DNA of 64,000 nt from Colius striatus (lineage: Eukaryota; Chordata; Aves; Coliiformes; Coliidae), in the NCBI RefSeq assembly GCF_028858725.1, contig NC_084776.1, positions 62,001 through 126,000 of the forward strand, given 5' to 3'. The notes under the pieces were generated by a model, which worked only from the letters and a program-made list of their open reading frames with translations, ran no database searches and had not been told where the DNA came from. The position numbers and the translations under genes are program-made. Numbering within the stretch: position 1 is the stretch's first letter; every line of letters begins with the position of its first letter. This document shows, in pieces, positions 1-64,000 of the stretch.

Positions 1-3000
1 CCACCCCCGTATCCCATCACCCTCCCCGTGTCCCCTCAGCCCCCCCGTGTCCCCTCACCAGCCCCGTGTCCCCTCACCAGCCCCTCAGAAAGCCTTTCTC
101 CCCTCACCACCCCCGTCTCCCCTCACCACCCCCGTGTCCCCTCTCACCCCTCCCGTGTCCCCTCACCACGCCCGTGTCCCCTCACCACCCCCTTCTCCCC
201 TCACCACCCCCTTCTCCCCCCACCACTCCCTTCTCCCCCCACCACCCCCTTCTCCCCTCACCATCCCCTTCTTCCCTCACCAGCCCCGTGTCCCCTCACC
301 ACCCCTTTCTCCCCTCACCATCCCCGTGTCCCCTCACCGCCCCCTTCTCCCCTCACCATCCCAATGTCACCTCACCCCCCCCCGTGTCCCCTCATCATCC
401 CCATGTCCCCACACCGTCCCTTTCTCCCCTCACCGTCACCGTGCCCCCTCTCTGTCCCCTTGTACCCTCACCGTCCCCGTGTCCCCTCACCAGACCCATG
501 TCCCATCACCAGCGCCGTGTCCCCTCACCCCCCCGTGTCCCCTCAGCAACCCCTTCTCCCATCACCATCCCCTTCTCCCCTCACCACCCCCTTCTCCCCC
601 CACCACCCCCGTGTCCCCTCACACCCCCGTGTCCCCTCACCCCCCCCGTGTCCCCACTACCCCCTTCTCCCCTCACCATCCCAATGTCACCTCACCCAAC
701 CCGTGTCCCCTCATCATCCCCATGTCCCCTCACCGTCCCTTTCTCCCCTCACTGTCCCCGTGTCCTTTCACCGTCACCGTGCCCCCTCTCTGTCCCCTTG
801 TACCCTCACCAGCCCCGTGTCCCCTCACCAGCCCCATGTCCCCTCACCACCCCCGTGTCCCCTCACCACCCCCTTGTCCCCTCAGCAACCCCTTCTCCCA
901 TCACCACCCCCTTCTCCCCCCACCACCACCACTCTCCTCACCACCCCCTTCTCCCCTCACCACACCCGGGTCCCATAACCCCCCCGTGTCCCCTCACCAC
1001 CCCCGTGTCCCCTTTCCGTCCCCTTCTCCCCTCACCATAGCCGTGTCCTCTCACCATCGCCGTGTCGTCTCACCGTTGCCATGTCCTCTCACCGTCGCCG
1101 TGCCCCCTCACCGTCCCCGTGTCCCCTCACCCTCCCCGTGTCCCCTCACCACCCCCCATGTCCCCTCACCCCCCCCGTGTCCCCTCCCCAGTCCCATGTC
1201 CCCTCAGAAACCCTTTCTCCCCTCACCACCCCCGTGTCCCCTCACCACCCCCTTCTCTCCTCACCACCCCCGTGTCCCCTTTCCGTCCCCTTTTCCCCTC
1301 ACAATCTCCATGTCCTCTCACGGTCGTCGTGTCCTCTCACCGTCGCCGTGCCCCCTCACCGTCCCCGTGTACCATCACCACCCCCCATGTCCCCTCACCC
1401 CCCCCGTGTCCCCTGACCAGTCCCATATCCCCTCAGAAACCCTTTCTCCCCTCACCACCCCCGTGTCCCCTCACCACCCCCGTGTCCCCTCACCATCCCC
1501 ATCTCCCCTCACCATCCCAATGTCACCTCACCCCCCCCGTGTCCCCTAACCACCCCCGTGTCCCCTTTCCGTCCCCTTCTCCCCTCACCATCGCCGTGTC
1601 CTCTCACCGTCGCCGTGTCCTCTCACCGTCACCGTGCCCCCTCACCGTCCCCGTGTCCCCTCACCTCCCCCATGTCCCCTCACCGTCCCCGTGTCCCCTG
1701 ACCCCCCCATGTATCCCCTCAGAAACCCCTTCTCCCATCACCACCCCCTTCTCCCCTCACCATCCCCGTGTCCCCTTTCCGTCCCCTTCTCCCCTCACCA
1801 TCGCCGTGTCCTCTCACTGTCGCCATGTCCTCTCACCGTCACCGTGCCCCCTCACCGTCCCCGTGTCCCCTCACCTCCCCCATGTCCCCTCACCGTCCCT
1901 GTGTCCCCTGACCCCCCCATGTATCCCCTCAGAAACCCCTTCTCCCATCACCACCCCCTTCTCCCCTCACCCTCCCCGTGTCCCCTCACCTTCCCCTTCT
2001 CCCCTCAACATCCGCTTCTCCCCTCACCACCCCCGTATCCAATCACCCTCCCCGTGTCCCCTCACCAGCCCCATGTCCCCTCACCAGCCCCATCTCCCCT
2101 CAGAAAGCCTTTCTCCCCTCACCACCCCCGTCTCCCCTCACCACCCCCGTGTCCCCTCTCACCCCTCCCGTGTCCCCTCACCACGCCCGTGTCCCCTCAC
2201 CACGCCCGTGTCCCCTCTCACCCCTCCCGTGTCCCCTCACCACGCCCGTGTCCCCTCACCACCCCCGTGTCCCCTCTCACCCCTCCCGTGTCCCCTCACC
2301 ACGCCCGTGTCCCCTCACCACCCGCTTCTCCCCCCACCACCCCCTTCTCCCATCACCACCCCCTTCTCCCCCCACCACCCCCTTCTCCCCCCACCACCCC
2401 CTTCTCCCCTCACCACCCCCACTCTCCTCACCACCCCCTTCTCCCCTCACCACACCCGGGTCCCCTAACCCCCCTGTGCCCCCTCACCACCCCCGTGTCC
2501 CCTCATCATCCCCGTGTCCCCTTTCCGTCCCCTTCTCCCCTCACCATCGCCATGTCCTCTCACCGTCGCCATGTCCTCTCACCGTCGCCGTGCCCATTCA
2601 CCTCCCCCATGTCCCCTCACCGCCCCCGTGTCCCCTGACCCCCCCATGTATCCCCTCAGAAACCCCTTCTCCCATCACCACCCCCTTCTCCCCTCACCAT
2701 CCCCTTTCCTCGTCACCACCCCCGTGTCCCGTCAACACACCTGTGTCCCCTCACCACCCCCGTGTCCCCTCACCATCCCCTTCTCCCCTCACAACCCCAG
2801 TGCCCCCTCACAAGCCCCATGTCCCCTCACCCCCCCCGTGTCCCCTCAGAAACCCCGTCTCCCCTAACCACCCCCTTCTCCCCTCACCACCCCCGTGTCT
2901 CCTCACGACCCTCGTGTCCCCTCACCCGCCCCGTGTCCCCTCACCCCCCCGTGTCCCCTCACCAACCCCTTGTCGCCTCACCTTCCCCTTCTCCCCTCAC

Positions 3001-6000
3001 CATCCCATTCTCTCCTCACCACCCTCGTCTCCCCTCAGAACCCCCGTGTCACCTAACAACCCCCGTGTCCCCTCACACGCCCCGTATCCCCACACCCGCC
3101 CCGTGTCCCCTCACCAGCCCAATGTCCCCTCAGCAACTCCTTCTCCCCTCACCACCCCCTTCTCCCCTCACGACCCCCGTGTCCCCTCATGACCCCCGGG
3201 TTGCCTCACCATCCCCTTCTCCCCTCACCACCCCCGTCTCCCCTCACAACCCCCGTCTCCCCTCACAACCCCCGTGTCCCCTCACCCCCCCCCGTGTCCC
3301 CTCACGCGCCTCGTGTCCCCTCACCACCCCTTTCTCCCCTCACAACCCCCGTGTCCCCTCACCACCCTTGTCTCCCCTCACCATCCCAATTTCCCCTCAC
3401 CCCCCCCGTGTCCCCTCACCAGCCCCGTTTCCCCTCACCACCCCCATGTCCCCTCACCATCCCCTTCTCCCCTCACCATCCCCTTCTTCCCTCACCAGCC
3501 CCGTGTCCCCTCACCCCCCCCGTGTCCCCTCACCCCCCCCGTGTCCCCACTACCCCCTTCTCCCCTCACCATCCCAATGTCACCTCACCCAACCCGTGTC
3601 CCCTCATCATCCCCATGTCCCCTCACCGTCCCTTTCTCCCCTCACCGTCTCCGTGTCCTTTCACCGTCACCGTGCCCCCTCTCTGTCCCCTTGTACCCTC
3701 ACCAGCCCCGTGTCCCCTCACCAGCCCCATGTCCCCTCACCACCCCCGTGTCCCCTCACCAGCCCCGTGTCCCCTCACCAGCCCCGTGTCCCCTCACCAC
3801 CCCCTTGTCCCCTCAGCAACCCCTTCTCCCATCACCACCCCCTTCTCCCCCCACCACCACCACTCTCCTCACCACCCCCTTCTCCCCTCACCACACCCGG
3901 GTCCCATAACCCCCCCGTGTCCCCTCACCACCCCCGTGTCCCCTTTCCGTCCCCTTCTCCCCTCACCATCGCCGTGTCCTCTCACCGTCCCCGTGTCCCC
4001 TCACCGTCCCCGTGTCCCCTCACCACCCCCCATGTCCCCTCATCCCCCCCGTGTCCCCTCACCAGTCCCATGTCCCCTCAGAAACCCTTTCTCCCCTCAC
4101 CACCCCCGTGTCCCCTCACCACCCCCGTGTCCCCTCACCACCCCCTTGTCCCCTTTCCCCCTCACCATCTCCATGTCCTCTCACCGTCGTCGTGTCCTCT
4201 CACCGTCGCCGTGTCCCCTTACCGTCCCCGTGTACCATCACCACCCCCCATGTCCCCTCACCCCCCCCGTGTCCCCTCACCAGTCCCATGTCCCCTCAGA
4301 AACCCTTTCTCCCCTCACTGTCCCCGTGTCCCCTCACCATCCCCATCTCCCCTCACCGTCCCCGTGTCCCCTCACCACCCCCTTCTCCCCTCACCATCCC
4401 AATGTCACCTCACCCCCCCCGTGTCCCCTCACCAGCCCCGTTTCCCCTCACCACCCCCATGTCCCCTCACCATCCCCTTCTCCCCTCACCATCCCCTTCT
4501 CCCCTCACCAACCCCGTGTCCCCTCACCACCCCCTTCTCCCATCACCACCCCCTTCTCCCCCCACCACCCCCTTCTCCCCCTACCACCCCCTTCTCTCCT
4601 CACCACCCCCGTGTCCCCTCACCATCCCCATGTCCCCTCACCATCCCCTTCTCCCTTCACCAGCCCCGTGTCCCCTCACCAGCCCCGTTTCCCCTCACCG
4701 CCCCCTTCTCCCCTCACCATACCAATGTCACCTCACCCCCCCCGTGTCCCCTCATCATGCCCGTGTCCCCTCACCGTCCCTTTCTCCCTTCACCGTCCCT
4801 GTGTCCTCTCACCGTCACCGTGCCCCCTCTCTGTTTCCTTGTACCCTCACCATCCCCATGTCCCCTCACCAGACCCATGTCCCATCACCAGCCCCATGTC
4901 CCCTCACCATCCCCGTGTCCCCTCATCAGCCCCGTGTCCCCTCACCACCCCCCATGTCCCCTCACCACCCCCGTGTCCCCTCATCACCCCCTTCTCCCAT
5001 CACCACCCCCTTCTCCCCCCACCACCCCCACTCTCCTCACCACCCCCTTCTCCCCTCACCCCCCCTGTGTCCCCACTACCCCCTTCTCCCCCCACCACCT
5101 CCACTCTCTTCACCCCCCACGTGTCCCCTCACCCCCCCCGTGTCCCCACTACCCCCTTCTCCCCTCACCATCCCAGTGTCACCTCACCCAACCCGTGTCC
5201 CCTTATCATCCCCGTGTCCCCTCACTGTCCCTTTCCCCCCTCACCGTCCCCGTGTCCTCTCATCGTCACCGTGCCCCCTCTCTGTCCCCTTGTACCCTCA
5301 CCGTCCCCGTGTCCTCTTACCAGACCCATGTCCCATCACCAGCCCCTTCTCCCCTCACCACCCCCGTATCCCCTCACCAGCCCCGTGTCCCCTCACCACC
5401 CCCGTATCCCCTCACCAGCCCCGTGTCCCCTCACCACCCCCGTGTCCCCTCACCACCCCCTTCTACCTCACCCCCCCCCGTGTCCCCTCAGCATCCCCTT
5501 CTCCCCTCACCATCCGCTTCCGCCATCACCACCCCCTTCTCCCCTCACCACCCCCGTCTCCCCTCACCACCCCCGTGTCCCCTCACCATCCCCTTCTCCC
5601 CTCACCATCCCCGTGTCCCCTCAACACACCCTTCTCCCCCCACCACCCCCTTCTCCCCCCACCACACCCACTCTCCTCACCACCCCCTTCTCCCCTCACC
5701 CCCCCGTGTCCCCTCACCACCCCCGTTTCCCCTCACCGCCCCCTTCTCCCCTCACCATCCCAATGTCACCTCACCCAACCCGTGTCCCCTCATCATCCCC
5801 ATGTTCCCTCACCGTCCCCGTGTCCTTTCACCGTCACCGTGCCCCCTCTCTGTCCCCTTGTACCCTCACCGTCCCCGTGTCCCCTCACCAGCCCCATGTC
5901 CCATCACCAGCCCATTCTCTCCTCACCACCCCCGTGTTCCCTCACCAGCCCCGTGTCCCCTCACCACCCCCGTGTCCCCTCAGCAACCCCTTCTCCCATC

Positions 6001-6950
6001 ACCACCCCCACTCTCCTCACCACCCCCTTCTCCCCTCACCACACCCGGGTCCCCTAACCCCCCCGTGTCCCCTCACCACCCCCTTTTCCCCTCACCATCT
6101 CCATGTCCTCTCACTGTCGTCGTGTCCTCTCACCGTCCCCGTGTCCCATCACCACCCCCCATGTCCCCTCAGAAACCCTTTCTCCCCTCACCATCCCCGT
6201 GTCCCCTCACCACCCCCGTGTCCCCTCACCACCCCCTTCTACCTCACCCCCCCTGTGTCCCCTCAGCATCCCCTTCTCCCCTCACCATCCCCTTCTTCCC
6301 TCACCACCCCCGTGTCCCCTCACTAGCCCCATGTCCCCTCAGAAACCCCTTCTCCCCTCACCACCCCCTTCTCCCCCAACCACCTCCTTCTCTCCTCAGC
6401 CCCCCCAACCCTAACCCTCACCCCCCCGTGTCCCCTCACCCCCCCCCATGTCCCCTCATCATCCCCTTCTCCCCTCACCGTCGCCGTGTCCTCTCACCGT
6501 TGCCGTGCCCCCTCACCATCCCCATGTCCCCTCACCCCCCCCCGTATCCCTTCACCATCCCCTTCTCCCCTCACCACCCCCGTGTCCCCTCACCATCACC
6601 TTCTCCCCTCACCATCCCCGTGTCCCCTCACCAGCCCCTTCTCCCCTCACCAGCTCTGTGTCCCCTCACCATCCTCTTCTCCCCTCACCACACCTGTTTC
6701 CCCTCAACAGCCCGGTGCCCACACCATGCCCCACACCATCCCTATGCCCACACTGTGCCCCACACCATCCCTGTGCCCACACCGTGTCCCCTCACCATCC
6801 CTGTGCCCTCACCATTGTGTGCCCTCACCATCCCCTTCTCCCCTCACCATCCCCGTGTCCCCTCACCATCCCCTTCTCCCCTCACCATCCCCTTCTCCCG
6901 TCACCATCCCCTTCTCCCCTCACCATCCCCATGTCCCCCCCCATCGTGTC
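1..6950. repeat. C-rich 19-bp minisatellite array 1, copy A
   Basis: The unit is about 19 bp, typically CCACCCCCGTGTCCCCTCA, with common variants in which GTGTC becomes TTCTC or ATGTC and CACCA becomes CACCG or CAGAAA. The + strand is almost free of G outside GTG and CCG. Because 19 is not divisible by 3, the frames are permuted copies of one 57-nt (19-residue) super-period with few stops, which explains the long Pro/Ser/His-rich open frames; I do not regard these as proteins. The array runs up to the acceptor of the GPT exon at 6996. A slightly different 29-30-bp subunit (CCCTGTGCCCACACCG type) appears at about 6711-6830. It most likely lies in a GPT intron. Confidence 0.93.
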
Positions 6951-6995
6951 CCTATCCCCCCGTCGCCCCCCATCATGCCATGCCTGTGCCCTCAG

Positions 6996-7239
6996 ACCAT
7001 CCTGAAGCTGCTGGTGATGGGCTCGGCACCCTCTCGCACGCGGGTGCTGATCCCCATCCCGCAGTACCCGCTGTACTCGGCCACCATCGCCGAGCTGGGG
7101 GCCGTGCAGGTCGGCTACTACCTGGAGGAGGAACGGTGCTGCGCAGTGGCGCTCAGCGAGCTGCGGCGGGCACTGGCCGAGGTCCGCCGGCACTGCTGCC
7201 CACGGGTGCTGTGCATCATCAACTCCGGCAGCCCCACCG
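6996..7239 (+). CDS. GPT: GPT (alanine aminotransferase) internal exon, copy A
   Basis: Alanine aminotransferase is a PLP enzyme that interconverts alanine + 2-oxoglutarate and pyruvate + glutamate. This 244-nt exon encodes 81 codons plus one base, from TILKLLVMG through [14 protein letters not shown] and [13 protein letters not shown] to CIINSGSPT(G). The [11 protein letters not shown] block and the ELGAVQV-YYL-EER block are diagnostic for GPT/GPT2. The acceptor is a pyrimidine-rich tract ending CCCTCAG at 6995; the donor is GT at 7240. The phase (G|GG) matches the exon at 20248. Odd point: the family motif NPGNPTG reads NSGSPTG, so the Asn that contacts the PLP ring hydroxyl is Ser. The frame is open. 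Upstream exons would lie left of the window; 13 kb of array separates this exon from the next. GPT versus GPT2 is chosen from synteny with LRRC14 and C8orf82. Confidence 0.88.
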
Positions 7240-9414
7240 GTACCCGGCCACACCACGGGCTGAGACGGGACCCCAGGAGTGGGATGGATCCCCAGGGGTG
7301 GGATGGGATGGGACTCCAGGGGGGGGGTGGGACCCCAGGGGTGGGATGGGATGGGACCCCAGGGGTGGGATGGGACTGGATGGGACCCCAGGGGTGGGAT
7401 GGGATGGCACGGGACCCCAGGGGTGGGATGGGATGGCACGGGACCCCAGTGGTGGGATGAGTCCCCAGAGGTGGGATGGGATGGGACTCCAGGGGTGGGA
7501 TGGGACCCCAGGGGTGGGATGGGACTGGATCGGATCCCAGGGTTGGGATGGGATGGGACCCCAGGGGTGGGATGGGATGGCATGGGACCCCAGTGGTGGG
7601 ATGAGTCCCCAGAGGTGGGATGGGATGGGACCCCAGGGGTGGGATGGGATGGGACAGGATGGGATGGGAACCCAGGGGTGGGATGAGTCCCCAGGGGTGG
7701 GATGGGATGGGACCCCAGGGCTGGGATGGGACCCCAGGGATGGGATGGGATTGAATGGGATGGGATGGGACTGGATGGGACCCCAGGGCTGGGATGGGAC
7801 CCCAGGGGTGGGACCTCAGGGGTTGGATGGGATAGGACTGGGATGGGACTCCAGTGGTGGGATGACACTGGGATGGGACCCCAGGGGTGGGATGGGACCC
7901 TGAGGTTGGGATGGGACCCCAGGGATGGGACGCCAGGGGTGGGATGGAATGGAATGGGATGGGACCCCAGGGGTGGGATCGAATGGGATTGGATGGTACT
8001 GGATGGGACCCCAGGGTTCGGATGTAATGGGACCCCAGGAGTGGAACCTCAGATGTGGGATGGGATAGGACTGGGATGGGACTCCAGGGGTGGGATGAGA
8101 CTGGGATGGGACCCCAGGGGTGGGATGCGACCCCAGGGGTGGGAACCAGGGGTGGGATGGGACCCTGAGGTTCGGATGGGACCCCAGGGATGGGAATTCA
8201 GGGGTGGGATGGGACCCCAGGGTTGGGATGGGATGGGACCCCAGGGGTGGGATGAGTCCCCAGGGGTGGGATGGGACCCCAGGGGTGGGATGGGACTGGA
8301 TGGGACCCCAGGGGTGGGATGGGACCCCAGGGGTGGGATGGGATGGGATGGAACTGGATGGGACCACAGGGTTGGGACTGGATGGGACCCCAGGGGTGGA
8401 ACTGAATGGGACCGCAGGGGTGGGATGGGATGGGACCCCAGGGGTGAGATGGGATGGGACCCCAGGGGTGGGATGAGTCCCCAGGGGTGAGGTGGGATGG
8501 GACCCCAGGGGTGGGATGGGACCCAAGGGGTGGGATGGGATGGGACCCAAGGGGTGGGATGGGATGGGATGGGATGGAATGGGACCCCAGGGGTGGGATG
8601 AGTCCCCAGGGGTGGGATGGGACCCAAGAGGTGGGACGGGATGGGACCCCAGGTGTGGGATGGGATGGGCTGGGATGGGATGGGATGGGATGGGACCCCA
8701 GGGGTGGGCTGAGTCCCCAGGGGTGGGATGGGATGGGATGGGACCCCAGGGGTGGGATGGGATGTGACCCCAGGGGTGGGATGGGATGGAATGGCATGGA
8801 TTGGGACTGGATGAGACCCCAGGGCTGGGATGGGATGGAACCCCAGGGGTGGCATGGGATAGGACTGGGATGGGACTCCAAGGGTGCGATGACACTGGGA
8901 TGGGACCCCAGGGGTGGGATGCGACTGCAGGGGTGGGACCCCAGGGGTGGGATGGGACCCTGAGGTTGGGATGGGACCCCAGGGCTGGGACTTGAGGGGT
9001 GGGATGGGACTCCAGGGTTGGGATGGGACTGGATGGGATCCCAGGGGTGGGATGGGATGGGACCCCAGGGATGGGGTGGGATGGGACCCCAGGGATGGGG
9101 TGGGATGGGACCCCAGGGATGGGGTGGGATGGGACTGGATAGGACCCCAGGGGTGGGATGGGATGGGACCCAAGGGGTGGGACAAGTCCTCAGTGGTGTA
9201 ATAGGATGGGACCCCAGGGGTGGGATGGGACCTCAGGGGTGGGGTGGGATGGAATGGGATGGGACCCAAGGGGTGGGATGGGACCCCAGGGGTGGGATGG
9301 GATGGGGCCCCAGGGGTGGGATGGGACCCCAGGGTTGGGATAGGACCCCAGGATTGGAATGTGATGGGATGGGACTGGATTGGACCCCAGGGTTGGGATG
9401 GGATGGGAACCCAG

Positions 9415-9540
9415 GCGTGGGATGGGATGGGATGGGATGGAATGGGATGGGATGGGATGGGATGGGATGGAATGGGATGGGATGGAATGGGATGGGATGG
9501 GATGGGATGGGATGGGATGGGATGGGATGGGATGGGACCC
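9415..9540. repeat. Pentanucleotide (GGGAT)n expansion inside array 2
   Basis: About 24 nearly uninterrupted ATGGG/ATGGA pentamers, without the GGACCCCAGGGG part of the 19-bp unit. Shorter runs occur near 11985-12030 in copy A and 53143-53195 in copy B. The corresponding place in copy B, around 51580-51610, has only a few pentamers, so this run differs between copies. Confidence 0.9.
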
Positions 9541-9950
9541 CAGGGGTGGGGTGAGTCCCCAGGGGTGGGATGGGACCCAAGGGGTGGGATGGGATGGGAT
9601 CCCAGGGGTGGGATGGGACTGGATGGGACCCCAGGGCTGGGATGGGATGGGACCCCAGAGAATGGGACCCCAGGGGTGGGATGGGATAGGACTGGGATGG
9701 GACTCCAGGGGTGGGATGACACTGGGATGGGACCCCAGGGGTGGGACTTCAGGGGTGGGATGGGACCCCAGGGGTGGGATGGGACTGGATGGGACCCCAG
9801 GAGTGGGATGGGACCCCAGGGGTGGGATGGGACGCGATGGTACCCCAGGAGTGGGATGGGACCCCAGGGGTGGGATGGGATGGGATTGGATGGGACCCCA
9901 GGGTTGGGACGGGATGAGACGCCAAGGGTGGGACCTCAGGACTGGGATGG

Positions 9951-10238
9951 GTCCCATCGAGTCCCATCCCACCCCTGGGGTCCCATCCCACCCCTGGGGT
10001 CGCATCCCATCCCACCCCTGGGGACTCACCCCACCCCTGGGGTCCCATCCCACCCCTGGGGTCCCATCCCACCCCTGGACACTCATCCCACCCCTGGGGT
10101 CCCATCCAGTCCCATCCCACCCCTGGGGTCCCATCCAGTCCCATCCCATCCCAAACCTGGGGTCCCATGCCACCCCTGGGGTCCCATCCAGTGCCATCCC
10201 ACCCCTGGGGTCCCATCCCACCCCTAGGGTCCCATCCA
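9951..10238. repeat. Inverted block of array 2 (orientation flip), copy A only
   Basis: Between about 9951 and 10238 the array reads as its reverse complement (CCCATCCCACCCCTGGGGTC repeated) and then returns to the GGGATGGGACCCC orientation. The left junction reads GGGATGGGTCCCATCGAGTC; the right junction reads GGTCCCATCCAGGGATGGG. About 14 inverted units are present. I see no counterpart in copy B (48546-55340). The block and its flanks form a long imperfect inverted repeat. Confidence 0.9.
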
Positions 10239-12159
10239 GGGATGGGATGCGACCCCAGGGGTGGGACCCCAGGGGTGGGATGGGACCCTGAGGTTTGGAT
10301 GGGACCCCAAGGATGGGAGTTCAGGGGTGGCATGGGACCCCAGGGGTGGGATGGCACTGGATGGGACCCCAGGGGTGGGATGGGATGGAACCCCAGGGGT
10401 GGGATGGGACCCCAGGGATGGGGTGGGATGGGACCCCACATTTGGGATGGGATGGGACTGGTTAGGACCCAAGGGGTGGGATGGGATGGGACCCAAGGGA
10501 TGGGATGAGTCTCAAGGGGTGGGATGGGACCCCAGGGGTGGGATGGGTCCCCAGGGGTGGAATGGGATGCGACCCCAGGGATGGGATGGGACTCGATGGG
10601 ACCCCAGGGTTAGGATGGGATAGGACCCCAGGGGTGGGATCTCAGGGGTGGGATGGGATAGGACTGGGATGGGACCCCAGGGATGGGACCCCAGGGATGG
10701 GACCCCAGGGGTGGGATGGGATGGGACCCCAGGGGTGGCGATGGGACCCCAGGGGTGGGATGGGACCCCAGGGGTGGGATGGGACCCCAGGGGTGGGACG
10801 GGATGGGACCCCAGGGGTGGGATGGGACTGGATGGGACCCCAGGGGTTAGGTGGAATGGGACTGGATGGGACCCCAGGGGTAGGGTGGGATGGGACCCCA
10901 GGGGTGGGACGGGATAGGAGTGGGATGGGACTCCAGGGTTGGGATGAGACTGGGATGGGACCCCAGGGGTGGGATGGGACCCTGAGGTTTGGATGGGACA
11001 CTGAGGTTTGGATGGGACCCCAGGGATGGAACTTCAGGGGTGGGATGGGATGGGACCCCAGGGGTGGGATGGGACCCAAGGGGTGGGATGGGATGGGACT
11101 GGATGGGACCCCAGGGGTGGGATGCGACACCAGGGGTGGGAACCAGGGGTTGGATGGGACATTGAGGTTGGGATGGGACCCCAGGGATGGGAATTCAGGG
11201 GTGGGATGGGACCCAAGGGATGGGATGGGATGGGACCCCAGGGGTGGGATGGCATGGTTCCCCAGGGGTGGGATGGGATGGGACTGGATGGGACCCCAGG
11301 GTTGGGATGGGGCCCCAGGGGTGGGATGGGATGGGACCCCAGGGGTGGGATGGGACCCCAGGGGTGGGACCTCAGGAGTGGGATGGGATAGGACTGGGAT
11401 GGGAATCCAGGGGTGGGATGAGACTGGGATGGGACCCCAGGGGTGGGATGGGACCCCAGGGGTGGGATGGGATGGGACTGGATGGGACCCCAGGGTTGGG
11501 ATGGGGCCCCAGGGGTGGGATGGGATGGGACCCCAGGGGTGGGATGGGACCCCAGGGGTGGGACCTCAGGAGTGGGATGGGATAGGACTGGGATGGGAAT
11601 CCAGGGGTGGGATGAGACTGGGATGGGACCCCAGGGGTGGGATGGGACCCCAGGGGTGGGATGGGATGGGATGGGATGGGACCCCAGGGGTGGGATGGCA
11701 TGGGACTGGATGGGACCCCAGGGTTGGGATGTGATGGGACCCCAGGGGTGGGATGAGTCCCCAGGGGTGGGATGGGACCCCAGGGCTGGGATGGGACCCC
11801 AGGGCTGGGATGGGATGGGACACCACGGGTGGGATGGGATGGGATTGGATGGGACTGGATGGGACCCCAGGGTTGGGATGGGACCCCAGAGGTGGGATGA
11901 GTCCCCAGGGGTGGGATGGGACCCCAGGGGTGGGATGGGCCTGGAAGGGACCCCAGGGTTGGGATGGGACCACAGGGGAGGGATGGGATGGGATGGGATG
12001 GGATGGGATGGGATGGGATGGGATGGGACCCCAGGGGTGGGATGAGTCCCTAGGGGTGGGATGCGAGGGGATGGGATGGGACCCCAGGGGTGGGATGGGA
12101 CTGGATGAAACCCCAGGGTTGGGATGGGACCCCATGGGTGGGATGAGATGGGATGTGAT

Positions 12160-15100
12160 GATACCTCAGGGGTGGGACTGGATGGGACCCCAGGGGTGTG
12201 ATGGGACTGGATGGGACTCCAGGGGTGGGATGGGATGGAATGGGATGGGACCGCAGGGGTGGGATGAGTCCCCAGGGGTGGGATGGGACGTCAGGGGTGG
12301 GATGGGACCCCAGGGGTGGGATGGAATGGGATTGGATGGGATTGGATGGGACCCCATGGTTGGGATGGGACCCCAGGGGTGGAACCCCAGAGGTGGGATG
12401 GGACCCTGAGGTTGGGATGGGACCCCAGAGATGGGACTCCAGTGTTGGGATGGGATGGGACCCCAGGGTTGGGATGGGACCCCAGGGGTAGGATGGGACC
12501 CCAGGGGTGGGATGGGATGGGACCCCAGAGTTGGAATGGGATGGGACCCCAGAGTTGGAATGGGATGGGACCCCAGGGGTGGGATGGGATGGGACTGGCT
12601 GGGACCCAAGGGTTGGGATGGGATGGGACCCCAGGGGTGGGATGGGATGGGACCCTAGGGGTGGGATGGGATGGGACCCCAGTGTTGGGATGGGATGGGA
12701 CCCCAGGGGTGGGATGAGTCCCCAGGGGTGGGATGGGATGGGACCCCAGGGGTGGGATGGGATGGGACCCCAGGGGTGGGACGGGATGGGACCCCAGCGG
12801 TGGGATGGGAGGGGATGGAATGGGACCCCAGGGGTGGGATGGGAGGGGACCCAAGGGGTGGGATGGGATGGATGGGATGGGATGCCACGGGTGGGATGGG
12901 ACCTGAGGGATGGGATGGGATGGGACCCCAGGGTTGGGATGGGACCTCAGGGGTGGAACTTCAGGGGTGGGATGGGACTCCAGGGTTGGGATGGGACCTC
13001 AGGGGTGGAACTTCAGGGGTGGGATGGGACCCTGAGGTTGGGATGGGACCCCAGGGGTGGGATGGGACCCCAGGGCTGGAATGGGATGGGAACCCAGCGG
13101 TGGGATGGGAGGGGATGGAATGGGACCCCAGGGGTGGGATGGGATGGGACCCCAGGGGTGGGATGGGATGGGACTGGCTGGGACCCCAGGGGTGGGATGG
13201 GATGGGACCCTAGGGGTGGGATGGGATGGGACCCCAGGGTTGGGATGGGACCTCAGGGGTGGGATGGGATGGGACCCCAGCGGTGGGATGGGACCCCAGG
13301 GTTGGGATGGGACCCCAGGGGTGGAACCCCAGAGGTGGGATGGGACCCTGAGGTTGGGATGGGACCCCAGAGATGGGACTCCAGTGTTGGGATGGGATGG
13401 GACCCCAGGGTTGGGATGGGACCCCAGGGGTGGGATGGGACCCCAGGGGTGGGATGGGATGGGACCCCAGGGGTGGGATGGGATGGGACTGGCTGGGACC
13501 CAAGGGTTGGGATGGGATGGGACCCCAGGGGTGGGATGGGATGGGACCCTAGGGGTGGGATGGGATGGGACCCCAGTGTTGGGATGGGATGGGACCCCAG
13601 GGGTGGGATGAGTCCCCAGGGGTGGGATGAGTCCCCAGGGGTGGGATGGGATGGGACCCCAGGGGTGGGATGGAATGGGACCCCAGGGGTGGGATGGGAG
13701 GGGACCCAAGGGGTGGGATGGGATGGATGGGATGGGATGCCACGGGTGGGATGGGACCTGAGGGATGGGATGGGACCCCAGGGTTGGGATGGGACCTCAG
13801 GGGTGGAACTTCAGGGGTGGGATGGGACTCCAGGGTTGGGATGGGACCTCAGGGGTGGAACTTCAGGGGTGGGATGGGACCCTGAGGTTGGGATGGGACC
13901 CCAGGGGTGGGATGGGACCCCAGGGCTGGGATGGGACCCCAGGGCTGGGATGGGAGGGGATGGAATGGGACCCCAGGGCTGGGGTGGGACCCCAGGGCTG
14001 GGATGGGATGGGACACCACGGGTGGGATGGGATGGGATTGGATGGGACTGGATGGGACCCCAGGGTTGGGATGGGACCCCAGAGGTGGGATGAGTCCCCA
14101 GGGGTGGGATGGGACCCCAGGGGTGGGATGGGACCTCAGGGGTGGGATGGGACCTCAGGAGTGGGATGGGATGGGACCCCAGGGGTGGGATGGGACCCCA
14201 GGGGTGGGATTGGATGGTAGTGGATGGGACCCAGGGTTGGAATGGGATGGGACCCCAGGGGTGGGATGGGTCCCTAGGGGTGGGATGGGATGGGACCCCA
14301 GGGGTGGGATGGGACTCCAGGGGTGAGATGGGATGGGACCCAGGGGTGGGATGGGACCCCAGGGGTGGGATGAGTCTTCAGGGATGGGATGGGATGGGAC
14401 CCCAGGGGTGGGATGGGACCCCATGGGTGGGACCTCAGGAGTGGGATGGGATAGGACTGGGATGGGAATCCAGGGGTGGGATGAGACTGGGATGGGACCC
14501 CAGGGGTGGGATGCGACCCTGAGGTTGGGATGGGACCCCAGGGATAGGACTTCAGGGGTGGGATGGGTCTCCAGGGTTGGGATGGGATGGCACCCCAGGG
14601 GTGGGATGGGATGGCACCCCAGGGGTGGGATGGGTCTCCAGGGTTGGGATGGGACCCCAGGGGTGGGATGAGTCCACAGGGATGGGATGGGATGGGATTG
14701 GATGGGACTGGATGGGACCCCAGGGGTGGGATGGGACCCCAGGGGTGGGATGGGATGGGTGGGATGGGATCCCAGGGATGGGATGGGACCCCAGGGGTGG
14801 GATGGCATGGGACTGGATGGGACCCCAGGGTTGGGATGTGATGGGACCCCAGGGGTGGGATGAGTCCCCAGGGGTGGGATGGGACCCCAGGGCTGGGATG
14901 GGACCCCAGGGCTGGGATGGGATGGGACACCACGGGTGGGATGGGATGGGATTGGATGGGACTGGATGGGACCCCAGGGTTGGGATGGGACCCCAGAGGT
15001 GGGATGAGTCCCCAGGGGTGGGATGGGACCCCAGGGGTGGGATGGGACTGGAAGGGACCCCAGGGTTGGGATGGGACCACAGGGGAGGGATGGGATGGGA

Positions 15101-18100
15101 TGGGATGGGATGGGACCCCAGGGGTGGGATGAGTCCCTAGGGGTGGGATGCGAGGGGATGGGATGGGACCCCAGGGGTGGGATGGGACTGGATGAAACCC
15201 CAGGGTTGGGATGGGACCCCATGGGTGGGATGAGATGGGATGTGATGATACCTCAGGGGTGGGACTGGATGGGACCCCAGGGGTGTGATGGGACTGGATG
15301 GGACTCCAGGGGTGGGATGGGATGGAATGGGATGGGACCGCAGGGGTGGGATGAGTCCCCAGGGGTGGGATGGGACGTCAGGGGTGGGATGGGACCCCAG
15401 GGGTGGGATGGAATGGGATTGGATGGGATTGGATGGGACCCCATGGTTGGGATGGGACCCCAGGGGTGGAACCCCAGAGGTGGGATGGGACCCTGAGGTT
15501 GGGATGGGACCCCAGAGATGGGACTCCAGTGTTGGGATGGGATGGGACCCCAGGGTTGGGATGGGACCCCAGGGGTAGGATGGGACCCCAGGGGTGGGAT
15601 GGGATGGGACCCCAGAGTTGGAATGGGATGGGACCCCAGAGTTGGAATGGGATGGGACCCCAGGGGTGGAATGGGATGGGACCCCAGGGGTGGGATGGGA
15701 TGGGACTGGCTGGGACCCAAGGGTTGGGATGGGATGGGACCCCAGGGGTGGGATGGGATGGGACCCTAGGGGTGGGATGGGATGGGACCCCAGTGTTGGG
15801 ATGGGATGGGACCCCAGGGGTGGGATGAGTCCCCAGGGGTGGGATGGGATGGGACCCCAGGGGTGGGATGGGATGGGACCCCAGGGGTGGGACGGGATGG
15901 GACCCCAGCGGTGGGATGGGAGGGGATGGAATGGGACCCCAGGGGTGGGATGGGAGGGGACCCAAGGGGTGGGATGGGATGGATGGGATGGGATGCCACG
16001 GGTGGGATGGGACCTGAGGGATGGGATGGGATGGGACCCCAGGGTTGGGATGGGACCTCAGGGGTGGAACTTCAGGGGTGGGATGGGACTCCAGGGTTGG
16101 GATGGGACCTCAGGGGTGGAACTTCAGGGGTGGGATGGGACCCTGAGGTTGGGATGGGACCCCAGGGGTGGGATGGGACCCCAGGGCTGGAATGGGATGG
16201 GACCCCAGCGGTGGGATGGGAGGGGATGGAATGGGACCCCAGGGGTGGGATGGGATGGGACCCCAGGGGTGGGATGGGATGGGACTGGCTGGGACCCCAG
16301 GGGTGGGATGGGATGGGACCCTAGGGGTGGGATGGGATGGGACCCCAGGGTTGGGATGGGACCTCAGGGGTGGGATGGGATGGGACCCCAGCGGTGGGAT
16401 GGGACCCCAGGGTTGGGATGGGACCCCAGGGGTGGAACCCCAGAGGTGGGATGGGACCCTGAGGTTGGGATGGGACCCCAGAGATGGGACTCCAGTGTTG
16501 GGATGGGATGGGACCCCAGGGGTGGGATGGGACCCCAGGGGTGGGATGGGACCCCAGGGGTGGGATGGGATGGGACCCCAGGGGTGGGATGGGATGGGAC
16601 TGGCTGGGACCCAAGGGTTGGGATGGGATGGGACCCCAGGGGTGGGATGGGATGGGACCCCAGTGTTGGGATGGGATGGGACCCCAGGGGTGGGATGAGT
16701 CCCCAGGGGTGGGATGAGTCCCCAGGGGTGGGATGGGATGGGACCCCAGTGTTGGGATGGGATGGGACCCCAGGGGTGGGATGAGTCCCCAGGGGTGGGA
16801 TGGGATGAGTCCCCAGGGGTGGGATGGGATGGGACCCCAGGGGTGGGACGGGATGGGACCCCAGCGGTGGGATGGGAGGGGATGGAATGGGACCCCAGGG
16901 GTGGGATGGGAGGGGACCCCAGGGGTGGGATGGGATGGATGGGATGGGATGCCACGGGTGGGATGGGACCTGAGGGATGGGATGGGATGGGACCCCAGGG
17001 TTGGGATGGGACCTCAGGGGTGGAACTTCAGGGGTGGGATGGGACTCCAGGGTTGGGATGGGACCTCAGGGGTGGAACTTCAGGGGTGGGATGGGACCCT
17101 GAGGTTGGGATGGGACCCCAGGGGTGGGATGGGACCCCAGGGCTGGAATGGGATGGGACCCCAGCGGTGGGATGGGAGGGGATGGAATGGGACCCCAGGG
17201 GTGGGATGGGATGGGACCCCAGGGGTGGGATGGGATGGGACTGGCTGGGACCCCAGGGGTGGGATGGGATGGGACCCTAGGGGTGGGATGGGATGGGACC
17301 CCAGGGTTGGGATGGGACCTCAGGGGTGGGATGGGATGGGACCCCAGCGGTGGGATGGGACCCCAGGGTTGGGATGGGACCCCAGGGGTGGAACCCCAGA
17401 GGTGGGATGGGACCCTGAGGTTGGGATGGGACCCCAGAGATGGGACTCCAGTGTTGGGATGGGATGGGACCCCAGGGTTGGGATGGGACCCCAGGGGTGG
17501 GATGGGACCCCAGGGGTGGGATGGGACCCCAGGGGTGGGATGGGATGGGACTGGCTGGGACCCAAGGGTTGGGATGGGATGGGACCCCAGGGGTGGGATG
17601 GGATGGGACCCCAGGGGTGGGATGGGATGGGACCCTAGGGGTGGGATGGGATGGGACCCCAGTGTTGGGATGGGATGGGACCCCAGGGGTGGGATGAGTC
17701 CCCAGGGGTGGGATGAGTCCCCAGGGGTGGGATGGGATGGGACCCCAGGGGTGGGATGGAATGGGACCCCAGGGGTGGGATGGGAGGGGACCCAAGGGGT
17801 GGGATGGGATGGATGGGATGGGATGCCACGGGTGGGATGGGACCTGAGGGATGGGATGGGACCCCAGGGTTGGGATGGGACCTCAGGGGTGGAACTTCAG
17901 GGGTGGGATGGGACTCCAGGGTTGGGATGGGACCTCAGGGGTGGAACTTCAGGGGTGGGATGGGACCCTGAGGTTGGGATGGGACCCCAGGGGTGGGATG
18001 GGACCCCAGGGCTGGGATGGGATGGGACCCCAGGGCTGGGATGGGAGGGGATGGAATGGGACCCCAGGGCTGGGGTGGGACCCCAGGGCTGGGATGGGAT

Positions 18101-18760
18101 GGGACACCACGGGTGGGATGGGATGGGATTGGATGGGACTGGATGGGACCCCAGGGTTGGGATGGGACCCCAGAGGTGGGATGAGTCCCCAGGGGTGGGA
18201 TGGGACCTCAGGGGTGGGATGGGACCTCAGGAGTGGGATGGGATGGGACCCCAGGGGTGGGATGGGACCCCAGGGGTGGGATTGGATGGTAGTGGATGGG
18301 ACCCAGGGTTGGAATGGGATGGGACCCCAGGGGTGGGATGGGTCCCTAGGGGTGGGATGGGATGGGACCCCAGGGGTGGGATGGGACTCCAGGGGTGAGA
18401 TGGGATGGGACCCAGGGGTGGGATGGGACCCCAGGGGTGGGATGAGTCTTCAGGGATGGGATGGGATGGGACCCCAGGGGTGGGATGGGACCCCATGGGT
18501 GGGACCTCAGGAGTGGGATGGGATAGGACTGGGATGGGAATCCAGGGGTGGGATGAGACTGGGATGGGACCCCAGGGGTGGGATGCGACCCTGAGGTTGG
18601 GATGGGACCCCAGGGATAGGACTTCAGGGGTGGGATGGGTCTCCAGGGTTGGGATGGGATGGCACCCCAGGGGTGGGATGGGATGGCACCCCAGGGGTGG
18701 GATGGGTCTCCAGGGTTGGGATGGGACCCCAGGGGTGGGATGAGTCCACAGGGATGGGAT
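12160..18760. repeat. Higher-order repeats within array 2, copy A
   Basis: Long strings of variant units recur at fixed spacing. Segments at 12198-12491 and 15285-15578 match at a spacing of 3087 bp. Those at 12655-12888 and 15766-15999 match at 3111 bp. Those starting at 13057, 16168 and 17124 are spaced 3111 and 956 bp. The segment at 14333-14671 recurs at 18405-18743 (4072 bp). This indicates repeated local amplification of 1-4-kb blocks. In copy B only one such block (about 53.7-54.8 kb) is seen, which explains most of the length difference. Confidence 0.8.
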
Positions 18761-19420
18761 GGGATGGGATTGGATGGGACTGGATGGGACCCCAGGGGTG
18801 GGATGGGACCCCAGGGGTGGGATGGGACCCCAGGGGTGGGATGGGATGGGTGGGATGGGATCCCAGGGATGGGATGGGACCCCAGGGGTGGGATTTGACC
18901 CCAGGGGTGGGATGGGATGGGACTGGCTGGGACCCCAGGGTTGGGATGGGATGGGACCCCAGGGGTGGAATGGAATGGGATTGGATGGGACTGGATGGGA
19001 CCCCAGGGTTGGGATGGGATGGGTCCCCAGGGGTGGGACCTCAGGGGTGGGATGGGATAGGACTGGGATGGGACTCCAGGGGTGGGATAAGACTGGGATG
19101 GGACCCCAGGGGTGGATGCGACCCCAGGGGTGGGACCACAGGGGTGGGATGGGACCCTCAGTATGGGATGGGACCCCAGGGGTGGGATGGGACCCCAGGG
19201 GTGGGATCGGATGGGACTGGGATGGGACCTCAGGGATGGGATGGGACTCCAGGGGTGGGATCTCAGGGATGGGATGGTATCCTGGGACTGGGATGGGACC
19301 CTGGGGATGGGATGGGACTGGGAAGGGATCAGACTCCAGGGATAGGACCCTGGGAATAAGATGGGACTCTGAAATTGGGATGGGACTCTGGGGTGGGATG
19401 GGACTGGGAAAGGACTGGAC

Positions 19421-20247
19421 TCCAGGGATAGGACCCTGGGAGAGTGATGGGACATCAGGGTTGGTCTGGGACCCCAGGGCTGATCTGGAGACCCCTGATC
19501 TGAGCCCCCAAATTTGGAGCTGAGACCTTGAGTTTGAAGCTGGGATCCCTGGGCTGAGACTCCTCCTGAACCAGGACCCCAAAACTGTTTTTGTGGCACC
19601 ATCACTGCTCTGGGACCTCAGGGCTGGGACCCCTGGACTGGGACCTTAAGTTTGAAGTTTGAGACCCCACGACTGGGACATAGGGCTGGACTGGGAGCCC
19701 CCAATACCCTTCTGGTACCAGGGCTGTGAGCTCCCAATGCCCTCCCAGTCCCATTCTGAGACCCCCAGTGCTTTACTGGTCCTACTAGGACCTCCAAAAC
19801 ATACCCAAGAACTGGGTTGAGACCCTCCAAAAGCCATAGGAAGTGGGACTGAGTCCCCTCAAATCCATTAGGAGTGGGGTGAAGGCCCCAAAACCCATCA
19901 GGAGCAGGGGCTAAGCCCCCCCAAACCCATCAGGAGTGGGGATGACTCTCCTCCCAAATCTATAGGGAGGCAGGTTGGGTCCCCCAAACCTATCAGGAGA
20001 GGGGGTCTAAGCCCCCCCATACCCATGGGAAACTAGACTGAGTCCCCTAAAACCCATCAGGAGTGGGGCTGAGCCCATACCCCAAACCCATAGGGAGCAA
20101 GACTGGGCCCCCAAACCTATCAGGAAAAGGGATTGAGCCCCCCAAAACCCATCAGGAGCAGGACTGGGCCCCCCAAACCCATGGTGGGAGTGGGACTGGA
20201 CCCCCCCACTTCGCTATGCCAACCTCCCCCCTTCTCCCCCCTCCCAG
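19421..20247. other. GPT intron with degenerate array edge and a 30-bp array
   Basis: Array 2 decays here into diverged GGGACC/CTGGGA units, followed by a roughly 30-bp tandem repeat at about 19840-20190 with cores such as CCCATCAGGAGTGGGGCTGA and CCCCCCAAACC. The last 50 bp are pyrimidine-rich and end CCCTCCCAG, the acceptor of the next GPT exon. No coding exon was recognised. Confidence 0.7.
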
Positions 20248-20327
20248 GGCAGGTCCAGAGCCGTCAGTGCATTGAGGCCGTCATCAAATTCGCCTTCGAG
20301 GAGAGGCTCTTCCTCATGGCTGACGCG
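20248..20327 (+). CDS. GPT: GPT internal exon, copy A (PLP-aspartate region)
   Basis: An 80-nt exon: the two bases GG complete the Gly codon begun at 7239, then 26 codons read QVQSRQCIEAVIKFAFEERL to FLMADA. It matches the alanine aminotransferase segment that follows the NPTG motif. The Asp in LMADA corresponds to the Asp that pairs with the pyridine nitrogen of PLP. The usual Glu after it (ADEVYQDN in the family) is Ala here. The acceptor is CCTCCCAG at 20247 and the donor GTGAGT at 20328. The 83-bp intron to the next exon is normal for GC-rich avian genes. Confidence 0.9.
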
Positions 20328-20410
20328 GTGAGTGGGACCCTCAGACTCGGGGGGTATGTGAGGTGGACCCCAACATCTAGGTAACCCCACCAGTTTCCCC
20401 CCTCCTCCAG

Positions 20411-20547
20411 GTGTACCAGGACAACGTGTATGCTGAGGGTTCGGCCTTCCACTCCTTCAGGAAGGTGCTGACAGAGATGGGGCCGCCCTACCTGGACTCG
20501 GTGGAACTCGCCTCCTTCCACTCCATCTCCAAAGGCTTCACGGGCGA
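20411..20547 (+). CDS. GPT: GPT internal exon, copy A (Schiff-base lysine region)
   Basis: A 137-nt exon, 45 codons plus two bases, from [20 protein letters not shown] through EMGPPY and [14 protein letters not shown]. The Lys in SISKGF is the position of the PLP Schiff-base lysine and is retained; VYQDNVY is also family-typical. The acceptor is CTCCTCCAG at 20410 and the donor GTGAGT at 20548, leaving GA to be completed by the next exon, which in the family starts with the Cys-Gly-Tyr-Arg-Gly-Gly segment. That exon and all later ones (roughly 160-180 residues) cannot be found between here and the lectin and LRRC14 region, so the gene is truncated at its 3' end. No stop codon interrupts the exon. 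Confidence 0.9.
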
Positions 20548-20639
20548 GTGAGTGACCTCCCACGGCCACCCCCACCCCGAGGTGGCCACCACAGGTCCTG
20601 GGGAGCCACAGAGTGGGGATGAGGATGGTGGAACCCCAT

Positions 20640-20940
20640 GGGCCTCAAGGGTGGTGATGGAAAGAGGCTGGAGGTCCCGTGGGGTTGGGATGGTGATGCC
20701 GTGGTCCTCTGGAGCCTATGGGATGGGGATGGTGATGCCATGGTCCTCTGGAGCCTGTGGGGTGGGGATGGTGATGCCATGGTCCTGTGGAGCCCACGGG
20801 GTGCGGATGGTGATGCCATGGTTCTGTGGAGCCCACAGGGTGGGGATGGTGATGCCATGGTCCTGTGGAGCCCACGGGGTGCGGATGGTGATGCCATGGT
20901 CCTCTGGAGCCTATGGGATGGGGATGGTGATGCACAAAGA
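20640..20940. repeat. 39-bp minisatellite, copy A
   Basis: Six to seven units of 39 bp, each containing GGTGATGCCATGGTCCT and GTGGAGCCCA or a near variant. Since 39 is a multiple of 3, one frame repeats a 13-residue peptide containing GDGDAMVLWS; there is no other sign of coding. It lies between the last recognisable GPT exon and the lectin poly(A) signal. Confidence 0.9.
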
Positions 20941-20955
20941 GCCCCCGTGGGGATG

Positions 20956-20961
20956 TTTATT
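20956..20961 (-). terminator. Poly(A) signal AATAAA for the F-type lectin, copy A
   Basis: TTTATT on the + strand is AATAAA on the minus strand, about 100 bp beyond the lectin stop codon, a plausible 3'-UTR length. Confidence 0.6.
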
Positions 20962-21060
20962 AGGGTGGTTCTGACGACAGGGAGCCTCCAGGGGCATCTG
21001 ATGTCAGAGGGTCCTGGTGCCAGGGGGGAAACTCCTCACCTTGTCCCCCTTAAAAGCCCC

Positions 21061-21214
21061 TCATGGCTCGGGGTGGACAGTGTAGACCTCGACCTCACAG
21101 AGAGTGAACTGCTCCTCCCGGACCAGGATGGTGACGGTGACGTAGCGGCCGCGGAGGCCGTGGCAGCAGATGGTGCTGAGCGACCCAGGACTGGCATCTG
21201 TGATGATGCCACAG
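21061..21214 (-). CDS. F-type lectin (fucolectin) terminal exon, copy A
   Basis: On the minus strand an acceptor CTCCCTGCAG precedes 154 nt that read CGIITDASPGSLSTICCHGL then RGRYVTVTILVREEQ, FTLCEVEVY and a short tail ending in TGA. This is the C-terminal third of the fucose-binding F-type lectin (FTP) domain: the GRYV-V-I strand, the TLCEVEVY ending and the conserved cysteines are typical. F-type lectins are found in fish, amphibians, reptiles and birds and are absent from mammals; they are usually secreted and bind fucosylated glycans. The residues that contact sugar (His and the R-D/R loop) lie in upstream exons, and none is visible between 21,230 and 24,800, where only CR1 and a 30-bp array occur. 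It is therefore an orphan exon, antisense to GPT. The product family is fairly certain; function at this locus is unknown. Confidence 0.75.
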
Positions 21215-21232
21215 CTGCAGGGAGCAAACCAC

Positions 21233-21545
21233 AGAATCATTTGGGTTAGAAAAGCCCTTTGAGCTGCTGGAGCCCAGCCCTGAGCCCTCACCCTGCCACG
21301 GCTACCACTGACCCACAGCCCTCAGCACCTCAGCTCCAGGGCTTCGGGGTCCCTCCAGGGCTGGGCACTCCCCCAGCTCCCGGGCAGCCTGGCACAGGGG
21401 CTGACACCCCTCTCAGGGAAACAGGTCTGCCTCAGCTCCAGCCTCAACCTCCCCTGGGGCACCCTGAACCCCTTTCCTCTTGGCCCGTCACTCACTAGCT
21501 GGGAGCAGAGACCGACCTCCAGCTCACTGCAGCTTCCTGGTAGAG
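21233..21545 (-). mobile_element. CR1 LINE 3' fragment, copy A (first)
   Basis: On the + strand it starts AGAATCATTTGGGTTAGAAA, continues with GAGCTGCTGGAGCCCAGCCC and the CCTCCAGGGCTGGGCACTCC block, then CTCAACCTCCCCTGGGG and GGGAGCAGAGACCGACCTCC. This is the well-known 3' region of chicken-repeat-1 elements read in reverse complement, so the element lies on the minus strand, 5'-truncated at about 21545. It sits immediately upstream of the lectin terminal exon. Confidence 0.88.
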
Positions 21546-21549
21546 ATTT

Positions 21550-24485
21550 CACCACCAAAACCCCAATATTCTATCTTTTTGTCCAAACACCACCACAAAA
21601 ACACTACTTTTTTTTCCCTCAAATCACCTCCCCAATTTTCCCCTCAGAACTCCACCAAAATCCCACTTTTTCCCCCTTAAAACTCCACCAAACCCCAACA
21701 TTTCCCTTCAAAACTCACAAAAAGCTCACTTTTCCCCTCAAAACTACACCAAAGCCCAACTTTTTTGTCAGAACCCCACCAAAGCACCACTTTTCCCCTC
21801 AACACTCCACAAAAACCCATCTTCCCCTCAGAACCCCATCAAAAACCCACTTTTGCCCTCAAATATCCACCAACCCCCCACTTTTTCACTCCAAACTCCA
21901 CTAAAACCACACTTGTCATCTGAAAACACCAACAAAACTCCACTTTTCCCCTCAAAGCTCCCCCAAAATCCCACTGGTGCCTCAGAACCCCACCAATCTG
22001 CATCTTTTCCAACTCAGCAGAACTCCAACGCCCCTCTTTTCTCCTTAAAACTCTACAAAAAACCCTTTTTCTCCTCAGAATCCCACAAAAAACCCACTTT
22101 TGCCCTCAAAAATCCACCAAATCTCCACTTTTTCACTCCAAGGTCCACTAAAACCACACTTTTCCCCTCAACACTCCACCAAAACTCCACTTTTCATCTG
22201 AAAACTCCACCAAAACTGCATTTTTCATCTTAAAACCCCACCAAAACCCCACTTTTCCCCTTAAAACTCCACAAAAACTCATTTTCCTTTCAGTGGACCA
22301 CCAAACCCTCTCTTTTTTCCCTCAGAACCACAAGACACCCCGCTTTTGCCCCAAATATCCACCAAACCCACACTTTACCACTCCAAAGTCCACAAAATCC
22401 CACATTTGCCCTTAAAAATACACCAAACCCACACTTTTAATCTAAAAACCCCACCAAAACTCCACTTTTCCCCTCAAAGCTCCTCCAAAATCCCACTTGT
22501 TCCTCTTAAGTCCACCAAATCCCCACTTTTCTTCTCAAACCTCCGCTTTTCCACTTAAAACTCCACAAAAAAAATCCATTTTCCCCCTCAGAATCCCATC
22601 AAAAATCCACTTTCGCCCTCAAAAACCCATTGAACCTCCAATTTTCACTCCAAGCTCCACCAAAACCCCACTTTTTCCCTCAACACTCCACCAAAACTTC
22701 ACTTTCCCCCTCAAAGCTCCTCCTAATTCCCACTTGTTCCTCAGAAGTCCACAAATCCCCCACTTTTGCCCTCAAAACTCTGCCAAAACCCAGTTTTCCT
22801 CTCAAGACTACACCACAATCCCACTTTCTCCCCACAACACCATCAAAACCCAATTCTTTCCTCTCAGAATCTCACCAAAACCCCACTTTTGCCCTCAACA
22901 CTCCACCAGAACCTTACTTTTCCCCTTAAAACCCCAGAAAAACTCATTTTCACCTCAGATCCACACCAAAACCCTACTTTTACTCTCAAAAATTCATCAA
23001 ATCCCCACTTTTTCACTCCAAACTCCACTAAAACCCCTGTTCTTCTCAACACTCCACAAAACCCCCACTTTTTCACTCCAAACTCCAGTAAAACCCACTG
23101 TTCTTCTCAACACTCCACAAAAAAACCCACTTTTCATCTGAAAACTCCACCAAAACTCCACTTTTCCCCTCAGAACCCCATCAAAAACCCACTTTCGCCC
23201 TCAAAACCCCACTGAACCTCCACCTTTCCACTCCAGACTCCACCAAACCCCCACTTTTCCCCTCAGAACCCCACCAATCTCCACTGTTCCCCCTCACCAG
23301 ACAACCAATCCCACTCTTTTCTTCTTAAAACTCCACCAAAACCCATTTTTCCCCTCAGAACCACACCAAAAGCCTTTACCCTCAAAAATTCACCAAATCG
23401 CCACTTTTTCACTCCAAACTCCACTAAAACCCCTTTTCCCCTCAACACTCCACCAAAACCCCACTTTTCCCCTCAGAACCCCATCAAAAACCCACTTTCG
23501 CTCTGAAAACCCACTGAACCTCCACCTTTCCACTCCAGACTCCACCAAACCCCCACTTTTCCCCTCAGAACCCCACAAATCTCCACTTTTCCCCCTCACC
23601 AGACAACCAACCCCACTCTTTTCTCCTTAAAGCTCTACAAAAACCTTTATTCCCCTCAGAACCCCACAAAAAAACACTTTTCCCCTCAACACTCCACCAA
23701 ACCCCCACTTTTCCCCTCAGAACCCCACCAATCTCCACCTTTCCCCCTCAGCAGACAACCAACCCCACTCTTTTCTCCTTAAAGCTCTACAAAAACCTTT
23801 ATTCCCCTCAGAACCCCACAAAATCCCCACTTTTCCCCTCAACACTCCACCAAACCCCCACTTTTCCCCTCCAAGCTCCTCAAATTCCCACTTGTTCCTC
23901 AGAAATTCACAAAACCCCTCACTTTTCCTCTCAAAACTCCACTTTTCCCCTCAGAACCCCATTAAAAACCTACTTTGCCCTCAAAAACCCACTGAATCTC
24001 CACCTTTCCACTCCAGACTCCACCAAATCCCCACTTTTCCCCTCAGAACCCCACCAATCTCCACTGTTCCCCCTCAGCAGACCACCAACCCCACTCTTTT
24101 CTCCTTAAAGCTCTACAAAAACCTTTATTCCCCTCAGAACCACACCAAAAAAACACTTTTCCCCTCAACACTCCACCAAACCCCCACTTTCCCCCTCAAA
24201 ACTGCACCAAACCCCCACTTTTCCCCTCAAAACTCCAGTAAAACCCCCTGTTCTTCTCAACACTCCACCAAAACCCCACTTTTCCCCTCCAAGCTCCTCC
24301 AAATTCCCACTTGTTCCTCAGAAATTCACAAACCCCCCACTTTTCCTCTCAAAACTCCACTTTTCCCCTCAGAACCCCATCAAAACCCCACTTTCGCCCT
24401 CAAAACCCCACCGAACCTCCACTTTTCCACTGCAGACTCCGCCAAGCCCGCGCTTTTCCCCTCAGAACCCCGCCAGTCTCCAGTT
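21550..24485. repeat. 30-31-bp A/C/T-rich minisatellite, copy A
   Basis: The unit is about 30 bp, with CACTTTTCCCCTCAGAACCC and CCACCAAAAC as recurrent parts. The + strand is nearly free of G. Variants contain CCCTCAGAA, CCCTCAAAA or CACTCCAAA. It fills the interval where RECQL4 would be expected from the human order and where upstream lectin exons should lie. Short open frames here have roughly 10-residue periodicity and are not genes. The copy-B partner is about 70 bp longer. Confidence 0.9.
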
Positions 24486-24559
24486 CCCCCTCAGCAGACC
24501 GCGCCCCCACTATTCCCCCCCCCCCCCCCCCCCAACCTGCAGAGACGCCAGTGCAGGGC

Positions 24560-24804
24560 TGCCAACGCGCTGAGCCTCAGATCGAACTTCCCGCTGCCGC
24601 CGCCCTTCAGCCAATAAGAAGGGAGGAAGCGATGACAGACACGGCGCAGCCAATGGGCGGGCGAGGATGGCAGGCGGCACCTAGTAACGACGCCGGGCCC
24701 GCCTTCCGTGGTGAAACTCTCGCTCTGATTGGCGGAGGGGCGGTGCCGGGGTGTAGTGCGCATGCCTGGAAGCGCGGCCGTGAAGGATCCGGCGGGAGCG
24801 GAAG
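24560..24804 (+). promoter_or_regulatory. CpG promoter with CCAAT/GC/NRF1-like sites and first-exon donor, copy A
   Basis: A TATA-less, GC-rich stretch. CCAAT boxes lie at 24611-24615 and 24650-24654, an inverted one (ATTGG) at 24728-24732, GC boxes near 24655 and 24734, an NRF1-like TGCGCATGCC at 24757-24766 and an ETS-like GCGGAAG at 24799. A GTGAGC donor at 24805 would end a non-coding first exon. It lies 2.1 kb upstream of LRRC14 and probably served it. In human, LRRC14 and RECQL4 are transcribed head to head from such a region; no RECQL4 sequence is seen on the left side here. Confidence 0.7.
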
Positions 24805-26570
24805 GTGAGCTGAGGGGGGGCCCGGGGATTGGGGGGGTGAGGGCAGCTGAGGGGGACCCCGGGGATTGGGGGGGCGTGAGGGCAGCTGAGGGGGACCCCG
24901 GGGATTGGGGGGGCGTGAGGGCAGCTGAGGGGTCCCCGGGGACTGGGGGCGTGAGGGCAGCTGAGGGGGACCCCGGGGATTGAGCGGGCGTGAGGGTAGC
25001 TGAGGGGTCCTCGGGGATTGGGGGGGGCGTGAGGGCAGCTGAGGGGGACCCCGGGGATTGGGGGCGTGAGGGCAGCTGAGGGGGACCCCGGGGATTGGGG
25101 GGCGTGAGGGCAGCTGAGGAGTCCCCGGGGATTGGGGGGACGTGAGGGTAGCTGAGGGGTCCTCGGGGATTGGGGGGGTGAGGGCAGCTGAAGGGTCACC
25201 GGGGATTGGGGGGGGTGAGGGCAGCTGAGGGGTCACCGGGGATTGGGGGGCGTGAGGGCAGCTGAGGGGGACCCCGGGGATTGGGGGGGGTGAGGGCAGC
25301 TGAGGGGTCACCGGGGATTCGGGGGCGTGAGGGCAGCTGAGGGGTCCCCGGGGACTGGGGGGCGTGAGGGTAGCTGAGGGGGACCCCGGGGATTGGGGGG
25401 GGTGAGGGCAGCTGAGGGGGACCCCGGGGATTGTGGGGGTGAGGGCAGCTGAGGGGTCCCCGGGGATTGGGGGCGTGAGGGTAGCTGAGGGGGACCCCGG
25501 GGATTGGGGGGGGTGAGGGCAGCTGAGGGGTCACCGGGGATTGGGGGCGTGAGGGCAGCTGAGGGGTCCCCGGGGACTGGGGGGCGTGAGGGCAGCTGAG
25601 GGGGACCCCGGGGATTGGGGGGCGTGAGGGCAGCTGAGGGGGACCCCGGGGATTGGGGGGCGTGAGGGCAGCTGAGGAGTCCCCGGGGACTGGGGGGCGT
25701 GAGGGCAGCTGAGGGGGACCCCGGGGATTGGGGGGGGTGAGGGCAGCTGAGGAGTCCCCGGGGACTGGGGGGCGTGAGGGCAGCTGAGGGGGACCCTGGG
25801 GATTGGGGGGTGTGAGGGCAGCTGAGGAGTCCCCGGGGATTGGGGGGATGTGAGGGTAGCTGAGGGGTCACCGGGGATTCGGGGGCGTGAGGGCAGCTGA
25901 GGGGTCCCCGGGGACTGGGGGGCGTGAGGGTAGCTGAGGGGGACCCCGGGGATTGGGGGGGGTGAGGGCAGCTGAGGGGTCACCGGGGATTGGGGGCGTG
26001 AGGGCAGCTGAGGGGTCCCCGGGGACTGGGGGGCGTGAGGGCAGCTGAGGGGGACCCCGGGGATTGGGGGGCGTGAGGGCAGCTGAGGGGGACCCCGGGG
26101 ATTGGGGGGCGTGAGGGCAGCTGAGGAGTCCCCGGGGACTGGGGGGCGTGAGGGCAGCTGAGGGGGACCCCGGGGATTGGGGGGGGTGAGGGCAGCTGAG
26201 GAGTCCCCGGGGACTGGGGGGCGTGAGGGCAGCTGAGGGGGACCCCGGGGATTGGGGGGTGTGAGGGCAGCTGAGGAGTCCCCGGGGATTGGGGGGACGT
26301 GAGGGTAGCTGAGGGGTCCTCGGGGATTGGGGGGGTGAGGGCAGCTGAGGGGTCACCGGGGATTGGGGGGCGTGAGGGCAGCTGAGGGGGACCCCGGGGA
26401 TTGGGGGGGGGTGAGGGCAGCTGAGGGGTCACCGGGGATTGGGGGGCGTGAGGGCAGCTGAGGGGTCCCCGGGGACTGGGGGGCGTGAGGGCAGCTGAGG
26501 GGGACCCCGGGGATCGAGGGGGGGTGAGGGCAGCTGAGGGGGGTCGAGGGGTGTGAGGGCAGCACAGGGG
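24805..26570. repeat. 37-38-bp G-rich VNTR in the putative first intron, copy A
   Basis: About 45 units made of GGGGGACCCCGGGGATTGGG followed by GGGCGTGAGGGCAGCTGA, with variants in which GGGGGACCCC becomes GGGGTCACC or GGAGTCCCC. Every unit carries GTGAGG (a potential splice donor) and a CAGCTG E-box. Higher-order duplication is visible (25320-25870 resembles 25870-26430). It begins exactly at the donor of the preceding exon and is about 640 bp longer than in copy B. Pro/Leu/Ser-rich minus-strand open frames are artefacts of the repeat. Confidence 0.92.
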
Positions 26571-26629
26571 GGCCCAGGGAGGGAAGGGGGGTGTTGGAGA
26601 TCCTGCTGTAGGGTTCCTTTATGGGGTGC

Positions 26630-26945
26630 TGGGGGTACCCCTCATTAAGAGGGGTGGGTCATGGGTCCTGCCCTGGGGTTCCCTATTGATGGGGAGCTGG
26701 GTTAGGAGTGCTATAGGGTGCCGTATTAATGGGGGATAGGGTTAGGAGTGCTATGGGATGTCCTATTGAGAGAGGGCTGGGTTAGGGGTACCCTATTGAT
26801 GAGGTGCAGATCTAGGGGTGCTGTGGGGTGCCCTATTGATGGGGGCTGGATTAGAGGTGCTATAGGATGCCCTATAGATAGAGGGCTGGGTTAGGGGTGC
26901 TCTAAGATGCCCTATTGATGGGGGCTGGCTTAGGGGTGCCCTATT
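26630..26945. repeat. 40-bp minisatellite abutting LRRC14, copy A
   Basis: About seven units of roughly 40 bp with CCCTATTGATGGGGG, GCTGGGTTAGG and GGTGCTATAGG(G/A)TG. The last unit runs straight into the LRRC14 coding sequence (GCCCTATTGCTACGCGCCTA) without a recognisable pyrimidine-tract acceptor. Confidence 0.88.
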
Positions 26946-27466
26946 GCTACGCGCCTATTGCTGCGCGCCGCCCTCCGCTCGCCCTGCGCCCCCCTGCGCC
27001 TGCTCTGCCGCGACTTCCACGCCGAGGAGCTCTCCGTCTCCACCGTCGTCTCCCTGCTGGACTCCCTGGAGCCTGCCGCCGTCCGCAGAGTTGTTTTACG
27101 CTTCAACAACCTGGGGCTGGCGGGGCTGTGCGCAGTGCTGCCTCACCTCAGCCGCTTCCCCGCGCTGCGCAGCCTCAAGCTGCCCTACAGCAACGTGGAC
27201 GTGCGCCGCACGGCCCCCGGCACGGACGCCGGCATCCGCTGCTTGGCCGCTCACCTCCGGGCCCTGCCTGCCCTCAAGGAACTCGATTTGTACTCCTCCA
27301 GGCTTTCTGGGAGACTCAGGCAGCTCCTGGGGTAAGCTGCCCGCTGGGGGAGGGACCCCAAAACCTTCACACGCTGCAGCGGGAGCTGTGCCGGCTGCTG
27401 GCGAGCGCGGGTAGAGCAGACGCCGTGTGGGCGACCAGCCTCCAGCGCTACGGAGCCATCGACTAG
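26946..27466 (+). pseudogene. LRRC14: LRRC14, partial: central segment fused to C-terminus with a frameshift, copy A
   Basis: LRRC14 is a PRAME-like leucine-rich-repeat protein of about 490 residues, reported to restrain NF-kappaB signalling through IKK-beta and to act as a cullin-2 substrate adaptor. From about 26949 one frame reads LLLRAALRSP, LLCRDFHAEEL, VLRFNNLGLAGLCAVLPHLS and LDLYSSRLSGRLRQLL, matching the middle of LRRC14, and stops in TAA at 27333-27335. From about 27360 another frame reads LHTLQRELCRLLASAGRADA, VWATSLQRY and TAG, matching the extreme C-terminus. Roughly 150 residues of LRR sequence between them and roughly 195 N-terminal residues are missing. The interval is too short for an intron, and homology extends upstream of the CTGCAG at 27373-27378, so I read an internal deletion with frameshift, or an assembly collapse. 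Confidence 0.8.
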
Positions 27467-27555
27467 TTCAGCTTGTAGCATCCCCCCCCCAGGGAAGCTT
27501 CACCTCGGGGCGCTGTGCCGGGCTCTGGGCTGTGCCACTCGGTTATGGTGAGTTC

Positions 27556-27561
27556 ATTAAA
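27556..27561 (+). terminator. Poly(A) signal ATTAAA for LRRC14, copy A
   Basis: ATTAAA lies 90 bp after the LRRC14 stop codon, in TTCATTAAAGCC. Confidence 0.6.
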
Positions 27562-27712
27562 GCCAACCCCACCTTGCCCGATTAACCCAAGTCCTCCTGG
27601 GATGCTTGGCAGGAGGAAGTGGCAGAGCTCAGCGGAGGGGATGGAGCTCTTCTGCTTTTAATGGACCAAGGAGAGAGCTGGCTGCTGTTCTGGCACACAG
27701 GGCACTGACCAG

Positions 27713-28085
27713 AGAATCATTACAGATGGAAAAGCCCTTTGAGCTGCTGGAGTCCAACCCTGACCCCACAGTGCCACAGCCACCACTGAGCCACGGCCCT
27801 CAAGCACCTCAGCCCCACGGCTCTGGGACCCCTCCAGGGCTGGGCACTCCCCCAGCTCCCTGGGCAGCCTGGCACAGGGGCTGACACCCCTCTCAGGGAA
27901 ACAGTTCTGCCTCAGCTCCAGCCTCAACCTCCCCTGGGGCACCCTGAGCCCCTTTCCTCTTGGCCTGTAGCTTTTAACTTGGCAGCAGAGACCGACCCTC
28001 TCAGCCACAGCCAGGGAGTCAGAGTGATCAGATCTCCTCTGAGCCTCGTTCTCTGCAGACTGAACCTTTGCCTCAGGTACCCTCA
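27713..28085 (-). mobile_element. CR1 LINE 3' fragment, copy A (second)
   Basis: Begins AGAATCATTACAGATGGAAA on the + strand and follows the CR1 3' region in reverse complement (GAGCTGCTGGAGTCCAACCC, GGGCAGCCTGGCACAGGGGC, CTCAACCTCCCCTGGGG, GCAGAGACCGACCC, then the CTCCTCTGAGCCTC block). It is longer at its 5' side than the CR1 at 21233 and about 85-90% similar to it over the shared part by eye. Its 5' end is uncertain. Confidence 0.88.
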
Positions 28086-28094
28086 TTTAGCCCA

Positions 28095-28640
28095 GAGCTT
28101 CCCAGTGCATCTTCTCCTCTCCCTGCAGCCCCTCAGTGTCCCTGTGGCAGTGAGTGAGGGGGCCCAGCACTGAGCACAGCCCTGGAGCTGCAGCCCCTCA
28201 GTGTCCCTGTGGCAGTGAGTGAGGGGCCCAGCACTGACACAGCCCTGGAGCTGCAGCCTCCCCAGGGCCCAGCACAGGGGACAATCCCTGCCCTGGGGCT
28301 GCTGCCACCCCACTGCTGAGCCCAGCCAGGCTGCCACTGGCCTTCTTGCCCCCTTGGGCACTCTGCTGGCTCCTTGCCCTCGGGCAACCTCAGCCCATGG
28401 CCACATCCCTCTGAAGAACCTCCCTTCCCTCTACACACCAGCCAACGTCACCACAGTGGCACCCACAGTGTGGCAGCAACACTGTCAGCGTGGCAGCACC
28501 CATGGGGACACCCACACTGTGGCAGTAGCACTGTGTGTCACCCACCACAGCTGCACCAACCTCACCATAGCAGCACCAACCTCTCCACAGCTGCACCCAC
28601 ACCACTGCAGTGGCACCCATCACCTCTAGGCTCATTTCAA
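28095..28640. repeat. Short tandem duplications between LRRC14 and C8orf82, copy A
   Basis: Two copies of a roughly 65-bp unit (CTGCAGCCCCTCAGTGTCCC, GTGAGTGAGG, GGCCCAGCACTGA, GCCCTGGAG) at about 28121-28260, which may be CR1-derived, then a unique stretch, then imperfect CACAGTGGCACCCACA / GTGGCAGCA repeats at about 28450-28625. No gene is seen; it is probably the 3' intergenic spacer between convergent genes. Confidence 0.65.
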
Positions 28641-28652
28641 TTGCCAGAGACC

Positions 28653-28658
28653 TTTAAT
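28653..28658 (-). terminator. Poly(A) signal ATTAAA for C8orf82
   Basis: TTTAAT on the + strand gives ATTAAA on the minus strand, about 160 bp downstream of the C8orf82 stop codon. The end of the window cuts copy B at the equivalent point. Confidence 0.6.
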
Positions 28659-28819
28659 AGCACAGTGGGGGGACCCACACACAACACCCACATCCCTGAC
28701 ACCGGCACAGGTGCTGTGGCACCACAGCACCAGCCACACGGTGTGGCTGAGCACCAGCTCTGCCTCCTCCTCCTCCTCGCCCGGGGCCATGCAATGCCCC
28801 TTCCCACCCCCTCCAAGCC

Positions 28820-29325
28820 TCACCCCCGCCCCGCGGCCCCGCCGCTCTCCGCCTCCCCCGCCCCTTCCCCTCCCCGCAGCAGCTCCACCAGCTCCCCCGT
28901 GAGCCGATACCTCTTCCCCTCCCACCAAAAGTGAGTCGGGGGCTGCTCCGGCCCCTGCTCGTACTCCAAGCGGGACCCCCACTCCAGAGCCAGCGCCGAG
29001 CGCACCGGCCCCGCGCCCCCCGCCCGGCCCGGCGCCGGGTGGTACAAGCGCCCGTTCTCCGGCAGCATCACCAGCGCCTCGGGCCGGAGCGGCACGGCCA
29101 GCCGCTCCCCGCCGCCGCAGAACGACAGCACGGCGCGGCGGGAGGAGGAGGAGGCTGAGGAGGAGGCGTCCGGGGGCAGGAGGGGGGTGAAGACGATGGG
29201 TCTGTGCTCGCAGCGCAGGAGGTTGCGCTCCGCGCCGCAGCGGGACACGAACGGGAATTCGCGCTCGTAGCGGCCGCTGCGGTTCGGCTCCAGCCGCGTG
29301 AAGAAGAACGTGAGGAAGGTCACAT
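28820..29325 (-). CDS. C8orf82: C8orf82 (UPF0598 family) last exon
   Basis: The exon starts after CCCGGCAG and reads, after completing an Asp codon, VTFLTFFFTRLEPNRSGRYE, then FPFVSRCGAERNLLRCEHRP, IVFTPLLPPD, LSFCGGGERLAVP, NGRLYHPAPGRAGG and VRSALALEWGSRLEYE, down to LTGELVELLRG and a TGA at 28820-28822. The F-TRL-PNRSGRYE, CG-ERN-LRCE-RP and NGRLYHPAPERAGG-type blocks are hallmarks of this small, uncharacterised vertebrate family (about 215 residues in human). The alanine/serine insert after LLPPD and the Gly-rich C-terminal tail are GC-driven extensions compared with human. The gene is convergent with LRRC14, the same relative order as in human. Confidence 0.9.
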
Positions 29326-29399
29326 CTGCCGGGATGGACCCTCATTAACCCGCGCCTCTCCTTAATTAACAGCCCCCCCTTTTAATTAAGCCGCATCGC

Positions 29400-30040
29400 C
29401 GCTCGTGGTTAGCCCGCTGGGAACGGCCTCTGCGGGGCTGCGAAGGGAGGGTGAGGAAGAAGAGGAGGAGGAAGGCAACGTCTGCTGGGATAAACCATCA
29501 TTAACCCCTTCCCACAATTAACCTCCAGCGCTCCTAATTAACCTAACCCTCCTAATTAACCTCCAGCCCCCCCTAACTAACCCTCAGTCCCCCCATGATT
29601 AACCCACTTGGAACTGCTGCAGTGCTGCTAAGGGAGGGTGAGGAAGAAGAAGATGAGGAAGGCAACGTCTGCTGGGATAAACCATCATTAACCCCTTCCC
29701 ACAATTAACTCCGTGTGCTCCTAATTAACCTCCAACCCTCCTAATTAACCTCCAACCCTCAGTCCTCTCATGATTAAACCTGCTCAGAACAACCACTGCT
29801 AAGGGAGTGAGGAAGAGGAAGGTGATACCTGCCAGGATGAACCCTAAGTAACCCCACTAATTAACCCCTAAACCTCCTAATTAACTTCCACCCTCCTAAT
29901 TAACCCCCAACTCTCCATAATTAACCCCAACCCTCCTAACTAACCCCCAATTCTCCATAATGAACCCTCCCATAGAGGCTGCCAGGGTTCAGCTCCAGGT
30001 GAGTGAGGAAGGCAACGTTAATTAATCTCACACCCTCGTT
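29400..30040. repeat. Decayed tandem copies of the C8orf82 exon-intron junction, in its intron
   Basis: About four degenerate units at roughly 29430-29510, 29610-29700, 29790-29850 and 29970-30035, each containing GTGAGGAAG, GAGGAAGGCAACGTCTGCTG (or a relative) and CATCATTAACCCC. The real junction at 29290-29350 reads GTGAGGAAGGTCACATCTGC followed by CCTCATTAACC. The units are linked by AT-rich spacers with repeated CCTCCTAATTAACC. Confidence 0.8.
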
Positions 30041-30379
30041 AATTAACCCTCCCCTAATTAACACCGGAGAAAGGGGGGTGTTCCTTAATGGGAAAGCGAT
30101 TTGAAGGGGCTGAGGGAGGTTTGGGGGGGAGGGGAGTAGGGATCAGTGTTACCAAGTGCCTGGGAGCAATTAAGGGCAGGAAGTGGTTAATTAAGGTGGT
30201 GATTAATATGCAAATTAGGTTGAGAGGAGGATGTTTTGGCACCTACGAAGGCGATGAAGGGGATGAGAGTATCTTCTCCCCACCCCACAGCCCCCCCCAA
30301 TACAGATGAGACCCCAAATAAAGATGAGTCTCTAATTAAAGACCATAATTAAGGCTAAAACGCTACTGAATGGTGATGG
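30041..30379. other. C8orf82 intron, non-repetitive part
   Basis: Mixed-composition sequence with TTAATTAA motifs and no open frame, exon or element that I recognise. Confidence 0.5.
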
Positions 30380-30960
30380 GGAGGAGGGATTTTGGGGTGA
30401 TTTGGTTTTTTGGAGGGGTTCTGAGGAGATTTGGGGGGGTTGGGGGGATTTTGATTGTTTTTGGAGAGAGTTGGAGGGGATTTGGGGTTTTTTGGGGGGG
30501 ATTTGGGGGCTTTGGGGATTTTTGGGGGATTTATTTTGGGGGGACTGGAGAGGATTTGGGGGTTTCTGTGGGGCTTTTGTGTTTTTTGGGGTGATTTGAG
30601 GGGATTTGGAGACTTTGGGGATTGTTTGGGGGGATATTTTGGGGGGTTTGGGTGGATTTTGACATTTTTGGGGGGGTTGGAGAGAATTTGGGGGCTTTTT
30701 GGTGGGGATTTGGGAGGTTTTGGGATGCTCTGGGGGGATTTGAGGGGGATTGTTGGGATTTGGGGGCTTTTGAGGTCGGGGGGAGTTGGGGTTTGGTTTT
30801 TTGGGGGGATTTGGGAGGCTTATTTGTGGGGGTTTTAGGGTGGGATTTGGGTCTTTGGAAGGGGTCAGAGAGGATCTGGGGGATAATTTTGCGGGGATTT
30901 TGGTTTTGGGGGGCATTTTGAGGCATCATTTTTGAGGGGGAGGATTTGGGGGGGTTTTGG
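30380..30960. repeat. G/T-rich simple array in the C8orf82 intron
   Basis: Irregular 20-30-bp units of GGGGGATTTGGGGG / TTTTGGGG type. The + strand has dozens of G4-G6 runs separated by T-rich spacers, hence strong G-quadruplex potential on the strand opposite to C8orf82 transcription. It ends about 15 bp from the donor of the next C8orf82 exon. Confidence 0.85.
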
Positions 30961-30974
30961 GGGGATCCCAGTAC

Positions 30975-31023
30975 CTTTGAAGCAAGTGATGAAGTTCTTC
31001 ACTTTGGTGTCATCCAGGAAAAG
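30975..31023 (-). CDS. C8orf82: C8orf82 (UPF0598) internal exon
   Basis: A 49-nt exon on the minus strand: acceptor TTTTTTTCTGCAG, sixteen codons LFLDDTKVKNFITCFK plus G, then donor GTACTG at 30974. It matches the family segment LFLDDSK-KNFITCFKD, and its trailing G joins AT of the next exon to give Asp in the correct phase. The first exon (N-terminus and the EYFYYVD-type segment) should lie at higher coordinates but is not found before the array at 33 kb. The gene is therefore incomplete here, either because exon 1 is lost or because it is unassembled in the GC-rich repeats. Confidence 0.88.
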
Positions 31024-31079
31024 CTGCAGAAAAAAAGGGGAAAAGCCTCAAAATCCCAAAGCAGGTGCAAGGGCCAAAT

Positions 31080-31500
31080 GGGATCTGGCTGGGATCCATC
31101 CAGGGGCCATCCAGGCTCTGCCCTGGGTCCATTTACAGTCTTTTTATGGGGGTTTTGTCCAGGATCCATTTTGTCTCTGGGCTGGGATCCATCCAGGTTG
31201 TGTCCTGGGTCCATTTAGGGTCTTCTTGCAGGGGTTTTGTCCAGGATCTGTTTTGTCTCTGGGCTGGGATCCATCCAGGCTGTATCCTGGGTCTATTCAG
31301 AGCCTTTTGGGGAGGGGGAGGTTGCCTGGGATCCATTTGGGATCCATCCAGCCTCTGCTCTGGGTCCATTTAGGTCTTTTTGGGGGAGACTGTCCGGTAT
31401 CTGTTTGGGTTCTGTGCTGGGATCTGGTTGGGATCCATCCGGCATCCATCCAGCCTCTATCCTGGGTCCGTTGAGGTCTTTTTTTTTGGGGGATTCTGCC
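31080..31500. repeat. 80-95-bp tandem repeat upstream of the C8orf82 internal exon
   Basis: Four to five imperfect units containing GCTGGGATCCATCCAGG, CCTGGGTCCATTTAGG and GTTTTGTCCAGGAT. Starts of the first units are near 31089, 31181 and 31262. Confidence 0.82.
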
Positions 31501-31539
31501 CAGGATCCATTGGGGATCCTCTCGGATCCTTACAGACAC

Positions 31540-32280
31540 CCCTTTAACCCTATAGACACCCACATATATCCCTAGAGACATCCCCATAACCATATAGGCA
31601 CCCACATATATCCCTATAGACACCCCCATAACCCTACTGACACACACACACGTATCCCTATAGACACACACATGACCATACAGACACCCCCATAAGTCTG
31701 TAGGCACCCACATATATCCCTATAGGCATCCCCGAAGCCTATAGACACCATATATATCTCCCCATAGCCTTCTCATAGCCCCTATAGCCCCCTATAGCCT
31801 CCTCATAGCCCCCCATAGCCTTCTCATAGTCCCTATAGCCCCTTCATAGCCCCCCATAGCCTTCTCATAGTCCCTATAGCCCCTTCATAGCCCCCCATAG
31901 CCTTCTCATAGTCCCTGTAGCCCCTTCATAGCCCCCCATAGCCTCCTCAGAGCCCCTATAGCCCCCTATAGCCCCCATAGCATCCTCATAGCCCCTTCAT
32001 AGCCTATATAGCCCCCTTATAGCCCATATAGCCCCCCATAGCCCATATAGCCCCTTCATATCCCCTATAACCCCTTCATAGCCCCTATAGCCCCCCATAG
32101 CCTCCTCATATCCCCCTCATAGCCCCCCCATAGCCCCTTCATAGCCCCCCATAGCCTCCTCATAGCCCCCATAGTATCTTGGTAGCCCCCCATAGCCTCA
32201 GCATAGCCCCTACAGCCCCCCATAGCCCCCTTATAGCCCATATAGCCCCCCATAGCCCATATAGCCCCCCGCAGCCCCCC
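31540..32280. repeat. Two simple arrays: CCTATAGACACCC type, then CATAGCCCC type
   Basis: From 31540 to about 31765 there are units with CACCCACATATATCCCTATA and GACACCCCCATAACC. From about 31765 to 32280 there are 10-13-bp units of CATAGCCCC(C), CCTATAGCC and CCTTCTCATAG. No coding potential is seen. Confidence 0.88.
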
Positions 32281-32640
32281 ACTGATGGGCTCCAGAGGGA
32301 ACGAGCAGCACCGGCCAGACGCTTTTTATTCACACGCCGTGGGGGGAGGGGCGGGGGGTGGTGCCTCTGGACCCCTCCCCCCAATCTGGATTCCCCACGC
32401 CCCCGGCCCACGCGCGGGGAGGGTCCCACAGCCGCGGGGGTGGGGGGGCTCGGGGAGATGCTCGGAGTCGGCTTCATAATAAATAAAAGGCTGAAACGGA
32501 AAAAAAGGGGAAAAAAGGGGAAAAAGAGAGAGGGGAAATAAAAAAGCTGAGGGGGAGAAGGGTTAAATGGGAACAGAGGAAGTGGGGACCCCTCCCGGCC
32601 CTGGGGGACCCCCCACCCCCACACACCGGTGTCACCCCCC
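32281..32640. other. GC-rich segment with opposed poly(A) signals; possible 3' end of an unidentified gene
   Basis: The least repetitive part of the 31-33-kb interval. TTTATT at 32325-32330 is AATAAA on the minus strand; overlapping AATAAA motifs lie at 32478-32487 on the + strand. A CpG-rich stretch (CGCCCCCGGCCCACGCGCGG) lies between. On the minus strand a possible acceptor near 32700 precedes a short frame reading RYLPALLTARRG, which I do not recognise. It could be a 3' UTR or just spacer. Confidence 0.3.
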
Positions 32641-32924
32641 ACTCTCCCCCTGTGCATCCTCCCCCCCACGCCTGGCAGTGAGCAGAGCTGGGAGGTAGCG
32701 CTGGGGGTCCCCCCACCCCGGGACCCCCCTCACCCTGTGACATCCACCTCGGGGACCCCCTGCGCCTTGGGGACCCCCCCCACCTCGGTGACCCACCTTG
32801 AGGACCTCCCCTCCCCCTGGGGACACCCATCTTGGGGATCCCCTCTCACCCTGGGGACCCTCCCTCCCTACTTTGGGGACACCCCCACCTTAGTGACACC
32901 CACCTTGGAGACCCCCCCCCCCAC
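32641..32924. repeat. C-rich spacer with GGGGACCCCC / CACCTTGG motifs
   Basis: Irregular units of about 20-35 bp (CACCTCGGGGACCCCCT, CCTTGGGGACCCCCC). No gene is seen. It passes into the array at 32925. Confidence 0.6.
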
Positions 32925-33665
32925 ACCGTGCCCTCACCATCCCTGTGCCCACATCGTGTCCCACCTCATCCTTGTGCCCACACCGTGTACCCTCATTGTC
33001 CCTGTGCCCACATGGTGTCCCAAACCATCCCTGTGCCCACACTCTGCCCCGCAACATCCTTTTGCCCACACCGTGTCCCCTCACCATCCCTATGCCCACA
33101 TTGTGTCCCACACCATCGCTGTGCCCACACCTTGTCCCACACCATCCTTATGCCCACACCATGTCCCCTCATTGTCCCTGTGCCCACACCATGCCCTCAC
33201 CATCCCTGTGCCCGCACCGTGTCCCACACCATCCTTGTGCCCATAGCGTGTCCCCTCATTGTCCCTATGCCCACACTATGTTCCCTAATCATCGCTGTGC
33301 CCACACCATGTCCCCTCACCATCCCTGTGCCCACACCGTGTCCCCTCATTGTCCCTGTGCCCACAGCGTGTCCCCCCACCTTACCTATGCCCACACTGTG
33401 TCGCCTCACCATCCATGTGCCCACACCTTGTCCCACACCATCCCTGTGCCCACACTGTGTCCACTCATCATCCCTGTGCCCACACCATGTCCCCTCATTG
33501 TCCCTCTGCCCACACCGTGCCCTCACCATCCCTGTGCCCACATCGTGCCCTCACCATCCCTGTGCCCACACCGTGTCCCACACCATCCTTGTGCCCACAC
33601 CGTGTCCCCTCATTGTCCCTGTGCCCACACTATGTCGCCTCATCATCCCTATGCCCACACTATGC
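32925..33665. repeat. 29-30-bp variant of the C-rich array
   Basis: Units of 29-30 bp such as CCCTGTGCCCACACCGTGTC followed by CCCTCACCAT or CCACACCAT. The same subfamily occurs briefly at 6711-6830, about 34565-34650 and 48055-48125, the first and last just upstream of GPT exons. It grades into the 19-bp array at about 33660. Confidence 0.85.
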
Positions 33666-36600
33666 CCCTCACCATCCCCGTGTCCCCTCACCACCCCCGT
33701 GTCCCCTCACCACCCCCATGTACGCTCACGATCCCCATATCTCCTCACCATCCCAGTGTCCCGTCACGATCCCCTTCTCCTCTCACCACCCCCGTGTCCC
33801 CTCACCACCCCCGTGTCCCCTCACCACCCCCGTCTCCTCTCACCATACCCGTGTCCCCTCACCATCCCCTTCTCCTCTCACCATCCCCGTGTCCCCACAC
33901 CATCCCCGTGTCCCCACACCATCCCCGTGTCCCCTCACCATCCCCTTCTCCTCTCACCATCCTCTTCTCCCCTCACCCCCCCCCGTCCCCTCACCAGCCC
34001 CATGTCCCCTAACCATCCCGTTCTCCCCTCACCATCCCCTTATCCTCTCACCATACCAGTGTCGCCTCACCATCCCCTTCTACCCCCACCACCCCCGTGT
34101 CCCCTCACAATCCCATTCTCCCCTCAACATCCCCGTGTCCCCTCACCACCCCCGTGTCCCCTTACCATCCCTTTCTCCCCTCACCATCCCCTTCTCCCCT
34201 CACCATACCCGTGTCCCCTCACCCCCCCCCATCCCCTCACCATCCACTTCTCCCCTCACCGTCCCCCTGTCCCCTCACCACACCCTTGTCCCCTTACCAT
34301 CCCGTTCTCCCCTCACTGACCCTTCTACCCTCACCGTCCCCTTCTCCTGTCACCACCACTGTGTCCCCTCATCATCCCCTTCTCCCCTCACCATCCCCTT
34401 CTCCCCTCACCATCCCCTTCTCCCGTCACCACCACTGTGTCCCCTCATCATCCCCTTCTCCCCTCACCATCCCCTTCTTCCGTCACCACCACTGTGTCCC
34501 CTCACCATCCCCTTCTTCCGTCACCACCACCGTGTCCCCTCACCATCCCCTTCTCCGCTCACAATCCCTTTGCCCACACTGGGCTCCACACCATGCCTGT
34601 ACCCACACCGTGTCCCCTTACCATCCCTGTGCTCCCACCATTGTGTCCTCTCACCATCCCCTTCTCCCCGAACCATCCCCGTGTCCCTTCACGAACCCCT
34701 TGTTCCCTCACCAACCTCTTGTCCCCTCACAATCCCCTTCTCCCCTCACAATCCCCATGTCCCCTCGCCAGCCCCATGTCCCATCACCATCCCCTTCTCC
34801 ACTTACCATCCCTGTGTCCCCTCACCATCCCCTTCTTACCTCACCACGCCCGTGTCCCCTCACCATACCCGTGTCCCCTCACCATACCCATGTCCCCTCA
34901 CCGTCCCCTTCTCCCCTCACCATCCCCTTCTCCCCTCCCCACCCCATTCTCCCCTCACCACCCCCGTGTCCCCTCAACATTCCCATGTCCCCTCACCACC
35001 CCCTTCTCCCCTCACCACCCCCTTGTCCCCCCACCATCCCCATGTCCCCACACCATCCTCTTCTGCTCACAGCATTCCCTTCTCCCCTCACCATTGCCGT
35101 GTACCCTCACCATCCCCTTCTCCTCTCACCACCCCCTTCTCCCCTTACCATCCCCTTCTCCGCTCACCACCCCCGTGTGCCCTCACGACCCCCAGGTCCC
35201 CTCTCCACCCCCTTCTCCCCTCACCATCCCCGTGTCCCCTTTCCGTCTCCTTCTCCCCTCACCATCGCCGTGTCCTCTCACTGTCGCCATGTCCTCTCAC
35301 CATCGCCGTGCCCCCTCACCGTCCCCGTGTCCCCTCACCTCCCCCGTGTCCCCTCACTGCCCCCGTGTCCCCTGATCCCCCCATGTATCCCCTCAGAAAC
35401 CCCTTCTCCCATCACCACCCCCTTCTCCCCTCACCCTCCCCGTCTCCCCTCACCTTCCCCTTCTCCCCTCACCATCCCCTTCTCCCCTCACAACCCCCGT
35501 GTCCCCTCACACTCCCCATGTCTCCTCACCACCCCCTTCTCCCATCACCACCCCCTTCTGCCCTCACCACCCCCTTCTCCCCTAACCACCCCCGTATCCA
35601 ATCACCCTCCCCATGTCCCCTCAGCCCCCCCGTGTCCCCTCACCAGCCCCATGTCCTCTCAGCAACTCCTTCTCCCCTCACCACTACCGTGTCCCCTCAC
35701 CACCCCCATGTCCCCTCACCGCCCCCGTATCCCTTCACCCCCGCCGTGTCCTCTCAGAAACCTCTTCTCCCCTCACCACCCCCGTCTCCCCTCACCACCC
35801 CCGTGTCCCCTCACACCCCCGTGTCCACTCACTGTCCCGGTGTCCCTACACCACCCCCGTGTCCCCTCACCACCCCCATGTCCCCTCAGAAACCCCTTCT
35901 CCCCTCACCACCCCCTTTTCCCCTCACCACCCCCGTGTCCCCTCACCACCCCCGTGTCCCCTCAGAAACCTCTTCTCCCCTCACCACCCCCTTTTCCCCT
36001 CACCACCCCCGTGTCCCCTCACCACCCCCGTGTCCCCTCAGAAACCTCTTCTCCCCTCACCACCGCCTTCTCCCCTCACAACCCCCGTATCTCCTCACCC
36101 TCCCCGTGTCTCCTCACCTTCCCCTTCTCCCCTTACCATCCCCTTCTCCCCAAACCATCCCTTTCTCTCGTCACCACCCCCGTGTCCCCTCAACACCCCC
36201 TTCTCCCCTCACGACCCCTGTGTCCCCTCACGACCCCCAGGTCACCTCACAATCCCCTTCTCCCCTCTCCACCGCCGTGTCCCCTCACCCCCCCCATGTC
36301 CCCTCACCATCCCGTTCTCCCCTCACCATACTCGTGTCCCCACACCACCCCCGTCTCCCCTCACAACCCCCGTGTCCCCTCACCAGCCCCATGTCCCCTC
36401 ACCAGCCCCGTGTCCCCTCACTAGCCCCATGTCCCCTCAGAAACCCTTTCTCCCCTCACCACCCCCATGTCCTCTAACCACCCCCGTGTCCTCTCACCAC
36501 CCCCGTGTCCCCTCACTCCCCCGTGTCCCCTCAGCAACCCCTTCTCCCCTCACCTCCCCCGTGTCCCCTCACCCCCCCGTGTCCCCTGACCCCCCCGTGT

Positions 36601-39600
36601 CCCGTGACCCCCCCGTGTCCTCTCAGCAACCCCTTCACCCCTCACGAACCCCGTGTCCCCTCACCCCCCCGTGTCCTCTCAGCAACCCCTTCTCCCATCA
36701 CCACCCCCTTCTCCCCCCACCACCCCCACTCTCCTCACCACCCCCGGGTCCCCTTTCCGTCCCCTTCTCCCCTCACCATCGCCGTGTCCTCTCACCGTTG
36801 CCATGTCCTCTCACCGTTGCCGTGTCCTCTCACCGTCACCGTGCCCCCTCACCGTCCCCGTGTCCCCTCACCTCCCCCATGTCCCCTCACCGTCCCCGTG
36901 TCCCCTGACCCCCCCATGTATCCCCTCAGAAACCCCTTCTCCCATCACCACCCCCTTCTCCCCTCACCCTCCCCGTGTCCCCTCACCTTCCCCTTCTCCC
37001 CTCAACATCCGCTTCTCCCCTCACCACCCCCGTATCCAATCACCCTCCCCGTGTCCCCTCAGCCCCCCCGTGTCCCCTCACCAGCCCCATGTCCCCTCAC
37101 CAGCCCCATCTCCCCTCAGAAAGCCTTTCTCCCCCCACCACCCCCTTCTCCCATCACCACCCCCTTCTCCCCCCACCACCCCCTTCTCCCCTCACCACCC
37201 CCTTCTCCCCTCACCACACCCGGGTCCCCTAACCCCCCCGTGCCCCCTCACCACCCCCGTGTCCCCTCATCATCCCCGTGTCCCCTTTCCGTCCCCTTCT
37301 CCCCTCACCATCGCCGTGTCCTCTCACCGTCGCCATGTCCTCTCACCGTCGCCGTGCCCATTCACCTCCCCCATGTCCCCTCACCGCCCCCGTGTCCCCT
37401 GACCCCCCCATGTATCCCCTCAGAAACCCCTTCTCCCATCACCACCCCCTTCTCCCCTCACCATCCCCTTTCCTCGTCACCACCCCCGTGTCCCCTCAAC
37501 ACACCTGTGTCCCCTCACCCCCCCCGTGTCCCCACACCACCCCCTTCTCCCCTCACCACCCCCGTCTCCCCTCACAACCCCCGTGTCTCCTCACCCCCCC
37601 CGTGTCCCCTCACGCGCCTCGTGTCCCCTCACCACCTCTTTCTCCCCTCACAACCCCCGTGTCCCCTCACCACCCTTCTCTCCCCTCACCATCCCAATGT
37701 CCCCTCACCCCCCCCCGTGTCCCCTCACCAGCCCCGTTTCCCCTCACCAGCCCCATGTCCCCTCACCATCCCCTTCTCCCCTCACCATCCCCTTCTCCCC
37801 TCACCAGCCCCGTGTCCCCTCACCAGCCCCGTCTCCCCTCACCACCCCTTTCTCCCCTCACCCCCCCCGTGTCCCCTCACCAGCCCTGTTTCCCCTCACC
37901 ACCCCCATGTCCCCTCACCATCCCCTTCTCCCCTCACCATCCCCTTCTTCCGTCACCACCCCCGTGTCCCCTCAACACACCTGTGTCCCCTCACCATCCC
38001 CGTGTCCCCTCACCATCCCCTTCTCCCCTCACAACCCCAGTGCACCCTCACAAGCCCCATGTCCCCTCACCCCCCCCGTGTCCCCTCAGAAACCCCGTCT
38101 CCCCTAACCACCCCCTTCTCCCCTCACCACCCCCGTGTCTCCTCACGACCCTCGTGTCCCCTCACCCGCCCCGTGTCCCCTCACCCCCCCCGTGTCCCCT
38201 CACCAACCCCTTGTCGCCTCACCTTCCCCTTCTCCCCTCACCATCCCATTCTCTCCTCACCACCTTCGTCTCCCCTCAGAACCCCCGTGTCACCTAACAA
38301 CCCCCGTGTCCCCTCACACGCCCCGTATCCCCACACCCGCCCCGTGTCCCCTCACCAGCCCAATGTCCCCTCAGCAACTCCTTCTCCCCTCACCACCCCC
38401 TTCTCCCCTCACGACCCCCGTGTCCCCTCATGACCCCCGGGTTGCCTCACCATCCCCTTCTCCCCTCACCACCCCCGTCTCCCCTCACAACCCCCGTGTC
38501 TCCTCACCCCCCCCCGTGTCCCCTCACGCGCCTCGTGTCCCCTCACCACCTCTTTCTCCCCTCACAACCCCCGTGTCCCCTCACCACCCTTCTCTCCCCT
38601 CACCATCCCAATGTCCCCTCACCCCCCCCCGTGTCCCCTCACCAGCCCCGTTTCCCCTCACCAGCCCCATGTCCCCTCACCATCCCCTTCTCCCCTCACC
38701 ATCCCCTTCTCCCCTCACCAGCCCCGTGTCCCCTCACCAGCCCCGTCTCCCCTCACCACCCCTTTCTCCCCTCACCCCCCCCGTGTCCCCTCACCAGCCC
38801 TGTTTCCCCTCACCACCCCCATGTCCCCTCACCATCCCCTTCTCCCCTCACCATCCCCTTCTTCCGTCACCAGCCCCGTGTCCCCTCACCAGCCCTGTCT
38901 CCCCTCACCAGCCCCGTCTCCCCTCACCACCCCCGTGTCCCCTCACCAGCCCCGTTTCCCCTCACCACCCCCATGTCCCCTCACCATCCCCTTCTCCCCT
39001 CACCATCCCCTTCTTCCCTCACCAGCCCCGTGTCCCCTCACCGCCCCCTTCTCCCCTCACCATCCCAATGTCACCTCACCCCCCCCGTGTCCCCTCATCA
39101 TCCCCGTGTCCCCTCACCGTCCCTTTCTCCCCTCACCGTCACCGTGCCCCCTCTCTGTCCCCTTGTACCCTCACCGTCCCCGTGTCCCCTCACCAGACCC
39201 ATGTCCCATCACCAGCGCCGTGTCCCGTCACCACCCCCGTGTCCCCTCACCACCCCCGTGTCCCCTCAGCAACCCCTTCTCCCATCACCATCCCCTTCTC
39301 CCCTCACCACCCCCTTCTCCCCCCACCACCCCCGTGTCCCCTCACCCCCCCCGTGTCCCCTCACTCCCCCGTGTCCCCTCAGCAACCCCTTCTCCCATCA
39401 CCATCCCCTTCTCCCCTCACCACCCCCTTCTCCCCCCACCACCCCCGTGTCCCCTCACCCCCCCCGTGTCCCCTCACCCCCCCCGTGTCCCCTCACCCCT
39501 TTCTCCCCTCACCATCCCAATGTCACCTCACCCAACCCGTGTCCCCTCATCATCCCCATGTCCCCTCACCGTCCCTTTCTCCCCTCACCATCGCCGTGTC

Positions 39601-42600
39601 CTCTCACCGTCACCGTGCCCCCTCACCGTCCCCGTGTCCCCTCACCTCCCCCATGTCCCCTCACCGTCCCCGTGTCCCCTGACCCCCCCATGTATCCCCT
39701 CAGAAACCCCTTCTCCCATCACCACCCCCTTCTCCCCTCACCATCCCCGTGTCCTCTCACCTTCCACTTCTCCCCTCACCACCCCCGTATCCAATCACCC
39801 TCCCCGTGTCCCCTCATCATCCCCGTGTCCCCTCACCGTCGCCGTGTCCCCTCACCAAACCCATGTCCCATCACCAGCCCCATGTCCCCTCACCACCCCC
39901 GTATCCTCTCACCACCCCCGTGTCCCCTCACCACCCCATGTCCCCTCAGAAACCCTTTCTCCCCTCACCACCCCAATGTCCTCTCACCACCCCCGTGTCC
40001 CCTCACTCCCTCGTGTCCCCCCACCACCCCCTTCTCCCCTCACCACCCCCACTCTCCTCACCACCCCCTTCTCCCCTCACCACACCCGGGTCCCCTAACC
40101 CCCCCGTGTCCCCTCATCATCCCCGTGTCCCCTTTCCGTCCCCTTCTCCCCTCACCATCGCCGTGTCCTCCCACCGTCGCCGTGCCCATTCACCTCCCCC
40201 ATGTCCCCTCACCGCCCCCGTGTCCCCTGACCCCCCCATGTATCCCCTCAGAAACCCCTTCTCCCCTCACCATCCCCTTTCCTCGTCACCACTCCCGTGT
40301 CCCCTCAACACACCCGTGTCCCCTCACTACCCCCGTGTCCCCTCACCATCCCCTTCTCCCCTCACAACCCCAGTGCCTCCTCACCAGCCCCATATCCCCT
40401 CACCCCCCCCCGTGTCCCCTCAGAAACCCCGTCTCCCCTAACCACCCCCTTCTCCCCTCACCACCCCCGTGTCTCCCCACGACCCTCGTGTCCCCTCACG
40501 CGCCTCGTGTCCCCTCACCACCTCTTTCTCCCCTCACAACCCCCGTGTCCCCTCACCACCCTTCTCTCCCCTCACCCCCCCCCGTGTCCCCTCACCAGCC
40601 CCGTTTCCCTTCACCACCCCCATGTCCCCTCACCATCCCCTTCTCCCCTCACCAGCCCCGTTTCCCTTCATCACCCCCATGTCCCCTCACCATCCCCTTC
40701 TCCCCTCACCATCCCCTTCTTCCCTCACCAGCCCCGTGTCCCCTCACCAGCCCCGTCTCCCCTCACCACCCCTTTCTCCCCTCACCCCTCCGTGTCCCCT
40801 CACCAGCCCCGTTTCCCCTCACCACCCCCATGTCCCCTCACCATCCCCTTCTTCCCTCACCAGCCCCGTGTCCCCTCACCACCCCCATGTCCCCTCACCG
40901 CCCCCTTCTCCCCTCACCATCCCAATGTCACCTCACCCCCCCCGTGTCCCCTCATCATCCCCATGTCCCCACACGTCCCTTTCTCCCCTTACCGTCACCG
41001 TGCCCCCTCTCTGTCCCCTTGTACCCTCACCGTCCCCGTGTCCCCTCACCAGACCCATGTCCCATCACCAGCGCCGTGTCCCCTCACCCCCCCGTGTCCC
41101 CTCAGCAACCCCTTCTCCCCTCACCACCACCTTCTCCCCCCACCACCCCCGTGTCCCCTCACACCCCCGTGTCCCCTCACCCCCCCCGTGTCCCCACTAC
41201 CCCCTTCTCCCCTCACCATCCCAATGTCACCTCACCCCCCCCGTGTCCCCTCACCACCCCCGTGTCCCCTTTCCATCCCCTTCTCCCCTCACCATCGCCG
41301 TGTCCTCTCACCGTCGCCGTGTCGTCTCACCGTTGCCATGTCCTCTCACCGTCGCCATGCCCCCTCACCGTCCCCGTGTCCCCTCACCCTCCCCGTGTCC
41401 CCTCACCACCCCCCATGTCCCCTCACCCCCCCCGTGTCCCCTCACCAGTCCCATGTCCCCTCAGAAACCCTTTCTCCCCTCACCACTCCCGTGTCCCCTC
41501 ACCACCCCCTTCTCCCCTCACCACCCCCGTGTCCCCTTTCTGTCCCCTTTTCCCCTCACCATCTCCATGTCCTCTCACCGTGGCCGTGCCCCCTCACCGT
41601 CCCCGTGTACCATCACCACCCCCCATGTCCCCTCACCCCCCCCGTGTCCCCTGACCAGTCCCATATCCCCTCAGAAACCCTTTCTCCCCTCACCACCCCC
41701 GTGTCCCCTCACCACCCCCGTGTCCCCTCACCATCCCCATCTCCCCTCACCGTCCCCGTGTCCCCTCACCACCCCCTTCTCCCCTCACCATCCCAATGTC
41801 ACCTCACCCCCCCCGTGTCCCCTCACCACCCCCGTGTCCCCTTTCCGTCCCCTTCTCCCCTCACCATCGCCGTGTCCTCTCACCGTCGCCGTGTCCTCTC
41901 ACCGTCACCATGCCCCCTCACCGTCCCCGTGTCCCCTCACCTCCCCCATGTTCCCTCACCGTCCCCATGTCCCCTGACCCCCCCATGCATCCCATCAGAA
42001 ACCCCTTCTCCCATCACGACCCCCTTCTCCCCTCACCATCCCCTTTCCTCGTCACCACCGCCGTGTCCCCTCAACACACCCGTGTCCCCTCACCACCCCC
42101 GTGTCCCCTCACCATCCCCTTCTCTCCTCACCATCCTGGTGTCCCCTCACCATCCCCGTGTCCCCTCACCATCCCCTTCTCCCCTCACAACCCCAGTGCC
42201 CCCTCACCAGCCCCATGTCCCCTCACCCCCCCCGTGTCCCCTCAGAAACCCCGTCTCCCCTAACCACCCCCTTCTCCCCTCACCACCCCCGTGTCCCCTC
42301 AGGACCCTCGTGTCCCCTCACCCGCCCCGTGTCCCCTCACCACCCCCGTGTCCCCTCACCAACCCCTTGTCGCCTCACCTTCCCCTTCTCCCCTCACCAT
42401 CCCATTCTCTTCTCACCACCCTCGTCTCCCCTCAGAACCCCCGTGTCCCCTCATGACCCCCGGGTTGCCTCACCATCCCCTTCTCCCCTCACCACCCCCG
42501 TCTCCCCTCACAACCCCCGTGTTCCCTCACGCGCCTCGTGTCCCCTCACCACCCCTTTCTCCCCTCAAAACCCCCGTGTCCCCTCACCACCCTTGTCTCC

Positions 42601-45600
42601 CCTCACCATCCCAATGTCCCCTCACCCCCCCCGTGTCCCCTCACCAGCCCCGTTTCCCCTCACCACCCCCATGTCCCCTCACCATCCCCTTCTCCCCTCA
42701 CCATCCCCTTCTTCCCTCACCAGCCCCGTGTCCCCTCACCACCCCTTTCTCCCCTCACCATCCCCGTGTCCCCTCACCGCCCCCTTCTCCCCTCACCATC
42801 CCAATGTCATCTCACCCCCCCCGTGTCCCCTCATCATCCCCATGTCCCCTCACCGTCCCCGTGTCCTCTCACCGTCACCGTGCCCCCTCTCTGTCCCCTT
42901 GTACCCTCACCGTCCCCATGTCCCCTCACCAGACCCATGTCCCATCACCAGCGCCGTGTCCCCTCACCACCCCCGTGTCCCCTCACACCCCCGTGTCCCC
43001 TCACCGCCCCCGTGTCCCCACTACCCCCTTCTCCCCTCACCATCCCAATGTCACCTCACCCAACCCGTGTCCCCTCATCATCCCCATGTCCCCTCACCGT
43101 CCCTTTCTCCCCTCACTGTCCCCGTGTCCTTTCACCGTCACCGTGCCCCCTCTCTGTCCCCTTGTACCCTCACCAGCCCCGTGTCCCCTCACCAGCCCCA
43201 TGTCCCCTCATCACCCCCGTGTCCCCTCACCAGCCCCGTGTCCCCTCACCAGCCCCTTGTCCCCTCAGCAACCCCTTCTCCCATCACCACCACCTTCTCC
43301 CCCCACCACTCTCCTCACCACCCCCTTCTCCCCTCACCACACCCGGGTCCCATAACCCCCCCGTGTCCCCTCACCACCCCCGTGTCCCCTTTCCGTCCCC
43401 TTCTCCCCTCACCATCGCAGTGTCCTCTCACCGTCGCCGTGTCCTCTCACCGTCGCCGTGCCCCCTCACCGTCCCCGTGTCCCCTCACCAGTCGCATGTC
43501 CCCTCAGAAACCCTTTCTCCCCTCACCACCCCCGTGTCCACTCACCAACCCCGTGTCCCCTCACCACCCCCGTGTCCCCTCACCACCCCCTTGTCCCCTT
43601 TCCCCCTCACCATCTCCATGTCCTCTCACCGTCGTCGTGTCCTCTCACCGCCGCCGTGCCCCCTCACCGTCCCCATGTACCATCACCACCCCCCATGTCC
43701 CCTCACCCCCCCCGTGTCCCCTCACCAGTCCCATGTCCCCTCAGAAACCCTTTCTCCCCTCACCAACCCCGTGTCCACTCACCAACCCCGTGTCCCCTCA
43801 CCACCCCCTTCTCCCCTCACCACCCCCTTGTCCCCTTTCCCCCTCACCATCTCCATGTCCTCTCACGGTCGTCGTGTCCTCTCACCGTCGCCGTGCCCCC
43901 TCACCGTCCCCGTGTACCATCACCACCCCCCATGTCCCCTCACCCCCCCCGTGTCCCCTGACCAGTCCCATATCCCCTCAGAAACCCTTTCTCCCCTCAC
44001 CACCCCCGTGTCCCCTCACCACCCCCGTGTCCCCTCACCATCCCCTTCTCCCCTCACCGTCCCCGTGTCCCCTCACCATCCCCTTCTCCCCTCACCGTCC
44101 CCGTGTCCCCTCACCATCCCCATCTCCCCTCACCACCCCCTTCTCCCCTCACCATCCCAATGTCACCTCACCCCCCCCGTGTCCCCTCACCAGCCCCGTT
44201 TCCCCTCACCACCCCCATGTCCCCTCACCATCCCCTTCTCCCCTCACCATCCCCTTCTCCCCTCACCAACCCCGTGTCCCCTCACCACCCCTTTCTCCCA
44301 TCACCACCCCCTTCTCCCCCCACCACCCCCTTCTCCCCCCACCACCCCCTTCTCCCCCTACCACCCCCTTCTCTCCTCACCACCCCCGTGTCCCCTCACC
44401 ATCCCCATGTCCCCTCACCATCCCCTTCTCCCTTCACCATCCCCTTCTTCCCTCACCAGCCCCGTGTCCCCTCACCAGCCCCGTTTCCCCTCACCGCCCC
44501 CTTCTCCCCTCACCATACCAATGTCACCTCACCCCCCCCGTGTCCCCTCATCATGCCCATGTCCCCTCACCGTCCCTTTCTCCCCTCACCGTCCCTGTGT
44601 CCTCTCACCGTCACCGTGCCCCCTCTCTGTTTCCTTGTACCCTCACCATCCCCATGTCCCCTCACCAGACCCATGTCCCATCACCAGCCCCATGTCCCCT
44701 CACCATCCCCGTGTCCCCTCATCAGCCCCGTGTCCCCTCACCACCCCCCATGTCCCCTCACCACCCCCGTGTCCCCTCATCACCCCCTTCTCCCATCACC
44801 ACCCCCTTCTCCCCCCACCACCCCCACTCTCCTCACCACCCCCTTCTCCCCTCACCCCCCCTGTGTCCCCACTACCCCCTTCTCCCCCCACCACCTCCAC
44901 TCTCTTCACCCCCCACGTGTCCCCTCACCCCCCCCGTGTCCCCACTACCCCCTTCTCCCCTCACCATCCCAGTGTCACCTCACCCAACCCGTGTCCCCTT
45001 ATCATCCCCGTGTCCCCTCACCGTCCCTTTCCCCCCTCACCGTCCCCGTGTCCTCTCACCGTCACCGTGCCCCCTCTCTGTCCCCTTGTACCCTCACCGT
45101 CCCCGTGTCCTCTTACCAGACCCATGTCCCATCACCAGCCCCTTCTCCCCTCACCACCCCTGTATCCCCTCACCAGTCCCGTGTCCCCTCACCACCCCCG
45201 TGTCCCCTCACCACCCCCTTCTACCTCACCCCCCCCCGTGTCCCCTCAGCATCCCCTTCTCCCCTCACCATCCCCTTCTGCCCTCACCACCCCCGTCTCC
45301 CCTCACCACCCCCGTGTCCCCTCACCATCCCCTTCTCCCCTCACCATCCCCGTGTCCCCTCAACACACCCTTCTCCCCCCACCACCCCCTTCTCCCCCCA
45401 CCACACCCACTCTCCTCACCACCCCCTTCTCCCCTCACCCCCCCGTGTCCCCTCACCACCCCCGTTTCCCCTCACCGCCCCCTTCTCCCCTCACCATCCC
45501 AATGTCACCTCACCCAACCCGTGTCCCCTCATCATCCCCATGTTCCCTCACCGTCCCCGTGTCCTTTCACCGTCACCGTGCCCCCTCTCTGTCCCCTTGT

Positions 45601-48240
45601 ACCCTCACCGTCCCCGTGTCCCCTCACCAGCCCCATGTCCCATCACCAGCCCCTTCTCTCCTCACCACCCCCGTGTTCCCTCACCAGCCCCGTGTCCCCT
45701 CACCAGCCCCGTGTCCCCTCAGCAACCCCTTCTCCCATCACCACCCCCACTCTCCTCACCACCCCCTTCCCCCCTCACCACACCCGGGTCCCCTAACCCC
45801 CCGTGTCCCCTCACCACCCCCGTGTCCCCTTTCCGTCCCCTTTTCCCCTCACCATCTCCATGTCCTCTCACCGTCGTCGTGTCCTCTCACCGTCCCCGTG
45901 TCCCATCACCACCCCCCATGTCCCCTCAGAAACCCTTTCTCCCCTCACCATCCCCTTCTCCCCTCACCACCCCCGTGTCCCCTCACCATCCCCGTGTCCC
46001 CTCACCAGCCCCTTCTCCCCTCACCAGCTCTGTGTCCCCTCACCATCCCCATCTCCCCTCACCACCCCCTTCTCCCCTCACCATCCCAATGTCACCTCAC
46101 CCCCCCCGTGTCCCCTCACCAGCCCCGTTTCCCCTCACCACCCCCATGTCCCCTCACCATCCCCTTCTCCCCTCACCATCCCCTTCTCCCCTCACCAACC
46201 CCGTGTCCCCTCACCACCCCTTTCTCCCATCACCACCCCCTTCTCCCCCCACCACCCCCTTCTCCCCCCACCACCCCCTTCTCCCCCTACCACCCCCTTC
46301 TCTCCTCACCACCCCCGTGTCCCCTCACCATCCCCATGTCCCCTCACCATCCCCTTCTCCCTTCACCATCCCCTTCTTCCCTCACCAGCCCCGTGTCCCC
46401 TCACCAGCCCCGTTTCCCCTCACCGCCCCCTTCTCCCCTCACCATACCAATGTCACCTCACCCCCCCCGTGTCCCCTCATCATGCCCGTGTCCCCTCACC
46501 GTCCCTTTCTCCCTTCACCGTCCCTGTGTCCTCTCACCGTCACCGTGCCCCCTCTCTGTTTCCTTGTACCCTCACCATCCCCATGTCCCCTCACCAGACC
46601 CATGTCCCATCACCAGCCCCATGTCCCCTCACCATCCCCGTGTCCCCTCATCAGCCCCGTGTCCCCTCACCACCCCCCATGTCCCCTCACCACCCCCGTG
46701 TCCCCTCATCACCCCCTTCTCCCATCACCACCCCCTTCTCCCCCCACCACCCCCACTCTCCTCACCACCCCCTTCTCCCCTCACCCCCCTGTGTCCCCAC
46801 TACCCCCTTCTCCCCCCACCACCTCCACTCTCTTCACCCCCCACGTGTCCCCTCACCCCCCCCGTGTCCCCACTACCCCCTTCTCCCCTCACCATCCCAG
46901 TGTCACCTCACCCAACCCGTGTCCCCTTATCATCCCCTTGTCCCCTCACCGTCCCTTTCCCCCCTCACCGTCCCCGTGTCCTCTCACCGTCACCGTGCCC
47001 CCTCTCTGTCCCCTTGTACCCTCACCGTCCCCGTGTCCTCTTACCAGACCCATGTCCCATCACCAGCCCCTTCTCCCCTCACCACCCCCGTATCCCCTCA
47101 CCAGCCCCGTGTCCCCTCACCAGCCCCGTGTCCCCTCACCACCCCCTTCTACCTCACCCCCCCCGTGTCCCCTCAGCATCCCCTTCTCCCCTCACCATCC
47201 CCTTCTGCCCTCACCATCCCCTTCTGCCCTCACCACCCCCGTCTCCCCTCACCACCCCCGTGTCCCCTCACCATCCCCTTCTCCCCTCACCATCCCCTTC
47301 TCCCCTCAACACACCCTTCTCCCCCCACCACCCCCTTCTCCCCCCACCACACCCACTCTCCTCACCACCCCCTTCTCCCCTCACCCCCCCGTGTCCCCTC
47401 ACCACCCCCGTTTCCCCTCACCGCCCCCTTCTCCCCTCACCATCCCAATGTCACCTCACCCAACCCGTGTCCCCTCATCATCCCCATGTTCCCTCACCGT
47501 CCCCGTGTCCTTTCACCGTCACCGTGCCCCCTCTCTGTCCCCTTGTACCCTCACCGTCCCCGTGTCCCCTCACCAGCCCCATGTCCCATCACCAGCCCCT
47601 TCTCTCCTCACCACCCCCGTGTTCCCTCACCAGCCCCGTGTCCCCTCACCAGCCCCGTGTCCCCTCAGCAACCCCTTCTCCCATCACCACCCCCACTCTC
47701 CTCACCACCCCCTTCCCCCCTCACCACACCCGGGTCCCCTAACCCCCCGTGTCCCCTCACCACCCCCGTGTCCCCTTTCCGTCCCCTTTTCCCCTCACCA
47801 TCTCCATGTCCTCTCACCGTCGTCGTGTCCTCTCACCGTCCCCGTGTCCCATCACCACCCCCCATGTCCCCTCAGAAACCCTTTCTCCCCTCACCATCCC
47901 CTTCTCCCCTCACCACCCCCGTGTCCCCTCACCATCACCTTCTCCCCTCACCATCCCCGTGTCCCCTCACCAGCCCCTTCTCCCCTCACCAGCTCTGTGT
48001 CCCCTCACCATCCTCTTCTCCCCTCACCACACCTGTTTCCCCTCAACAGCCCGGTGCCCACACCATGCCCCACACCATCCCTATGCCCACACCGTGTCCC
48101 CTCACCATCCCTGTGCCCTCACCATTGTGTGCCCTCACCATCCCCTTCTCCCCTCACCATCCCCGTGTCCCCTCACCATCCCCTTCTCCCCTCACCATCC
48201 CCTTCTCCCCTCACCATCCCCATGTCCCCCCCCATCGTGT
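33666..48240. repeat. C-rich 19-bp minisatellite array 1, copy B
   Basis: Same family as 1-6950, with long stretches of variant units in identical order (for example 1978-2140 and 36975-37135). It also shows a tandem block of about 1.95 kb: the unit string starting at 45803 recurs at 47749 (spacing 1946 bp). It fills the entire interval where GPT exons encoding the N-terminal half would be expected if copy B were a gene; no exon was seen. Open frames as long as 1,734 codons exist here and are artefacts. Confidence 0.92.
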
Positions 48241-48286
48241 CCCTATCCCCCCGTCGCCCCCCATCATGCCATGCCTGTGCCCTCAG

Positions 48287-48530
48287 ACCATCCTGAAGCT
48301 GCTGGTGATGGGCTCGGCACCCTCTCGCACGCGGGTGCTGATCCCCATCCCGCAGTACCCGCTGTACTCGGCCACCATCGCCGAGCTGGGGGCCGTGCAG
48401 GTCGGCTACTACCTGGAGGAGGAACGGTGCTGCGCAGTGGCGCTCAGCGAGCTGCGGCGGGCACTGGCCGAGGTCCGCCGGCACTGCTGCCCACGGGTGC
48501 TGTGCATCATCAACTCCGGCAGCCCCACCG
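48287..48530 (+). CDS. GPT: GPT internal exon, copy B
   Basis: Apparently base-for-base the same as the exon at 6996-7239, including the NSGSPTG variant of the NPGNPTG motif, the CCCTCAG acceptor and the GT donor. Only array lies between 33 and 48 kb, and the preceding unique gene is C8orf82 on the other strand, so no upstream GPT exons accompany this copy. Unless they are unassembled, this copy cannot encode a complete aminotransferase. Confidence 0.85.
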
Positions 48531-48545
48531 GTACCCGGCCACACC

Positions 48546-51500
48546 ACGGGCTGAGACGGGACCCCAGGAGTGGGATGGATCCCCAGGGGTGGGATGGGAT
48601 GGGACTCCAGGGGGGGGGTGGGACCCCAGGGGTGGGATGGGATGGGACCCCAGGGGTGGGATGGGACTGGATGGGACCCCAGGGGTGGGATGGGATGGCA
48701 CGGGACCCCAGTGGTGGGATGAGTCCCCAGAGGTGGGATGGGATGGGACTCCAGGGGTGGGATGGGACCCCAGGGGTGGGATGGGACTGGATCGGATCCC
48801 AGGGTTGGGATGGGATGGGACCCCAGGGGTGGGATGGGATGGCATGGGACCCCAGTGGTGGGATGAGTCCCCAGAGGTGGGATGGGATGGGACCCCAGGG
48901 GTGGGATGGGATGGGATAGGATGGGATGGGAACCCAGGGGTGGGATGAGTCCCCAGGGGTGGGATGGGATGGGACCCCAGGGATGGGATGGGATTGAATG
49001 GGATGGGATGGGACTGGATGGGACCCCAGGGCTGGGATGGGACCCCAGGGGTGGGACCTCAGGGGTGGGATGGGATAGGACTGGGATGGGACTCCAGTGG
49101 TGGGATGACACTGGGATGGGACCCCAGGGGTGGGATGGGACCCTGAGGTTGGGATGGGACCCCAGGGATGGGACGCCAGGGGTGGGATGGGATGGAATGG
49201 GATGGGACCCCAGGGGTGGGATCGAATGGGATTGGATGGTACTGGATGGGACCCCAGGGTTGGGATGTAATGGGACCCCAGGGGTGGAACCTCAGATGTG
49301 GGATGGGATAGGACTGGGATGGGACTCCAGGGGTGGGATGAGACTGGGATGGGACCCCAGGGGTGGGATGCGACCCCAGGGGTGGGAACCAGGGGTGGGA
49401 TGGGACCCTGAGGTTGGGATGGGACCCCAGGGATGGGAATTCAGGGGTGGGATGGGACCCCAGGGTTGGGATGGGATGGGACCCCAGGGGTGGGATGAGT
49501 CCCCAGGGGTGGGATGGGATGGGACTGGATGAGATCCCAGGGTTGGGATGAGATGGGTCCCCAGGGGTGGGATGGGATGGGTTGGGATGGGATGGGACCC
49601 CAGGGGTGGGATGGGATGGGACCCCAGGGGTGGGATGGGACTGGATGGGACCCCAGGGTAGGGATGGGACCCCAGGGATGGGATGAGATGGGACGCCAGG
49701 GGTGGGATGGGATGGGTCCCCAGGGGTGGGATGGGATGGGTCCCCAGGGGTGGGATGGGACTCCAGGGGTGGGATGGGATGGGACTGGATTGGACCCCAG
49801 GGGTGGGATGAGTCCCCAGGGGTGAGATAGGATGGGACCCCAGGGGTGGAATGGGACCCCAGGGTTGGGATGGGATGGGACCCCAGGGGTGGGATGGGAT
49901 GGGAGGGGAACCCAGGGGTGGGATGGGATGGGATGGGAACGCAGGGGTGGGATGAGTATCCAGGAGTGGGGTGGAATCGGACCCCAGGGGTGGGATGGGA
50001 TGGGACTTCAGGGGTGGGATGGGATGGGATGGGACTGGATGAGATCCCAGGGCTGGGATGAGATGGGACCACAGGGGTTGGACCTTAGGGGTGGGATGGT
50101 ATAGGACTGGGGTGGGACTCCAGGGGTGAGATGACACTGGGATGGGACCCCAGGGGTGGGATGCCATCGTAGGGGTGGGACCCTAGGGCTGGGATGGGAC
50201 CCTGAGATTGGGATGGGACCCCAGGGATGGGACTCCAGGGGTGGGATGGGATGGGAACTAAGGGGTGGGATGAGTCCCCAGGGGTGGGATGGGATGGGAC
50301 CCCAGGGGTGGGATGGGACTGGATGGGACCCCAGGGGTGGGATGGGACCCCAGGGGTGGGATGCCATCGTAGGGGTGGGACCCTAGGGGTGGGATGGGAC
50401 CCTGAGGTTGGGATGGGACCCCAGGGATGGGACTCCAGGGGTGGGATGGGATGGGATGGGAACTAAGGGGTGGGATGAGTCCCCAGGGGTGGGATGGGAC
50501 CCCAGGGGTGGGATGGGACCCCAGGGGTGGGATGGGACTGGATGGGACCCCAGGGGTGGGATGGGATGGGATGGAACTGGATGGGACCACAGGGTTGGGA
50601 CTGGATGGGACCCCAGGGGTGGAACTGGATGGGACCGCAGGGGTGGGATGGGATGGGACCCCAGGGGTGGGATGGGATGGGACCCCAGGGGTGGGATGAG
50701 TCCCCAGGGGTGAGGTGGGATGGGACCCCAGGGGTGGGATGGGACCCAAGGGGTGGGATGGGATGGGATGGAATGGGATGGGACCCCAGGGGTGGGATGA
50801 GTCCCCAGGGGTGGGATGGGACCCAAGAGGTGGGACGGGATGGGACCCCAGGCGTGGGATGGGATGGGATGGGACCCCAGGGGTGGGCTGAGTCCCCAGG
50901 GGTGGGATGGGATGGGATGGGACCCCAGGGGTGGGATGGGATGTGACCCCAGGGGTGGGATGGGATGGAATGGCATGGATTGGGACTGGATGAGACCCCA
51001 GGGCTGGGATGGGATGGAACCCCAGGGGTGGCATGGGATAGGACTGGGATGGGACTCCAAGGGTGCGATGACACTGGGATGGGACCCCAGGGGTGGGATG
51101 CGACTGTAGGGGTGGGACCCCAGGGGTGGGATGGGACCCTGAGGTTGGGATGGGACCCCAGGGCTGGGACTTGAGGGGTGGGATGGGACTCCAGGGTTGG
51201 GATGGGACTGGATGGGATCCCAGGGGTGGGATGGGATGGGACCCCAGGGATGGGGTGGGATGGGACCCCAGGGGTGCGGTGGGATGGGACTGGATAGGAC
51301 CCCAGGGGTGGGATGGGATGGGACCCAAGGGGTGGGACAAGTCCTCAGTGGTGTAATAGGATGGGACCCCAGGGGTGGGATGGGACCTCAGGGGTGGGGT
51401 GGGATGGAATGGGATGGGACCCCAGGGGTGGGATGGGACCCCAGGGGTGGGATGGGATGGGGCCCCAGGGGTGGGATGGGACCCCAGGGTTGGGATAGGA

Positions 51501-54500
51501 CCCCAGGGTTGGAATGTGATGGGATGGGACTGGATTGGACCCCAGGGTTGGGATGGGATGGGAACCCAGGCGTGGGATGGGATGGGATGGGATGCGATGG
51601 GATGGGACGGGACCCCAGGGGTGGGGTGAGACCCCAGGGGTGGGGTGAGTCCCCAGGGGTGGGGTGAGTCCCCAGGGGTGGGATGGGACCCAAGGGGTGG
51701 GATGGGACCCAAGGGGTGGGATGGGATGGGATCCCAGGGGTGGGATGGGATGGGATGGGATGGGACCCCAGGGATGGGGTGGGACTGGATGGGACCCCAG
51801 GGCTGGGATGGGATGGGACCCCAGAGAATGGGACCCCAGGGGTGGGATGGGATAGGACTGGGATGGGACTCCAGGGGTGGGATGACACTGGGATGGGACC
51901 CCAGGGGTGGGACTTCAGGGGTGGGATGGGACCCCAGGTTTGGGATGGGACTGGATGGGACCCCAGGGGTGGGATGGGACCCCAGGGATGGGGTGGGATG
52001 GGACCCCACGTTTGGGATGGGATGGGACTGGTTAGGACCCAAGGGGTGGGATGGGATGGGACCCAAGGGATGGGATGAGTCTCAAGGGGTGGGATGGGAC
52101 TCCAGGGGTGGGATGGGTCCCCAGGGGTGGGATGGGATGCGACCCCAGGGGTGGGATGGGACTCGATGGGACCCCAGGGTTAGGATGGGATAGGACCCCA
52201 GGGGTGGGATCTCAGGGGTGGGATGGGATAGGACTGGGATGGGACTCCAGGGGTGGGACTTCAGGGGTGGGATGGGATGGGACCCCAAGGGTGGCGATGG
52301 GACCCCAGGGGTGGGATGGGACCCAAGGGGTGGGATGGGATGGGACGGGATGGGACCCCAGGGGTGGGATGGGACTGGATGGGACCCCAGGGGTTAGGTG
52401 GGATGGGACTGGATGGGACCCCAGGGGTTAGGTGGGATGGGACTGGATGGGACCCCAGGGGTGGGGTGGGATGGGACCCCAGGGGTGGGACGGGATAGGA
52501 GTGGGATGGGACTCCAGGGTTGGGATGAGACTGGGATGGGACCCCAGGGGTGGGATGGGACCCTGAGGTTTGGATGGGACACTGAGGTTTGGATGGGACC
52601 CAAGGGATGGAACTTCAGGGGTGGGATGGGATGGGACCCCAGGGGTGGGATGGGACCCAAGGGGTGGGATGGGATGGGACTGGATGGGACCCCAGGGGTG
52701 GGATGCGACCCCAAGGGTGGGAACCAGGGGTGGGATGGGACCCTGAGGTTGGGATGGGACCCCAGGGATGGGAATTCAGGGGTGGGATGGGACCCCAGGG
52801 TTGGGATGGGATGGGACCCCAGGGTTGGGATGGGATGGGACTGGATGGGATCCCAGGGTTGAGATGAGATGGGACCCCAGGGGTGGGATGGGATGGGACC
52901 CCAGGGGTGGGATGGGACCCCAGGGTTGGGATGGGACCCCAGGGGTGGGATGGGATGGGACTGGATGGGACCCCAGGGTTGGGATGGGGCCCCAGGGGTG
53001 GGATGGGATGGGACCCCAGGGGTGGGATGGGACCCCAGGGGTGGGACCTCAGGAGTGGGATGGGATAGGACTGGGATGGGAATCCAGGGGTGGGATGAGA
53101 CTGGGATGGGACCCCAGGGGTGGGATGGGACCCCAGGGGTGGGATGGGATGGGATGGGATGGGATGGGATGGGATGGGATGGGATGGGATGGGACCCCAG
53201 GGGTGGGATGGCATGGGACTGGATGGGACCCCAGGGTTGGGATGTGATGGGACCCCAGGGGTGGGATGGGTCCCCAGGGGTGGGATGGGACCCCAGGGCT
53301 GGGATGGGACCCCAGGGCTGGGATGGGATGGGACACCACGGGTGGGATGGGATGGGATTGGATGGGACTGGATGGGACCCCAGGGTTGGGATGGGACCCC
53401 AGAGGTGGGATGAGTCCCCAGGGGTGGGATGGGACTGGAAGGGACCCCAGGGTTGGGATGGGACCACAGGGGAGGGATGGGATGGGATGGGACCCCAGGG
53501 GTGGGATGAGTCCCTAGGGGTGGGATGCGAGGGGATGGGATGGGACCCCAGGGGTGGGATGGGACTGGATGGGACCCCAGGGTTGGGATGGGACCCCATG
53601 GGTGGGATGAGATGGGATGTGATGATACCTCAGGGGTGGGACTGGATGGGACCCCAGGGGTGGGATGGGACTGGATGGGACTCCAGGGGTGGGATGGGAT
53701 GGAATGCGATGGGACCGCAGGGGTGGGATGAGTCCCCAGGGGTGGGATGGGACGTCAGGGGTGGGATGGGACCCCAGGGGTGGGATGGAATGGGATTGGA
53801 TGGGACTGGATGGGACCCCATGGTTGGGATGGGACCCCAGGGGTGGAACCCCAGAGGTGGGATGGGACCCTGAGGTTGGGATGGGACCCCAGGGGTGGGA
53901 TGGGACCCCAGGGCTGGGATGGGATGGGACCCCAGGGCTGGGATGGGAGGGGATGGAATGGGACCCCAGGGCTGGGGTGGGACCCCAGGGCTGGGATGGG
54001 ATGGGACACCACGGGTGGGATGGGATGGGATTGGATGGGACTGGATGGGACCCCAGGGTTGGGATGGGACCCCAGAGGTGGGATGAGTCCCCAGGGGTGG
54101 GATGGGACCCCAGGGGTGGGATGGGACCTCAGGGGTGGGATGGGACCTCAGGAGTGGGATGGGATGGGACCCCAGGGGTGGGATGGGACCCCAGGGGTGG
54201 GATTGGATGGTAGTGGATGGGACCCAGGGTTGGAATGGGATGGGACCCCAGGGGTGGGATGGGTCCCTAGGGGTGGGATGGGATGGGACCCCAGGGGTGG
54301 GATGGGACTCCAGGGGTGAGATGGGATGGGACCCAGGGGTGGGATGGGACCCCAGGGGTGGGATGAGTCTTCAGGGATGGGATGGGATGGGACCCCAGGG
54401 GTGGGATGGGACCCCATGGGTGGGACCTCAGGAGTGGGATGGGATAGGACTGGGATGGGAATCCAGGGGTGGGATGAGACTGGGATGGGACCCCAGGGGT

Positions 54501-55340
54501 GGGATGCGACCCTGAGGTTGGGATGGGACCCCAGGGATAGGACTTCAGGGGTGGGATGGGTCTCCAGGGTTGGGATGGGATGGCACCCCAGGGGTGGGAT
54601 GGGATGGCACCCCAGGGGTGGGATGGGTCTCCAGGGTTGGGATGGGACCCCAGGGGTGGGATGAGTCCACAGGGATGGGATGGGATGGGATTGGATGGGA
54701 CTGGATGGGACCCCAGGGGTGGGATGGGACCCCAGGGGTGGGATGGGACCCCAGGGGTGGGATGGGATGGGTGGGATGGGATCCCAGGGATGGGATGGGA
54801 CCCCAGGGGTGGGATTTGACCCCAGGGGTGGGATGGGATGGGACTGGCTGGGACCCCAGGGTTGGGATGGGATGGGACCCCAGGGGTGGAATGGAATGGG
54901 ATTGGATGGGACTGGATGGGACCCCAGGGTTGGGATGGGATGGGTCCCCAGGGGTAGGACCTCAGGGGTGGGATGGGATAGGACTGGGATGGGACTCCAG
55001 GGGTGGGATAAGACTGGGATGGGACCCCAGGGGTGGATGCGACCCCAGGGGTGGGACCACAGGGGTGGGATGGGACCCTCAGTATGGGATGGGACCCCAG
55101 GGGTGGGATGGGACCCCAGGGGTGGGATCGGATGGGACTGGGATGGGACCTCAGGGATGGGATGGGACTCCAGGGGTGGGATCTCAGGGATGGGATGGTA
55201 TCCTGGGACTGGGATGGGACCCTGGGGATGGGATGGGACTGGGAAGGGATCAGACTCCAGGGATAGGACCCTGGGAATAAGATGGGACTCTGAAATTGGG
55301 ATGGGACTCTGGGGTGGGATGGGACTGGGAAAGGACTGGA
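48546..55340. repeat. G-rich 19-bp minisatellite array 2, copy B
   Basis: Same unit as copy A. The beginning (48546-50000) and end (about 53.9-55.3 kb) follow copy A closely. The middle lacks the inverted block and most of the 3.1-kb and 0.96-kb higher-order units, so the exon-to-exon distance is 5,370 bp shorter. A clean (GGGAT)n run of about ten units is at 53143-53195. Confidence 0.92.
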
Positions 55341-56168
55341 CTCCAGGGATAGGACCCTGGGAGAGTGATGGGACATCAGGGTTGGTCTGGGACCCCAGGG
55401 CTGATCTGGAGACCCCTGATCTGAGCCCCCAAATTTGGAGCTGAGACCTTGAGTTTGAAGCTGGGATCCCTGGGCTGAGACTCCTCCTGAACCAGGACCC
55501 CAAAACTGTTTTTGTGGCACCATCACTGCTCTGGGACCTCAGGGCTGGGACCCCTGGACTGGGACCTTAAGTTTGAAGTTTGAGACCCCACGACTGGGAC
55601 ATAGGGCTGGACTGGGAGCCCCCAATACCCTTCTGGTACCAGGGCTGTGAGCTCCCAATGCCCTCCCAGTCCCATTCTGAGACCCCCAGTGCTTTACTGG
55701 TCCTACTAGGACCTCCAAAACATACCCAAGAACTGGGTTGAGACCCTCCAAAAGCCATAGGAAGTGGGACTGAGTCCCCTCAAATCCATTAGGAGTGGGG
55801 TGAAGGCCCCAAAACCCATCAGGAGCAGGGGCTAAGCCCCCCCAAACCCATCAGGAGTGGGGATGACTCTCCTCCCAAATCTATAGGGAGGCAGGTTGGG
55901 TCCCCCAAACCTATCAGGAGAGGGGGTCTAAGCCCCCCCATACCCATGGGAAACTAGACTGAGTCCCCTAAAACCCATCAGGAGTGGGGCTGAGCCCATA
56001 CCCCAAACCCATAGGGAGCAAGACTGGGCCCCCAAACCTATCAGGAAAAGGGATTGAGCCCCCCAAAACCCATCAGGAGCAGGACTGGGCCCCCCAAACC
56101 CATGGTGGGAGTGGGACTGGACCCCCCCACTTCGCTATGCCAACCTCCCCCCTTCTCCCCCCTCCCAG
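55341..56168. other. GPT intron, copy B, with 30-bp array
   Basis: Copy of 19421-20247 at a spacing of 35,921 bp, including the 30-bp CCCATCAGGAG array at about 55760-56110 and the CCCTCCCAG acceptor. Confidence 0.7.
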
Positions 56169-56248
56169 GGCAGGTCCAGAGCCGTCAGTGCATTGAGGCC
56201 GTCATCAAATTCGCCTTCGAGGAGAGGCTCTTCCTCATGGCTGACGCG
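56169..56248 (+). CDS. GPT: GPT internal exon, copy B (PLP-aspartate region)
   Basis: Identical by eye to 20248-20327, encoding QVQSRQCIEAVIKFAFEERL to FLMADA with the same Glu-to-Ala difference after the PLP Asp. Splice sites are intact. Confidence 0.87.
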
Positions 56249-56331
56249 GTGAGTGGGACCCTCAGACTCGGGGGGTATGTGAGGTGGACCCCAACATCTA
56301 GGTAACCCCACCAGTTTCCCCCCTCCTCCAG

Positions 56332-56468
56332 GTGTACCAGGACAACGTGTATGCTGAGGGTTCGGCCTTCCACTCCTTCAGGAAGGTGCTGACAGAGATG
56401 GGGCCGCCCTACCTGGACTCGGTGGAACTCGCCTCCTTCCACTCCATCTCCAAAGGCTTCACGGGCGA
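56332..56468 (+). CDS. GPT: GPT internal exon, copy B (Schiff-base lysine region)
   Basis: Identical by eye to 20411-20547, with VYQDNVY and SISKGF (Schiff-base Lys) retained and a GTGAGT donor. The following exons are missing here too. Confidence 0.87.
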
Positions 56469-56560
56469 GTGAGTGACCTCCCACGGCCACCCCCACCCCG
56501 AGGTGGCCACCACAGGTCCTGGGGAGCCACAGAGTGGGGATGAGGATGGTGGAACCCCAT

Positions 56561-56861
56561 GGGCCTCAAGGGTGGTGATGGAAAGAGGCTGGAGGTCCCG
56601 TGGGGTTGGGATGGTGATGCCGTGGTCCTCTGGAGCCTATGGGATGGGGATGGTGATGCCATGGTCCTCTGGAGCCTGTGGGGTGGGGATGGTGATGCCA
56701 TGGTCCTGTGGAGCCCACGGGGTGCGGATGGTGATGCCATGGTTCTGTGGAGCCCACAGGGTGGGGATGGTGATGCCATGGTCCTGTGGAGCCCACGGGG
56801 TGCGGATGGTGATGCCATGGTCCTCTGGAGCCTATGGGATGGGGATGGTGATGCACAAAGA
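56561..56861. repeat. 39-bp minisatellite, copy B
   Basis: Same number and order of units as 20640-20940; this array has not changed between the copies. Confidence 0.9.
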
Positions 56862-56876
56862 GCCCCCGTGGGGATG

Positions 56877-56882
56877 TTTATT
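56877..56882 (-). terminator. Poly(A) signal AATAAA for the F-type lectin, copy B
   Basis: TTTATT on the + strand, about 100 bp beyond the lectin stop codon, as in copy A. Confidence 0.55.
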
Positions 56883-56981
56883 AGGGTGGTTCTGACGACA
56901 GGGAGCCTCCAGGGGCATCTGATGTCAGAGGGTCCTGGTGCCAGGGGGGAAACTCCTCACCTTGTCCCCCTTAAAAGCCCC

Positions 56982-57135
56982 TCATGGCTCGGGGTGGACA
57001 GTGTAGACCTCGACCTCACAGAGAGTGAACTGCTCCTCCCGGACCAGGATGGTGACGGTGACGTAGCGGCCGCGGAGGCCGTGGCAGCAGATGGTGCTGA
57101 GCGACCCAGGACTGGCATCTGTGATGATGCCACAG
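56982..57135 (-). CDS. F-type lectin (fucolectin) terminal exon, copy B
   Basis: Same 154-nt exon as 21061-21214 (CGIITDASPG, RGRYVTV, TLCEVEVY, TGA) with the same acceptor. It is again isolated: a CR1 and the 30-bp array lie upstream on the minus strand and no further lectin exon is visible. Confidence 0.73.
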
Positions 57136-57153
57136 CTGCAGGGAGCAAACCAC

Positions 57154-57466
57154 AGAATCATTTGGGTTAGAAAAGCCCTTTGAGCTGCTGGAGCCCAGCC
57201 CTGAGCCCTCACCCTGCCACGGCTACCACTGACCCACAGCCCTCAGCACCTCAGCTCCAGGGCTTCGGGGTCCCTCCAGGGCTGGGCACTCCCCCAGCTC
57301 CCGGGCAGCCTGGCACAGGGGCTGACACCCCTCTCAGGGAAACAGGTCTGCCTCAGCTCCAGCCTCAACCTCCCCTGGGGCACCCTGAACCCCTTTCCTC
57401 TTGGCCCGTCACTCACTAGCTGGGAGCAGAGACCGACCTCCAGCTCACTGCAGCTTCCTGGTAGAG
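57154..57466 (-). mobile_element. CR1 LINE 3' fragment, copy B (first)
   Basis: Same element and truncation point as 21233-21545, so it was present before the duplication or assembly doubling. Confidence 0.87.
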
Positions 57467-57470
57467 ATTT

Positions 57471-60400
57471 CACCACCAAAACCCCAATATTCTATCTTTT
57501 TGTCCAAACACCACCACAAAAACACTACTTTTTTTTCCCTCAAATCACCTCCCCAATTTTCCCCTCAGAACTCCACCAAAATCCCACTTTTTCCCCCTTA
57601 AAACTCCACTAAACCCCAACATTTCCCTTCAAAACTCACAAAAAGCTCACTTTTCCCCTCAAAACTACACCAAAGCCCAACTTTTTTGTCAGAACCCCAC
57701 CAAAGCACCACTTTTCCCCTCAACACTCCACAAAAACCCATCTTCCCCTCAGAACCCCATCAAAAACCCACTTTTGCCCTCAAATATCCACCAACCCCCC
57801 ACTTTTTCACTCCAAACTCCACTAAAACCACACTTGTCATCTGAAAACACCAACAAAACTCCACTTTTCCCCTCAAAGCTCCCCCAAAATCCCACTGGTG
57901 CCTCAGAACCCCACCAATCTGCATCTTTTCCAACTCAGCAGAACTCCAACGCCCCTCTTTTCTCCTTAAAACTCTACAAAAAACCCTTTTTCTCCTCAGA
58001 ATCCCACAAAAAACCCACTTTTGCCCTCAAAAATCCACCAAATCTCCACTTTTTCACTCCAAGGTCCACTAAAACCACACTTTTCCCCTCAACACTCCAC
58101 CAAAACTCCACTTTTCATCTGAAAACTCCACCAAAACTGCATTTTTCATCTTAAAACCCCACCAAAACCCCACTTTTCCCCTTAAAACTCCACAAAAACT
58201 CATTTTCCTTTCAGTGGACCACCAAACCCTCTCTTTTTTCCCTCAGAACCACAAGACACCCCGCTTTTGCCCCAAATATCCACCAAACCCACACTTTACC
58301 ACTCCAAAGTCCACAAAATCCCACATTTGCCCTTAAAAATACACCAAACCCACACTTTTAATCTAAAAACCCCACCAAAACTCCACTTTTCCCCTCAAAG
58401 CTCCTCCAAAATCCCACTTGTTCCTCTTAAGTCCACCAAATCCCCACTTTTCTTCTCAAACCTCCGCTTTTCCACTTAAAACTCCACAAAAAAATCCATT
58501 TTCCCCCTCAGAATCCCATCAAAAATCCACTTTCGCCCTCAAAAACCCATTGAACCTCCAATTTTCACTCCAAGCTCCACCAAAACCCCACTTTTTCCCT
58601 CAACACTCCACCAAAACTTCACTTTCCCCCTCAAAGCTCCTCCTAATTCCCACTTGTTCCTCAGAAGTCCACAAATCCCCCACTTTTGCCCTCAAAACTC
58701 TGCCAAAACCCAGTTTTCCTCTCAAGACTACACCACAATCCCACTTTCTCCCCACAACACCATCAAAACCCAATTCTTTCCTCTCAGAATCTCACCAAAA
58801 CCCCACTTTTGCCCTCAACACTCCACCAGAACCTTACTTTTCCCCTTAAAACCCCAGAAAAACTCATTTTCACCTCAGATCCACACCAAAACCCTACTTT
58901 TACTCTCAAAAATTCATCAAATCCCCACTTTTTCACTCCAAACTCCACTAAAACCCCTGTTCTTCTCAACACTCCACAAAACCCCCACTTTTTCACTCCA
59001 AACTCCAGTAAAACCCACTGTTCTTCTCAACACTCCACAAAAAAACCCACTTTTCATCTGAAAACTCCACCAAAACTCCACTTTTCCCCTCAGAACCCCA
59101 TCAAAAACCCACTTTCGCCCTCAAAACCCCACTGAACCTCCACCTTTCCACTACAGACTCCACCAAACCCCCACTTTTCCCCTAATAACCCCACCAATCT
59201 CCACTTTTCTCCGTCAGCAGACAACCAACCCCACTCTTTTCTCCTTAAAACTCTACAAAAACCTTTATTCCCCTCAGAACCCCACAAAAAAAAACACTTT
59301 TCCCCTCAAAACTCCACCAAATCCCCACTTTTCATTTGAAAACTCCAGTAAAACCCACTGTTGCCCTCAAAACTCTGCCAAAACCCATTTTTCCTCTCAG
59401 AACCACACCAAAAACTTACTTTTACCCTCAAAAATCCTCCAAATCGCCACTTTTTCACTCAGAACTCCACTAAAACCCCTTTTCTTCTCAACACTCCACA
59501 AAATCCCCACTTTTCCCCTCAAAACTCCACCAAACCCCCACTTTTCTCCTCCAAGCTCCTCCAAATTCCCACTTGCTCCTCAGAAATTCACAAACCCCCG
59601 ACTTTTCCTCTCAAAACTCCACCAAAACTCCACTTTTCCCCTCAGAATCCCATCAAAAACCCACTTTTGCCCTCAAAACCCCACCGAACCTCCACTTTTC
59701 CACTCCAGACTCCACCAAGCCCGCGCTTTTCCCCTCAGAACCCCACCAATCTCCACTGTTCCCCCTCACCAGACAACCAATCCCACTCTTTTCTTCTTAA
59801 AACTCCACCAAAACCCATTTTTCCCCTCAGAACCACACCAAAAACCTTTACCCTCAAAAATTCACCAAATCGCCACTTTTTCACTCCAAACTCCACTAAA
59901 ACCCCTTTTCCCCTCAACACTCCACCAAAACCCCACTTTTCCCCTCAGAACCCCATCAAAAACCCACTTTCGCTCTGAAAACCCACTGAACCTCCACCTT
60001 TCCACTCCAGACTCCACCAAACCCCCACTTTTCCCCTCAGAACCCCACAAATCTCCACTTTTCCCCCTCACCAGACAACCAACCCCACTCTTTTCTCCTT
60101 AAAGCTCTACAAAAACCTTTATTCCCCTCAGAACCCCACAAAAAAACACTTTTCCCCTCAACACTCCACCAAACCCCCACTTTCCCCCTCAAAACTGCAC
60201 CAAACCCCCACTTTTCCCCTCAAAACTCCAGTAAAACCCCCTGTTCTTCTCAACACTCCACCAAAACCCCACTTTTCCCCTCCAAGCTCCTCCAAATTCC
60301 CACTTGTTCCTCAGAAATTCACAAACCCCCCACTTTTCCTCTCAAAACTCCACTTTTCCCCTCAGAACCCCATCAAAACCCCACTTTCGCCCTCAAAACC

Positions 60401-60476
60401 CCACCGAACCTCCACTTTTCCACTGCAGACTCCGCCAAGCCCGCGCTTTTCCCCTCAGAACCCCGCCAGTCTCCAG
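57471..60476. repeat. 30-31-bp A/C/T-rich minisatellite, copy B
   Basis: Follows copy A unit by unit up to about 59,130, then diverges through several block insertions and deletions; net length +70 bp. It ends in a C homopolymer of about 16 before the promoter (about 18 in copy A). Confidence 0.9.
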
Positions 60477-60550
60477 TTCCCCCTCAGCAGACCGCGCCCC
60501 CACTATTCCCCCCCCCCCCCCCCCAACCTGCAGAGACGCCAGTGCAGGGC

Positions 60551-60795
60551 TGCCAACGCGCTGAGCCTCAGATCGAACTTCCCGCTGCCGCCGCCCTTCA
60601 GCCAATAAGAAGGGAGGAAGCGATGACAGACACGGCGCAGCCAATGGGCGGGCGAGGATGGCAGGCGGCACCTAGTAACGACGCCGGGCCCGCCTTCCGT
60701 GGTGAAACTCTCGCTCTGATTGGCGGAGGGGCGGTGCCGGGGTGCAGTGCGCATGCCTGGAAGCGCGGCCGTGAAGGATCCGGCGGGAGCGGAAG
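60551..60795 (+). promoter_or_regulatory. CpG promoter and first-exon donor, copy B
   Basis: CCAAT at 60602-60606 and 60641-60645, ATTGG at 60719-60723, the NRF1-like TGCGCATGCC at 60748-60757, and the donor GTGAGC at 60796. One visible difference from copy A is GTGCAGTGCG for GTGTAGTGCG just before the NRF1-like site. Confidence 0.68.
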
Positions 60796-61870
60796 GTGAG
60801 CTGAGGGGGGGCCCGGGGATTGGGGGGGTGAGGGCAGCTGAGGGGGACCCCGGGGATTGGGGGGGCGTGAGGGCAGCTGAGGGGGACCCCGGGGATTGGG
60901 GGGCGTGAGGGTAGCTGAGGGGGACCCCGGGGATTGAGCGGGCGTGAGGGCAGCTGAGGAGTCCTCGGGGATTGGGGGGACGTGAGGGCAGCTGAGGGGG
61001 ACCCCGGGGATTGGGGGGGTGAGGGCAGCTGAGGGGGACCCCGGGGATTGGGGGCGTGAGGGCAGCTGAGGGGGACCCCGGGGATTGGGGGGCGTGAGGG
61101 TAGCTGAGGGGTCCTCGGGGATTGGGGGGGTGAGGGCAGCTGAAGGGTCCCCGGGGATTGGGGGGGGTGAGGGCAGCTGAGGGGTCACCGGGGATTGGGG
61201 GGGGTGAGGGCAGGTGAGGGGTCACCGGGGATTGGGGGGGGTGAGGGCAGCTGAGGGGTCACCGGGGATTGGGGGGGGTGAGGGCAGGTGAGGGGTCACC
61301 GGGGATTCGGGGGCGTGAGGGCAGCTGAGGGGTCCCCGGGGACTGGGGGGCGTGAGGGTAGCTGAGGGGGACCCCGGGGATTGGGGGGGTGAGGGCAGCT
61401 GAGGGGGACCCCGGGGATTGGGGGGGTGAGGGCAGCTGAGGGGTCACCGGGGATTGGGGGCGTGAGGGTAGCTGAGGGGGACCCCGGGGATTGGGGGGCG
61501 TGAGGGTAGCTGAGGGGGACCCCGGGGATTGGGGGGGGTGAGGGCAGCTGAGGGGTCACCGGGGATTGGGGGCGTGAGGGCAGCTGAGGGGTCCCCGGGG
61601 ACTGGGGGGCGTGAGGGCAGCTGAGGGGGACCCCGGGGATTGGGGGGCGTGAGGGCAGCTGAGGGGGACCCCGGGGATTGGGGGGTTGAGGGCAGATGAA
61701 GGGGACCTCGGGGATTGGGGGATGTGAGGGCAGCTGAGGGAGACCCCAGGGATTAGGGGGTTGAGGGCAGATGAAGGGGACCCCGGGGATTGGGGGGGGT
61801 GAGGGCAGCTGAAGGGGACCCCGGGGATTGGGGGGGGTGAGGGCAGCTGAGGGGGGTCGAGGGGTGTGAG
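60796..61870. repeat. 37-38-bp G-rich VNTR, copy B
   Basis: Same unit as 24805-26570 but about 640 bp (roughly 17 units) shorter, with some private variant units near 61680-61800 (GGTTGAGGGCAGATGAAGGG). Confidence 0.92.
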
Positions 61871-61974
61871 GGCAGCACAGGGGGGCCCAGGGAGGGAAGG
61901 GGGGTGTTGGAGATCCTGCTGTAGGGTTCCTTTATGGGGTGCTGGGGGTACCCCTCATTAAGAGGGGTGGGTCA

Positions 61975-62298
61975 TGGGTCCTGCCCTGGGGTTCCCTATT
62001 GATGGGGAGCTGGGTTAGGAGTGCTATAGGGTGCCCTATTAATGGGGGATAGGGTTAGGAGTGCTATGGGATGTCCTATTGAGAGAGGGCTGGGTTAGGG
62101 GTACCCTATTGATGAGGTGCAGATCTAGGGGTGCTGTGGGGTGCCCTATTGATGGGGGGCTGGATTAGAGGTGCTATAGGATGCCCTATAGATAGAGAGC
62201 TGGGTTAGGGGTGCTCTAAGATGCCCTATTGATGGGGGCTGGCTTAGGGGTGCTATAGGATGCCCTATTGATGGGGGCTGGCTTAGGGGTGCCCTATT
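61975..62298. repeat. 40-bp minisatellite abutting LRRC14, copy B
   Basis: As in 26630-26945, with one extra unit just before LRRC14 (GGTGCTATAGGATGCCCTAT repeated). Confidence 0.88.
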
Positions 62299-62819
62299 GC
62301 TACGCGCCTATTGCTGCGCGCCGCCCTCCGCTCACCCTGCGCCCCCCTGCACCTGCTCTGCCGCGACTTCCACGCCGAGGAGCTCTCCGTCTCCACCGTC
62401 GTCTCCCTGCTGGACTCCCTGGAGCCTGCCGCCGTCCGCAGAGTTGTTTTACGCTTCAACAACCTGGGGCTGGCGGGGCTGTGCGCAGTGCTGCCTCACC
62501 TCAGCCGCTTCCCCGCGCTGCGCAGCCTCAAGCTGCCCTACAGCAACGTGGACGTGCGCCGCACGGCCCCCGGCACGGACGCCGGCATCCGCTGCTTGGC
62601 CGCTCACCTCCGGGCCCTGCCTGCCCTCAAGGAACTCGATTTGTACTCCTCCAGGCTTTCTGGGAGACTCAGGCAGCTCCTGGGGTAAGCTGCCCGCTGG
62701 GGGAGGGACCCCAAAACCTTCACACGCTGCAGCGGGAGCTGTGCCGGCTGCTGGCGAGTGCGGGTAGAGCAGACGCCGTGTGGGCGACCAGCCTCCAGCG
62801 CTACGGAGCCATCGACTAG
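62299..62819 (+). pseudogene. LRRC14: LRRC14, partial and frameshifted, copy B
   Basis: The same two out-of-register pieces as at 26946-27466, with the same internal deletion junction, so the damage predates or is shared by both copies. Substitutions visible relative to copy A include CGCCTGCTC to CACCTGCTC (Arg to His in APLRLL), CTCGCCCTG to CTCACCCTG, and GCGAGCGCG to GCGAGTGCG. The missing parts (N-terminal ~195 residues, central ~150 residues of LRRs) are not found elsewhere in the window. Confidence 0.78.
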
Positions 62820-62908
62820 TTCAGCTTGTAGCATCCCCCCCCCAGGGAAGCTTCACCTCGGGGCGCTGTGCCGGGCTCTGGGCTGTGCCACTCGGTTATG
62901 GTGAGTTC

Positions 62909-62914
62909 ATTAAA
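62909..62914 (+). terminator. Poly(A) signal ATTAAA for LRRC14, copy B
   Basis: Same context, TTCATTAAAGCC, as in copy A. Confidence 0.58.
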
Positions 62915-63065
62915 GCCAACCCCACCTTGCCCGATTAACCCAAGTCCTCCTGGGATGCTTGGCAGGAGGAAGTGGCAGAGCTCAGCGGAGGGGATGGAGC
63001 TCTTCTGCTTTTAATGGACCAAGGAGAGAGCTGGCTGCTGTTCTGGCACACAGGGCACTGACCAG

Positions 63066-63438
63066 AGAATCATTACAGATGGAAAAGCCCTTTGAGCTGC
63101 TGGAGTCCAACCCTGACCCCACAGTGCCACAGCCACCACTGAGCCACGGCCCTCAAGCACCTCAGCCCCACGGCTCTGGGACCCCTCCAGGGCTGGGCAC
63201 TCCCCCAGCTCCCTGGGCAGCCTGGCACAGGGGCTGACACCCCTCTCAGGGAAACAGTTCTGCCTCAGCTCCAGCCTCAACCTCCCCTGGGGCACCCTGA
63301 GCCCCTTTCCTCTTGGCCTGTAGCTTTTAACTTGGCAGCAGAGACCGACCCTCTCAGCCACAGCCAGGGAGTCAGAGTGATCAGATCTCCTCTGAGCCTC
63401 ATTCTCTGCAGACTGAACCTTTGCCTCAGGTACCCTCA
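63066..63438 (-). mobile_element. CR1 LINE 3' fragment, copy B (second)
   Basis: Same insertion as 27713-28085, differing by single substitutions such as CCTCGTTCTC to CCTCATTCTC. Confidence 0.87.
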
Positions 63439-63447
63439 TTTAGCCCA

Positions 63448-63993
63448 GAGCTTCCCAGTGCATCTTCTCCTCTCCCTGCAGCCCCTCAGTGTCCCTGTGG
63501 CAGTGAGTGAGGGGGCCCAGCACTGAGCACAGCCCTGGAGCTGCAGCCCCTCAGTGTCCCTGTGGCAGTGAGTGAGGGGCCCAGCACTGACACAGCCCTG
63601 GAGCTGCAGCCTCCCCAGGGCCCAGCACAGGGGACAATCCCTGCCCTGGGGCTGCTGCCACCCCACTGCTGAGCCCAGCCAGGCTGCCACTGGCCTTCTT
63701 GCCCCCTTGGGCACTCTGCTGGCTCCTTGCCCTCGGGCAACCTCAGCCCATGGCCACATCCCTCTGAAGAACCTCCCTTCCCTCTACACACCAGCCAACA
63801 TCACCACAGTGGCACCCACAGTGTGGCAGCAACACTGTCAGCGTGGCAGCACCCATGGGGACACCCACACTGTGGCAGTAGCACCATGTCACCCACCACA
63901 GCTGCACCAACCTCACCATAGCAGCACCAACCTCTCCACAGCTGCACCCACACTGCTGCAGTGGCACCCATCACCTCTAGGCTCATTTCAATT
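63448..63993. repeat. Short tandem duplications 3' of LRRC14, copy B
   Basis: Copy of 28095-28640, with a few differences near 63885 (GCACCATGTCACC in place of GCACTGTGTGTCACC). The window ends at the point equivalent to about position 28650, just before the C8orf82 poly(A) signal. Confidence 0.65.
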
Positions 63994-64000
63994 GCCAGAG

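Follow-up and report, generated by a model that had tools for sequence, protein, structure and literature searches.

The two near-identical halves of the 64-kb stretch of DNA analysed here (the window; copies A and B) are very probably units 2 and 3 of a three-unit subtelomeric tandem array on the chromosome-sized contig C23, and members of a family of about 60 units that is found with a single polarity at 23 known contig ends and carries remnants of GPT, an F-type lectin gene, LRRC14, and C8orf82. We put the probability of this reading at roughly nine in ten. The original prediction had weighed a young two-copy duplication against joined haplotypes, and both options miss the third copy upstream and the dozens elsewhere. 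The tandem duplication proved real in all tests run, while the haplotype-join artefact is not supported, given three copies on this end, the lack of any N, the telomere at the contig start, and about 57 further C8orf82 loci.

The window corresponds to C23:62,001–126,000, near the (CCCTAA)n telomere, and the contig itself starts with 7.5 kb of the CCCTAA telomere repeat. Three tandem units were mapped on C23, at 42.4, 82.2, and 118.2 kb, with A and B as units 2 and 3. Unit 1 ends at C23:55199, which would place the left edge of unit 2 some 6.8 kb before the window starts, and unit 3 extends about 5 kb past the right edge. There is no N within the window or in the whole of C23:1–133847 (the first is at 133,848), hence no gap between the copies.

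Shared 32-mers occurring exactly twice in the window define four collinear direct repeats, at 6901–7412 (offset +41291), 18864–22573 (+35921), 24517–24898 (+35991), and 26909–28531 (+35353). These bear out the claim that each landmark has a second copy in the same orientation, at offsets of 41,291, 35,921, 35,991, and 35,353. The four stretches, mostly outside arrays, differ between A and B by 12 substitutions and 5 indels in 5,243 aligned columns, a divergence of 0.23% over mostly non-array columns, and four of the 12 substitutions lie at one repeat edge near 28534–28604; 19300–21640 has no substitution in 2,341 columns. The divergence is patchy, with 3 differences in 5,158 columns in the middle, 15 in 2,564 on the left, and 7 in 2,333 on the right; this pattern fits alleles and paralogues equally. 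By a hand count from the difference lists, 22 of 27 A–B differences are transitions. Because they are mostly transitions, they are taken as real mutations and not read errors, and an error-driven duplication was rejected on this ground. The transition excess says nothing on whether A and B are alleles or paralogues. We also considered whether B leans towards decayed bases, since all 5 of 5 CpG transitions in one block pointed that way, but the overall count of 12 vs 11 led us to reject it.

Copy A (1..32919) and copy B (32920..64000), both on the forward strand, were assigned as parts of units 2 and 3 from the C23 landmark map and, for B, the left edge of the array. Forward-strand features of A begin with a 19-bp minisatellite array (1..6938) that continues left of the window. 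It precedes GPT exon a (6996..7239), which reads NSGSPT where unit 1 of C23 has NPGNPT. A 12.05-kb GGGAT/GGGACCCCAGGGGT minisatellite array (7267..19318) is followed by GPT exon b (20248..20327) and exon c (20411..20547); SKG is retained, and the ADE of a solved relative is ADA at the b/c junction. The last exon of the F-type lectin gene (21061..21214) is on the reverse strand, with an acceptor read from the sequence. Next, on the forward strand, are the CCCCACTTTTCCCC minisatellite (21630..24475), a 1.74-kb, 37-bp minisatellite (24808..26542) that starts at a splice-donor-like GTGAG, and the LRRC14-like remnant (26934..27466). Exons 3 (28820..29341) and 2 (30976..31020) of C8orf82, a DUF4505 gene, lie on the reverse strand, and a unique GC-rich unit end (32286..32900, no strand assigned) is found in all three C23 units. 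A 30-bp and then a 19-bp minisatellite (32920..48229) link A to B, where, again on the forward strand, GPT exon a (48287..48530), a 6.68-kb GGGAT array (48558..55239), exons b (56169..56248) and c (56332..56468), and the LRRC14-like remnant (62287..62819) recur. The second C8orf82 predicted just right of the window was found at C23:126169–126690, with exon 2 at 128705, and the landmarks checked include the three GPT exons, the lectin exon, the DUF4505 exon, and the two repeats.

The three alanine-aminotransferase exons match residues 168–321 of alanine aminotransferase 2 (E = 9.4e-66); by gene order, they would be GPT rather than GPT2. They do not make a functional GPT, as exons were found for residues 168–321 only and both A and B have NSGSPT in place of the NPGNPTG motif. 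Six motifs of other GPT exons are absent from C23:1–186000. The lectin exon matches FBP32 (E = 1.7e-12) and has no Pfam match. Copy A matches DUF4505 (E = 7.9e-60), which we take to be C8orf82. A motif expected in C8orf82 exon 1 is absent from C23:1–186000, although an exon this short could escape detection; likewise, no row of the genome-wide DUF4505 search covers profile positions 1–37, where a short exon 1 could be missed. The similarity of the LRRC14 piece is leucine-rich-repeat-like only, and its name is the one presumed by the earlier reader. Two dispersed repeats, 88% alike, are presumably CR1. Human gene order would allow an ARHGAP39 3′ end at 32.3–32.9 kb, which we do not claim.

The genome-wide DUF4505 search gave 63 rows (124 of 124 candidates scored), and merging three split pairs leaves 60 C8orf82 loci, 57 of them distributed over 17 large contigs (23 ends) and 3 on two small contigs. 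The LRRC14 piece has 61 loci (116 of 116 candidates scored), and a GPT–lectin probe has at least 38 full-length matches at 92–100% identity, including three 100% matches on C23 (40 of 3,369 candidates scored). On large contigs, every C8orf82 locus (57) and every LRRC14 locus (58) is at most 240 kb from a contig end. Polarity relative to that end is uniform in both sets (57 of 57 and 58 of 58, respectively): the GPT piece reads away from the end and the C8orf82 piece towards it. The spacing from one C8orf82 to the next is 29.7–53.9 kb (n = 35). Two to five units are carried by 16 of the 23 ends, with five in a row at the start of C13, and unit number and spacing vary from end to end. Telomere repeats are present at 15 of the 23 unit-bearing ends; at the other 8, the few hundred bases read per end showed none. 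Of the 23 ends, 16 carry an element, X, outside the units. Exceptions to the overall arrangement are GPT exon a with X, reversed, at C15:320–366 kb, X internal to C7 at 40.6 Mb, and X with GPT exon a about 0.27–0.29 Mb from the end of C24. The unit-bearing large contigs measure 12.9–122.6 Mb, so the units are not on small dot chromosomes, as judged by size only. Up to 3 of the 60 loci may be double-counted, since C42 and C45, both small, could represent alternate haplotypes of the C8 ends. As judged from the assembly, single units could still be false copies.

These counts bear directly on the idea that A and B represent a single locus, its two alleles having been joined within one contig. The 0.23% divergence and the large differences in minisatellite length are what two haplotypes could present, and PMC9516828 documents false duplications in the assemblies of zebra finch and hummingbird. 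On the dot chromosomes of the chicken, heterozygosity for intron length is common (PMC12954441). The likeness to the cases in PMC9516828 is that of near-identical blocks on one scaffold; here, however, the blocks have no gap, more than two copies, and one polarity at many ends. Joined haplotypes should yield at most two copies, one each, whereas C23 has three units and the start of C13 has five. A gap between the copies, typical though not obligatory, is absent from C23:1–133847, and 60 loci of one polarity are spread over the genome. We therefore regard this explanation as improbable.

The copies of C8orf82 exon 3 (522 sites, 54 copies) differ on average at 2.28 sites within an end (50 pairs) vs 5.66 between ends (1,381 pairs), and 0 of 1000 label shuffles gave a within-end value as low. 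There are 39 distinct sequences among the 54 copies, grouping by end. With 29 nonsynonymous and 9 synonymous changes (pN/pS 1.21, 54 of 60 copies), the exon looks to be evolving neutrally, with no signature of purifying selection, and one stop is common to six copies on C3 and C6. Exon 3 is identical at the start of C14, the end of C18, and the start of C24, which would fit exchange between ends. Identity between ends is about 99% over this exon, and this, with the few copies that are identical across ends and the N-padding of several contig starts, could suggest an assembly-wide artefact in which scaffolding placed a single genuine array on many chromosome ends. Such an artefact is very improbable, given 39 distinct sequences clustered by end, telomere repeats and X at many unit-bearing ends, and unit numbers and spacings that differ per end. 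A very young tandem duplication confined to a single locus, which A and B on their own resemble, is the least probable of all, given the third C23 unit and the dozens of units elsewhere, short of an assembly that is wrong throughout.

How might the family of subtelomeric units have arisen? A piece of an old GPT–LRRC14–C8orf82 gene block would have been copied between chromosome ends by a polarity-keeping exchange, such as ectopic recombination, translocation, or break-induced copying. Unequal exchange, perhaps mediated by the GC-rich minisatellites, would then have multiplied and homogenised it at each end, with the gene pieces as passengers. A broader proposal, to which we give slightly less than even odds, is that a syntenic gene block captured by chromosome ends became this lineage's shared subtelomeric repeat, is homogenised by ongoing interchromosomal exchange, and that the intact ancestral genes were lost from the genome. 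The loss is suggested because the genome-wide searches for LRRC14 and C8orf82 (all 116 and 124 candidates scored) gave no close copy outside the contig-end regions. For GPT, a protein search of the genome (150 of 293 candidates scored) gave, among the matches listed, one moderate-identity hit (62%) far from an end, at C16:9571981, perhaps the paralogue GPT2. A whole-genome aminotransferase (PF00155) search, with 9 of 40 candidates scored, has no bearing on an intact GPT.

Subtelomeric duplication families are a known kind of system; our literature searches found no description of this unit. Vertebrate subtelomeric segmental duplications, in birds and mammals, show an interchromosomal bias near chromosome ends (PMC13431229). 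The present family is like them in its high identity and in blocks common to many ends, but its 30–54 kb gene-block unit is also tandem on 16 of 23 ends (up to five units), and the window is 82% array. PO41, a 41-bp repeat, and the Z-macrosatellite are avian subtelomeric tandem repeats (PMC4301066). Ours is likewise a subtelomeric tandem family in a bird; unlike the 41-bp PO41 as described there, its unit is exon-bearing and tens of kilobases long. GC-rich introns full of minisatellites of varying length recall the sequence stuttering of dot chromosomes (PMC12954441), whereas here the contigs are of 12.9–122.6 Mb and the gene pieces are broken.

A suspected assembly error has thus become a genome-wide feature, with 60 loci of a 30–54 kb unit at 23 known chromosome ends and a total of about 2.5 Mb, as estimated from the median spacing. 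The units are natural markers of exchange between chromosome ends, and show how genes that are elusive in birds may survive as subtelomeric fragments. They also warn that haplotype or depth filters could purge real subtelomeric units by mistake.

Tandem arrays make up 82% of the window. The GGGAT array is 12,052 bp in A vs 6,682 bp in B, the 37-bp minisatellite 1,735 vs 1,057 bp, and one array pair is near-equal (2,846 vs 2,803 bp). Minisatellite introns change length fast, and most of the difference in length between A and B would come from them. Alleles that differ in their VNTRs need not be invoked, because minisatellites differ between units elsewhere too. The 30-bp motif, counted in the 32920..48229 array, occurs at the two edges but is absent from the core, which favours neither alleles nor paralogues. 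In a check for exon sequence expanded into the intron arrays, as in dot-chromosome stuttering, probes spanning the GPT exon a acceptor and the first LRRC14 donor score above 100 of 100 shuffles in the arrays; their exon-only parts are matched by 12 and 72 of 100 shuffles, and an intron-only probe by 10 of 100.

The copies A (1..32919) and B (32920..64000) of the window are the second and third of three units on C23, the large contig that contains it (at C23:62001-126000), in an assembly of 1.21 Gb and 191 contigs. CR1-like elements, gene content, and genome size suggest that this is a bird genome. C23 opens with 7.5 kb of CCCTAA, and exons b and c of GPT lie at 42.4, 82.2, and 118.2 kb. Within the window, the original prediction of two collinear direct copies was borne out exactly, offsets included, and the further C8orf82 copy that it placed to the right of the window was found at C23:126169. 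Only one run of N interrupts C23:1-186000: 82 N at 133,848-133,929, some 2.8 kb into the last unit. In four mostly non-array stretches, 12 of 5,243 aligned columns differ between A and B, together with 5 indels. Tandem arrays (array score ≥150) make up 82% of the window and, as had been proposed for the minisatellites, hold most of the A/B length differences (12.05 vs. 6.68 kb and 1.74 vs. 1.06 kb).

The window alone leaves alleles and young paralogues on an equal footing, since both fit a divergence of 0.23%. The length pattern of the minisatellites does not separate the two either, because intron length on chicken dot chromosomes is often heterozygous within individuals (PMC12954441). Bird assemblies are known to contain false duplications, usually with a gap between the copies (PMC9516828). 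A and B have no gap between them, which is only a hint against false duplication.

The exons in the window match alanine aminotransferase 2, residues 168-321, which we take to be GPT. The piece called LRRC14 has leucine-rich-repeat-like similarity and is presumably that gene, and we assume that the DUF4505 match in the window represents C8orf82. The last exon of the lectin matches FBP32 (E 1.7e-12) and has a weak match to an eel-type lectin entry (E 0.059); F-type lectins have been reported in birds (PMC5712786). The gene content of A and B appears to be fragmentary, because motifs of other GPT exons and of exon 1 of C8orf82 are absent from C23:1-186000. GPT exon a reads NSGSPT in A and B, and the first C23 unit has two copies with NPGNPT. 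Some units contain this exon several times, for example 4 times within 11 kb on C6 (C6:32792-43583); its copies there and elsewhere are separated by about 3-4 kb and resemble a higher-order repeat that includes an exon. Minisatellite sequence resembles window positions 6974-7014 and 24793-24832, which span a splice acceptor and a donor site, respectively, with 0 of 100 shuffles as high in each case; the exon-only parts show no such resemblance. Separately, an aminotransferase match at C34:28495-29010 covers 141 profile positions with one TAG, is long for a vertebrate exon, and is possibly foreign sequence.

A 1.4 kb GPT-lectin probe gave at least 38 full-length rows with 92-100% identity and 4 partial ones, a lower bound with 40 of 3,369 candidates scored. 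The DUF4505 search, with 124 of 124 candidates scored, gave 63 rows, or 60 C8orf82 loci after merging three split pairs. Fifty-seven of these lie at 23 ends of 17 large contigs, and two small contigs have the remaining 3. For the LRRC14 piece, 61 loci were found, of which 58 lie at those 23 ends and 3 on the small contigs, besides a single 26% match at C6:1956411. On the large contigs, none of the C8orf82 and LRRC14 loci is more than 238 kb from the end, and their orientation relative to it is identical (57/57 for C8orf82, 58/58 for LRRC14). Each end carries 1-5 C8orf82 loci (at least two at 16 of the 23), spaced by 29.7-53.9 kb (n = 35). Fifteen of the 23 unit-bearing ends show telomere repeats, namely the starts of C3, C7, C8, C11, C12, C13, C23, and C40 and the ends of C3, C8, C14, C15, C17, C19, and C39. 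None was seen in the short stretches examined at the starts of C6, C14, and C24 and the ends of C6, C12, C13, C16, and C18. The small contigs, C45 and C42, are 52.6 and 57.5 kb long; the C42 copy of C8orf82 shows the same split match as the C8 end, and both contigs are possibly alternate haplotypes remaining in the assembly.

We suggest that the unit may have been transferred between chromosome ends with its polarity kept, and that it would then have been amplified locally and homogenised on each end. Near chromosome ends, duplication between chromosomes is a described class in birds and mammals (PMC13431229), and subtelomeric tandem repeats are reported from chicken and quail (PMC4301066). 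No description of this unit was found among open-licence PubMed Central papers.

Exon 3 of C8orf82 was obtained from 55 of 60 loci, and 54 were analysed, one with an insertion being left out. Two copies from the same end or small contig differ on average at 2.28 of 522 sites (50 pairs), and two from different ones at 5.66 (1,381 pairs); 0 of 1,000 label shuffles gave a within-end mean as low as that observed. Nine of the between-end pairs are identical, with one sequence common to the C14 start, C18 end, and C24 start and another to C45 and the C8 start. The 54 copies show 29 nonsynonymous and 9 synonymous changes (pN/pS 1.21), and thus no sign of selection for the C8orf82 protein. One nonsynonymous change is a stop common to six copies on C3 and C6; the other 48 of 54 copies lack an internal stop, consistent with a recent spread. 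By row count, 44 of 61 LRRC14 loci match as two pieces in different frames; the three C23 loci do not.

A second subtelomeric element, X, sits between the telomere and the units on C23 (C23:10207-23160). With 27 of 63 candidates scored, X was found outside the units at 96-99% identity at 15 further ends, a total of 16 of the 23 unit-bearing ends. A more diverged X lies on the inner side of the array on C23 (95%), C7 (94%), C16 (93%), and C15 (92%); the C23 one, at C23:135274-142979, ranges over 79-96% identity. The pattern extends beyond the 23 ends, since X also occurs near the ends of C25 and C26, where no unit was found, inside C7 at 40.6 Mb, near the end of C24 (0.27 Mb from it), and, together with GPT exon a, at C15:320471-366615. 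These C15 pieces, which lie some 0.3 Mb in from the start of the contig, have the opposite orientation to the subtelomeric rule and perhaps reflect an old inversion.
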